Shown: in pieces, positions 1 to 64,000 of the stretch
How the letters are laid out: every line of letters starts with the position of its first letter
Numbering within the stretch: position 1 is the first letter of the stretch
Assembly: GCA_015179025.1 (NCBI GenBank)
Contig: WHUX01000015.1
Span: forward strand, 124,001-188,000
Length of the DNA stretch: 64,000 bases
Direction of reading: 5' to 3'
Source of the DNA: Terfezia claveryi
Lineage: Eukaryota; Ascomycota; Pezizomycetes; Pezizales; Pezizaceae
The notes under the pieces: generated by a model
Database searches by the model: none
Told to the model about the DNA's origin: nothing
What the model saw: only the letters and a program-made list of their open reading frames with translations
Translations under genes and position numbers: made by a program

Positions 1-2107
1 AGCTTTGTCGAGGTTGTGTGGGGGGCAATTTCACATCTAGAGTAAGTACTTAAGTACAGTACATTGTTACTCTACATACATAGATATGAGAAGGGGGGCG
101 GTATTCTGAGTGAATAAGACAACTGTATAAGCAGCTATGTTTCCAACAAACCCAAGGGAGCATGAAGCAAGTATCAAAAATGTCCGCAAAATAAATAAAC
201 CATAGCTCGACAATCTATCTGCACATGCACATCAAAACATGCCCCCATCCTTCTTCCTCTCATTGTAAAGGGTCAGGGGTAGTAAGGAATTTTACCACCT
301 CCTTATGGCCATTCCTCGCTTGCAGCATCGACCGCTGTTTCCTCACTATTGTTAACCTCCCCGATTTGCACCCTTTTCCAAAAATAGCTTCACAAACTCC
401 GTATGCGTAGAGTGCTATGTATTTGTCTAGTGCCCGTAGCGTCCTCTATGTTTCCTCTCCAGCAGCAGCTTCACAATTTCTACATCTCCAATTCGGGCTG
501 CCATGATCGAAGAGCGCCGTTGTCTCGTGTCCGATACCATTTAGTTCGGTCTAGGGCTCGCAATCTCAAGCCTTGGAGTGATCCCAAACTCTTATATTTT
601 ATGAGCAGTTTATCCAAATTATTCAATACATTATATACATCTCACGCAAACTTGGAGATGGCTAAGATATCGCCGACTGAGTATCCGAAAGCTCACTTGA
701 AGGCGAGCGGTGATGGGATCTGACTCAGACTATCACGTCCTCTCTATGTGTTCTCTTGCTGAGACCGATTTATTTTTGTCCTATGTATAATATCGACCTA
801 GGTCCTTGGATCTTCAACGGAATGAATATCTGATAATTTTTGCTCTTGTTGTTGCTGTCTTGCAATCCGGGAATTTGGGAACGGGGAACGGGGAACGGGA
901 AAACTATTATTTTTGCCTTCCTGTCTAGCTGTGCAGGTGTTGGACCATTGGTAGGCAATTGCATATTTGTACCATACAAACGAAATCCATGTCACGAGAT
1001 CACGATATTCAGTTGGTACAGCGGGGGGAGTACCTATGTACAGTACTTAGGACACCGTCGCTTAAGTAGTAGTTCTGGTAGCTACAGACCGCTCACATAT
1101 ATACTTAGAACCAGTACCTACAGCGACACTCAAAATCTGTCGGCGGCTACGTCACTCACTCCATGTACATCTCTGCAACACAACAGATGATGATGTACCT
1201 TATATGATTAACAAGGTAGGTCCGACAAGGTGGTCTCATAGTAAAATGTAAGATTCCTGTGTTTATCTCTAGCCTCACCTACTATTACTCCACCCTTGTG
1301 GAATAAAAATTTCATGTCCATGAAGTCGATATCAACCAAGGAATTTAAGAATTACCCTGAGCTCTCTCCGACATGTTTCTAAAAAGTAGTGGTGGTAGTC
1401 TGGTTGGCACTAGTGGATGAGGCTAAAATCTACCAGATGGGCGAGAGATCTAGATATACAACCCGCTCACATACCGTAAGTACCGCCAACAAGACTTCGT
1501 ACCATAGCAGCCACTTCATGTCAACTGAATATATAGATTTCTTGATATGAAATAGAAATCCTCCTCGTAATCATAATTCCGGATGCACAAGGTAATTGCT
1601 TGTTTATTTGAATTCTGGAAATTTTGTTATAGAGGCCGATTTTTCATGTGAAACTGCTTGCTGAATTAATGTACAATAGTTTGAGCGCTTTGTTATCCAA
1701 CTGGCCATAGCCATTTCACATTTCGTCATGCTTTTAAATATAAAACAAACCAAACCACATCAACAAAATTAACATAAAAAGGAAACAAAGGAGAAAAAGG
1801 ACAGAAAAAGGAGAAGATAGATAAAACCATGGTACTTTGTCTAGATAATGCTCAAGACTCCCAATTCCATCCATCCCACGACCATGGGCAATAAAAACCT
1901 ATGAGAACATAATCCAGTCAGAAAGCTAACACAGCCAACACCAGTCGGTCCTTGCTAATATTTCTGTAACATTACGGTTTTTCTCCTCCCCCAACATCTG
2001 CACAAGTCTCTGAGAACTCAAAAGAAACTTTGAAACAAATACAAGAAATACAAAGATGGATAAGAACACTTCCCCACCCCATAGGTCGAGTTGAGCTCGC
2101 TAACCAC
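1..2107. other. Intergenic region with no recognised gene
   Basis: I see only short unconvincing open frames and no familiar protein motif. The stretch contains one TAGTCTGG micro-insertion at 1396-1410, listed separately. The last few hundred bases are the 3' flank of the minus-strand gene that ends at 2108. Confidence 0.6.
1396..1410 (+). repeat. TAGTCTGG micro-insertion with near-perfect 9-bp flanking repeat
   Basis: The 15-mer TAGTCTGGTTGGCAC lies between TAGTGGTGG (1387-1395) and TAGTGGATG (1411-1419), which match at 8 of 9 positions. The same 15-mer occurs at 41102 and 43927, and inverted at 17258-17272. That makes it a dispersed element end rather than local sequence. Confidence 0.7.
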
Positions 2108-5100
2108 TTATAACTCATCCATTACCTCTTCATACTTATCCTTCACCTTCTCCGCGGCCCTATTCGCCGCCTCTCTCACATCCTTCCCCACATCCTCCAC
2201 TGCCTCCTTCACTCCCCCCATCATCTCTTCGAACTTATCCCCTCCAGCCTTCCTACCCTCCTCATAAATCTCTCTCAACTTCATACTCGCACTCTCCACC
2301 GCACTCTGCAACTTCGCCTCGGCTCTTTCCACCATACTCTTTTCCTCCTCCCTCCCACACAACGCCTCACTCACAGCAGCCTTCGCTACCCCAAGATTCT
2401 CCCCAACAATAATTGTCGCAGCTTCTACATTCTCCTCAATAACACTCGTAGCAGCATCCAGGTTCTCCGTAATGACACTTGTAACTTTCTCAAATGGGCT
2501 CTTGGGGGTGCCATATACGGCAATACTAATCTCCGTAGATGCAGATTTTGACACTTCGGAAATCATGCTGGCCGCGGCTTCAAATGCACTGGTCTCCCGC
2601 CCATAAACTGACTCAGAGGCCTTGCTTGCCACGGAGTCATACGCCCCGCCGACAGCACTAGTTGCCTTCTCAAAGGTACCCTTCTCTCGGCCGTAAATCT
2701 TCTCGCTAGCAACCTCCACTATCTCTTGGAGTCTGTGATTTACAGCATTTAAAATATTCTCAACAGCTGGTGGTTGGGTCAGCATGCTAGCAACATTGCT
2801 AGAGGCAGCTTCAGCAATTTCTTTTACCACACTCGCGGCGGTTTCCGCTTTCCCTTGAACCACATTTTCGCCAGCCTCAACTTTCTTATCCGCATAAGCC
2901 TTCACAGACTCCACTGCCTCGCCAGCTAGGGAGACCATAGACTCGGAAAGAGACTGGGGGTTACCATAGATTTCCTCTGAGGCAACATTTGAATGCACTT
3001 TATCTGCAATGTCCTGAATTTTCTCAGAAATGACTGACGCAATGCTTTCAGTTGCCGGAGTTGGAGTGCCATAGATGACTTTGGATGCTGACGCAACTGC
3101 TGCACTATACTTGTCGGTCGCAATGCCCATGTATCCTGGCTCTGGTGTTCCATATAGAGCACTAGAGGCTGCGGTCCAGGCTGAGTTGTACAAGTCGCTT
3201 GCAACAGAGGTAATACTTTCACCCACTGGTTGTTCTATCTTCGTGCCATAAATTGCTTCTGATACTGCCTTGGAAGCATGATCTATGGTATCTACGGCGT
3301 TGTCCTTGAACTCTTCTACGGCATCCTTGAGCTTCTCGGTCAGGGTGTCCTTCCATGCCTCCTCATTGCCCACCATAGCATACTGAGCTCCGAGCACCCC
3401 CTGAGCTTCTGCCATCACAATTCCAGCTGGTATCTTTGGGGCTGGATTTTCTTCAGGAGTGGCCTTAGTAGCCTCCTCCTTTGCTTCCTTAGATTCCCGG
3501 TTGAGATATTTATCCGAAAAGTCCTCGGAATAGTCATTCAACTCAATTTTCTTCTTTGCAATTCGCTTGATCCTCGCCAATTCCCCCGCAACCTCCTTTG
3601 CCCTGGCATTCGCCCCGCCTTCCCACGCACCACCCTCCACCCAGTTAGTGATTTCATTCAACCGCTTATTTTTCTCAGCAGCTTGAACAATCTTAGCCTT
3701 GATGCCTGAGAATTCCTTCTTCAAGTCCTGATACCTAGCCCAGTCCTTATAGGTCACCCCGTCCACTTCCCAGGCCCATTTAATCCCAAGCTCTTGAATA
3801 CCACTGTCAATTAGCGAATCGAGCTTCTCAATAAGGGTATCAGCTTCTGCAGCCACTTCATCAAATATAGCGGCCAAGAACCTTTGGGACTCCCATCGGA
3901 TATCCTGAACAGCGTCCTTAATGAGCTTCCCAGCACTATAGATTGCCCCGAATGATTTATCAAAGGTCTCTAGCCTCTTGCTCTCCGTTTCTTCCTTTGT
4001 ATTGCCTGGCTTGTAGTGCTTGGCAAGATTCATGATAGTAGCCTTTAAACCACGCATCTCATTAGAGATCGTCTTGTCGAGTCTCTTCATTTGTTCCTCG
4101 ATAATTGGTTTTTGTTCTTTCATTGCTACAGCAGTAATCTGGTCGACCTTTTCGTTAAGGCTTTCAATGGCTTCATTGGCATACTTCTCAAATTTATCTG
4201 TGTAGAAATCGAGATCTTCTTCAATCTGCTTACGGGCAGCCTCCCTAGCAGCCTTTCTTTCCGGTATCTCCTCTTGAGCGGAGGTATGATCAGAGTCAGA
4301 GGAAAGAAAGGAGGATGAGTTCCTGTGATCATGATTAGTTATATTCCCCCAAAAAATTAAAAAGGAAAGATCAGCGAATGACCTACTCATTCCCGCTGTT
4401 CACTCTGTCTTTAATCCTGCCAACTTGAACCTCCACGTAATCTTTCCAGAGATCACTGACACCATGCCAGACATTCTCCTCAAGCCATTTTCCACTCACT
4501 CGAGCTCCTTCCTTGACATAGGGTCCCAAAACCACGATGGTAACATACCGCCCATTCTCGTATGCCCTATCAAGGTATGGGGATGCCTTCTTGTAAGTAG
4601 GAACGAGGTATCTATTATAGATCCCTCCAGATTGATGTCGTAATTTTCCCCAGTATGGCGAAGAAGCTGCTTGGTGGTATAGCTTATATACTCCAGATGA
4701 ATATGGAGCCAAGTGCTGGAGGTGTAGGTGATTGAATCCCGAGTAAGCCTGACCAACAATTGGGTGAAGCTTCTCCTGGCATTCCTTCTCGACAAAAGCC
4801 TGTGCCTTCTGGACTGTTGGCTGGATATATTTCTCATAGTACGTTGATGCAACCTCGAGGGCCGGGTAAAAGTAGGCTTCGTTATAATGAGAGATGTGTG
4901 GGGCAACCTTGTCAATGTAGGGCGAGACATAGTTCTCGTAATATGGGTTGGCAACATCCCGGGATTTGCTGAATACATGGCAGATAGTTGATGAGGATGG
5001 ATCTGGAACCGTAGGACACTGAAATAGTACAGTATAAAGGGTGAACCATAACAGGATCCTAACTCAAGAAATCAATAAGGTGTGCCTGAAAGAGTATTCA

Positions 5101-5499
5101 ACGCCAGCATGTAACTCACCGCCAAACATTACTCAAGGAGAACCAGTTGCTCTTTGGTGGCCGGGGCACCAACGATGGTGGATTCTGTCGTTGGTTTGAA
5201 CGGCCTTCATTCTTTCCACCACTATTTAAGCTTGCTGCGGGCGAATCTACCGACGTAGACTCGGTTTGCTTCCCAGCATTCTTCTTTCGAGAACCCTTAG
5301 AATTCGAAGGCATATCAGCGATGGACGGGTGGAGAGCTTCAGATTGACGACGCTCAATAGTAGGAGTCGAAGGCTGGGTAGTTGGCCTAGATGAAATTCC
5401 TCCCAATTGTGCCTCGGATGTTTTAGATGATAGATTATCCGGAGAGCTCTCGGGGGAAGCCTTGGGACCAGATTGCGAGAACAAAAGTGTATGCAGCAT
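2108..5499 (-). CDS. Membrane-anchored coiled-coil/amphipathic repeat protein, function unknown
   Basis: Three exons give 1088 aa: 5499-5120, 5058-4387 and 4322-2108. The canonical pair GTGAGT (5119) to AGTTAG (5059) keeps frame and adds the hydrophobic stretch ILLWFTLYTVLF at about residue 128, a likely membrane anchor. The second intron (4386-4323) has GTAGGT, an ACTAAT branch site and CACAG. Residues 1-125 are Ser/Pro/Lys-rich and disordered. Exon 2 is rich in Tyr-Pro motifs (PYYENY, PYIDK, YYEKY). Exon 3 is a long charged helix region, then from about residue 700 to 1020 roughly eight degenerate units of some 45-60 aa marked by YGTP, YGRE or YGNP, each followed by an amphipathic Ala/Val/Ser helix as in LEA- or apolipoprotein-like proteins. 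I do not recognise a named function. Lipid-surface or stress-related binding is inference only. The start is the first ATG of the open frame; a 5' exon cannot be excluded. Confidence 0.8.
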
Positions 5500-6566
5500 G
5501 GCCGCTAAGTGTTTTTCTCATGCAAACCAATACACGTGAGGAAGGTTGGTCAATGGTACCAAAGATAACGATATGCCCATGCTAATTATATATTTACGAA
5601 TACTACGCGGAAAAATAAAAGAGTTATAACGAAACCTGATGCCTATTCTGCTGCTCATTGAGATCGGCCAAACCTGAAGCCATCCAAGTTCACAATGACG
5701 CGGAGGCAAGCAATATACTTACCTTGAATTGTGCGCATGTGACAGAGCCAAGCGCAACTAAGTCTGTTATATATTGAGAACTGTCGAGCCTTGTAAGATT
5801 TGAGCTTTCCAAGTTGGAGGTGATGTAATATAAAAAGCCAGGTCCAGGTTTAGTGTTTCAAACGAAGTAACATGTCTCGCATAAGCTGTACCTACACGAC
5901 GATGTTCTGCGTTGGGCCACGACAAGTTCCTGGACAAGTGTGCCAACTTGTACTGTATGTGTATATTTCGGCAACCCGATTCCCGACGGGGGCATACCCG
6001 TATGTACAGTACGTGTGTTGCACCGTAGCGGCAGAAGCCCATGTCCAAGAAAGATGCACTAGAAATCGGATGTATTCGGATGGAAAGAGAAAAAAGAAGC
6101 CTCTGCCAAAGCCGAATCCTAGCCTGTACCGCTATCGTGCCTGACTAATCGTACCCAACCAGCCCTACTTATCGGCTTTGATTAATCCAGGCAGGGTCTT
6201 GGCCAAAGGCGAATTGAAGCGTAACTTTATCCCCCCAGCTTCTGCATCAATCACTCACTCCTTCACGGAAGGGACAGACAGACAGACATCAGCATCATTG
6301 GTGATATCTCCATCCAGGTACAGCTTCTCTTAACGAACCGGCAATCTTTCTACACAAACTCACAGTAGCTACAGACAACGTAGCTACCCACTAATGACTT
6401 CGATGCTTCTGGCGTGAACACGCAACGCACAAGACTTCGGTTGCCAGAGAAGCAAAGTATAACTGCTCACCAGGCTTACAGACATACAGTCATAGAGTGG
6501 TAGTTTCTACTACTGCCCTGTCTCCCTTCTCGCCCTCTCTCACTAAATTCTGTCGATATCTCTACA
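5500..6566. promoter_or_regulatory. Shared divergent promoter region
   Basis: This 1.07-kb gap separates the minus-strand coiled-coil gene from the plus-strand Doa10 gene, so it should hold both promoters. Just upstream of the Doa10 ATG (about 6500-6566) the plus strand is rich in CT tracts, typical of fungal 5' leaders. No clear TATA box was assigned, and no gene is seen. Confidence 0.45.
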
Positions 6567-9500
6567 ATGTCGAACCCCTCTTTCAGCTCGCCGCTGGTGA
6601 ACGTGGACATTATGAACGATCCTGCCTATGCACCTCAGAAGTCCTCTATGGATGGAGCAAATGAACCAGACCATTGCCGTATATGCAGGTCAGAGGGGAC
6701 GGTGGAGGAGCAGCTTTTCCATCCTTGCAAATGTAGCGGCAGTATTAAGTTTGTGCATCAAGATTGGTGAACCCCCCAGACTCCGATAGTGTACTCTGTG
6801 AATGCTGGGCTAATTTCAATAGTTTGATGGAATGGTTACAGCACTCGCAAAAGAAGTACTGTGAGCTATGTAAAACACCTTTTCAATTCACAAAATGTAG
6901 GCGCCCTCTCTCTACGCTCTCCCAATAACTCCACTGACCCTTCAATTGAACAGTATATGATCCGGAAATGCCGAAAAACTTGCCGCCGCTCCTGTTCCTC
7001 TCCAGAGCTTCAAAACATATCGCCAAAACGATCTTGCTCTGGTTACGACTTGTGCTCGTTTGTTTCGTTTGGCTTGGGATATTACCATGGGTGGTACGAT
7101 GGATGTGGAGATTCTGGTTCTGGCTAGGTGATGGGGGTTGGGCTTGGTGGAGGAGACGGCCCTACTTTGTGGAGAGTCCACTGCCGAAGAATGCCACGTT
7201 TGCAGAGGATATCAACAATGACCTTGGTGGCAACCAAACGACAGACTCTCTTGAAGGCGGTGGTTTGAGTGACTTGGGCAATGGGGGTCTCTTTGTGAAC
7301 ATAACACGGAGCGAGACTTTGAAGTATGGATTAGCCCCGGCCCGGAACGAAGTATATTTCAAAATTCTAGAGCTGACATACAATCTTTTTTACAGCAAAA
7401 TATTTCTTGATACTTTCGAAGGACAAATACTCACTGCTTTGATCGTAGTTACATTTGTTATGATCTTTCTGATTCGAGAATGGGTAGTCCAGCAACAGCC
7501 GGACATCGCACTTGGTGGAGATGCTGGAGGTATTGGCAACTTGGCAGATCTGGACCAAGCTCCTGGAGAACCAGCAGTTGATATAGCCGAAGAGGACCAG
7601 GGGGGAGATGAAGAGGAGGACGGGCTTCCAGATGAACAGTTGCTAGATTCTGCTTTTGGCCGAGTGCATCCTCCGGGCCCAGAGTCCGAGACAGACCCTT
7701 CGGATGAAGAACAACCCGCAGTTCAGCAGCAGGTGGCCCCATTTGAAAGGCCTATTGCTCCTTTGAGGAGGAGAAGAGCTTTCCCACCTGTGGAGGAAAA
7801 TCATCCGCCTGCTCTAGGTGTAGGTACTGGATCCATATTTGGTGGTCAGGGTAGGGTATTAGGAGGAGGAACGTCAACGGCCCCTTCCACCTTTCAGCTT
7901 GACTCGGACAATCCCCGTAGACCTCAGGCCAAACGTGAGGTGATGGCTCAAGATACTGAGTTTCGAAGGCAAATTGAAGAACGCTTTGGTCCGGATTATC
8001 TGGAGAAGTTTGCTGCTTCATCGGCGACAATACCACAGATAAGGGCATCTATAATGAATAACATAATCGACGATGATTCCGATTGGGAGGACGAGGAGGA
8101 ACAGGGAGCCGAAAACAAGCATGGCGGTTCCCATCGCCATGGTAAGAGTACCACACCTCTTGATACTCCAAACCGAGAGCCGTTTCAAAGTCGCTCCACT
8201 GCCTCGGCGTCACCCGTAGGGAATATATTTGAGGAGGATAAACCAAATCCGAATTCCTCAACATGGGCTAAGAAACCAGAACAGAAGCCTCCGACAATTG
8301 TGTTTGGGGCAAGCCAAGGAACAAATTCATTTGGAGATTGGGAGATTTCTCAGCCTGCCTCTGGAAAACCTTTTCAATTCAGCGGTTCGAAGAGCACCCT
8401 AACAAAAGGTCAGATTTTCGCTCAAAGCTCTGGCGAGCAGGATGTACAGACACCATCAACGATAGATACAGCGGATAAAGGGAAGGGGAAAGCAAATGTT
8501 CCACTGGCCGAGGGAAATGGAGGTGTAACCATTGGAGAATTAAATGCCTTCGGTATTGACACTTTCACAAACGTCAACAACGAGCATAAACAGACAGCAC
8601 TGGAATTTCAGCCTGAGAAACCCCGAAACGCCCTACATGAAACCACAGACCCTTTGGAATATGAAAGTAAATGGAGCTCACGTGAACCACCTCTCCTTTA
8701 TGAAGGCTCTGAACAAGATGAGCACTATCGTGACTATCTGTCGGAGGGATATGAGTCGAATGACCCTCTACCCCAAGAAGCTGTTGAACCGGCTGCGCCA
8801 AATGAGAACGATCGAGTTCCGGCAGAACCTGGTGCTGCAGCTCGGGCTCTAGTTAGACCTGCTGGCGCTCGAGGAATTGGATGGCTCGATTGGTTTCTGG
8901 TTGATATTCCCCAAGTTGATAGGAATGCTGGCAACAATCGCAATGAAGACGCAGCAGCTCCACCAGCCGATGAAGCAGGAATTGCAGATATGGGAGATGA
9001 TCGTGATGCTGTATGGAATGTTGCCGTCAATCCCCCACGACCCGAGGGTGCGCAAAACAATCTGGAAAATGGCGTGAACGGCGCGGCTGCACCGCTTGAT
9101 ATAGATGAGGGCGATGACTTCGACGGCATCATGGAATTAATTGGAATGAGAGGTCCAATATTTGGGCTTCTACAGAATGCGGTCATTAGCCTCGTACTCA
9201 TAACTATCGCAGTCATGCTTGGAGTAGCCGTCCCATATATTTGGGGTAGGATCTTATTGACCGTTCTAGCACACCCCCTACTCTTTGCTGTCGTTATACC
9301 ATGGAGCCTAGCAGTATTCTGTGCTAATTTGATGATCGACACGGCCATTGGGGTCGCATGTTATACGCTATTTGTGGTAGATACTGGGCTCAGATTTATT
9401 TTGACTATGGGGTGGTGGTCAAAGGTTGTGAACTTCAGTCACAGCGAAGCACTCGGTACTCTCATGCACACATATGCTGCTGATGCATGGAAAAGAGTTG

Positions 9501-12171
9501 TACACAAGATCACCACCCTGGTATTAGTTCTTGCTTCGGATAGAACTTCAATGGAAGGGGTATCCATCATCGCTACACACCCTGAGACGTCGCATGCCTG
9601 GTTGGCTAGCAGGCAGCCTTGGGCAAGAGCCACACTTGCTATGTCCTGGTTCACAGAAAAATTCGCTGCATCTGTGAATTTGACATCCAACGCCTCCCAT
9701 AGCCTACAGATTGCAGCTCAAGAAAATAAAACGGCTTCGGAAGTTTTTTACACGGCATTTGCACATTTAGTGGAATTATGGAAAGAGCCCTCTATCAAGC
9801 AGCGCAATGCTACAATTATAATTCCTGCCGTGTCTGAAGCTGAAGAAGCTTTAGTCGAGTTTTCTAATAGTTCCTCTTGGACGGCAGCGGACCGAGTTGT
9901 AGCAGTGATTGCTGGCTATGTATTGTTCACCATCGTTGGGGCATGGTATTTGGCAAAGCATAGGTCTCAACCTGGGAGCTATCGAAGGCATCTCGAGAAA
10001 ACGTCAATAGAGCTGCTACAGCAAGCAGGTGGTGTAATGAAAGTCATTCTCATCATAGGTATAGAGATGTTTGTCTTTCCACTCTATTGCGGCTTGCTCT
10101 TAGGTACGATACAACCCCCGCTCTTAACTGTACTGACTTATGCTAATATCACCATTAGATGTTGCACTTCTGCCCCTCTTCGAAAATGCTACAATAATAT
10201 CAAGGATCCAGTTTACCAACGATCATGTTTTCACATCAACCTTTGTGCATTGGTTTGTTGGTACTTGCTATATGTTCCATTTCGCCCTCTTTGTGTCAAT
10301 GTGTCGGAAGATAATGAGGGCCGGGGTTCTCTGTGGGTTACTTAGCTTCAGCGCTTCTTGTGCAGGATTTCACTAACTGTTTTAGATTTCATTCGTGATC
10401 CTGATGATCCCACCTTACACCCCGTAAAGGATGTCCTGGAACGCCCTGTTATGTTACAGCTGCGCAAAATTGCGTTTAGTGCCCTGATTTATGGTTTCCT
10501 GGTGTTGGTTTGCCTTGGGGGCGTCGTATGGTTCATATTTCACCAGTTCGAAAGCGTTTTGCCAATTCATTGGTCTTCGAATGAACCAGTCCTGGAATTC
10601 CCGGTAGATCTTCTATTCTACAACTTCTTCATGCCTGTAGCTGTTCAATTCTTTAAACCATCTGAAGGACTACAGAAGATGTATACTTGGTGGTTCAAGA
10701 AGTGCGCGAGAGCTCTTCGTTTGACATCTTTCATGTTTGGGGATCGGCATGAAGACGAGGAGGGACACACCGTGAGAAAGACATGGCTCGCTACATTACT
10801 CTTCAAAGGCAGTGATGCAACCAAGCCAGTAACTGATCCAGCTACAGCGGATGTAGAAGAGCAGGACACTTACTTCCTTCGGGACGGCAGATTTGTCAGA
10901 GCACCGGCTTCGGATAGTGTTCGGAGGCCTAAAGGTCAAGCTGTGTTTATTCCTGTCACCGAGGATAACAGACGACAGGACGGGGAACCTGATCCTGAAG
11001 ATGGCGAAACTGGACCTAACAGCACGAATTTCCGCCTTGTTTATATTCCCCCTCATTTCAGGATGCGCATTTTCCTCGTTGTTTTTTCTATTTGGCTCTT
11101 TGCTGCGGTAACCGGTGTTGGAATTACAATCGGCCCTCTCTTGTTGGGAAGAACACTACTTAGGACGTTGGTACCGAAAAACCTACGGATGAATGATATC
11201 TACGCCTTCTCAGTCGGTATCTACATTATTGGCGGCATAGTTTATGCCATCACGACGTATCAGGCCGTGATAGATTGGTTCAATGGAGCCCGTATGTCTT
11301 GGAGAAACCCGAGTGAGGCCCAGAAAGTTATTCGAAACAATATCATGAGGGTACATCACTTCCCCCAGCTGGCATCAGTGTGATTTTTGCTGACACTTTT
11401 GGATAGGCCGTCAAAATCTCCTACGTTTTTGTAGCTTTTGCTCTTGTACTCCCAACACTACTGGCATTGATCATTGAATTCTACATCATCATTCCGATGC
11501 ACACGTACTTTTCCCAAGGCGAGACCCATGTCATTCATTTCATTCAAGATTGGACGCTTGGTGTCTTATATGTGAAGATGATGGGAAGCATGATGCTACT
11601 GGATCCAGATAGCCCCTGGGCCAGAGCATTGAGGGGTGTAAGTGCCACTTCTTGACACATATGAACATAATGATTGATTATCTACGTAGGTTGTCGCAAG
11701 AGGATACCTCGATCCTGATGTCAAGCTCGCGACAAGATGCTTTATTCTACCGGCTACGCTCTTCATGTCAACGGCACTTCTATTACCACTTGGTTTTGCC
11801 TTTGCTGCCACAAAAACATTCTGTGCGTTTGCTTCAAGCCACACCCATTATTTCCATTGTTTACTAATCCGTGCATGCAAATAGTACACGATGCATCTCC
11901 TAAGTTGATATCTCAAACCTACCGCTACTCATACCCAGCAGTATTCATACTCATCGTATTCTTGGGTGTGGGATACTTCTTCAAAATGTTAATGGACAAA
12001 TGGAAGCAGAGCGTGAGGGATGAGGTTTATTTGATTGGAGAGAGGCTACACAACCACGGAGAGAGGAGGCCACCCACTCAAGGACATTCAATCGGAGTTC
12101 AGACAGATGAACATCGACTAGAACCAGGACTTAGAAGGCGTGGGATCGAGCGAGGGTTGGAGGAAATTTAG
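6567..12171 (+). CDS. ssm4: ER/nuclear-envelope RING-CH E3 ubiquitin ligase, Doa10/Ssm4 (MARCH6) family
   Basis: Eight exons: 6567-6766, 6823-6896, 6954-10103, 10159-10332, 10386-11350, 11407-11637, 11690-11822 and 11885-12171, giving 1737 aa. The N-terminus holds a complete C4HC3 RING-CH finger: C37, C40, C54, C56, H64, C67, C80, C83. C67 is rebuilt across the first intron. It is followed by the family motif [11 protein letters not shown]. Many hydrophobic segments follow, starting with [22 protein letters not shown] long acidic, Pro/Ser-rich disordered loop (roughly residues 280-750) separates the first segments from the central membrane domain. The motifs [17 protein letters not shown] and [18 protein letters not shown] are diagnostic, as is the C-terminal [14 protein letters not shown]. 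Known role of the family: ubiquitylation of misfolded cytosolic and membrane proteins with Ubc6/Ubc7 for Cdc48-driven ERAD. All splice sites are GT-AG and in frame, and no defect is visible. Confidence 0.96.
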
Positions 12172-15100
12172 GTTTAATGTTTGATCTACTAGAGAGGCTG
12201 TACGTCAGGGTCGACTTTTTACTTTCTTTGCTTTTGCTTTTGCTTTTATTTAGTTTCAAAGCATCATTATCATTGCTATTGGCGGGAATTTCAAGCATTT
12301 TCTTTTACTTCTCATAAGGTTTCTCAAAACAATGTTTTTGTATAGAAACGTTTAGCTGCCGTTGGCCTGCTAGATTTCATGGTCTTTTTCCTTCCGCTTC
12401 TTCACGAGTGCATGTCCTACAACCTCGTCTGTTTTACGGATGAAAGCCTTGGGTTGAGTAGAGGCGAGAGGGCAGGTGGGTGAGCCTTAACTGTATGTTA
12501 AGTGTGTTGGTTTGGCGTGTGCATGTGCAAGTCTCACTCAATTCAAAATAGGATTTTAGCAATGTTTGATTCTGAAGAGGTTGTGTGAAGGAAAATAAAC
12601 GAGACGAAAGTACGGCCGCTGGAAGCAGTGGCAGTTGTGAACGAAACAATGTTTATTATTTGTTTACAATAACGGGGGGGGGAATGTCAGTCACGAGAGG
12701 CAGTGCTGAGACCTCACCCGTATCACATAATTACGAACATGTCTTATTAACAATGATATTTTTGCCGATCTAGACCAACTCAGCTACGAGCCGAATAAAA
12801 TGGTACTGCTTGAGCTTGGACATACCATTCTCCAACGAGGAAATTTCGGCTACTAATACAACCACCCACACACTGTTCGAGGCCTTTGGGCGCACAATTA
12901 TCATTGTGGTCTTAGGGGGGTTCTAGATCAGGGACGGGTCCCGAAGATCTTGTGAAATGTGCCTCAAGTTATAGGGTAAACCAATATGTGACTTGAGATT
13001 GAATAGGCTTTTATGTAACTCCCGAAATCAGCGGCAGTAAGGAAATCTAAAGGGAGTTTAAGCTGAAGGAGGTCAAGACCACGCTCGTAACTGGAAGTTG
13101 AATCAAAAATTTTGTGCTCCAGGCAAGACTATTCTTGCGTATTTCAGTTTTACGGTGAGACGATGAGCTCCATGCTCATTGTGCTGTTTGAAAACAGTGG
13201 GTAGCCGGCATATATGTCGGAATGAATATCATTTGATAACGGGGAGAAAATCCAGCTTTGCTTGCCTTGTGTTGCTTCCAGTTCATCCTATGTTCATCTA
13301 CCACCAATTGTAACGTACAATTATTTCCCGGATATCCTTTGCCCTGGCCCCAGGAAGGCGAACCAAATCAAATAGCAATATCAGGATATCTTCTCCCTTC
13401 TTCGGTAAGCGGATTCCTGCAGACGAGGTACAACTACCGATCCTCCTTGTCGTTCCTCGGTACATACGTCGCAGTAACCCTATGTACGCAAATTATGTAC
13501 AACGAATTTCGGTTCTATTGAGATGTTGTCAAAACAGATCTAGGTAGAGCTCCTACGAGAAATAATTGGGGGTGACAATATAAGCTTTAGGGGAATGAGA
13601 AGATCATATTGCGGTTGCATCTTGCATATCGGCAAGTCGAGATTTGTTGGAAAATATCTGGTGGGGGTCAAATGTGTAACTTGTGATCTATGAAAATCTG
13701 CACAAGATCAATGTAATTGTGGTATGAGAACATGATGGGGGCCATGTATGTATGTAAATGGGTAAACCATTGTGCTGACATTCCCAATTGCAGTCTATCT
13801 TTATCTTGAATCTCGCAATTTCCCCCCAACCTTAGATTATCATATCTATCAGTAATGGCTGGCAAAGACCCTTACACACGCATTTCGTCTAGTTACCAGT
13901 TACCACGTTAATATACCCGCATATACCTACGTATACACCCTCGAAAATTTACGAAGATTAGCAAGAAGATCGATCACGGTTCAATGCAATATTGGGACCG
14001 GATGTAGGATCTACAGTACAGCATGCAGGTGCGAGGAAGGAGGCCATGGTTAGTTTAGATGACGGTTGATGGCACGGTGCGCATACGCCGCCGGCTTAGG
14101 GACCAGTTTTCGTGAAGGAGTTGTGAGGAAAGATATGTTGGTGGCTGCAGGGCCGTGGCACGGCGACGGAGAGTGGGAGTGGTAATTTCCCAATGGGGTA
14201 GTTATGCAAAAATTTGGATTTGGTTTATATTTCAGTCGTTACTAAGCAGAGTATCATTGTCAATAATTACTTTTGGTTGGTTTCGAGTCTCGCTATGAAG
14301 CAATAGCCACGTGGCATGCATCGCGGTAGTCTCCTGAGAGAAATAATAACTGCACGAGGAAGGAATCTCATTCGTAATCCGACCCTCCAGATCTTGTGAT
14401 CCAGCTGGTCATAACCGGCGATCCCCCCCTGCGAATTGGTGTCTGGGCACGAGACAGTTTCCCAGATAGGGTCAAGTCAGCTGGAGCTCGATATATCTTG
14501 GCGACCATCCCCAACTAGGCAATATTTCTCCCAGCAATGCAGATTAGATTATATATCTGTTCCAACACAAACGTCCCACCAATTGCAACATGGAACATGC
14601 ACGGTTCTCCGGTATGTATACCTACTCTGCTCACTTACCTAGACTATACCTAGCTACTCTACTTAGTTCGTAAGATCACGGTGTCATGCATGTTGACGTC
14701 AACCCTCGTTCGCATTTATACCTACTTACGTATACTTGAACAATTGGGGAATGCCGTTTGCTGTGGTTATGCATATCAAGACGCTTTTTTATTTTGACCT
14801 TTTTCCAGGGGCCCCGAGGAGGAGGTGTCAATGGTTTGACATTGTGACATGTAACATGTAACCTGTGATAATGTATACATATATACTCCGTACACAGTAT
14901 ATATATATATGATTACGTAGCCTCGTACCGCAAATTCGCAGGTAGTGCCATGTATGTATCAGTTTGTGCTCAGACTGGTGGCTGTACATGCGCACGCAGT
15001 AATCTGGGTTTGATATCCTATTGAGGATACCGGTAGTTTGGTTTTGCGCATGGGAGAGAAGGTTTGGATCCATGGATCAGACGATATTGTGTCATGCGTA

Positions 15101-16954
15101 ACTTAACGTTTTTAAGAAAGGGGGGGGGCAAGTCATATAGTTTGAGGGTAACTAGACTTTTATAGATATACTAGGGAGTAGATGACTAAGATAAGGTTAC
15201 ATATTTCAGATGAAAAATGTGAATATTTACCCAAGCTTGCATATTAGAGTCCATGGAGGCGGCGTCCTGCCCGCATCATTACGGAATGATCCGCCCCTCG
15301 AAGTCCCAATCATTACACTCCCCCTTCCCCGTATAAATACGGGAGCAGCGGCCGAAATTCAGGTCCCCTTGCTATCAAACCCCTGAGTAACCGAGTTACG
15401 AATCAGCCCATTCTGAAACTATACATCCTAAAATTTGTGTAGCTAGAAAGGCTATTTTTGACTATCGTATACAACCCTTAAATATAGAGCGTTTTTTGGT
15501 ACTAAGGTGCCTTGGAACGTTTTGATTAGAGCACGGTCCAGTCCACTGCTCGATAAAAAAAAAATATGAACTCTTCTTATTTTCAAGTAATTGCGCGTGC
15601 AGGTAACATAAGCGCACCCAATCAGTTGCCATAGAATCTAGCTCCCATCGCATCTATGTATTATTACTATGTAGACCTAGAAGACGTTTCAGGGTAAACT
15701 TCATATTGATGTAACCCAGTTTAGAGACCAAGTTAACAGCAACTATTATCAAGTGGTTTACATTAATCATAATCAGATTCATAGCGACATATATTGCAAC
15801 GAGGTTCCTTTTTATATTCATCAATGCTTCCTCACCAGTTCAGGCCCCAAAAATTGATTTTTGTGTGTCATTCGATTGTGCTATTTTTATGCAATTTGGA
15901 TGAAATATTATTGTTTTCCAGGTATTACTCCGTTATGCCTGACTAAATCTGTGGTGGAAGGGGGGGTTTGGGAATCAGTCTTCATTCATGAGATTATTAG
16001 CAATGCCTGGCAAGATCAAGGGAACCTTTGGAATGAGTCCTACCCTCATCCGCTTATAAAGATCTGTCGCCTATACCGCAAGATCAGGAGACGCAAGGTC
16101 AAACTAATGAAGCATATGACGTACATGACATGCGCGCAGTGGTATAAGTATGGGGCGCAGCGAGACAGGGGAGATCGAACACTATGGGCGGAGCACACTT
16201 CTCTTAGAATATATTTTTGCTAACACAATCAAGTAACAAAGCTCCCCGTGTTTAGGATTCCAAAATGTATGCAAACTCCAACCTAGCATAGCATATATAG
16301 GAGGTCACAAAAGGACTTTGCATCTCTGATGTTTGTGCATCTATGATATCCTCATGACTCATGCTATTCTCTTGGTTCTTTGTCTTCTTGTGTTGTTTGT
16401 TCATGTCCCCCTTTTGTTTGTTGATGTAGAGAGAGCCTTCCTTTTCCATAAGGCAACCCGCAAAAAACTACATTATACGACCAGATCTAGCATCAGCTTG
16501 GTTAAGCATACCAAATCTTATTGCCGACATCTCTAAACATCTGGCTCATCTCATACTTCTTATCCATTTCTGATGCCAATTTCCTTCAAATCTGTTTTAG
16601 GTTTCCGATAGGCCCTTCAACATCATCATGTTGGATCTCAGTACGAAGATCTCCTAAGATAGTAACTGGCGATAGCGGTCCTAGGCAACATTGAGTATCA
16701 AGTTAGTATAACTCAACTCATTAAGGTGCCACCAATATAAAGGTTTGCCTGGCTGTTACTGAACCCTAAAATTGATTGAAGTGTCAATCTAGCCTCGAGC
16801 TCGAACCTAGCTATAGTGTTAACATTAATCCTAGCTTAGTTGGCACAAGCCTATCGTAGGAAAGCGAAGTATGTTTGGTTGTTTTGGTTGCTTGATTGCT
16901 CGTATCGTATAAGTGCAGATCGTAATTAAAGGCTCTCACTTCTAGAGAGGGTGC

Positions 16955-16966
16955 GCAACCAGACTA
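16955..16966 (-). repeat. CAACCAGACTA element end (TAGTCTGG family), without clear flanking repeat
   Basis: GCAACCAGACTA is the inverse of the recurrent TAGTCTGGTTGC end. The following nonamer TCCTCACGC finds only a poor match upstream, so its duplication is lost or absent. Confidence 0.45.
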
Positions 16967-17242
16967 TCCTCACGCCTTCTTGGGTTGAGGATAGGAGAAC
17001 CAAAATAGAAAAAAGCTATACAACTTGCAGCTGTTAAATAAACCCATGTTTTTGGAGTTGTTCTGCTCTCACTTGATTTGAAACCAGTTGTTGCACTCTC
17101 GTAATCTCTATACCTAATATCTCGGGCCTTGCTATATTGATCCTTCCAAGTTCACAATTATAGGCCTCATTATACTACCATACTGGGAATAGTTTACAAC
17201 CCCCTTTTGGACTAGTTTGTTTGTTATGTGTTGCCTTGCAAC

Positions 17243-17272
17243 TCTCTACCGAAGCTTGTGCCAACCAGACTA
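17243..17272 (-). repeat. 30-bp TAGTCTGG-family micro-insertion with perfect 9-bp duplication
   Basis: The segment 17243-17272 ends in GTGCCAACCAGACTA, the exact inverse complement of the 15-mer found at 1396, 41102 and 43927. It is flanked on both sides by CCTTGCAAC (17234-17242 and 17273-17281), identical over nine bases. This is the classic layout of an inserted element with its target-site duplication. Confidence 0.75.
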
Positions 17273-20200
17273 CCTTGCAACAGGCGATAATGAATCCGAA
17301 TACAAAGACTCAAAATACCTTTAATCTGCCCCCCACCCCCAAAACCAACACAAGCCCAGCTCTTTGACCCCGTCCTCGTTTTTATAGCCGAAAACCAATA
17401 CCGAGCTGTGAAGCTTAGAGTGGAAGGGAGGTCAAACGAAGATAATCCGGCAGATTTTGATTCAGCTGTATAAGCATCCTTTGTACCAAGCCGCGCAGCG
17501 AATAGAGTATATCCCGTTTACAATTCCCCTCGCTTTGGCCTCGAATTTCATCGCCTTTGTACTTAGCCCCCAACCTATAATCCCTGTATTGCTCGTCCAT
17601 TGGCTCTCGGAGAACAGAATCTTGAAGCTAGATAACTCCGTGCTACCGATATAGTGAACCGGGGTAACTTGCAGAGAAGTAGATCTACCCAAAGCTGGAA
17701 GGGTGTTTTACCCCCCCTACAGTTGGTAAACTACAGCCCGAGCCCTTGTCAATGACTGGAATAAGTCACTATCTGTGCAGACAGCTAATCCTGCAAATAA
17801 TGAAGTCGTTGCTGGGGAAGGGTAAATTTTGAATAGTTTCTGCGGTAGAGTGGGACTAGGAGGGAACTGCTGGTGAGGATTATCCATCCATGGCTCGTTT
17901 TATTGTTCGTTTAGATCTACCAATTTATGTGATTGTGTTGCCTAAGGATGCTACAGTAAGGGGGGTTGAAGATCAAATTTTTTGACGCCCTTGCTATGCA
18001 GCGCGCTTGATCCCGGTTTACGGTGAATATTCAATACGAATCTGTGCGCGGCTATGATCGTTCTAATCAGTCAAGCACTTTTGCCACCTGAATGTATATC
18101 AGGTATATTTAATATCATCTCATCCATAACCAACATTACTATTTGATAGCGACCTTAAATCTAGTGATTTTGTGTTAGTATAAACAAGCCAAATAATATG
18201 TGATATAGAGGGCGTTAGTTGTCGAAATAAAGTTCTTCCGCTACCAGTACGATCCTTATACCACGGTTCCAAACATCGGTTTGAGACGTGCATATGCATG
18301 TGATGCTCACACATTAGTTAAGTTCCCACGTTTTGGTGTCTACCAACCCTAATTTCCCGCATCAACGTTCCAGAATGTTGACATGTAGCAAACCCAAATC
18401 CCACTTCAGAATTCCGCATTCTTCATCAATTATATGAGGATCCCAGTCAAATACGTTGAATAGAAACGGAATTTTATGTGATAGTGCTATGTTTCACAGC
18501 AGTTCAACAGTTGTTGCGGACAAGTTGGTGTTCCCTTATACACCGTACATGCATTACCCAATAACAATTGTGACCTGCACTTGGGGGGGGGGGCTATGCA
18601 ATTCGATGGTACTGTAGACCTAGGCGTACTCTCTAGTGTTTATTAACACATTTCCATGATAAAGGACATCATCAAACTTCAAAAACAAACTGAACAAGGT
18701 GCAAATTGTGCTGAAAGATAAAGGTATATGTCACTTAACAATATTATGAAGATGGTTAAATAGGTGTCAATTGGCATGTGAGGAAGGAACAAGCGAACGG
18801 AGATATCTCGGAAATGAGTCTGATCTATTGTCAGTCGCAGAAACCTCAGAACCGAGCGGAGAACATCGATACTTACTCGAATGGTGGGACACCAGGCTGG
18901 ATAATACTCTTGATTCCAGCAGGCTTTCGTTACATAATCTTGAACTACTTAGCTATAGGGGGTTTGGGGATGATGGGGGAAATTTGTATCGCTCATTGCG
19001 GACGATACATAGGCCACAGGTAGAGGAGAATTTAGCTTCTCTCGGACAGGGGTGCTGTGGTACTGCCGATTGGACACCGCGATCGAGAGCCCCAAAGGTA
19101 ATGGTCCTTCCTCCCATTGGCCTTCAACTAGTCTACCCTTTCTCTGGCCGGCATCTCGCACTTCTGCAACCAAATGGGGGCCATGAAAGTGGGGGTTGGA
19201 GTACTTAACGCCCAACTTAGTGCACCCCTGAGCGTTGTATTATCCAATAGTGAGGTGAGCTCAAGCTACCATCTAGGTCCCATGTCAGGTCAAGGTAGCA
19301 TGGAACTAACAATCACTCTGTAAAATTATTCCTCTGAGGGTCTGTACATACGAGGGGACGGTAATGGCGTAGCCTCTGTTTGCATTGCAAAGACAGTTAG
19401 GCTGCGAGCTGTGAAACCTTGTACTATTCTGATCCAGATCGAGAACAAAGCATCAACGTCTATAGGCTGTGACACAACTAGTTTCCCTCGTCACTTGGTT
19501 GGAAGTATCAATTGATACTCAAATTGCAAAATGTAAAAGAGAAGGAATGGTGCTGATCTCCAATGAAATCACAACTCGTTTTAGGCAAGGCTACACTGAA
19601 CTTCGGCACAATATACTGGAACAATAACATGTTATCTATCTTGTATTTCTGATAATTGTCTGGGAAGCAGATCTAGACTGAGTTATGTATCAGCCCTGTG
19701 CGAGACTGATCAGGCAATCCCGGAATCCCAATTTCCCCATCCACACCTACTTTAGTTTTGCCGTCCACAGTGCGGAGATGATATCGATACACGCAGCAGC
19801 GCCAGTTTGAAAACGGTCCAGGCTACAAAAACAGCAGCAGCTCTATACCAAAATCAATCGATACTAAGTATGTTTGCCTCCAGGCCTTCTAATCCACAAA
19901 TTCTTAAAAATGCCTAGAAAATACGGTTGCAGCGATTTTCACATACAGGTCCAGTTGCGGTAGACACTAGTCGTGATAGCACATTACTAATTGGTGCTGT
20001 AGTGAATCGGAACTGGAAGCTTTACTTAGTTGTATTGTTTACGCAGCACATGACAAAGGATCCAGACTAGGCAACCAGATGATCATGGCTACTTACAACG
20101 ACTTCGTAAGTTTTGCAGTCCTCACGCTTCATCTCTTTCAGATGTGTACTCCCGAATAGTATACTCTAACCACTCTTTCCAGAAAATACTTTTCATTCAT

Positions 20201-22652
20201 ACCAATCCCTCATCCGTCATATATATATGCATCAACTCCACTTATTGGCATCCACTACCCAATATGGGAACTCTTGGCCTCCTAAACCTATTTGTCTCAG
20301 CGCCCGCAATCATACGCACTTATCCCAGGCGGTCCCGGATGATTATATGGCAAGGCAATTCGCTCCCAAAATCTAACCCCAGGCTCATTATCTGCAGGTC
20401 CAGACCGGGATGCAGCAGCTAAAACTATAGGTGTTTTTTTTTCAGGGTTCCCTGTGTGGAGGTTTGTTTAATGAAACCGATCACGACCAACCAAGCTGCA
20501 GCACTACTGGCTGTTCCCCGCGGTACGGCCTTACCGTAAGAGCTAAAACCCATTTGGGGAAGTCAGTTCGAGCGTAACGTCGTTCGTTAGTACGTTTGTA
20601 TTCATCCGGCGGACCTGCATGGCGTCGCACAACCGTGACCTCAGCGTAATCTTCGATTAACGTATTAGGATATACGACAGCATTTATACAATAATATGAT
20701 TATACGTTCAAATATACCATGAGTTCCGGGACACGCGCCTTCTATCATTGGTAGCTACATATAACAGTTCGTTTTATACTGACAATATATCACGATGCTG
20801 CAGCAGCGGCCTACATCCGCAGACATATACCAATATAACTGATGTTGACGTAGTGCATACAGAGCACTGCTTGGAAAGAATAACACTCTTCCCCACATCC
20901 TCCTCGTGCTTCGTGGAGTGAATGAATCAAGGCTAAAATAATATTAAAATTATAACCTGCCAACATGAAGCAGGCAGCAGGCAACAGGCACGCAGCGGAT
21001 AGTCTGACCCAAGGTGCATGCTATGATGTAGCTGAAGCCTGAGATGACGCCAATACATGTAGCTAGATAATGAAAGTAAGGAAGTGCGATTTGTGCAGCC
21101 AATTCTTGACCACGAAACTATCAGGTGCATAGTGGTGTCTCAATATGTACTCCAATAACATTAGTCTGTGCCTTAACAGCCCCAAAGCCACTTCGAATGC
21201 CGTTTTCTTCAAAAAGGCGTTTAGCGTAGTTAACATTTGCGATTCGATGACGGTGTACAAACGGAATTTTGAATGGGTGATCCTCGCACCCCGCTAGCAG
21301 TGCACTCCGGGCGCCTGAACGTAGCCAACCAGAATCGAAAATTAACGAAAACTAGTCGATCCCACAACTATCATGACTGCGGTGCCCCGAGTCACGCCGC
21401 CCCATTGTTTCTGGTGGTTGTGGTTCATATTAATGGTTGATAGTCCCGACTGACTGGTTCGCAATTGGAATGGCGTTTTCCGAGGGTCCGTTTCCGTACG
21501 AAGGTACACATAATCATTACCCATTTTCTCAATCAATACTGGAGTTTCCCGCACGACCGTAATACTAGATATCCCAAAGGCAAGAGCAGCAGGCAACCAT
21601 GGGCTAATGGTACCCTTCTGGGCCGTGAATGATTGGCCTCATGGGGTTTGGTCGTCTAGTGAAAGTAATGCGAGCGCAATTGTTTAAAATTGAGTATAAT
21701 CCGCCTTAGTTCGGGCCCGACTATATTAACACTGGCTCTTGTCGCCTCCCTCTATCTTCTGGGATCCAAGGGCAATAGAACAGCACTCTATCCAACGTGT
21801 GATAAGCAGGGGAATATTTTCGTTCATGAAAGGTCTGTCAAAGCAAACCGGAACCCATTGGTCGATCTAGACGGTTGTCTCTTTTTCCTTTCCTCTTCAC
21901 GTATCAACATGTTCATGTGTATGACGTTTCAAGCTTCAGATTAGCTGACTTAATCCAATGATGTTAGACAGATCATTCGAGTTTAAGTAGCAAATCACAG
22001 TGCTACATCGTACCATAAGCGCCAACACGAGCGCAGCAAATCCTACCTCTAGTTGCGTCTGTGTGTTGAAGGTAAAAGAGAAAAGGTCGTAGTTCTTTCC
22101 TTCATCATTGTTGTCTGTCTTCCCACATTTTTCGTACCTTGCCTGGTTCCCCTTCATCGGATTATCTGCCTAGGGCAGGCACAATTAGGCTTCACGCCTA
22201 AAAGTATTGCAACCCCCGCTCTCTGTGGATCAGCCCAGTATTTTACTCTCCATGCCAACTTCATCTGGCCGAATGAACCCTGGCTCTAACTCGGTATCGT
22301 ATGTGGTTCACATTACATTTGGCTTTGCGGCGAATAACAAACCGGGGTTGAACCAATCCACTGGATTTCCGCTCCTCGAATTCCAGGGGTCCTCTTGTTT
22401 GCAAAAGTTTCTTTTAAATGAGAAACAATAGCGACCCTCACCAGGAGGCCCAGCACGTCCATCACCCACAATACGACGTATTTAGTTGCGACGTTAGAGA
22501 TTGGATAACCAACATCCGTGCCCTTGTTATGGACAAATTACGATCAAAGTACGATTTGTTGATTTACAACTTCTATCGACAACTCTCTCGCGATGCAAGC
22601 TGTGTGCCTCTTTGCTGTTGACTTATATTCCGTCGACGCTTCCAGGTTCCAA

Positions 22653-22660
22653 TATAAATA
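22653..22660 (+). promoter_or_regulatory. TATA-like box upstream of the velvet gene
   Basis: TATAAATA lies 194 bases before the chosen ATG at 22854. The distance fits a transcription start about 30 bases downstream and a 5' leader of about 160 nt. No start site is shown by the sequence itself. Confidence 0.4.
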
Positions 22661-22853
22661 AGGACTGCTGGAGACGGGGTGGCCCTGTTGGATGACACTG
22701 AACCTTGCTATACGAGCGTGGCAGTTGATATATTCGAAGCGAAGTGCTTTATTTTCTGCGTTATTATTAACAATTTGACGTCATTGTGTTTGGTTTCGTC
22801 CACAAGGGCAGGTTGCGCTGACAGCGTTATTCCGAACAGAGTAGAGACGTCTT

Positions 22854-23850
22854 ATGCGAAGAGGCCGGCGACCACGACAGAACGTAGGCAACATCAGATC
22901 GGTTCGAGCTCGTCAAGGAAGGCAACAATCAGAAGCAAGAGCAAACCGCCATAGCCTGTCTGATTTAGTATCAGACGCAACACCCCTTCGTCGATCACAA
23001 CGCCTAAGTGGCATATCTTTGGAATCTAGCCTCGTAGAGGAAGCAGAGGCAACTAGGACCCGCTTACGTATCAGTAGTCGACAGTCGAGAATCCCAGAGG
23101 AAAATTCAGAGTATAGGGAAGAATCGAACATAGGGGGACGGAATAACTCATCACACTCTCCTCCCACCGAACCGAACAGCATGCATAACATTAATGGAAT
23201 CACGAGTGGCCCAGATCGATTATATGCACTGGAGCTCGCATATCATCTTCCTCAAAGGACGCAGATCAATACCCCGATCAACCCCTCCCCTGCAGTCCAG
23301 CTACATATTCGCAATCCCACAACAGGTTACGAAATAAGTGGACAGGATGAACTGGGTTATCTTTTTGTCACCGTTAGCCTTTGTCGAGAAGATGGGGAAG
23401 GACTATTGCCGCAAAACCATGAGACCCAGGGAACAGCAGCATCATTAGAGCCAATAAACGAGGGCACCCAGTCATCTGACGTATCAGAACCCAGCGACGG
23501 TGGAGCCAATATTCCACTAGGCCGGCAAGTCGGGAGTTTTGCACACTTTCCCAACTTCAGAATAATCAGGCCCGGAAACTACAGGCTCAAGTTTATGCTT
23601 GTCAAAGTAGAGCAGCCGGAATCTGTTCCTCCGGGGAGCCGTGGGTCTGATAGGGGAGGTTCAAGAGTACTGACCACATATGTCTCACCGGATGTAATTG
23701 TCGCTCAAGAGGACCCAGTTTCCCCATTTTACGGTTAGTGAACTGCATGCCAATATCATCCAATGTACTAACCATGGTGTAGATAATTCGGCCATACAAT
23801 TCATCGACCATGTGCGTGCCAGTGGGTCTAATATGCCGACACCACGGTAA
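22854..23850 (+). CDS. Small divergent velvet-domain regulator
   Basis: Two exons, 22854-23733 and 23783-23850, give 315 aa. The intron has GTTAGT, an ACTAAC branch site and GTGTAG. Residues 1-85 are Arg-rich and disordered and could bind nucleic acid or act as a nuclear signal. A velvet-like fold spans about residues 123-310: YALELAYHLPQR, then PAVQLHIRNPTTG, LGYLFVTVSL, GSFAHFPNFRIIRPGNYRLKF and a final strand after TYVSPDVIVA. The family pattern of a Pro-rich loop, an FxxPxL-like strand and a 'PGxYRLKF' core is clear. Velvet proteins of filamentous fungi (VeA, VelB, VosA, VelC) are NF-kB-like DNA-binding regulators that couple development to secondary metabolism. The sequence does not match any of the four closely enough for me to name it. 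Exon 2 supplies the last 22 residues, which fit the end of the velvet fold. Confidence 0.75.
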
Positions 23851-26800
23851 TCTTGAAACCAGAGATATAGATGCGCTAGAGCTCCTTGGGGTGACTGCTA
23901 GGTGGTTGTTGTCCTTCAGCGTTCTTAGATTTCCTAAACGCACATGACCCTGTTATGAGAGGGATGGCGGTGTTTTCGAGACACGGAGTTAATGATCAAT
24001 TGGCTGTAATGCAGATCGGCGCTGGGGCGAGCTTACGGCATTTTCCAAAGATCCCAACGATGGTGCTGGATTTTGGGCACCTTGGAGTCTGGATTGAACT
24101 ATCTATTCGGGATTGGGATATATTTTTATTTTTTTTTCTTTCAACATCAAAAGATGTTCTATCTTGAGATAAATCTCTTTTGTTTTTGTTTCATTTGTAT
24201 GCTTTTGGGTTTCGTTTGGTGACTTCTTTTATATTTTCCCTGATGGAATAGACGTGTGATGTAGACTCGTTCAAGAAATTGTCGCCTTGTCAATCGAGGA
24301 TAAGCTGCTCCCCAGAACTGAGGATTTGTGCAACACAGAATTGGTAGAAACTGAGTGTGGTGCAGAGTTGGGCAGCCCTTGATGCTCTTATGTACTCGTG
24401 ATGGGAAGGAAGCTAAATTAAGTAACTGACTGCGTCACATTTCTGGTGATCTCCCCGAATGGATGTTTGCGGTACGGCACGGGAGCTTTTCCGAACCCAG
24501 GATTTTTTTTTTTTCATATCTTCACGTACCGGTGAATGAAAAAAGGATGAAATAAAAATAAACAACGGGATAATTGAAATTCGGACCTTACCTTGCAGAA
24601 TATAATATTGCGTTAGTCTCGATATGGCGTAATCAGTCTTAAAGTTCTATAGTCTGGTTGACTAGGTTCTAGTGACGATCCGTTGATCGTTCGTGGAAAT
24701 AATAGCTCCTGAAGTATGCCCCAAGTTGGGGCCGTCGGTTTTGCAAAGGTGAAGTGCAGGTGTCACAAACAATCCTTTCTAGTCAATTCGTAGCACAATA
24801 TATGCCGGATGTTTGGAAAGCCTGCTAGGTGGAGATGCAAGGTGTGTTTCACACTGTGATCTGTATTACGTGATTACCAGACAGATACGCTTGACTTGCT
24901 TGACCCTATTTGCTTTTGTGGTGATGCTTGGACAACCGGGGCTTGCTTCTACTGCCTTTATCTCTAATTTATTCCTCTTCGAGATTAGACCTTACGCTTG
25001 CCAGCTGCGTAAAACTTCAGTGATGGTCAATAAAATGGCGATAAGTACCGGTATTCCAGTAAAAGTGATATCGATCGCGAAGAACTACTTACAATGCCAT
25101 GTGCAATCTAGTCTGCTTACGGCCAAAGCTAGGTCCACAAGGCTGGCAAAAGCAAGTTCACCGATCCATTTCGGATCGTCCCGCACGTGGCTTGAACACC
25201 CTTGTAAGCCGATTAGCTGAACCCGAGGCTGAGAGGAAATCTAATTCGGACAACGGAGATAAAGTCGTAATCGCTACAATGCGACGACATCGGATGTCGG
25301 GCCGAAATCTATAAGCAGGAATTTGAATAAGTACAAGCGCCAGTGCCCTTGAAAGAATGGAAGAAAGAAGAAGAATATTGATATATATAGTGGCGGGTGA
25401 AAAACTCCTAGTGGGACAGCTGCAAGGTGGTGAGGTGTATTGTCAGTGGTATGGGTTGGAGTAGGAGGGGGAATTCCCCCTCAAGGGGAAAGGAACCTAC
25501 CCTCGTGACCAAAAGAATCAAGCTGCTCCTGAAGATCCTCAGGACAGGTATACCGGAAATGTCAGATATCTGAATCATGGAACACTCTGGGGATGTGCTA
25601 CCTCCTCAAGCTTGAATACGAGTAATGGGTTACTAATAAACAAGTGCGTATACCCTAGATGAAGTGTACAAACTTGCAACCCTCGTTTGTTTTTCATTCC
25701 TTTTCTTTCCACTTTCTTTCTTTTCCTTTTATCTTCCCTTTCGATTTTATTTAATTTAGCACTGGAGGGGAGATAGAGGACATTCACTCAGCATGCTGAG
25801 GGATACAGCCTCTCGTCGTAATCTAGATAAAAGTAACCATTTATTAACAAAAAAATGAATCAGCGCCCCAGAAGCACTCCAGGATTATCACACAAGAGAG
25901 CGTACATACGTACTTACCCTGATAAACAGGGTTACCTCTGAGTTTGCAACCTTTTTTATTTTTCAAAAAACTACTCATTACTCACATGCAGCCCCAGTAA
26001 TACCCTTACCTACTTTGGTCTATACCTCTTCTGCATGCTGTCGTACCCAATTACATACCTTAAGTAATTGCAGAAACTGCATTTGTACCGCCGCCGGCAA
26101 CCCTTCTATGTGGCGTGCGAGCTGTCGGCACCCGACTCGCAATTGTGCATTGAGGGGCAGTGTCTCAGCCCTCCCTAGAACGGTGCAAGTAATTATCAGT
26201 ATGCATAGTGCCTAGAGTACATTTACTTATACTATGACGAGCAAAAGAAGAAATACTTGCCATTATAGTACTAGTTGGCGCAGTTAATAATTATAGATAT
26301 AATATAATTAAGTACCTTACGTCCAGAAATAGTAGTATCCAAAATTAATGCAAATTTCGGCTATGATGTAGCCACCTGATTTAAACTACCACTGAAATAA
26401 TCGGTCTGGGCACTCAACCATTCTATGGACAAAATCATAGTTACCGCAAGCATTTTCATTGCTACGATATTGCATTTGGAGGCAATGAAGATTTACACTA
26501 TGTATATGCAGCACAACTGTTTGACAAAGGGTTAACCGTACCTAGTCTCATGCCAAACTGTACCCTCACCCTGTTCTCCCCCGATGCCCAATCGCATCCC
26601 CGTGAATGACAAGAGGTTATTCATTTACATCAATTCAGTTATACTATCGCTCTGCGCCCTCAGCACACGCTCGCTCGAAGAGGCTGGATATTTTTCTGTA
26701 CGGCGATAGCGGTGCCACGATGGGAACAACGCCGGAGGAGGCAGTTGCGGGTCGTGTATTCGCGCCTGTGCAGTTGCCTACTTCCGCTTTCGGGAATGCC

Positions 26801-27157
26801 GCTGGTACTGCTGTCGTATCGAGAGCTGCCGGCGTCGAGTCCCTCTTCCTCCGTCAGTCTCGTCTCCTTGTTTCCATCCCTCGATCCCCCTAGAATTCCC
26901 TCCTCGTCTGCCACAGGCACACTCACAGCTACATCTCACACTTCGAATCCTCTCTCCTATACAAAATCCATCCCCTTCCATCACTACAAGCGGTACCTGT
27001 CCCATTGACATCCTACATAACACACTTGTCCAATTGCCCCTTCTAAGACGACACTCTGCAGACCCTGAAATGGCGTTCTTTGATGCATTTTATATAATGC
27101 TGGAGTTGCTTTCTGTCTTGCCCTCTGGGTTGAGATTGGTTTTGCGTGAGTACAATT
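23851..27157. other. Intergenic region with no recognised gene
   Basis: Open frames here, such as 24813-25220 and 26606-26893, show no family motif. A TAGTCTGG micro-insertion lies at 24650. A candidate short 5' exon for the next gene may lie at 27070-27145 (ATG, hydrophobic MAFFDAFYIMLELL start, GTGAGT donor); it is discussed with that gene. Confidence 0.5.
24650..24662 (+). repeat. TAGTCTGG micro-insertion with 7/9 flanking repeat
   Basis: TAGTCTGGTTGAC (13 bp) sits between AAAGTTCTA (24641-24649) and TAGGTTCTA (24663-24671). These agree at seven of nine positions, as expected for an aged target-site duplication. Confidence 0.55.
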
Positions 27158-27754
27158 ATGACACTCCTTGCTTCCCTAGAACTCCTATCAAGACGAACCT
27201 TTTCTAACATATCACATGCTATGCTCAGGACACCCACGGAGCCCCTCGAAAACCTAGAACGCGGCCTTGCCGGCACGGCAGTGGCCGCTGTACCAACCAC
27301 CAACCAAGACGTTGTTCGGTTTGCTGTGGCATCCATGCTGGCCATCGGGCTAGTGAAGTTGGGGAGGGAAATTGCGAGAGAATGGGGTATTGAGAAGCAG
27401 GAAAGGAAAGATAAGCGTGAAGATGAGAAGGAGGAAAGAAAAGACAAGCGTGCAGATGAGAAGGAGGAAAGGAAACAAAACCGTGAAGATGAGAAGGAGG
27501 AAAGGAAACAAAGGCGTGAAGATGAGAAGGAGGAAAGGAAACAAAAGCGTGAGGATGAGAAGGAGGAAAGGAAACAAAACCGTGAAGATGAGAAGGATGA
27601 AAGGAAACAAAACCGTGAAGATGAGAAGCTGAAGGGTGCAGAAGAGAAGCAGGAAAGGCAGGAGATGCGTGCCCATGAGATTTCAATGAAGGGTTTGAAG
27701 ATTAGAGAGCTTGAACTGCAGGTTGAGCTCGAGAATCTCCAGAAAACTGTTTGA
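27158..27754 (+). CDS. Small hypothetical protein with 11-residue charged tandem repeat
   Basis: The single frame from ATG 27158 gives about 198 aa. After a mildly hydrophobic segment (VVRFAVASMLAIGLVKLG) comes about six and a half copies of an 11-residue unit close to EDEKEERKQNR, then a Leu/Glu heptad-like tail (IRELELQVELENL). A long, highly charged helix or coiled coil is expected. I do not recognise the family. The start is uncertain. An alternative has a first exon at 27070-27145 (MAFFDAFYIMLELLSVLPSG) spliced from GTGAGT to the CCTAG just before 27263, which also keeps frame. The long opposite-strand frame over the same bases is low-complexity Ser/Phe and is taken as a shadow. Confidence 0.5.
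   Translation: MTLLASLELLSRRTFSNISHAMLRTPTEPLENLERGLAGTAVAAVPTTNQDVVRFAVASMLAIGLVKLGREIAREWGIEKQERKDKREDEKEERKDKRADEKEERKQNREDEKEERKQRREDEKEERKQKREDEKEERKQNREDEKDERKQNREDEKLKGAEEKQERQEMRAHEISMKGLKIRELELQVELENLQKTV
27400..27635 (+). repeat. 33-bp minisatellite inside a coding region
   Basis: A 33-base unit (core GATGAGAAGGAGGAAAGGAA) repeats in tandem about six and a half times with a few substitutions per unit. The unit length is a multiple of three, so copy number can change without breaking the frame. It encodes the charged 11-residue repeat. Confidence 0.85.
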
Positions 27755-28039
27755 TTGCTTTTTTCTTTAAGCTGACAACCATATATTAATTGCACTCCCA
27801 TTGCGAACTGTATCCCTGTGTACTGACCGTGGAAATTCGAGATAGCCTTAGAAGGCTGGTAGCCAGGAAGGGAAGGGTTAGGTTGTTGGTGCGTCTCGGC
27901 ATGTAGATCAAGTTCTGGGGTTTGTCTCATCATCACCTTACTCGAGGGAAGTGTCGACAGAACCTCTTGTATACGTATAGACATAAGACAGTCACCTACT
28001 TTTTATCCCTTTACTTTGCGCTTGCCAATGAAGTCAAGC

Positions 28040-28610
28040 AGACCTTGTGTTTTTTATAAACCTTCATGCCGCTCTGTTGCCAGGCTGCGATCAGGTTGCT
28101 GCTTTCCAAAAAGTATCTATGATAGTTTTTAGTTGGAATAATTTAGAAATACCTGTCTCATCCATATTATAGATATCTTCATACTCGTAAGCTCCTATAG
28201 TCTTTGCAATATCAGGTCACTGTTATGCAATAGCATTTATATCTGAACTTCCAGATTTTCTCTGTCATTTCTACTTCCGAATCCCATTGCTGGTTCTTAA
28301 ATCTATCCAGCCATCTATCGGAAAACTTCAATACTGGTTCTTTAAATTGTAGGATACATAGGACAGTACAACAGCTTTGTTTTTTCTAAAATAAGTTCTC
28401 CATTAATAACTCTAGTGGCTTAGATTCTAATTCTGAACAAAGGACTTCTCTCTTCCGCTTATGAGACCTGTTGGTAATTTCTGCTGCTTGAACCAAATCA
28501 CGAAATTTCAATGGATTTTCATAGGATGCTTGATACTGTCCTTTGGTTGATAGGTCGATCAAAATGATCTCTCAAACTTAATCATTAAATTAATTTATCT
28601 TCGTAAATTC
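28040..28610 (-). pseudogene. Broken pogo/Fot1-type transposase
   Basis: Read on the minus strand, fragments of a pogo-class transposase appear in the right order but in shifting frames with stops. First is a psq-type helix-turn-helix remnant (DRPINQRTVSSIL, about 28560-28523). Next is a CENP-B-like segment (FSDRWLDRFK, about 28325). Last is the start of the DDE nuclease with the first catalytic Asp (YEYEDIYNMDETG, about 28195-28155). Several TGA stops stand where CGA would restore the frame, which fits C-to-T decay such as repeat-induced point mutation. No terminal inverted repeats were found. It lies between the minisatellite gene and the GTPase gene. Confidence 0.7.
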
Positions 28611-29055
28611 TTAGACATTTTATATTCTATGGGCTAGATCGCTTTGATTCAGGAATTTGTTCCCGATAGAGCTGTGCTCGCCCACCATCGGTGTGTTTCT
28701 GCGATTGGAGTATGTGGTGCTGACGACATTATAGACGACATTGTGAACTTTCCTTGCGCACTTCCGATGTGGAATCTTCTGCCTTTAAGCTACATACACT
28801 CAGAGTCATATTTTTTTACTAATTGGCTGGGAGTTTTGCCTAAACCTAGTCTCGTGCCCCCCTAAACCCACACACTAGTTATGCACATCTACGGCTTATG
28901 CATTCAATTCCGCAAGTATGCAGACTTTCTTCATGATATTGAACATTTTCCCTAACGAAAAAACCTGTCAGCCTGCTGCCATGCATTTACGCTGAATATG
29001 CGCTTAGACCGAATGCATATTCAGAAGTTCGACCCTATGCCATGTAAGATATAAA
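28611..29055. other. 3' flank of the GTPase gene, no gene seen
   Basis: About 450 bases lie between the transposase relic and the stop codon of the GTPase gene. The frames are short and carry no motif. Part of this may be further decayed transposon sequence. Confidence 0.4.
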
Positions 29056-30336
29056 CTACGATATTATACACTTATCACCATTTTGCTTCCTCAATCCTTG
29101 GATTAACTCTGCCCATTGTTGCTCTGATTCTAATTGCGCCTTACTTTTCCTTAAGCCCAACTTCACTTCCAATTCCTCGATCCTCTGCTCCAATTTTTCC
29201 TTATCACCTTCTACCAGCTTCTGCCGAGCCTCATCGTCCTTTTTCATCTTTTCAACTAACTCGTCATATCTCCGCTGTTGTGCCTCCAATAACAAAGCAC
29301 TTCTCTGCGCATTTTCAGTCACCTTCATCATTTCCTCTTCGATTTCTTTGAGCTCTTGCTTCCGCTTAATAGCCGCTTTCTCTAACTCGCTAATGATTTC
29401 TTGTCCGGCCGCCGTTTCATTAAGGTCGATTCCTCGCCGCAGTTCATCTTGTATGCGAAGGTAAGTTGGGGATTGCTGTATGAGATGTTCGATAATTGTA
29501 TGAGCCGCAATTACTGTACCATTGTATCGAGCGCTCATAGCACCTAGGGTGATCATATCGTGCCAGAATCCGCCAGGGCCCAAGAGATCCAGGTGTTCTC
29601 TTTCTTCGGCTTCCTCGAGGTCAATCTATATCTTAATTTGTCACTCAACTGTCTCTCCAGGAAAACCTCGGAGTAAGGTATAAGTAAAGGGATGCCTCAT
29701 ACCATCTCCCATCGGCTAGTTACCAGAATAACGTTTTTGAGGTTCTCTTCCCCCACCAGCTTCAGCATCATATTCAGATTCCGAGTAGCCGATCCGGACA
29801 TTCGGTTGTCTGTGATTCGATGTAGGTAGATGAGTCCAGAAAGCTTTAGCTCGTTCTTTGCCTGAAGTTGCAACCACTCGACGAACTTGTACAAGACATC
29901 CGTATCTGACATTTCCGTGTCGTCAAAGCCGGGGGTATCGACAAGAAAAACGTCGTATTGCTTCCCACTTGCATCTCTATATTCCATATACGCCGGTTGA
30001 ATAAACTTAGTACCTGTATTAAGACATTATTAGATTCAAGGCACCATTACTGGTATTAAAAAATTGACATCAGCTGAAGTAAACAATTTATATATGAGGC
30101 AAAACTATTTTGCCCCGTTTTCGTGGCAATAATACTATCCACTAGATAAAGAACCCAATGTTGACTTATTGAGAGTACGGAGGGCTGGAGCTTTTACATG
30201 AGCGCAAACGTGTTCCAATTTTGATATCCGGGTCCTTGGTAAGGTGCTTAATAAAGGTGCTTTTGCCCGAACCAGTCATTCCCATTACTCCGATGAAAAC
30301 CGGAGGTGGACCTTCCCCCGTAATCTTCTCCATCAT
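29056..30336 (-). CDS. AIG1-like P-loop GTPase with C-terminal CaaX box
   Basis: Three exons, 30336-30198, 30013-29703 and 29625-29056, give 339 aa. The G1 P-loop is MGMTGSGKS (residues about 19-27). The intron junction recreates SCT, where T is the likely G2 switch residue. G3 is VDTPGFDD. The TSRWEM strand stands where AIG1/GIMAP-like proteins carry their G4-region TxxWD. After the G domain, residues 200-335 form a highly charged coiled coil (KRKQELKEIEEEM, KLEQRIEELEVKL). The protein ends CIIS, a consensus CaaX box with Ser last, which predicts farnesylation and membrane attachment. An in-frame TAA just upstream of the ATG supports the start. Fungal members of this family are widespread but mostly uncharacterised, so a specific role would be a guess. 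A TATA-rich stretch lies about 210 bases upstream (near 30550). Confidence 0.85.
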
Positions 30337-32555
30337 TTTCTCAAGGAGTTACAGTACTCTATCTTTCGTTTGCGGGTGAACTTTGTTGGCAGTCGTAACC
30401 TTTGGACGAGAATTCAAAGTAGAGAAAGGTAACGATCTAGAGCTGGTAGACGGTATTAATTCGACCGGCCAGAAGTATGTTTTGCAACGTGGCAGTTCCA
30501 ACGCTTTGATTTGCTGTCAATGCATGAGAGCGGGGTTGAGGGCCTGAATTTATATATACATTAAGTCATGTCAACCAACCACAGATATGGCCACCACGTT
30601 CATGTATACCGATCCAGAAACTCCAGAGCGTCCTGCAACATCGCCAGGGCTACCTACTGCCTTCCAATGTCGCACTTACATAGTAGCCGCATTCGTCATG
30701 GTATTAGTGATCATCAATAACGGCTATATATACAAATAATCCATCATATGGAGGTGTTCTTGACGGGCAACCGTACAGACACGGAACGAAGCGAAATGCC
30801 TTCGCTTGTTACATGGCTATGCGATTTATGCCGTGCAGGAGTCACAATCAGTGGCATCCATTATTTGCACCAGATATCCCATGAGCGATGCAGGGCTCCT
30901 CTCTGAGAAATCTGCGAGCATTTGAGTTGATGTGCAATATGGTTTTTGTCACCACAAATTAGGACAATGTATCTCTTACTGTTGGTGAAGAATGGGAGAC
31001 AGAATTCAGGAAGCTGTATTGGATGGCGATGATCCAGATAGCGCAATTACGGCTAGGTTTGATGGTACGGTAGAAGAAGCCAAAAGAAACTTAGGATCAC
31101 TTTAATCACGAGGGATACTGTGCTTGCCATCCAAAGAGAGATTGTTATTTTCAAGAAGGAACTATCAATGACCAGCATCCGGATTATCAGTGAAGAACTT
31201 GAAAGGAACCAGAAGCTTTTGAAAGTGAACTGCATCAAGTGTAGGACGGCCTCCGCTATGTAACGAAAATGAGTGATGAAATACAGGCACGGATGACAGC
31301 ACAGGCGGAAAAGGTTCAAAGGAGCTGGAGCAACCAAATATAAAGAAGGAATGGGACTTTATACGAGCTTCTTAGGTGGGAAGAAAGGCATGGAATCTTA
31401 GCTCGCTGAGTTCAGGAGGGGGTAAACGAAATAGGATTTCTCTCGGGATGCATATCATTATTCTGCGGGTCCCAGTCACGAGTTGACAACTTTGGTAGCC
31501 GACATTAATTCACGGGAATGACGCCCTATATGTGATTTCTGAATCTTACTAATTGGAGTGCATAGTTAGGTATTATATCGTAGGTATTGTCAGATACGTA
31601 TGGTCGAAGGAGAGAGTATCGTTAGATGTAGTCTGGCTTCGTTATACGCCTAGAGTAGACCTGTAGCTTATGTTCCAAGGTTTCGTACTTGATAACTCTA
31701 GGTTAACCTAAATTGAGGGTAACTCATATTTAGTCTCGTTCTTGTTTTTGTATCATTTAAGCCATTAACATTCCGCCATGCAGTCGCGCCGCAATAAACA
31801 GAAAAGGGTAAATTGTGCTGCAGGCAAGGCGATTATTTGTTGCGCTGGCGCGTACTAAATTTTCAAATATACAGATGTCTACGGAAGCCATATATTCTTA
31901 ACTTTTAAGACACAATGAGGTTATGGAAAATTATGGTGTATGAGGGCCAGATGCACTGCTGCTGAAAAAGGCGTGTAGGGGACTTAAACATGCCCAACCT
32001 CTTCTGCAATAATGGTCGAGATGTTGTTGGAAAGGTTCTGTTTGAACTCTAGGCCCAGTTCCTTATCTACTTATGGCTTACCTTATTCACAGCTATAATC
32101 CCGCTTACAAATGGAATAACACATGATAGTATGGAATTCTTGAAATACATGTATATAATACAGCTGGAGTAGGTAATAGATTTCAGATAATAGCAATCAA
32201 GGCACTCGATAGCCCAATCACCAGTGACCTTTGCAGACTCTCGCAACCTCAACTTAGCTTGCTTGTATCAACTCCCTCTATTCTTCAACGACATAGTTGA
32301 AAATAGATAGCGTGATGGCTACAGCTAGTATCTGTGAGATCGCATTGATTATATGTCGTGTAATATTGTGCTCCCATGGTACTGGTTTCCTCAATCTAGC
32401 ATTGTGTCCCGCCTTGAGAAGGTTCTATTATTTCTACCAGTATCATTTGTAAACTGTCAACGCGAGAAAAACATGTCGCGCCTAATGCCCAAGCCAAAAT
32501 AATACTACAAAGAAGCCCGAACACAAGCTAGAAATACAGTACAATGATCGGAGTT
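30337..32555. other. Intergenic region with a possible decayed coding stretch
   Basis: On the plus strand from about 30990 to 31370, short open pieces in different frames read like a charged coiled-coil protein: one with DGDDPDSAITARFDG, one with QREIVIFKKELSM and one with MSDEIQARMTAQAEKVQRSW. They do not splice into one frame that I can find and match no family I recognise, so they may be a gene relic. A TAGTCTGG micro-insertion lies at 31629. Nothing else is seen. Confidence 0.4.
31629..31639 (+). repeat. TAGTCTGG micro-insertion with 7/9 flanking repeat
   Basis: TAGTCTGGCTT (11 bp) sits between CGTTAGATG (31620-31628) and CGTTATACG (31640-31648), matching at seven of nine positions. Confidence 0.5.
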
Positions 32556-33267
32556 TTACATTGACACATCCCTACTGTGTTCCTGTTGCTCCTTACCACC
32601 ATACCCGCCTCGGCCTGGATCGTAGTCTTCCCTGTAGTAATCCCGCACCTGACCGCCAGTTGGTCCTCTTCCGTATTGTCGTCCTTCTTTAAAGCCAGGG
32701 TCGAGATCTGTTCGGATGATTCGCTCATCCAGCTTGGTTCCTCCAATATACTTCATGGAATCCAGAGCATCCTCATGAGTATAATATTCAACAAAGCAAA
32801 AACCGCAAGGAGTCTTGTTGAATCGATCGAGACCCATTACTAGCCGCTTAATCTCACCACATCTAGAAGCACAAAGGTTACCCATGAGCAGTCGCTTCAA
32901 TAATCCCAGCAATGGAGTGAAGCTTACTTTGAGAATAGTTCGTGAATCTGCTCCTCTGTAGTATAAAATGACCTGATTGAGCTCATCAGTCCCATATTAG
33001 CCATCCGCTCCCCTCTCCAACGGTATCTTTGAACGTGTAGTTAAGGAATGCTCACAAGTTGCCAACATATAATGTCGTAGCCTCCTTCAATAAGTCCGCT
33101 TTTTCCTTCTCCGAATCCTGCTTTTGCCGTTTGCGGTCCTGGTGTGCCTTTCTGGTTAGTATAGCTTCCCCAGAGGCTGTCGAGAGGCTCACATCACGGC
33201 TTGGCTTGAAATACGTCGAGGGCTGGTCCAGCCTGGCTACTGTGCTCTGCTGCTCCGTAGGCAACAT
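32556..33267 (-). CDS. cbc2: Nuclear cap-binding protein subunit 2 (CBP20)
   Basis: Three exons, 33267-33056, 32972-32928 and 32862-32556, give 187 aa with canonical GT-AG junctions that keep frame. The single RRM is complete: RNP2 is LYVGNL, followed by [28 protein letters not shown], and RNP1 is GFCFVEYY. The conserved tail [17 protein letters not shown] and the Gly/Arg-rich end are diagnostic. CBP20 binds the 5' m7G cap of RNA polymerase II transcripts together with CBP80 in the nucleus and promotes splicing, export and decay. The N-terminal extension before LYVGNL (about 67 aa, with [10 protein letters not shown]) is of the fungal kind. The frame stays open upstream to 33378, but the ATG at 33267 gives the family-like start. 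The gene diverges from Nup82. Confidence 0.95.
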
Positions 33268-33485
33268 CTCTGATGTCGTATGGTCGCTGTTGTCTTGTCG
33301 AATCCTGTGCCGTGAAGTAAGGACGCTCGAATTTAAAGTTATGATGACTAAGCCTGGCAACAAACTGCCTCCATCCAAACACAGCTAGCACGTCGCGTCA
33401 ACCCCAGTCGGGCTCAGATACCATCACCATCGTCACAATTTGTTAGACAACTGAAGCTCTAACCACCTTTACCCCGCAAATTACG
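33268..33485. promoter_or_regulatory. Compact bidirectional promoter between CBP20 and Nup82
   Basis: Only 218 bases separate the two divergent start codons. No TATA box is visible. Such a short divergent gap must carry both promoters, so shared regulation is a reasonable inference, not something seen in the sequence. Confidence 0.6.
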
Positions 33486-36092
33486 ATGATTAACGTTACA
33501 AGCGATACTATTCCATGGCTGACAAAAGGAACTTCCGGATACAGCTTCTTTGCCGACCCCCCGAAGCAACCGCCGGTGCCGAAATATATTCTGTCCGCAA
33601 CACAAAGTGAGGAAACGACCCCACAGCGGAGGATAGCCAATAGGGGGACGGAGGTGTTTGTGGCAGCGGGATGTGAGATTAGATGTGTTGATTTAAGGTT
33701 TCTGAAGGCACAATATGAAGAGGAGCTGGAGGGAGCCGGGAAGATAACACAAAGCAGCACAAAACCAGAGAGGAGATACCAGGTGGGTGGGGTCTGGGGT
33801 ATTTTTGGAGGGAAATGTGTGCTCTGACCTCTATTACTTAGGTCCTCAACATCCCAGAACTAGACTTTACTATACACCAATTAGATATCAGCCCAGACGG
33901 ACAGTATTTGGCTATTGTTGGGGAGAAGAGAGTGGCCGTCTGCTTGCTACCATCACCAGGTTTTGTAAGGTCAAGTGATGAGAAATTACGTGCAGTGTCA
34001 GTTCTCATGACCTTTAAATTTATGTGCGTCTTCATACTGACCTAATGCCAGATGTCGTCAAATTGGAACAACCTACCACAACGACAGCTCAGATAAGACT
34101 GTGCGAGTTGTGTGGCATCCATTTGGAGTTCAGGGTTCTTCTCTCGTGATCCTAACTTCAGATGCCTATGTCAGAGTTTACGATATTACCATGGATCAGG
34201 AAACCACCTGCGAAGTACCAGACCAAGTCTTCGACCTTAACTCCCTGGCTGGTCGAGAACGGCAACGAACAAGCTTCATTCCCGATCCCGAATCCTTTGA
34301 GCCGGCCTCATGCTGTTTTGCATCTGGTGACCTTTGCTGGCGTCCATTTAGCTTGTACATTCTCATGCGAGGAGGAGACATCTATGCTTTATGCCCTATT
34401 GTCCCTTCCCGATGGGTTCCCTCTGAGAACTACCTTCACAGTCTACAGCGAGAGCTCTCCACACAGGTTGATGCACTGGAAGATTTCATAGATGTCACTC
34501 GTAGTGGCAAATTGGCACTCAGACAACAGGCAAAGTGGCTAGAGGAAGTTCTGAACCAAGAAGCAGCTAGGCGGTCATCATCAATCAATAGACGAGACCA
34601 AGAATTTTATTTCACAAGACCAGAATCAGTTAATCCTACGCCAAAACTTCAAGGACCGTTTTTGTTGCAGCCGGCTCCGATAGATACTTCCGCGGAGGAG
34701 GTTTATGCATGTGATATTATACATACAACCTCCGACCCTGTTGCCACGATATCTGTTGTGTGGTCAAATGCGAATATTGACGTTTTCCTTGAGTTTGAGC
34801 CCATACAGGCAAGGTGGGTCGGTAAGAAACTACGACAGAAGTCTCCGGAGGAGGACAAGAAGCTGCCTATCGTTGCTACATTCGAAACTATCAAGCTGAA
34901 AACACCATTACCGGAGAACCATGCAAGGAAACATTGGCCGGTATTTATGGAGAATCCATTGATTGGCGAAGTCGTCTTCGTAGCACATTATGCTGGGGTG
35001 GAAGCAGTGGATATGTCAGAATGGTTGAGAGGGCTGAAACTGGTAGCCGATCCAGAAGAAGGCGAGGACTTCATTGCCAAGCAGCTCCAGCGCACACAAG
35101 GGTCCGTTGTCAAAAAGGTGGTTGATAGCGGGAAAACACTACCAAACCTAACTCACTCCATCGTAGGGTGTTTGGTGCTCCAGGATTCGTATGTAGGTTA
35201 CATTCTGGTAGCAAGCTCAGAAACATCAGTGTATGCTGCCGACTTCGACATACCATTTGAATTCCGAAACGCGATTGATCCAGAGGACGTCCTAATACTA
35301 GCAAATCCACCCAAGTCTTCGCCAGCGACTTACATCCCATCCATATCAATGCCTTTATACGACCCCCCCATGACTCTCAGAGAACCTCCTGGGCTCTATC
35401 ACTTCATAGTAGCCAACGTGCATCGCAACCCTCAGCTCATGAAGGGCCCATTACATTACAATGCCGAATCGCTAGAAATCCTCCGACAAGCCCGAGAGCA
35501 GGTTAAGCGCGAATATGAGAAATTTACCAGTGTGGCAGAGATAGTGTATACTCGTGCGAAGCAGCAGAAGGCCGAGTATGAACGCCAACTACTGAAAGTC
35601 CACGAAATCATAACACGACAAGAGGGAATTCTAGCGCGTAATGTCAAGGGTAGATTGCAGAATTTGGAGAAGGACCAGAAGGAGTTGAAAGCGAAATTCG
35701 ATGCAGCGTTCAGGGGCTTAATTAAGAATGGACATGGGGGAAGTGGTGAAATTGGCGTGGTCAAGACTGAACGGGAAAGGGAGTGGGAGGCAGAACTACA
35801 GAAGATTGTTGAAAAGACAGGCTTCATGGAGAAAAAAGGGAAGGGTAAAGAGAAGGAGAGCGAGGAAGAGGTGAAGAAAGGACTAGAGAAGAGAACAGAG
35901 CAAGTTAAGGTGATTTGGGAGGAAATGAAGCCGATAGTGGGAAATAATGTTGATGAGAATGAGACGGGAGTGGCTTCAGGGTCAGTGGATAGATATGATG
36001 GGGTTCCAGAGGAACTGAGGAAGAAGATGTTGGCGGAATTGAAGGAGATGTTGAAAAAAGAGTTTGTTCCCCGTTTCCATCAATTACCCTGA
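33486..36092 (+). CDS. nup82: Nucleoporin Nup82 (Nup88-like)
   Basis: Three exons, 33486-33782, 33842-33969 and 34052-36092, give 821 aa. The N-terminal two thirds form a beta-propeller: PWLTKGTSGYSFF at the start, LDISPDGQYLAIVGEKRVAVCLLP, then VVWHPFGVQGSSLVILTSDAYVRVYD and MRGGDIYALCPI. The C-terminus is coiled coil (about residues 613-710 and 735-821), as in the Nup82-Nup159-Nsp1 complex on the cytoplasmic face of the pore, which drives mRNP remodelling during mRNA export. The second donor (AG|GTCAAG at 33970) was chosen because it alone keeps frame with the obvious acceptor at 34051; the nearby GTGCAG would lead to a stop. Cells of this family tolerate sequence drift, so the name rests on architecture plus scattered motifs. 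Confidence 0.85.
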
Positions 36093-39000
36093 TATTTGCC
36101 CCATAAGATGAAACTAATTTTTCCCCTCCCCAGGCAATTCCTCGTTGATAACACCAAACAGAAACTAGAAAAACTTGAGGCGAGCTGTGAAGCGATGGGG
36201 TTATAGTCTAATTACCATATCTTGCAAGAAGTCGAGTCATGTTCTTCTCCTTCTGAGGCTCGCCTTTTGACATGATGCGAGGGGAAGTTCGGGCCTTGAA
36301 GCCTTTGGAGCGGATTGTATAAAAGTGTGGTAATGACGTTTGTTTTTTTGTTACTACATGTGCACTACCAAGGGCCTAGTTCGCTCTGTGTTGTGTAGTG
36401 GAATGTATTGTACCTTCACGAATTTGATATTTGGATCCGAGAAGCCGAATGTGTAATCAGGTGGCTAGAATGTGTGGGAGATAGTGGCGTATCACCTCCC
36501 CTCCCTGACAAATGCGACAATTCACAACTACTATTCAGCTTGCCTCAACTACAAGACCACAATACATACCTTGTAGTCAGATATATCAGATTCTAACGTT
36601 GAACCACCGCATAGCAGCAACTTTTCAACGTTAATTTCAGCACCACCTCTACCCTTGGGACAATTTGATAATGCCATTATATTCATAAAGGCACATGTAT
36701 TAGGCACACCTTGATTCCCTCTATTTCTACATTCACGGTAATTCGATTTGCTTGCTGCCCACAGGGATGCCGTAAAAGGGAAATGATGGGGATATGTGTG
36801 TGTCAAATTCTATATTAACAGAGAACCTTTTCGATGTTACTTTATTTCCATAGGTCCTGGGTTCTTTTTTCCCCAGCATTGTTACCCTGAATTGAGAAAA
36901 TCATATTTAATTTCAAAGGCTTGCGTGATTGTAATATAATTATCTCCTGACACACAGATTGTTCCCACCCAAAGCATTACTCCGCTTGGAGTTCCTTCCG
37001 GACGAATGCAGGACACAGTAGGCCGATTGGGCCAGACCAATTAGCCCTTTATGCTTTGAAACAAATGGAAATCAAGATATCCCATGTTTATCTGTACTGC
37101 CTTCACATACAAATGACACATGCAATACATATATATTGAAAGGTGTAAGTGCCTAGCATAGTCGGTATGTAAGTGAGTTTTATGACGAATGAAAGAGTAA
37201 ATGCACCGTCAGGTTATCTGGTATCAATTTAAGCTAGTGACTGGAAACTGTTGGACTGCCGAAGCGGGCGGCATTGCATTGGTGCGTGCGGATGGGAATA
37301 GGACCTCCCTCCGCCCTGACATAACTAGCCTATGGGTCCGGTCCTATCGAAGTAGGAAGCTAGAAAAAAAGGCCAAGTACGCGTGTCACCCCAAGCGAAG
37401 TGAAAATATTGCTGTATTGACGTCATCAAGGTATCAAGCTGTAGGGGTTAGTTGGATATTCATTCTCTCTGGGGTATCCCGGAGCTGGCTCGTTCCCCGA
37501 ATGTCAAAAAATTAGATATGGATCGCTCCGCCACCCGCGAGTAATAAACAAGAAGTTGATATCCGCAGGCTTATGACCCACGTGAAACCTGCACAGCGCG
37601 CGTGTGCAATTCCGAAACTTTAAAATATCCGTCTAATGTTATGTAAATATCAAAAACCTAAACACTCACCCTTGGTCCTTGGTCATCTTTGGGTCAGTGA
37701 AGCAAGATTCCACAAATGCAGGGATATTGGATATCACGGAGTAAGTTTATCTTGCCCCACCTATATTGTTTTTCCTAAGAATTCTCATATAGTGGCTCAA
37801 CACACCACCCAAAAGTTTGCAAGGTCTCCATGACGAATATATCATAAAAGAAAAACGCCAGCCTGGAGACTACCAATCCCATCTCATCGATCTGTCACTT
37901 CGGGGGAATTCCATTCTGAGGTTGTTGTACCGTATTCTCTGGTCCAATTTGACATAGCACTAGCAATTATGTAATGTCAAGCGGTGGGAGATGGGAATTC
38001 TCAGCTTCTCAAGCCACAACTAGGCCTATCAAAAAGTGCCCAAGGCAGAGAGAGACCGAGTTTGTATATAAAAACGGCCGTCGTCACCAAATAGAGCTAG
38101 AAAAGCAGTAGCACCAGACACTATGCGAGATATTTGTCAAACGTCAGATATCGGAAAATAGGTATAGTCAAAATGCGGTTATTTTAGGGTAGAATCAGAT
38201 GCCCATACGTACATATGTATATTGCTAGATGAACTCGGTAGTTTACAGTAGAGTAAGGCATGTCGGTAGGGATAAAAACCCAGAGCAGAAGGGGGGATAT
38301 CAGGATTGTGATATATTACAGACCTATGACAATACATCCAGAATCTAACATTTGAAGGTCATCTGGCAACACCCGCAGTAAGTACTTCTATACGCGTATT
38401 CTGAGACGATATTGCGGGAGCAACTCCAATTAGAAACAACTTCCGGTATATGAAGGAAAAGAAAAAAAAAAGAAGGTACACATACCAACCATCAGAAAGG
38501 AAAGCCCGAGGAATAAAGGTATAGTTTCAGTCAAGGGGGGGAGCTGAGACAGGAGCCTTATTGCAAAAACCGAATGCACAATAAACTGAAGTAGGCAAGT
38601 TTGAAGTTTATCCCACGACAGAACAAACGCTTCTAGCACATACGAATACGAGGTATCCATCGGCAAGTATTGTAGGTAGTCAGACAAGCCGTGGCCTGCG
38701 GTCAAAGCGAAATACTGTATAAGTGAATACTCGGCTTGGACCAAATGTTTCAACGTGCGGGATCTGCCGGACAGGTTGCCATGAATTTTGTTTGCAGAGC
38801 AAGCGAGAGTTTACAATCGGTCATGTGTCTGATAGATTACACCCGTGATTGAAGCCTACCTAAATCTTTAGCGCTGCAACATCGGATTTACTAGAACATC
38901 AGACGGGCCGGTATTCTAACCTTTTCTACGGATACCTCCTCGATAAATAAGTATCACGGTTCACGGAAATGGCCCTTAGGAATGGGGGCCAACCTGCCAC

Positions 39001-40443
39001 AGAACGGGTATCGCCGTTCGCAGGCTGGTTAACATTGGCCTCGTAAGTTCGGTATGTTTGGGGCCCTGCGGTTTAGACTCCATCCAGTACAACCGACAGC
39101 ACACAGGAGAGACAAGGTGATTAGTTATCGAGGCTGAATGTCAATGATCAATGTTGGGCCCAGACATTTTCTGGGACACGTTAGAAAAGTGGGTCCAATT
39201 GCGATCAGTCCTAATCAAACTTGCCCGATCGTCGTTTGTGTAAATCATATTCTCCGAGAGCGCTCGAACATGTCAACAAGGGGCATGGTACCCTCCAGGA
39301 TGTTATCGGTAATGATCATCCGAATGGCACATGTACATACGGGGTATGTACCAAGGCTAAATGAATGTCCCAATTGAATGCACCTCTCAGTCACTTCCAA
39401 AGGGACAACGAAACCACAATCCGACAGCCACCAGCCGGATAGGGAAGAGTGACCATCATTTTTAACAGCTGCCGACTGCAGCTAGGTAGTTGGCGCCGCA
39501 GCCGCCAGGGCAAGTACAACTAGGTACATCAGTAGCTGTTGTCCCACTTGAGCAGCTAGTGACTTGATTTGACGACGCTTTTCGTTCTAACACGCGGAAA
39601 AGTCCGAAACACTCACCGAATGCCATGTAACGGTCCCCTGTTCAGATGGCATAGATGGCACAGTCGGGGCGTCGTAAGCCCTGACTTCGGCCTTGTCTCT
39701 CACCCGTGTGCTCCATGTGATTCCCACCATGTAACCAAACAAAATTCCAGAGCTTAGGTTGAATTAAATCGTGCTGCTATACCTGGGCTCTCCTCGATAC
39801 CCCTTTGTGCCTTTGAGATGCTTATCCATGCCATGTAAATTGACGTGCCTATCATATCACTTCGCTTCTGCATTGTCGGCATATAATTAGCATCCATTCA
39901 GGCACAAATATTTGCTTTTCTCCCTAGGTACCAGCTGATTGCTGCGCCGACTTTTTTTCTCCTTACATCAAACTTTCACAGCACATCACATCTCAACAAC
40001 ATCCCTTCACGTTGAATATCCGCACCAAGTCCCCTGTTCCATCCAGGGATTTTGTCCAGCCTCCCCGTCAACTTCTTCCATCATCTACTCTAAACCACAT
40101 ACGGCGAAGCGCACACTTCTGCACGGCTCGGCAATCGTAGATCTTTTGCCTGCTCAAGATCTAATAGATCTGAGACCAATGCGTTGGTAACAACACCCGT
40201 ACCTACTTAGTAGGCTAGGGTTGTTCTTTTATTCAGCTTGTTGATTTGTTTGCTTTATGATGGGGCACATACCCCTCACCAGACACAAAATCACAATTGG
40301 CCAACTAGCAATGCAACCCTTGTGCGTTCAAGATAGGTAACTGATTTCTCGTTATGCTATTTTCTATTCAATTCAGTATGTAGTGCGTTGTCATCGCCGT
40401 CACCACATGTCAGTAATTGATGATAAATCAGCTGTTACGCAAA

Positions 40444-40511
40444 TCGTTCTGATATGTCAACCAGATAAGTTCTGATGTGGAGGGGTAGTGCAACCAGACT
40501 AAAGTTCTGAT
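40444..40511 (-). repeat. Nested micro-insertions with repeated GTTCTGA flanks
   Basis: A 26-bp segment (40476-40501) ending GTGCAACCAGACTA is flanked by AAGTTCTGA at 40467-40475 and 40502-40510, identical over nine bases. Immediately upstream a 14-bp segment (40453-40466) containing CAACCAGAT lies between TCGTTCTGA (40444-40452) and the first AAGTTCTGA (7 of 9 match). Three copies of GTTCTGAT thus bracket two related insertions, suggesting two successive insertions or partial excisions at one site. Confidence 0.65.
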
Positions 40512-41101
40512 ACGTCGTAAAGTTGGCCCACATATCGAACGGGACGTATAGCGTGTACATTCACCTAACGCCACATTGTCATTACAACAAAAAAGTTGGC
40601 ACTCTGTGAGACAATAAATTTACGAAAATACCTAACTTTAGAGAAGTTCAGCTGCCATACCTGAGTGCCCGTCCGAGGAAACCAGCGGCTGCCAACAGGC
40701 CCAACTTACTAGGTAATTGGTGAGATTTTGGCTTAGCGAGCAAGACACATTTAGATCTGTTATGTTTGTCATGTACCACACTGCGCCTGCTTCCGCCCCG
40801 CAAAGGTAGTAAAACAAGAGAAACAGTACTAAGTAGATATAGTGGCTATGGTATATAAATGGGAGCAAACATATAGTGGTATTACAGATCACCGATCATA
40901 GAGTCCGATGAACTAGATGTGTGTTGTAAACAAGTAAGAAAGCGAGGTCCCAACCACTCAGATTCAACGTGCCACAGCCCACTGGGTCGGGAGTGCACTG
41001 CTGAGGCATATGTAGGCTTCGGGCTGAAAGCTTAAAGTAATGACGTTATATTAATATTTTTGGCCGGGTGGACGAAGCGAAACAGGAGGTTGGGAAAGTC
41101 T

Positions 41102-41116
41102 TAGTCTGGTTGGCAC
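41102..41116 (+). repeat. 15-bp TAGTCTGG micro-insertion with perfect 9-bp duplication
   Basis: TAGTCTGGTTGGCAC is bracketed by GGAAAGTCT at 41093-41101 and 41117-41125, identical over nine bases. Confidence 0.75.
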
Positions 41117-41449
41117 GGAAAGTCTGCGGTATGGAAAGAAGGCCGGCCACACAAGTCAACCCGAACTCAGTGACTGGTGCAATGGTCCCTGGAGAGCTGC
41201 ATCAGTGGAGTCCGATCCTTTCGCTGCTAGGTTTGACAGTTGGGAATTAATTATCTAGCTAAGCTTTGTATGTACTTCTAGATCTGCGGTGAGACAGACC
41301 CGACAATCCAACTGATTTGAACCGAGCTGAAAATGGATCACAACAAGTTGAGTTGATCGTTGTACGTGGCCTAGCTCATGGCTGCTCAGTGCTTCGGTCC
41401 ACTATATAAGAAGCTTGGCACGGGACTTAGCGACAGAATCGTTTACATA

Positions 41450-41635
41450 TACCGGGAAAACTGGTGAATAAGAGCCCTTGTCAAAAAGTGAATCAACAAC
41501 AGTGACGCAGCGGTAGTTAAAGTAAGTCACAATCGTGTAGCCGAGTCTGCCTATCTTGCCACAAGTAGTAACGCTGCTACCATTAAGGGATCAAAAGATA
41601 TTGACAGGGGCTCGTATTCACCAGTTTTCCCGGTA
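41450..41635. mobile_element. 186-bp MITE with about 35-bp terminal inverted repeats
   Basis: The left end (41450-41484) begins TACCGGGAAAACTGGTGAAT. The right end (41601-41635) is its inverse complement with two mismatches over 35 bases. The repeats start and end with TA, so the element can be read as a TA target duplication around CCGGGAAAACTGG...CCAGTTTTCCCGG, as for Tc1/mariner-derived MITEs. There is no coding capacity. A TAGTCTGG micro-insertion lies 43 bases beyond its right end. Confidence 0.8.
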
Positions 41636-41678
41636 CTCATACCAAGACCCCCGAGATACCGGTACGAGCGTGTTTACA

Positions 41679-41690
41679 TAGTCTGGTTAA
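41679..41690 (+). repeat. 12-bp TAGTCTGG micro-insertion with perfect 9-bp duplication
   Basis: TAGTCTGGTTAA lies between GTGTTTACA (41670-41678) and GTGTTTACA (41691-41699). The flanking repeat is perfect, and two further bases could also be assigned to it. Confidence 0.7.
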
Positions 41691-43926
41691 GTGTTTACAT
41701 ACCTACATTCGGACCAACTAGGTATGGTTTGCTGACTAATCTTACAACCGCCCCAAAGAACCTCATTGGGAAGTCGGTATTACCGAATCTGTCTAGCTCT
41801 GGTAGTACAAAGTATGACACTTTATTGTCGCTTGTACTTTTGCCTTACTACTATTTACTATTTCGGACGATTTTGGGTTGCCACATTCAGCCCCCCCACA
41901 AACTCTACGCGGGTACATTGCATACAAAATATAACTCTACAAATTTAATAACCTTCTAAAGTAGACCATTCTTTGGAATGACGCTCTATTTTGGTGGGCA
42001 TACTTGAGCTGAGTGGAGATTTCTAACCCCCACACACCAAGGATGGTGAGACTTTTGCCAACCGTTGTAGCAGGTTGGAGGTATTTCTTAAGCATCTGTC
42101 TTGCTTATCCGAATTCAGTTCGATCTACGAACTGATACTTCGCTTTCCACTACCAACATGACGAAGGTATTTCTTAGTCTAGTTAGGCTAATTTCAATGA
42201 CCCAACTCTATTGTACATCCTCGGGCTGCCAATCATGATTGGTAAAGGGGGCCTTATTGCAACCAATCTCGAGCTATTGCCTCATATATCTTGCTTTAAG
42301 TTTTGTAAATTCAATATTCTCTTTTTTCTCCGATATTCCTATTTCCATTTCTCCCAGTGGCCAAAAAAAATTGACCAATATCACGATTAAGCAACAACCG
42401 ATCCTAGCCTGCAGGGCATGCTTTGCATCGGCATACCCGAACCTGATCTCCAGCTTTGATCAGCACCCGTTGAGCTGGGATGTTGACATCGGGCCACTCA
42501 CATAATCTACAATTGACACACAGCTACGCCCCCCACTTGTTAATCCGCACCGGTACCGGCTCTTACGCAATCTAATATGACATTTGCAGAGTTGACAGCT
42601 TTCAGCTCGCCTCTCGGCTCCAGATCCGGGGGATCCGAGCTCGGGATGTAAGTGTGAGTTTGCCAATACAGAATTGTAAACTTTACAGGTCAAGATTGCT
42701 TACACTTACACTGAAAATAGTAAAACCATAGCGTTTCCAGTTTTCTGCCAACCCCTTTCTTTTAACCATGGTAAACGCCTCCTATTAATATTAAATACTG
42801 GTCGTTACATACATCTGCAGCCTCTGCGGCTGAGATTCATGTGTTAGTATCGCCACAACTTGAGTTTCAGTTCCCACAGCAGCAACACACCACAAAATCC
42901 ATGCTCTATCACGTCGCTACCGAGACCACCTCTTCACAATTCTGCATCTATCACAGACCCCTCCAGTCCATGCCAAACTCGTAAACACCCTTGCACTATC
43001 CCCATCCTTATCCATCCTAGCCACAGTGTTATCTCACTAAACTCGTCCCTAAAGCGGCCTAGGCCCGCCCTTGGTCGACCACGGCCACCCCCCGTATTCA
43101 TCTACCGAAGCGCAAACTAACCCCCCAAAATAAGACATCAATGCCTATATTCGGTATCACCCGCATTCGCCCGCAGCCTAACGAATTCAACGAACGAGTC
43201 CAGGCACCTAAGCCGACGACAATATTACTTAGATCTTATCCTGTCAGAATTCAATGCCCTTCTCCACTCTATCGCCATCTCTGTCGCGCAAGTAGATCAT
43301 GTCACATGCAAATTACCGATTGTCCGAGAATGGAGAAAAGGAGGGGAAAAAGGGCGAAAAACTTGCAGATCTAGAATAGGCGAAAGCAATCAGCGGCGAA
43401 GCCCCGCCCCGCCATGGATAGCCATTACTCTTCCCACTTCTGACCCAAAGGCTCGTTGGCCCGTCCCCGTCCTATAGTTTTTCCGTCACTACCTACAGTA
43501 CCTGTGTAACGTACGTGTAAGGCGTCTACCAGTAATCGGCAGGCCGGCAGACTCAATCAAAAGCAACCATACATTCCTATACGTGACGATCGGAGTCCTC
43601 AAATGTAACCACTCAGGAGGTTTAGATTCTTTTTTAGTGGCATTCAAACTCGTATTGCTCATTGCATGGATGTATGTATGTATGTGATCAAACAAAAGGA
43701 AACATATAATCAAAAAATGAAAGAAGAGATTGAGTAAAATAAATATGAGTGGGTAGTAAGTAAAGCCGTACAGAGTGATATAGATAAATATGCTATTCTG
43801 TTTCCATGCTAAAGGAATTGCGCCGCCCACCGTGCCCGTGAAAAAACAAAAGAAATTGGTGAAAAAAAGAGCTGCATAATCCGTAACCAATTGCCATAGA
43901 AAAAACTCAAAGAAATGCGTTAATCA

Positions 43927-43949
43927 TAGTCTGGTTGGCACCCAGACTA
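43927..43949. repeat. 23-bp palindromic micro-element with both ends and perfect 9-bp duplication
   Basis: It starts TAGTCTGGTTGGCAC and ends CCAGACTA, so it has both inverted ends and almost no interior. CGTTAATCA flanks it at 43918-43926 and 43950-43958, identical over nine bases. This is the most complete member in the window and shows that TAGTCTGG and CCAGACTA are the two termini of one element. Confidence 0.8.
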
Positions 43950-44344
43950 CGTTAATCAATCCCCCTATCCAGCCCAAAAAGTGTTAATCCACCGCTTAGT
44001 AAAGAACTCCACACTTTTCCGCCAATTCTCAGCCTTCCTGTTATCACCATCCCAGTCCTCCATAGTTCTACCAAGCCTGCGTTACCGGAAAAATTCCATA
44101 ACTTCCACTCGGCCTAATACCAATACCGACTCGCCCAACATTATTCATAAAAAGAAAAAAAAAAAGGACATAGGGAATTCGAAAGATTCAAGCGATTAAG
44201 CTACGGAAATAGGGATATTTGGACATGGAGAGTTAAGAAAAAAATACACTATAAAATGAATTCCTCCAGAAATGTACCTGGCGTGTACCAAAAGCAAATA
44301 AATCTGAAACAGTATCCCGGAGGATCCATTGCCCCACAACCGCA

Positions 44345-45675
44345 CTATCTCCCCGAAGAAGAATATGGACCTGGGGGAGGCAAGGGAGGGGGGAGAATGC
44401 TTTTAGTGTCACGAGAATGGCTACGGGTATGCCCGAGGGAAGGGCTCGGCCTCGGTGGAGTGGTAGCTCTAGGCTGAGGAAGCAAATGTTGTTCGGCATC
44501 GGACCGCTGCTGCGGTAGTTTTCGACGGCGGGCGTTGATAAACCAGTTTGATATCTGTACAGAACTCTTAATATAGGTGATTTATCATTAACTGGTCTCG
44601 CTCAACATACCTGATTCATATTTAACCCCGTAATTTGACACAGTTGTTGTTTCTCCTCTTCAGTAGGGTATGGATGTGCGACATGGTTTGTAAGCCAATT
44701 TCTTAACGTGTCTGTGACATGTTTTGGCAGATTCCCTCGTCGTCGCTTGTTGCCTAACCGGGCCACCTGGTCAAAGGTCTCCAGCCCTCCGGGGGTGGAA
44801 GTCGAGAACGGAGACTGATCAGGCATAGAAACAGGCTGAGACGGACGTGGCATGTACATTCCTTCCCGGGGGTTGGGATATGCCTGGGTGAGCAACGGAG
44901 CCGGGTGAGGTGGGCTATGACTACTGAATTGGGTATTTGACGGAGGCGACGGTGGGAGATAGGAGCTATGTTCTCCGGAGTGTCGATAGTACGCGGTAGA
45001 GTTATGTAGGTGCGGAGGATAATCGGCGTCGTATGGATAACGACTACCCGAAGTGATGGGAGTTGGTGGTAGGGTGTGAGATAACAGCGATGGCAATGAG
45101 TGTATACCGTGTCGTTCAGAGGAAGAGGAAGAGCCTCTAGGGCTAGTTATTGAAGAAACTGAAGGTAGGAATGGAATCTCGGCCTGGGGTGTAGAAGAGA
45201 TAATGCTTAGTCTTCGTCGGTCAATATCTCCCGGAGGGTATACAGATGCGTAGCCTGTATACCAAACTGTTGTCTGATTGCTCTCCCTGTCTTGAGCATC
45301 GCCTACTGCACGATTCAAAGAGAGTCTTGTTAGAGGCAATGGTCTTCTCGAAGGTGAATTGACCTTCCGTCGCTTGGGAGATGGGGAGGAGGGGGAGGGT
45401 TCGAGCACGGAGGCAATGCTCGACATTGCAGCTGGAGGAAGGGTCCGGTGCCCTAGTATAGGGGACTCACGTTCTGCAAACCTCCGAGGCATGTTGTATC
45501 TAGATTGATCACTGTGAGGAGCACGCCAGAGGTCTCCAAGGACCTTCATAACTTGTTAGTAAGAATTCATCTATAGCCTTCTTCTATGTGGATGTAGATA
45601 GCTTACCTCCATCAGCGGCGGTAGGGAAACCCCAGACCCCATCCCTGAGGTATGAGGTCGCTGAGTCATGGTCAT
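44345..45675 (-). CDS. TALE/KN-type homeobox transcription factor
   Basis: Three exons, 45675-45607, 45543-44611 and 44554-44345, give 403 aa. All junctions are GT-AG and phase 0. Residues 1-260 are disordered and rich in Ser, Pro and Tyr, with a basic patch (SPKRRKVN) that may be a nuclear signal. The homeodomain spans about residues 274-335. It starts with NKRRRGNLPKHV, has the three-residue TALE insertion seen as HPYPTEEEK between helices 1 and 2, and has helix 3 as ISNWFINARRR with Ile at position 50. The second intron splits helix 3 just before ISNWF. A Pro-rich tail follows (PPPLPPPGPY). TALE factors bind TGAC-like sites and regulate development in fungi. The exact orthologue cannot be named from sequence alone. 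Confidence 0.9.
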
Positions 45676-48600
45676 AGTCCCCATATTTGTGTTTCTAGAT
45701 TGTCCGCTTGCTGACTTTGGACGATTGTCCATCAAATTCCCTCAAATCAACGTTGAGAGCTCCACAGAGACAAAAAGGCTGCGCGGGAGAACGCAGTCTT
45801 AAGTACTCTGTAAGGTGTAATGTAAAGTTGACCGTACTCAAATGCTTCGAGTTTTGTGCTCCTACAAGAATTCCAGCTATATTAACCATCATACACTCCT
45901 GATAACCTTCTGCGCCAAGTTGTGTTGCATCAAGAAAACAGGTGGAGGAAACACAAATCCAAGGCATAGCCGTCATTGAGACATTGACAGGCACTATAGA
46001 ACCCGAATTGGTAAAGCCTGCATCAAGCATTCTGACACCCGTGAATGGAGAAGCTGGAATAAGCCGGACTTTGAGTATGGGAGGGGGGGAGTTGACAGGC
46101 TTAGGCTGCAAATTCCAAATGCCCACCCCTCGCCAACTCAAACTCTGAATAAAGAAATAAAAGAAAAAGGAACCAACCAATTTATGCTGCGGAACTGGAC
46201 TGTAGTTGCGTGCTTGTGCTAGTTGACAGGCAGGAAACTTTCCGGTGGTGCTTGCGTGACCCGTCTTTGACTACCGACCGTCGAGGCTGCGTCCTCTTCT
46301 CCCGCCCCAATTCGTTTCCCACGCTCGATAACCTACGGCAGCTGGCTTCTGTTTCTTCGTATGAATAGGAAAGCCGAAGTATACCGGGAGACTCGGATGC
46401 AGGTTAGGATCGTCTTGTATAGGGTAAATTTCCCGGAATTATCTGGCGGAAAGTATAGTATATGACTTGTATCACCGAGTGATAGTAGTATCGGCTTTTG
46501 CTCCCCGGCGAAACGAGATTATTCCTACGCAGCAAGACTAATGTCTTTAAGCTTATCCGAGCTGATGTAGGTGGGGCGTAGTGGTGGTAGTACAGATTCC
46601 GTGCCCTCGAGTTTGACGACTGGAGGAGTGGGTTGAAATGCACCCACACTGGGTGACTTGCTGAAGCCTCTGGACGTTGTGCCCGAGACCCAACCGGGTG
46701 TCCAGATATTTCCGCCGGCCTCCAATGTGTGCCGTGGGTTTGGTGGCAAGACGTCTTCCCTTTCAGCTGACTTCGTCTTCAAGCTGCTCGTGCTGTAATA
46801 CGATAACATACAACACTGTACTCGAGAGAGCCGCCGTAAGCCCTGGGGAATATCCAACAATCCTCGATCCCAATATATTCAGGTCGACAATTAAACAACA
46901 GGAGGGTGTAAGGCTGTGTTATAATAAAATCTCGGAAGAGCCGTCGAGGGGTGCAGCAGGAAGCCTCAAGCAGTTAAAGACGATGTGGAGGGGTGTGGGA
47001 GTGGAGCGGGGGTCTTCGAGGAGGGGGGGTGCAAGGGGTGGGAAAGTAGGTAAGAGTCGTTAATTTGGCAAGGCAATGTACAGGCAGCTTAAAGGTACCA
47101 CCGATGAGCCGGTAAGAATCGAGCACACACCCCGTCAAGCCGGGGGAAGGGAAAACCAGAGATAGACAGACGACAGGCAAGCCAAGGGAGTGCGTGCGTG
47201 CGTCCGTATGGATATCGATGGGAAGTATGAAGTATGTATGTGAGTGTGTGGGTTAATGGACGAATACCAATGGGCAAGCGTGCAGGCACAGAGCAGAGAA
47301 GTGCTCGCTATGTGTGCAAGATATGCCAAATCGCCCACCTTACACCTCCCGCTGCTCTGCCGGTTTGCCTGTGGAATAACGTGAATCAACGAACGAACAA
47401 GCGAACGGTAATATGATGAGAGGACGGAAGGGATCGAACAGACAGCCACAAAGCGGACCTGCTAGTCCTCACTGGGGCAGGCCGTTCGGCGCAGACACCT
47501 GTGGACCGCCAAAAAAAAAAGAAACCAGAGCAAGAAGTGCAACGGCATACCACTCCCACTACTGAAACAGCACGGGCGTCATATCATATCGGGTAGCACG
47601 TCCAGTCTTAGTCTTGGGGGGTGCGAGGGGGGGAACCAAGTAAGCCCCGTACCACACATATTTCCCTACTGGTCGCTCAATGTCCGCCGCAGATCATGAT
47701 ATGTGGATGCATTGGCTACGGGTTGACAGACCAGGGGAGGGCGGGCTAGACAGGGAGGGGGGGCAAGGAGGAGAGGGAGTTGACATGGACGGCGGGAGCG
47801 CAAGGTGGAGTTGGGCATGAGAAGATTGCAGCCAGGCTACGAGAGATGAGCTACCTAGCATGAAGGGCCGACCTCTCCATGGGCCAACCTCTCATATCCA
47901 GGGCTACGAGGGGACAAGGACTGTGATGTTACGCCCCGGATCGAGCAAAGCAATCCTGGTACCTACCAGTTCTCATTATCAGTTAGTGTCTGAGCATATT
48001 TTAAAGTGCAAGTAACAGGAAAAAATAAGAACATGTAAGAGGAGACGTAACGTAGCGGACCAGAGCATGACAGGGCCCGCAGCAGGCCTACGGATTTGCT
48101 ACTCCTCCGAACACGCCTATCGTTGTCACATTTCCCCTTCGTTCCTGCTGACTTTTGGACCTGGTAGACTGAACCTGGCATCCATACAGCTATGGACCAA
48201 AATACTACTTACACAGTCCGACCCCTTCGTAACCCCTGCGCGATCAAGACAAAAACCGCCGGCAACTTCCCCCCAATAGCCCTTGATCTGACTTGACCAC
48301 ATGTTTGCAACCCCCACCCACCCGAAATAACCCTCCCCAGCTCGTAGTTATGGGTTCCCCCCCTACACCGACGGAAGCAATAATGAAATCCCTGGGTCAC
48401 CGATGGTAATAAGCCCAATTCCCAAACTGAACCTGCAAAGTCTTTTTTCGGACATGGCGACTAGCTGGATCTAGCGAGCAGCCCTGATGGGGGTATTGGG
48501 GCATTTGCAGATCGCCACTATTTCAAACCTGCGCGTAGCTGTGACTGCAGCTGAGCAAGCCACCTGGCTCATGGAACCTTGTTTGGCCGCTGGGGCATAA

Positions 48601-50029
48601 ACAGGGGCCTTGATCCCATGCCCACCGCTCTGTTTCGCTAATCTCGTCTCGTCCGCCCTCCTTTGGTTCGAGTTTTGCACTAGTTCCAGGTCAGAAAGCG
48701 CCGGTTTCTGCAGTTGCAGTTGCAGTAACGGTGCGTGCGAGTGCGCCCAGCCGGGGCGTTATACGTAAATGTTCGCGGCTGTGCAACATCAATAACCGGG
48801 GGTATATGTATGTGTCTTCGAAGCTGCGATCGATAGCTGAAAAAAAAAAAAGTTCCGAGAGACAGAACTCCCAACAGTTCTTCCCTCCCGCGCCCCGAAA
48901 CCGACTTGCGTCGGCATGGCATGACTAGGCATGTCCCGGAGAATGACAGGTACTGCGCCATGTGGCTTGTTATGTTAAAAAAGTAATTCTTGGGAGTTGC
49001 ACTAGAGTTGCAGAGGCTCTAACGTACATGGTTCCAATCATGACGAAATGGTTGCTGCTATAAGCCAAGCCATGCCAGTAACGATAACCCCCACCAAATA
49101 AGGAAGTCAGCTCGAAGCCTGCGTTACTGATTTCTGGGAAGCGAGGTGGCCAGCCTGCTGTTCATCATGTTCTCTTTAATTCAGGAGATGTCAATCGAGC
49201 TCATGCCATCCTGCTCATCCGTCAGGTCTCGCTGACCAACGATTAAGTTCTAATATTATAAAAACTGGCATGGCTGTCATTCTAGCTGGCATACGGAAAT
49301 GCCTTCCGCCATTGTAATATATCTCCCTCGTATTTGGGGATCGTTTTTCACATTGATCTCCACCGCCAAATGTCGCGAGCAGGGGGCTTACTTAGTGGCG
49401 AGGCAAACAAACCCACACAGTCATCTGAGCAACCTTGTTGCACAGAAATTCCCCACGGCTTTTTCTAGAATAGGAGTATAAAAAGTGTAAGTCCATGACC
49501 ATATGATTTGGCCTGACCCCAGTCAGTATATGCATGCGAGGCCAAGTACCAAAGGGGATCGGTAGGGTGTCTTGCATACTTAGGACCTCACATGGGTGGA
49601 GGTGCTGGTCATTGGAAATGCAATTGGAGCTGAACAGCGTGGTATGATCGATCGACCGGCGGTACCGGTAGTTGCAGAAAGACGTTGGAGAAAAAGTAAA
49701 TAATAAAACAAGACAGCCGTTGAACACCTGCACATGCTTCAACGGTGTCTATCGTATCATGCCGTGGGAGATCGGCAGCTCAGAAAAGAAAAAACGGCCG
49801 GCCGAATCGTGTATCTCAGTCGATACCACGGGGAAAGCGCATAAATAGCAAGGTCGAAAGCACCACAAATAAGAAAGCAAAAAAGCCACCCGTCGGATTT
49901 CATGTCATGAATCGTCCAGAGGGCTAGTACGCCGTTAATTGTCATTTTTGTCAATCTCCGCGTCAATCGATTCAATGAAGATCAAGCCCCGAGACAACGG
50001 ACATGGCAACTATAACGTTAGCACTAGAC

Positions 50030-50043
50030 TAGTCTGGTTGCAC
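50030..50043 (+). repeat. TAGTCTGG micro-insertion with weak flanking repeat
   Basis: TAGTCTGGTTGCAC is flanked by GCACTAGAC (50021-50029) and CATCTAGAC (50044-50052). The last six bases match. Two inverse ends (AACCAGACTA at 50201-50210 and AAACCAGACTA at 50225-50235) lie 160-190 bases downstream, so a longer, decayed element of about 180-206 bp is an alternative reading. Confidence 0.45.
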
Positions 50044-51405
50044 CATCTAGACCAACCTATGACTTTTGTATAGTCTGACATCCGGCAAAGGCACGCGCTG
50101 GTGTTGAGTGATCTCCCTGGTCGTATACGTAAAGTAGCTCCAGCATGCCGCCACTCCGAGTCAAAATAACGGTCGTTGATTCCTGCTCGGACAACACTGC
50201 AACCAGACTAAACGTAGGTACCTGAAACCAGACTAATGATAGCTATACATTACTTCATTAGTATCGCAACGTCTCTCAAACTACGAGGGTCTGATCGAGA
50301 CTAAAATTAATCACAATCCAGCGAAAGTGAGTTTGTTAGAAAGCCAAGACAAATGATTCCTTATCCCAATTGCCTGCCATATTTTGAGAACCCCAGATTT
50401 GAACTTTTATAGTTGCACCATTGGTATTCTGAGTTGGATACTCTTAGATAATAACACAGAGCTGAATGGCTCAAAGTGGACCTAGAGGCCTGCTGTAGTT
50501 GTCATTGCGCTGCTTTATAATTACCGCTTGGCGATGCTCTCGTACTAGGGTCCGGATACGTAGGTATGTAGTTCCCGATCACCTGGCCTTGGTTCGCTTG
50601 TAAGTTCCAGTAATTGATCTGCCAGTTGTTCATTGAGTGCCCCACGGTATCGCCTTCCATTTTCAGCCAATTCACTTCATATTCGGCCAATCTGTCCATA
50701 TTTCATATTTGTTGGTAACGTCAAGCTGCCCCATGCCAAGATAGCCGCCAGCGTTTGTTCACATGAACTTCCAGGTGGATGCAATATAAGATCCCTGTTC
50801 AATATATTTTGGCAGGAATGTTTGTAAGGCTTCACCGTGATGGATTGAGTTGGACAACCGTCGATCGCTGCTTATGGGACCCTGCTCTCCCCTTATTGGA
50901 ACCATGCTGGAGTGTTGCAAGACGGTAAAATAGGCTTCCAGATATCGATCAACAGCTCTACGGAGTACCAAGCGGCTCGGGTACGCCCCACTCTTATGTA
51001 ATTGACGAAGAATCCGCACACCGTCGACTGTTAATGATCAATAGCAGCAGGATAATACGCAGGTATCGCATATGGCTGTTGCACCCGATGGTTGATCCCA
51101 TGATTTTTATCTGCCTCCCATTATTTCTATTGACATAACTGGGAACGCTGCACCTTTTCTCCTGCTTACAGTCCCTGCACGTCGTGCTGTGTCAGAACTT
51201 AGCTTTCCTCTACCGTTAACCGGAATGACTATACTGGTAATATATTAATCGCGGTATAAAATTACATCATAAGCCTCAGAATAAAAAGGGGAGGGAAAAT
51301 CCAATACACCCAAGCTGGGAAAGATACAGTGCATGGTTTGTTGCTGGGCGCAAGGAGAAAGGAGATACCACTGTATGTGCGCTACAGTCGCTAAATGGCT
51401 CAATC

Positions 51406-51510
51406 ACTAGTCTGGCTAGCGAGCAGTTGCTTGCGATAATACAGCATACCTTAGTTAGGTAGTAGGCTTCAGGACTAACGCTTAGCCCTACCTAGGGCAA
51501 CCAGACTAGT
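51406..51510. mobile_element. 105-bp MITE-like element with TAGTCTGG inverted ends
   Basis: It begins ACTAGTCTGGCTAGC and ends GGGCAACCAGACTAGT, giving an inverted repeat of ten exact bases (ACTAGTCTGG) and partial similarity beyond. A second inner inverted similarity (TTAGTTAGGTAG against CCTACCTAGG) adds hairpin potential. No matching 9-bp direct repeat is seen at the borders. It is the best candidate here for a longer member of the micro-insertion family. Confidence 0.5.
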
Positions 51511-51967
51511 ATTGGCCCACCTTCAAAGGATATCCATCTGTATTCTATTCTAGAATAGCTATGCAAGCACTGTTAGTGCTAACCAAACAAATATCACATA
51601 TCAGCTTTGTTTGGGTCCCATAGACGTTTACGTTCAACAGGTGGCGTCCATCCGGGGCGCGAAGTGTCTCAGGTGTACACCAAAGAGGAATCATGTGCCT
51701 GTAGAAAGCCAGATACAGAAATCCTTTCTGCATGTTTAAGATTTGGATTTGCCTGCAGTTGCGATAGTACGCGTGACAAATAAACATGTAACCCCTAGTT
51801 GGTTAGATTCTAACATGCGTAACGCAGCAATCAGTGGAACGCCACCAAGAAAGAACTGGATCAGATGAGAGCGGCATGAGAGTCCATCTTCTAGAGTGGA
51901 ATTTCCTTGCAAACGACCTTTCAGTCCATGATCTTGCCAACGTCTGATGTGAAATGTTGGTGTAGGC

Positions 51968-51980
51968 TAGTCTGGTTACC
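51968..51980 (+). repeat. TAGTCTGG element end without flanking repeat
   Basis: TAGTCTGGTTACC matches the common end over its first ten bases. No 9-bp duplication is recognisable, so it is counted only as a remnant. Confidence 0.35.
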
Positions 51981-54900
51981 CAGGGAAATTGTCATAAAAA
52001 TCGTTGAGGTGGATGTCACACCGCTTTGAAGATTTTGCAGAGGCTTATTTTGTTCCAATACAGTGGCTTACCTCTCTCACCAAGGTCAGCTTTCGATGTA
52101 CAAGATACGGGCTCGGCAGCAAAAAGTGTTTTGCCAGCCTGACCTTTTTGTATAACAGCTAAGAATAAAAGCTCATATGCTGATCAGCCTTTTACCTGCG
52201 TGGCCATTATCAACATGATTCACGTTTGATATCCGTTGTTTTGTTCTTACCGCAACGCCACAATTCTCGAACATGAAATATCGACCCAACCGTCGATTGT
52301 GGTTCCTTGCATTCATTAAGCCAAATCGGCATATTGTCTGACTGAGCCCTCGAACTGACTCTTCAGACATGGAGAAATCCTAGTTTTCCGAAGATGGTCG
52401 CAGCACATTACTCATTGTTGGCTCGCTGAGATGGGAGTTCAAAAACCGATACATTTTCCGTGTTTACACCCGGAGGGGTGCTGCTCCAGTCTGGCCCAAT
52501 TTAGACTTCTGGCTGAAATTAGTCGCAGCATTAGTTCGGAGATCGGAGACCATATTTGGCAAGGTCCGGATTGGACCATTTATTAGTACAACAGAGAGTT
52601 TTAAAACCAATTTGTTTTGCGTATCATGTGGTTCACTTGAGTATTTGTATCATCGCCTTCCATTGACCTCTGGTGGGACTTTTTTCAACTCCCATTCCTG
52701 CCACGGAATCAACCCGTAATGTACCCAACTGTGAATCTCGCTTTTTTAATCCGCTGTTTCCCAATCCCCTGCACTGGCGTTGGATCCCCGCCTTCGCCGA
52801 CATAGCCTTCTGATCCAGGCAAGCCTGTTGATAATGCAAGCATGCAAGACGCATGAAGTAAACATTGAGAGCCAGTCCCTGATGTCTTTTCAGTACAATC
52901 AAAATATGAGCTTTTATTATTCCACCCCCTTGCTTTTTGCCTGCAAGTGTTGGTGAAATAAATTCCTGCCCAATCCAAGTGAATGTTAGCCCTATCCGTA
53001 GGTTGAATGGTGGCTGTCGGGTATCAGTTGGCACCGGTTACCCGCTTGATCACCAAATCTATGGGTTTCTTTCACTTCCGCATACTGAGAATAATGCAGT
53101 CCTGTCAGACACCACCTAGACTGTCCTCCACGCTTTGGGCTGGACATGCAGCCTATCCGCAAGGGTCACTAGGAAAATGGCATGTAGCGGGTCTCAACGG
53201 TTTCGGCAGATATCGTGTAAACTGCTCAGCGTGTATTTCAAGCGGGGAGCGCACAACGATCCTTGCAACGGTGAGACATGGGAATTCGGTGCATGGCATC
53301 GGGCGACTGACTATGAAATCAACCTTCTCTTGAATTCATTGGCTTGACAGAGGCACATGCGCTGCAATAATAAGGCCAGAAGTCTCAGAGCTGTAGATGG
53401 TACGAGAATGCGGACCCAGATTGTCCACAGCAGTCTTATATTGATACCCTGTCCAAGGTGTGGTGCCACCGCCCAGTATCAGATGTCATGTTAGCCTATC
53501 TCGCAACCTTTAGTTGCAGCCACTAGCAATTGAAGTTCCGTACTCTGTAGCTGCATTCCGTACCGGGGTACAGTCAGTATATCACTGCGGGCTCCTACGA
53601 ACCCACTAACACAACAGTCTGTGTGGTGTGCCTAAGTCTATGCATTTGTTTCTGCACCTGTCATTGTAGCATTTGACCCGGGCGAGAGTTCCAGCCATAG
53701 AAATTGTCTGGGCTATCTGTATATGGTAGTGTATGTTACCAAATGCTAAAAAAAGAAACCAGGTATCAGCAATATCCTTTCTACCATGATCCAGACACTT
53801 CGAATACTTACATAAAAAGAGGGGTAGAGCCACGAAAGTCGAATGGATACCCGTATTCATCATGCGTACACGGCAAACTTGGATACCTAGAAGCATCAAT
53901 AATTATTCCTTTTTCTCCTAAAGCATGGCTTGCCACGAAGCGAGGCTGTAGTGGTTCCATAGTGATTTTATAAGTTGGATCAAATTGGTGGTTAGTTTTC
54001 AGCAGCGTGATGTGTGAAATTCTTTTCCTAGGGACTAAGTAGGGCATCTGTTAGTGCCCAGTTCCAAATCCTCAAATAGACATGAGATGAAGAGGGCTAC
54101 ATTACGTTAACGGCTACTAATTCGTTCAGACGAACAGTTATGTCAAAACAGACCCCTATAGGACATGAAGCCCCTTGCTAAAAGCTTTCCCTATCGGCTT
54201 TGAAATACTAATGTGATAGAGGAAGCCGCCGTGCGTTCGACTGCACTACACCGAGGGCCTGCCTATCAAATCATTGTGTGTCTTAGCATATAGTTAACCT
54301 TACTCGAATGGGGACTTCCTTTTCTGATATTTTAGCCAGAGGGTTTGGTAATCCTCGATGCTAGTTCATTAGTCAATACAGAACATCTTCCTTCGTTAGG
54401 GAGACGCTGGATTGCTTATAGTGTGTGTAGGTCTTACGGAGCCATCACAGGGGCAGTCTTCGGCCTTCCAACGAAGGAAGTGATGATATGGATGGACACA
54501 TGTCTGCTGTGAGAGCGGAAGCACAGAGTTGCATGTCGAGTTTACCCACAAGTGTGAATAAGAGTTTCCAGTTGCTGTTTCGAGGGGCTGAGGTGAGGAC
54601 CGTGAGGTCTGTGGAAAATCTTAGTGGGGAGGGCCAGTCTCACACGAAGAGGGCTAATACATAGCCCTTAGTTCCACGCCTAGAATGCGGAACTCCCTCG
54701 ATAGTGGGGCACTCCGTTGGTCCACCGCAATTCCTGATTACTTCTTTGCCCTCCTAGAGTGGTTAGAAGAGTGCCCCCTGGTTCTACAAACCGACCCTCC
54801 AGTTGAATGGTCTAGCAACAAACGAGCATGGAGTTAAGCCTTCCTTCCGATGATATCTCAGCTCACTAGTGCTTCCCCGGGATCCTTACTTCTTGATACC

Positions 54901-57769
54901 CATATGCATTCGCCGCAGCGTAAGGCAGTATTTCGACTTCCCTCCCAAACATGCCTTACCCGCTTAATGCCTGATCCTGATGAAACTATCCTTCCTCTGC
55001 TTCTTCTGGGATTGACCCTAACAGTTCCGTATACCTAGTTTCCAGCTCCATAGCTGAGTATTCAGGTGCGACCCTATGCTTGCCGTGATGTACATTGACT
55101 GATATGTGTATGTAAAAGGATGTAGAAAAATGCAGAGAATGTTTCACCGGAGGTACAATAACCAGCATCATTCCCTGTCCAAGCCGGCGCCTAGTCTACT
55201 CGGCTTCATGAAAGCAAGAGCAACTAAATCAATCTTTGATCACACTGAAGTCACATCATGATTTCGCTCCAAGGATCTCCCTCACAGCATATCCTATTAT
55301 GCTTATTAAGAGATGGAACCATTTAACAAGCCACGCTGCCACACTGCAGGTATATGTCGGGGATCAAGCTTGGTTCAGGAAGTCTTTGTAGGTTGATAAG
55401 TACTGACTGATAAGTTAGGCGGCTGCCGATTTTAGAAACTGCAAGAAAGGGCCACACCCTGTGGTTCGGACGAATTGAATTTTATTTCTTGCCTTCAGGA
55501 AATAATTGTTCACAGTGTGAAACAGCTCCCTTCGGTTTCGCAGTTTCGGGGGTGTTTGGGAGCCAATCAGGCTATGTGTTTGGTGGGAAACGAGCTCCAG
55601 GGCTGGAATATTCGACAAAGCCCCCGTTTGACAGCATGCAGTCATGGATAGCAAATGTCAGTTTCCCATGCAGGGATGCCACTCCCCCGCTGTCCAGACA
55701 ACCGGGCTATGACTGAGTGGCCCTAAACAACTAAATTGAATTCCATGGTGTGTATTGTAAGGGAGTGATGGTTGACCGCGGTGGAACGAAATCTATTATA
55801 TTCAAGCTGCTTTTTCGTCCGGTTGAAGGGAAGGGTCATTGTCAGAAAGTATTCCACTAGGAAGTCGACGGTATGTTATGCCCGATTTCCTCCGGTATTC
55901 CTTGCGTAATTTTATTCCTGTTATACTGCTGCGGAAGAGAAACGTGTGTCTGAAATTCAAGGTTTTTGCTGTATTATAGCGGAAGATTGTTCAGCTCGGA
56001 TGTTGTGAAGAGACTGAAAGATTGAGAGGGGTTCCCACAAGATTGGTAGGAGTTGTACGTTTTATGGCTGGGCTACGGGCTTGACTTACCTGTTATTGCA
56101 GGATTCGAAACGGTTCGGTTACTGCGTTGCAAGGTGGGAGAGCAAATGGTTTTATTGCTGTTGCTGGGACCAGGCCGGTGGGTGCATCGCAGACTTGCCC
56201 GGTGACCCTATCAGACCACTTTTTCTGACATGTTGCAACTTAGGGCAATTAACCAAGGTTTGGAAGTGATACCGAACATCTTATAGCTGGTTAAGCATTG
56301 CAAGCTTAGCCAGGACCGGCCCTCTAGGAATTAAATCACGTACAGCATAGGCCGTCTTTCTCCTGCGGGTTTGCAACCCGTCAGGTTCCAGTTCCTGCAT
56401 ACCATGGCTTTTAATGAGCGTAAAGTATATCTACTTAGGTATGTGATCGACGATGTATTTCCTAACCCATCTCTCAACCCTAGGCCTATGATCTCAAGTC
56501 CTAACCCAACACCTTTAAGAAGAATTGGATTGATTAGCATCAACGAACCGGGGAGAAACCGAAAGCCTCATTTCCCTGAAGTCGAGTTCCCGCGCTCGCA
56601 CCGGAGATACTACAGGCGCCGGGCCTTTGCGACCTGTTTTGCATATAACGTCTATGTTGGCGTTCGTAGCATTTGACAGGGGGCACGGGCTCATACAGCG
56701 TGGCTTGACAACTTTGACAGGTCGCTGGGCGATCTCAAATATTGAACGACGGCCCACGCCACAGGACCGAGCTCAACAAGATGTATGAATCAAGCAGCTT
56801 GCATATATAGCTGCATGACGGTTTCAGTGTGTTTCTGGTGCCGAACAGTGCATGATGCTAGCCAAGTAGAGAATAGGGTAGAGGGATCAATGAGGACGTT
56901 ACTGGGAATGGAAGATGGGCCGCATCAAGACAATGAAGTGGCTGAGAGTTACCCGGGAGATAATAGGAAGATCTAGGAGTCATGATCACAATTGCAATGT
57001 CTGGGCTCCGTATTCTTCTGGCAGGCAGAGCAGAAATCACGAGTTCTGTGATCGCATTACGTTCTCATCTCTGGATCAAGTACATATAATGGTATAAGGA
57101 GGGGTAAATGTTGGAGCACCATGAGGGTAACAGCATTCATTTTTTTTTTTTTTGTTTAATTTGGCACAGCTTGTATTTGTATATTGATATTAGGAGGACC
57201 CTACTTAGACCTTAATTAGGATGAATATTTCGAAATGGCGGGAGATGACCAATCTATGGTCCGCCGTGTGATTCTACAACAAAGGCCGAAGACATACTAG
57301 TGCATTGTTTTTGTTTACTCACTTCTGTGTGCATGGCAACTGCGAGCTAACTACCTAGCTGCAAACGACTTAGTGCCCGAAATTTGCATGGCCTAGCGCT
57401 GCATAGAGTATTTCCCAGCACTCGGCAGAAAGCAAAACGTTCCCAACGCTCAGCAAAAGGGCCGCATCGGCATCGCCAGGTAACTTACTCGCTTCCATGC
57501 TTTTAGCTCCCGGTTCATACGACAATCCGTCACTCGGCTGCTGGTTCGTGGAGGGTCCATTGTGACAGAGGAAGAGACGGACGCAGAGCCAGATCAAACG
57601 CAGTCTCCTACGCCGCGAAACGGAGAAAACGACCGTACTGTCTGGTACTTACACTACATTCATACATCTGAGTGACGGCCTGATCAACACGCGGTTGCCA
57701 CACTCGTCCTCCGCCACCGCAGGCCTATCCCCGTACGCTGCTCCAAAATTCGAAACACAGCAATAACCC

Positions 57770-57860
57770 CATACATACGTACATACATACATAACTACAT
57801 ACATAACTGCATAAATACATACATCCATCATACATACACACACCACACACACATCACTCA
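57770..57860. repeat. TACA/CACA microsatellite
   Basis: Interrupted repeats of TACA with a short CACA run (ACATACATACATAAC and variants, then ACACACCACACACAC) cover about 90 bases, some 0.7 kb before the BimA start codon. Confidence 0.8.
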
Positions 57861-58096
57861 CCCATACAAGCGGACACCAGGCCTAACCGCGACACAGCCA
57901 GCTGGACCACGCCTGCACCCCCTACCTAGGTCTAGGCAGCTACATACACGCCCCACACGTAAGCACCCAAGCAACGCAGGCCGTGGCTGGCAGACTCTCG
58001 CGGAAGACGTTGAGGACCAGCGCTTCCTCGCTTTGCTCGCCTATTCACCCTGCAGCGTGAGCGAAGGGCACAACACTCATTTCTCCCCGTCGATAG

Positions 58097-58513
58097 CACA
58101 AGGTAGCCAAACTGTTTCTCCTGTCGCCCCTCCTTCCGTTTTCTCGCAAGCGAACTGGCTCTCCTCCTCCTGCTCCCTCGTCGCCGTTACCGGACTTACC
58201 CCCCCCACATGAGCCTCCACCCCCGGAGCAAAACACACCAAGCAAAGATCCTCGTCCTCACAAGCACCACTGGCACTTTGGGAAGAGCCTCTTTGGTACT
58301 CTTTCATCCAAAGCAAACAATAATAATCAAAACATCACCGGTATTGCTACTACGAGCACCACAACCAGCAAAACCATCGTCCCCCACGGCCCATCACTAA
58401 CCCCTGCCCCCATCATCGGCATCGGCATTGGTATCAGCATCGGCATCCACGGCATCAGCTATCACGAAGACGACGACTACGAGCACGGCACCGAGACGGC
58501 AGGTATCCCGATC
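58097..58513 (+). other. Open frame in phase with BimA but lacking an ATG
   Basis: From the stop at 58094-58096 to the BimA ATG at 58514 the BimA frame is open for about 139 codons without any ATG. It reads as a Pro/Ser/Asn-rich, protein-like sequence: RTGSPPPAPSSPLP, PPHEPPPPEQNTPSKD, HHWHFGKSLFGTLSSK, then an odd Ile-Gly run (IIGIGIGISIGIHG) encoded by imperfect GGCATC repeats. It could be an N-terminal extension supplied by an unrecognised upstream exon, the exon of another gene, or a chance open GC-rich leader. Confidence 0.35.
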
Positions 58514-61186
58514 ATGTCGCCATCGATACCTCAGCCACACATCATTACGCAGTACCGGAACCAAATATGGCACTCCCTCGACAATAACCTCATCTCCACA
58601 GCGTTATTCACAGCCGAGCGGCTGCATGCGTATGATCCAAAGGGGGGAGATTCAGTGCATCTATTGGCGTTGTGCTACTTCCGGGATGGGCAGATTAAGA
58701 CGGCGGAGTCGCTTACACGAGGATGGCCGAAGCATGTTGGGTGTGCATACATTTATGCACAATGCTGCTTGGAGTTAGGCGGGGGGAGGCAGAAGGATGG
58801 AGTTGCTGCGTTGGAGAAGTGCAAGGGTCAATGGAATGGGACGTCGTCATGGGGTGAGTTGAGCATCCGGGGTCTGGGGCCGAGGACGGCTTTAAAACAT
58901 CTGGCGCGCTCGGGGTATACTGACTGAGCTTAGATAAACACACCGACACAGAGCGGAGGGTGCTCCCGGATGCTGCTTCGATATGGTGTCTCTTGGGAAA
59001 ATTATATCACACCGATGGCAAACAGAAGCAATCTATTGAGGCGTTTGTTCAGGCAGTCAAGCTCAACCCATTCATATGGGAAGCTTTCGAGGGTCTATTA
59101 GATACAGGTGCATACCACTAGTTTTGCAATCGGAGAAATGTGCTAATGTGTGCAACCAGGGATAAAACTGAGAGTAAACAATATCTTCAAGCAGTCACCA
59201 GAGATGCTAGCCGCAGTGGTTCAAACCAACCCCACATCAATTCACGAGGATGCATCAGCTTCAGTTCCATCTTTACATCTGCCATCAAAAGCAGCAAGTG
59301 AAAATATCCACCAAGACCCATTTTCAATCTCAACAGCATCTACAATAGCATCTAGACCAGAGTCTGGATTATTCACGAAATTGAATGAAAGCATTAGTAA
59401 TGGATTGGGAGGTGGTGGGCTTGATGCCGATACAGCTATTGCGGCTCGGGATTCACATGACAACATGATGGGGATTGAACGACAAGTGAAGCCTACTGGC
59501 GCACCTCTTAGAAAGACTCGGGCAGCCACAGTAGACATAGGTTCACGGCGGGGCTTGACTAGCAGGAATGCAAAGGATATCAATAATGAGGTACCTAAGC
59601 GCACAACTTCTCAAATGACGGCGGAGGCCCCGGCGACTAGACGAAGTACACGACTCCTGAATACGAAGTTAACGAGTAAATTTGTGACTGGGGGTTCAAT
59701 TGCGGATAGGAGTGGGGTTAATGCAAAGGAGAGGGAGGCGAAGAAGGCGAAGGCGATAAGTTCGCGGACGAAGACGGTGCATATTGCAACTGTGGCAGCG
59801 GCGGAAAAGCTGGGGAAGGTACGACCACTACCGCAGGAGGCGGAGAATATAGATATTACTGTAAGCATCCCAGATTGATATTAAGAGGGGATGTGATGCT
59901 AATTTAAGGGTAGATGCTGGACGCTAAACCTTTGCCGCCCCCGGTGAAGCAAATAAATGAGAAGCAGCAGGAGGCTCAATTGCATATGCTTGAAATGTTC
60001 AAAAAGCTAGGGACAGGATACTATGCACTTGCGCGTTACAGCTGCCAAGAAGCCTTACAGGTTTTCAACTCATTAACCCCATCACAAAGGGACACCCCCT
60101 GGGTTCTCAGTAAGATCGGCAGGGCATATTATGAAATGGCAAATTATACTGAGGTCAGTCAGGCAAATCCTCGCATAGATGTTGCAAAGTAAACTAACTT
60201 CCTCCATGGGATAACTAGGCAGAGAAAATCTTCCAGAAAATTCGACAAATTGATCCAACCCGCACCCGCGATATGGAAGTTTACTCTACCCTCCTGTGGC
60301 ACCTACGGAAAGACGTCGAGCTGTCGTATCTTGCACACGAACTTGTAGAAGTTGATCGCTTGTCACCTGCCGCATGGTGTGCCATTGGCAATTCGTTCTC
60401 GCTCCAAAAAGACCATGAGCAAGCCCTGAAATGCTTCAAGCGTGCTACGCAACTAGACCCGAAATTTGCATATGCATTCACGTTACAAGGTCACGAGCAT
60501 GTGAGTAGTGAAGAGTACGACAAGGCATTGGTTGCATATCGAAGTGCAGTGTCTGCGGATAGCAGGCACTATAACGCATGGTACGGCCTGGGTAAGGTGT
60601 ACGAGAAGACTGGAAAATACGAGCTTAGTGAAAGGCATTTCAAGACAGCTGCACAAATTAATCCGACTAATTCGGTGCTGGTGTGCTGTATTGGGATGGT
60701 GTTGGAGAAGACTAAGAACTATAAGGGGGCATTGGCGCAGTATGATTTGGCGTGTAAATTGGCGCCTAGAAGTGCGTTATCGAGATTCAAGAAGGCGAGA
60801 ACGTTGATGGCATTGGGGAGTAATCTGGTTCGTGGCCCTTTGAAATTATTACTTGGATATGGCGCTGATGTTTGTGGATGGATAGGCTGCATTGGAGGAA
60901 TTGCAGATATTGAAGGATTTGGCGCCTGATGAAGCAAATGTACATTACACGTTGGGGACATTATATAAAACGCTTAAGGATAGAACGAATGCTATTAAGC
61001 ATTTCACGACGGCATTGCATTTAGATCCTAAGGTGTGTGGTCATTTTACTCTTTAACAATCACCCGGTACATACTAATTCTCTATTTCTGCAGGCAAACC
61101 AGCGTATTAAAGGGGAAATGGAAACCCTCGAGGATGCAGATATGGAAGAGGACTCGGAGGTTTACCGTCTGCTGGAGCACTCTTGA
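58514..61186 (+). CDS. bimA: Anaphase-promoting complex subunit 3 (BimA/Cdc27/Nuc2), TPR protein
   Basis: Seven exons: 58514-58853, 58934-59107, 59160-59860, 59914-60153, 60219-60827, 60886-61032 and 61094-61186, giving 767 aa, near the usual fungal BimA length. The N-terminal TPR block opens with QYRNQIWHSLDNNLISTALF and RLHAYDPKGGDSVHLLALCYF. A disordered, basic Ser/Thr-rich linker (exon 3, about residues 190-400) follows. The C-terminal TPR array runs from GYYALARYSCQEAL through YEMANYTEAEKIF, CAIGNSFSLQKDHEQALKCF, YNAWYGLGKVYEKTGKYELS and VHYTLGTLYKTLKDRTNAIKHF. The protein scaffolds the APC/C and binds the IR tail of Cdc20/Cdh1 for cyclin and securin ubiquitylation. The exon 5 donor (CTG|GTTCGT at 60828) is weak but the only in-frame choice. 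The ATG gives a family-like N-terminus; see the open frame upstream. Confidence 0.95.
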
Positions 61187-64000
61187 TAGACCAGATTAAC
61201 GTACAAAGTCCCACCCGCATTCGCTTTTCGTGGCGCAAATTGGCGTTTCTCTTCTTCCTATCATTCATATGGGTAGCGGGGCATATTGCATGGATTGGAT
61301 TAATTCCTTTCTTGTTGTTTAACGGAGCGTTTTACTTTTTTCGTTATGGGGGCTCGCTTTCAGATTCACCTTGATTAAAGCTGGTCGTTTACTTTTCTTT
61401 CATTAGTATGCCTGTGTGTTGATGTTAGGTGATTGGTTGAAGCAGGCCGGCATTCAAAATTCTTCCCACATGGGGCTATTATAATATTCTTTTTTTTATT
61501 TGCTTTGGGGACTCAGGTGGCTTCGGGTGTTGCGCCATGGAGGTGAGGTTGAGTAACATTGATAAATGAGGCCACATGATACCCATATCGCCGTGGAAAT
61601 TGCGGCTCTTGCCTTTATTGTCCGGGATCAGGTCTGCTGGCGGATGGGGGTTTGAACATAGCTCCCGCCCTCCCGCACCGCACTCATTTTAACTTTTTTT
61701 GACTGTATTGCCTTTTTTTCACTCTCGTCCTCCATTGTCTTTTTTGCATAAACTAAATAATGTTGCTTTTTGGTTTTTAGTTTTCGGTTCTGGTTTGGGG
61801 TATGGTGGGTAGTGTGGCTTTTCATAATATTGATCTTGTTTGTGTGCTTGCTTGTTCGGCGTAGTGCTGGGTTCTTATCGTGTTGATTGACTGATAAAAT
61901 GGCGGGTGCTTTTTCTTCTCCTACTAGGTCTATTAACTTAACTTGCGTCAAGTATTTGTTAAGCGCGGTACAGCTATAGTGGAGGGATTATAGGATAGGG
62001 GGTAAAGAATGAAGTGGGATGGGAGGGCTTTATTGTAATTAGTTTGAGAAAGTGAATGAGTTATGGCTATGGAATGCTTACGTGACTGCCTGCTGTGAGA
62101 TGCTTTTTTTGTAACTTGCCTCTGAGGTAGTTGAGGGTAAGTTGGTGAGCGAGGATCCAACCAAAATGGCTGGCCCACCACGCCCACCCAATAGCACTTG
62201 AACAATTTATAGAGCAGAGAAATATGTATGTTAGGTATATTTTAAAGAACAATGCCAGTTAAGTACCTCGATGAGATAAATGGTTGAAAACGCTCAATAT
62301 CCTCTGCGTAGTAACAGCGTAAGTAGCTACTACAAGATATATGATAGAAAGTAAGTTTCAGAGCTATCTAGTTGATGAGCTTATAGGTTTTAAGTTTTGT
62401 CCACTGTGACTCTTTTGGCATAAGGGGCATCATAGCTGTTAGGGCACTCGTTTCCCTTTTGATTTTTTAGATCTCAGGGTAAATCATCTGGTTTGACTTG
62501 GGCCAACTCCACTCAGGGTAACGAATTGGTAGGAGCATTCCTATGAGAATGTGGTTTTTTTTTGGACATTGATGAAGGTAGGTACTTGGGAATTGGGCTT
62601 TTAAATAGGCCTGACATTGCGCTCCGCACCCACATCCGCACCAAATAGACTTGTTGGATGGAAATCCAGCAGAATGATTATCTGGAAAAATACAGTGACG
62701 GCCAGTTGTCATTCCTTTGCCCTGAGGGCCAGATCTAGGGGCGGGAGCTCTATTATACGTTTGAAGTAGGTATCGGATGGCAAAGCAAGAGTCCAGGTCC
62801 GCAAAAATCCGTTCCATCATGCCATGGTGAGGGAGCTGACTCTAGCCTGGGGATGAAAATCAGCATGTCGTGGGTAGGGTAGGGTAATTGTAGGTGTGAA
62901 GGTGGGTGAGAGTTAGGGGCTTGATGGGGGAGGTACCTATAGTATGCTAGTAAACGGGTGAAGGAGAAGGAGACTACTAGGGTACCCACTGGCTCGGGGT
63001 TCTATGAAGCTAATGATAACTGATGTCAGAAATAAGTTACGTGTCCCTGCAATCGATGGAGGAGAAATCAGGGCTTTCAGACATGCAATTCGACTTTGAC
63101 GGCTATGATGCGGAGTTACTGGGATTATTTCTTCCTCGAGTAGAGCAAACCTCTCTAGTTGGATCCAATAATGGAGAATACACAGTAAGGGAGGTGTAAG
63201 CCAACGGTTACTTTTTTCTAGGTATGAAAGTGCTATTTCCGTCGAGATCTCAACGCCGATTTTTTAAGAAAATTAAAGGACAATTGCGCAAACAATGGAA
63301 AGCAGATCTAGGCGAGGCCGACTTGTGCTTAGCAATCTAATTATGGAGGAGTGATAATCGTGATCTCTCTACCACCACTGATTGGGGTAGGCTGTCTATC
63401 TTAATCCTGTCGAAGGCTATGTACTGTAGATGAATTATAGCTAAGGGTGTTTTGCGTGCTTGGCTGTTGGACTCTGAATAGGCTGTGATATCGCCAGCAA
63501 ATCTCCGCAAGGAGGGCAGTACAAGTCTTTTTACCCCCTTTATTTTACTTCTGCTGGGGAAGAAGTTGTTTGGATACGGCCATTTATCACTTTAGTATGT
63601 ATCCCCGTCTCGGAGACCCAGCTGGACACCGAGAGCCCATGCCCTCGCTTTGTGTCCATCATTGAGCTCTTATTGTCTAGCAAGGAATGAAGTATCACAA
63701 ACTATGGAAATATCACCATGCAGATTAATACTCCACTACAACTTCTACTCGATAATGAATATTTTTACATAAGTAGTCTTATGCATATTCTTCTCGTTAC
63801 TACAACCATTGCTCCACCACAATTACGAACTACTCCCCTCACAACAATATACAAGCACTACTGCGTCTATCTCACAATATCCAACCAGACCACATGCACC
63901 CAAAGCAGCCCAATCACCGTATCACAAAGAGTAGGTGAAGCTGGTTTCCTTAAGGGAGGGAGTATGAGGATCCAAGGTTGAGTGGGCTTCGTTATCCAAC
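61187..64000. other. 3' flank and intergenic region, no gene recognised
   Basis: Frames such as 61628-61951 (minus) and 62467-62820 (minus) are compositionally biased or short and carry no motif. T-rich runs just after the BimA stop (61385-61500) suit a 3' untranslated region. Nothing else is supported. Confidence 0.5.

Follow-up and report, generated by a model that had tools for sequence, protein, structure and literature searches.

Short TAGTCT inserts with 9-bp target duplications in Terfezia claveryi, possible scars of an unseen DNA transposon

Relation to described elements

Mutator-like elements (MULEs) duplicate 8 to 10 bp of target, typically 9 bp. Their terminal inverted repeats (TIRs) are usually longer than 100 bp (PMC5225508). 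According to the same study, about 90% of excisions were precise in a mosquito MULE assay with target site duplications (TSDs) present, and the constructs that gave scars with TIR remnants, of at most 13 bp, lacked TSDs; as a precedent for one-ended scars, MULE excision is therefore weak. We analyzed a stretch of 64,000 bp of T. claveryi DNA (the window), together with further loci of the genome, in which short inserts beginning with TAGTCT show the same 9-bp TSD (113 perfect 9-bp pairs). However, long TIRs are lacking, since one-ended copies with a perfect TSD carry 8 to 36 bp of one end. The Mutator link proposed in a preliminary description of this DNA has the TSD length as its sole basis. 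Among 21 matches to the MULE domain in the genome, five loci were read and the ends resolved at two, which have a 9-bp TSD and intact CGGACTGACTC ends, not TAGTCT. Mutator membership is thus unproven, as no autonomous element or transposase with TAGTCT ends was found in the sequence read.

Members of the P-element superfamily are cut with 17-nt 3' extensions (PMC7776569). If excision exposed a long single-stranded terminal tail of this kind, scars with one terminus retained at a discrete length would be accounted for. The P-element TSD is 8 bp, however, against 9 bp here, and the P-type RNase H profile PF21787 gave 0 matches in the genome, where the control profiles were silent too. The foldback element Galileo likewise has many copies with just one terminus left (solo-TIR, 64 of 170), but it has long TIRs and 7-bp duplications (PMC3573991), whereas the present inserts mostly have 10 to 36 bp of one end and a 9-bp TSD, and number in the thousands. 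Yeast mitochondrial GC clusters are also very short dispersed hairpin units with small target duplications, their mechanism being left open, but they are mitochondrial and have an AG target (PMC4478555). In contrast, the TAGTCT inserts lie on large contigs with nuclear genes, have a 9-bp TSD and share their terminus with two-ended copies. A two-ended, TSD-bearing minority of 30 to 54 bp resembles extreme MITEs or snapback elements; unlike these, most TSD-bearing TAGTCT copies have one terminus, and two TIRs per unit are not the rule in the broad sample described below but are found in about 20 of 40 copies chosen as two-ended. Elements of the hAT superfamily duplicate 8 bp, Helitrons make no target duplication, and LINE and SINE retroposons make target duplications of variable length. 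The TSD fixed at 9 bp separates the TAGTCT inserts from all of these, despite 150 hAT domain matches in the genome.

Insertion with a 9-bp duplication

The nine TAGTCTGG/CCAGACTA sites of the preliminary description are all in place in the window, and the nonamer repeats are perfect at the five loci reported as such. The scores given for 24650 and 31629 (7/9) and for 50030 (6/9) are also correct. Site 1396 had been scored 8/9, but its flanks TAGTGGTGG/TAGTGGATG match at only 7/9. The inserts and related sites in the window are as follows.

17234..17281, minus strand: 30-bp one-ended insert at 17243-17272, TAGTCTGGTTGGCACAAGCTTCGGTAGAGA on the minus strand; perfect TSD, 17234-17242 and 17273-17281
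40467..40510, minus strand: 26-bp one-ended insert at 40476-40501, GTTGCAC subfamily; perfect 9-bp TSD
41093..41125, plus strand: 15-bp one-ended insert at 41102-41116, exactly TAGTCTGGTTGGCAC; perfect TSD GGAAAGTCT
41670..41699, plus strand: 12-bp one-ended insert at 41679-41690 (TAGTCTGGTTAA); perfect TSD GTGTTTACA
43918..43958, no strand assigned: 23-bp two-ended insert at 43927-43949 (15 bp + 8 bp of termini); perfect TSD CGTTAATCA
26534..26564, plus strand: 13-bp insert at 26543-26555, TAGTCTCATGCC sister family; TSD 8/9
28838..28868, plus strand: 13-bp insert at 28847-28859, TAGTCTCGTGCCC sister family; 8/9 TSD, differing at the base that adjoins the broken end
24605..24630, plus strand: candidate 8-bp insert TAGTCTCG at 24614, sister family; TSD 8/9, weak
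1387..1419, plus strand: 15-bp TAGTCTGGTTGGCAC at 1396-1410, perhaps an old copy; 7/9 flanks, not significant alone
24650..24662, plus strand: TAGTCTGG terminus without significant duplication (7/9)
31629..31639, plus strand: TAGTCTGG terminus without significant duplication (7/9)
50030..50043, plus strand: TAGTCTGG terminus without significant duplication (6/9)

Further copies of TAGTCTGG, unlisted in the preliminary description, lie without a duplication at 16966, 20069, 50210, 50235, 51408, 51508 and 51968. No ORF of at least 150 aa in the window contains any of the listed TAGTCT[GC] sites.

The claim that such matches exceed chance holds for the whole set: 36 of the 84 sites tested had perfect nonamer pairs, against 1.15 expected from shuffled left flanks (two-ended copies being counted from both strands). 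It does not hold for 1396, 24650, 31629 and 50030 taken singly, since shuffled left flanks give on average 10 of 84 sites at 7/9 and 38 of 84 at 6/9. Genome-wide, TAGTCTGGTTG occurs in 5,960 copies in 72.6 Mb, compared to 57 for the reversed control, and the sister end TAGTCTC... occurs in 1,670 copies (control, 88). For 64 copies of the 15-bp terminus (a set that leaves out one listed 15-mer place, C1:719325), the flanking nonamers were perfect in 18 and 8/9 in 12, against 0.42 and 0.61 in shuffles. A chance origin was thus ruled out. A mild 8/9 excess was seen at a few control anchors (TAGA, 22 versus 8.5; TTGTC, 9 versus 2.0) and was taken as local repeats.

The duplication is 9 bp long, as 23 of the 113 perfect pairs extend to position -10, which is about the chance rate. 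Its base composition shows a weak two-fold symmetric preference, position 1 being rarely T and position 9 rarely A. Moreover, 159 queries of joined flanks retrieved two paralogous empty sites, which argue for insertion accompanied by duplication of 9 bp. The shuffle tests and the empty sites together bear out the independent insertions that had been proposed: the TSD-bearing segments are insertions that duplicated a 9-bp stagger of the target. An assembly artefact is unlikely, since the same inserts are present on duplicated contigs (L083/L108 and L111/L118) and absent from paralogs.

Structure of one-ended and two-ended copies

Each TSD-bearing insert starts with a precise terminus, made of TAGTCT, subfamily sequence and a subterminal hairpin. 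On its opposite side lies a broken end, joined nearly flush to the second nonamer; the break usually precedes the hairpin or falls in the loop or 3' arm, and the 5' arm is avoided. One terminus was present in 91 and both in 5 of the 96 inserts of a broad sample, defined by a length of up to 45 bp and a TSD of at least 8/9, so that two-ended copies over 45 bp fall outside. This sample is not random: L009-L016 were chosen around close copy pairs and L023-L081 for an exact 15-mer. The compound inserts L023, L024 and L030 were counted as one-ended, as were L009:3458 and L035, with only 3 to 5 bp of the second terminus. The lengths of the 91 one-ended inserts fall into two classes, 8 to 16 bp (45 inserts) and 25 to 38 bp (43 inserts), with 3 inserts of 17 to 24 bp (P = 9e-9 versus a flat distribution over 8 to 38 bp). 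Peaks were at 15, 28 and 31 bp, 15 bp being the commonest single length. Forms of 10 to 15 bp are without the hairpin and have equally good TSDs. In a hairpin sample (27 duplications representing 26 events; the same repeat accounts for L131, L149 and L159), 11 of the 19 perfect cases had a length of 31 bp and 5 a length of 28 bp.

The commonest loop has a fixed polarity, with GTA in 96 and TAC in 1 among the 100 matches listed, while the CCTCC-loop subfamily occurs in both orientations (TGT in L002 and L014, ACA in L011 and L015). At stem pair 21:31, 27 copies have T:A (11), C:G (8) or unpaired bases (8), and hairpin folding was no better than that of shuffles in 6 of 7 subfamily strands. The short form of the sister CGATC family is 11 to 12 bp (4 copies) and ends 3 to 4 bases ahead of its own folded stem. 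Absent from the preliminary description were the family with the sister end, the subterminal hairpin, the length preference and the polarity. Of the 42 duplications at 8/9, 16 have their mismatch at the base adjoining the broken end (P = 5e-6), as end trimming or end joining would produce. In a minority of inserts a short piece of the second terminus remains (CTA, GACTA, CCAGACTA) or filler DNA is present (L158).

Among 40 two-ended copies picked for having two ends (two pairs being duplicated contigs), the palindromes of 30 to 54 bp had a perfect TSD in 18 cases and an 8/9 TSD in 2. Joins of 15+15, 15+10 and 15+8 bp of the two termini occur. L112 and L117 carry an identical two-ended copy, each with a perfect but different TSD; L102 and L105 are also identical, L102 being without a clean TSD. 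Such identical copies at different places are all that speaks for the micro-element moved in trans of the preliminary description, and its extreme internal deletions fit the two-ended minority only. The full-length element that it proposed to look for did not appear: the window and L009-L022 hold no TAGTCT...AGACTA pair longer than 32 bp with nonamers of at least 7/9. There are 18 places of 61 to 90 bp with two ends, and the three examined whole had no matching nonamers. A search for an allele of window positions 40300-44200 listed only the window itself and copies of a MITE of about 187 bp. Contigs C3 and C408 are 99.7% identical over 10 kb, with mostly one-base length differences, a few substitutions and one 6-base difference; being near-identical and without a polymorphic TAGTCT insert, they are uninformative. 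Finally, 195 kb contained 15 tandem 9-mers without an insert, several in simple or tandem repeats, versus 52 one-ended scars; repeats of period 8, 10 and 12 numbered 4, 1 and 11.

Origin of the inserts

We tentatively favor, with a probability of about 0.43, the reading that the inserts are scars of a cut-and-paste DNA transposon that inserted with a 9-bp stagger and of which one terminus survived, trimmed to the hairpin. A longer element would have been inserted by a DDE transposase. Upon later excision, one terminus may have stayed attached as a single-stranded or resected tail, shielded by bound transposase and by hairpin folding, whereas everything else, including the other terminus, would be lost; end joining would then connect this tail with the second copy of the target. 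In this way, thousands of scars could stem from a few moving elements, and scars with both termini may occasionally remobilize as extremely small MITEs. Of the three origins offered in the preliminary description, excision footprints keeping one terminus fit best. This reading is favored by the TSD excess and the empty sites, the preponderance of one-ended copies, the length classes, stem pair 21:31 and the short form of the sister family, and also by the broken-side mismatches, the second-terminus remnants, the filler, the two-ended joins and the L112/L117 identity. Against it stands that no long element bounded by such ends was found in the window or L009-L022, that the hairpins mostly fold no better than shuffles, and that the one MULE family with known ends showed no solitary ends in this genome. 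Moreover, if each end were lost independently, duplications without an insert should be commonest, and few were seen.

The TAGTCT micro-scars would thus record where an unseen transposon acted, many of them as the tip of one end plus a 9-bp TSD. In them, many single transposition events can be read from natural scars that retain the TSD and locate the break to the base, and avoidance of the hairpin's 5' arm gives a structural rule for where processing stops; excision repair and aborted integration can thus be tested against each other across sister strains. They also suggest that annotation blind to units of 10 to 36 bp can miss thousands of transposon-made insertions per genome.

Aborted integration is a close rival, possible but doubtful. 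One terminus would be joined to a target break with a 9-bp stagger and the second end would fail; the element would be shortened as far as the hairpin and then sealed to the target end after fill-in, so that the insert would be born one-ended and never be a full element. Exactly one terminus in 91 of 96 inserts, the few insert-less duplications, the lack of a parent in the sequence read and trimming chiefly on the broken side all agree with this. However, full successful insertions should then be numerous too, and the weak two-fold symmetry of the TSDs is expected if a paired complex attacked both strands. We know of no eukaryotic precedent for one-ended integration. It is rather unlikely that a eukaryotic transposase performs one-ended transposition, routinely inserting only a hairpin-bounded tip of 15 or about 30 nt with duplication of 9 bp; if true, this process sowed thousands of single ends in one genome, with full-length copies almost absent.

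We consider it improbable that the 28- to 31-bp hairpin units are mobile micro-elements in their own right, with a single TIR at one end and, at the other, a hairpin that the transposase accepts as second end. The preferred lengths of the perfect cases, the loop polarity and the stem covariation would suit such units, but the hairpin-less 10- to 15-bp forms have equally good TSDs, and broken-side trimming is unexpected of a transposase-made end. Less probable still are symmetric palindromic MITEs of about 51 bp that lost one half by palindrome deletion. Two-ended palindromes with TSDs exist, and the CCTCC-loop subfamily occurs in both orientations; however, halves predict equal GTA and TAC for the commonest loop, whose fixed polarity means that these copies did not arise as such halves, and the model fell on this point. 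Nor would random deletion stop exactly where the second TSD begins. Retroposition from a small hairpin RNA, the copies being 5'-truncated, which would give one constant and one variable end, is the least credible, since the TSD is fixed at 9 bp, the breaks fall after and not before the hairpin (read from the constant end), and two-ended copies exist.

Nonamer duplications at TAGTCT sites

All nine window sites claimed in the preliminary description were found. The 9-bp target duplications (TSDs) around them were perfect at five sites as described, matched at 7/9 bases at three and at 6/9 at one; site 1396, given as 8/9, is one of the 7/9 sites. Across the window and 14 further loci, we observed 36 perfect repeats at 84 TAGTCTGG sites, compared to 1.15 expected from shuffled flanks. 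The exact 15-mer TAGTCTGGTTGGCAC occurs 2,885 times in the genome searched (72.56 Mb, 794 contigs), and its reversed control not at all. In a sample of 64 copies, drawn from the first 100 of these places with one left out, 18 scored 9/9 and 12 scored 8/9 (0.42 and 0.61 in shuffles), and no clear duplication was seen at the other 34. Control anchors gave no perfect pairs at 259 CAGTC, 309 AAGTC or 208 GAGTC sites; TAGA and TTGTC showed a mild 8/9 excess.

Sites starting with TAGTCTC also carried TSDs (n = 43; 9 perfect and 9 at 8/9, versus 0.13 and 0.87 expected), indicating that there is a superfamily of ends. Genome-wide, TAGTCTGGTTG was found 5,960 times (control, 57) and TAGTCTCRWKCM 1,670 times (control, 88). 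At 161 of 378 distinct TAGTCT[GC] sites in fetched sequence, two-ended copies being scored from both strands, the TSD matched at 8/9 or better.

The flanks of 159 inserts, joined without the insert and without one nonamer, were used as queries for empty sites. Apparent empty-site paralogs were obtained for two inserts, and in both the target nonamer was single and the insert absent: the insert of locus L035 had a paralog in locus L014 (97.8% over 89 bp), and that of locus L002 had one in a second stretch of the same locus, with short right-hand homology (~19 bp). Two more candidates (L006/L015 and L007) aligned less cleanly. Three copies of one dispersed repeat (L131, L149 and L159) share the same micro-insert, which points to one insertion later multiplied along with the host repeat. 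Around the element of locus L110 and at L012:1174-1285, three copies of one nonamer enclose two distinct inserts; to judge from this arrangement, the identical 9-bp target was apparently hit again, in the same phase, by a second event.

Insert anatomy and subterminal hairpin

Inserts start exactly at TAGTCT. In a broad set covering the window and loci L001-L017 and L023-L081 (237 sites; inserts up to 45 bp), 69 sites scored 9/9 and 32 scored 8/9, versus 0.57 and 1.87 in shuffles. Inserts with such a duplication comprised 91 one-ended copies, keeping a single terminus, and 5 two-ended copies; one-ended lengths were 8-16 bp in 45, 25-38 bp in 43 and 17-24 bp in 3. The short form of the GGTTGGCA subfamily measured 15 bp in 20 of 26 cases in all fetched sequence. 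Among 40 copies chosen for a complete 28-bp head from 251 genome-wide, TSDs were 9/9 in 19 and 8/9 in 8; 11 of the 19 perfect cases were 31 bp long (one being 28 + CTA) and 5 were 28 bp long.

The 31-mer end is a hairpin, YCTC-GTA-GAGR. Among 27 copies, its pair 21:31 was T:A in 11 and C:G in 8, and the remaining 8 were unpaired at these positions. DNA folding places hairpins there and was better than shuffles in only 1 of 7 subfamily strands, so the structural argument rests on covariation and break positions.

Exact two-ended copies of at most 60 bp numbered 46, of which 40 were fetched. TSDs were 9/9 in 18 and 8/9 in 2, and all 20 of these copies, which include two pairs from duplicated contigs and one compound (L110), were no longer than 54 bp. 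Several of the others were adjacent one-ended inserts or had a shifted or shorter duplication.

Junctions and origin of the inserts

In 42 one-ended 8/9 duplications, the mismatch lay at base 1 of the second nonamer in 16 and at base 2 in 5. The transposon side is precise, and the broken side is trimmed in an end-joining-like manner; one locus (L158) contained visible filler resembling the opposite junction. A DDE transposase, argued from the fixed TSD, the precise terminus and a weak symmetric target preference, would insert the element, and repair, argued from the broken side of the inserts, would shape that side.

We favor excision scars as the origin of the inserts, since few moving elements could yield many scars and full-length copies are unseen. 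Aborted one-ended integration would explain more simply than excision scars why exactly one end is kept. Independent loss of both ends is disfavored by the scarcity of insert-less 9-bp duplications: in 195 kb, 52 one-ended scars were counted versus 15 tandem 9-mers, and several of the latter belonged to simple repeats. Tandem repeats at other periods numbered 4 at period 8, 1 at 10 and 11 at 12, and part of the 15 could be insert-less footprints. Halves of symmetric palindromic MITEs, cut on either side, are disfavored for the commonest loop: equal orientations would be predicted, and this loop read GTA inward in 96 of 100 listed matches to an either-orientation pattern, TAC in 1 and otherwise in 3 (59 versus 3 in fetched sequence). 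Rarer CCTCC-loop copies occurred in both orientations (TGT twice, ACA twice), so the polarity rule is demonstrated only for the commonest loop. On our reading, the hairpin belongs to every terminus, and a 30-54-bp palindrome is a join of two tips.

Candidate parent elements and genomic setting

In the window and loci L009-L022, the TAGTCT...AGACTA pairs whose nonamers matched were all 32 bp or shorter. A MULE profile search of the genome gave 21 matches. Among five MULE loci read, two elements (L018 and L019) had 9-bp TSDs (ttgttgagg and tgctaccta), CGGACTGACTC ends and hairpin-rich terminal inverted repeats (TIRs), and the ends of the other three were not made out; the CGGACTGACTC end with its next eight bases was confined to these two MULEs. 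The hAT profile gave 150 matches; hAT elements produce 8-bp TSDs. The P-type profile gave none, its control profiles being silent as well. In open-licence PMC literature on fungal MITEs, one-ended transposition, the smallest elements, footprints, solo TIRs, hairpin elements and Terfezia, we recognized no description of nuclear one-ended micro-inserts like these.

Other features of the window and one fetched locus were as follows.
Window 6968-10345: ORF of 1,125 aa, 93% identical over 99% to a 1,713-aa Terfezia claveryi protein in a protein similarity search; relatives in the same match list are named DOA10 or MARCH6 E3 ligases. The Terfezia match places the host among the relatives of desert truffles (Pezizomycetes).
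Window 27391-27628: tandem repeat within an ORF, 33-bp unit, 7.2 copies.
Window 41450-41636: ~187-bp MITE with TIRs of ~35 bp (CCGGGAAAACTGGTGAATA...) and TA on both flanks; ~40 other genomic matches at roughly 75-91% identity.
L015:7000-7650: dense, degenerate tandem array of CCAGCTCTTCTG / CCAGCCCTCCCCG.

The contig pairs C3/C408 and C615/C773 are duplicates. C3 and C408 are 99.7% identical over 10 kb and differ mostly by single-base length changes, a pattern that suggests uncorrected long reads or haplotigs.
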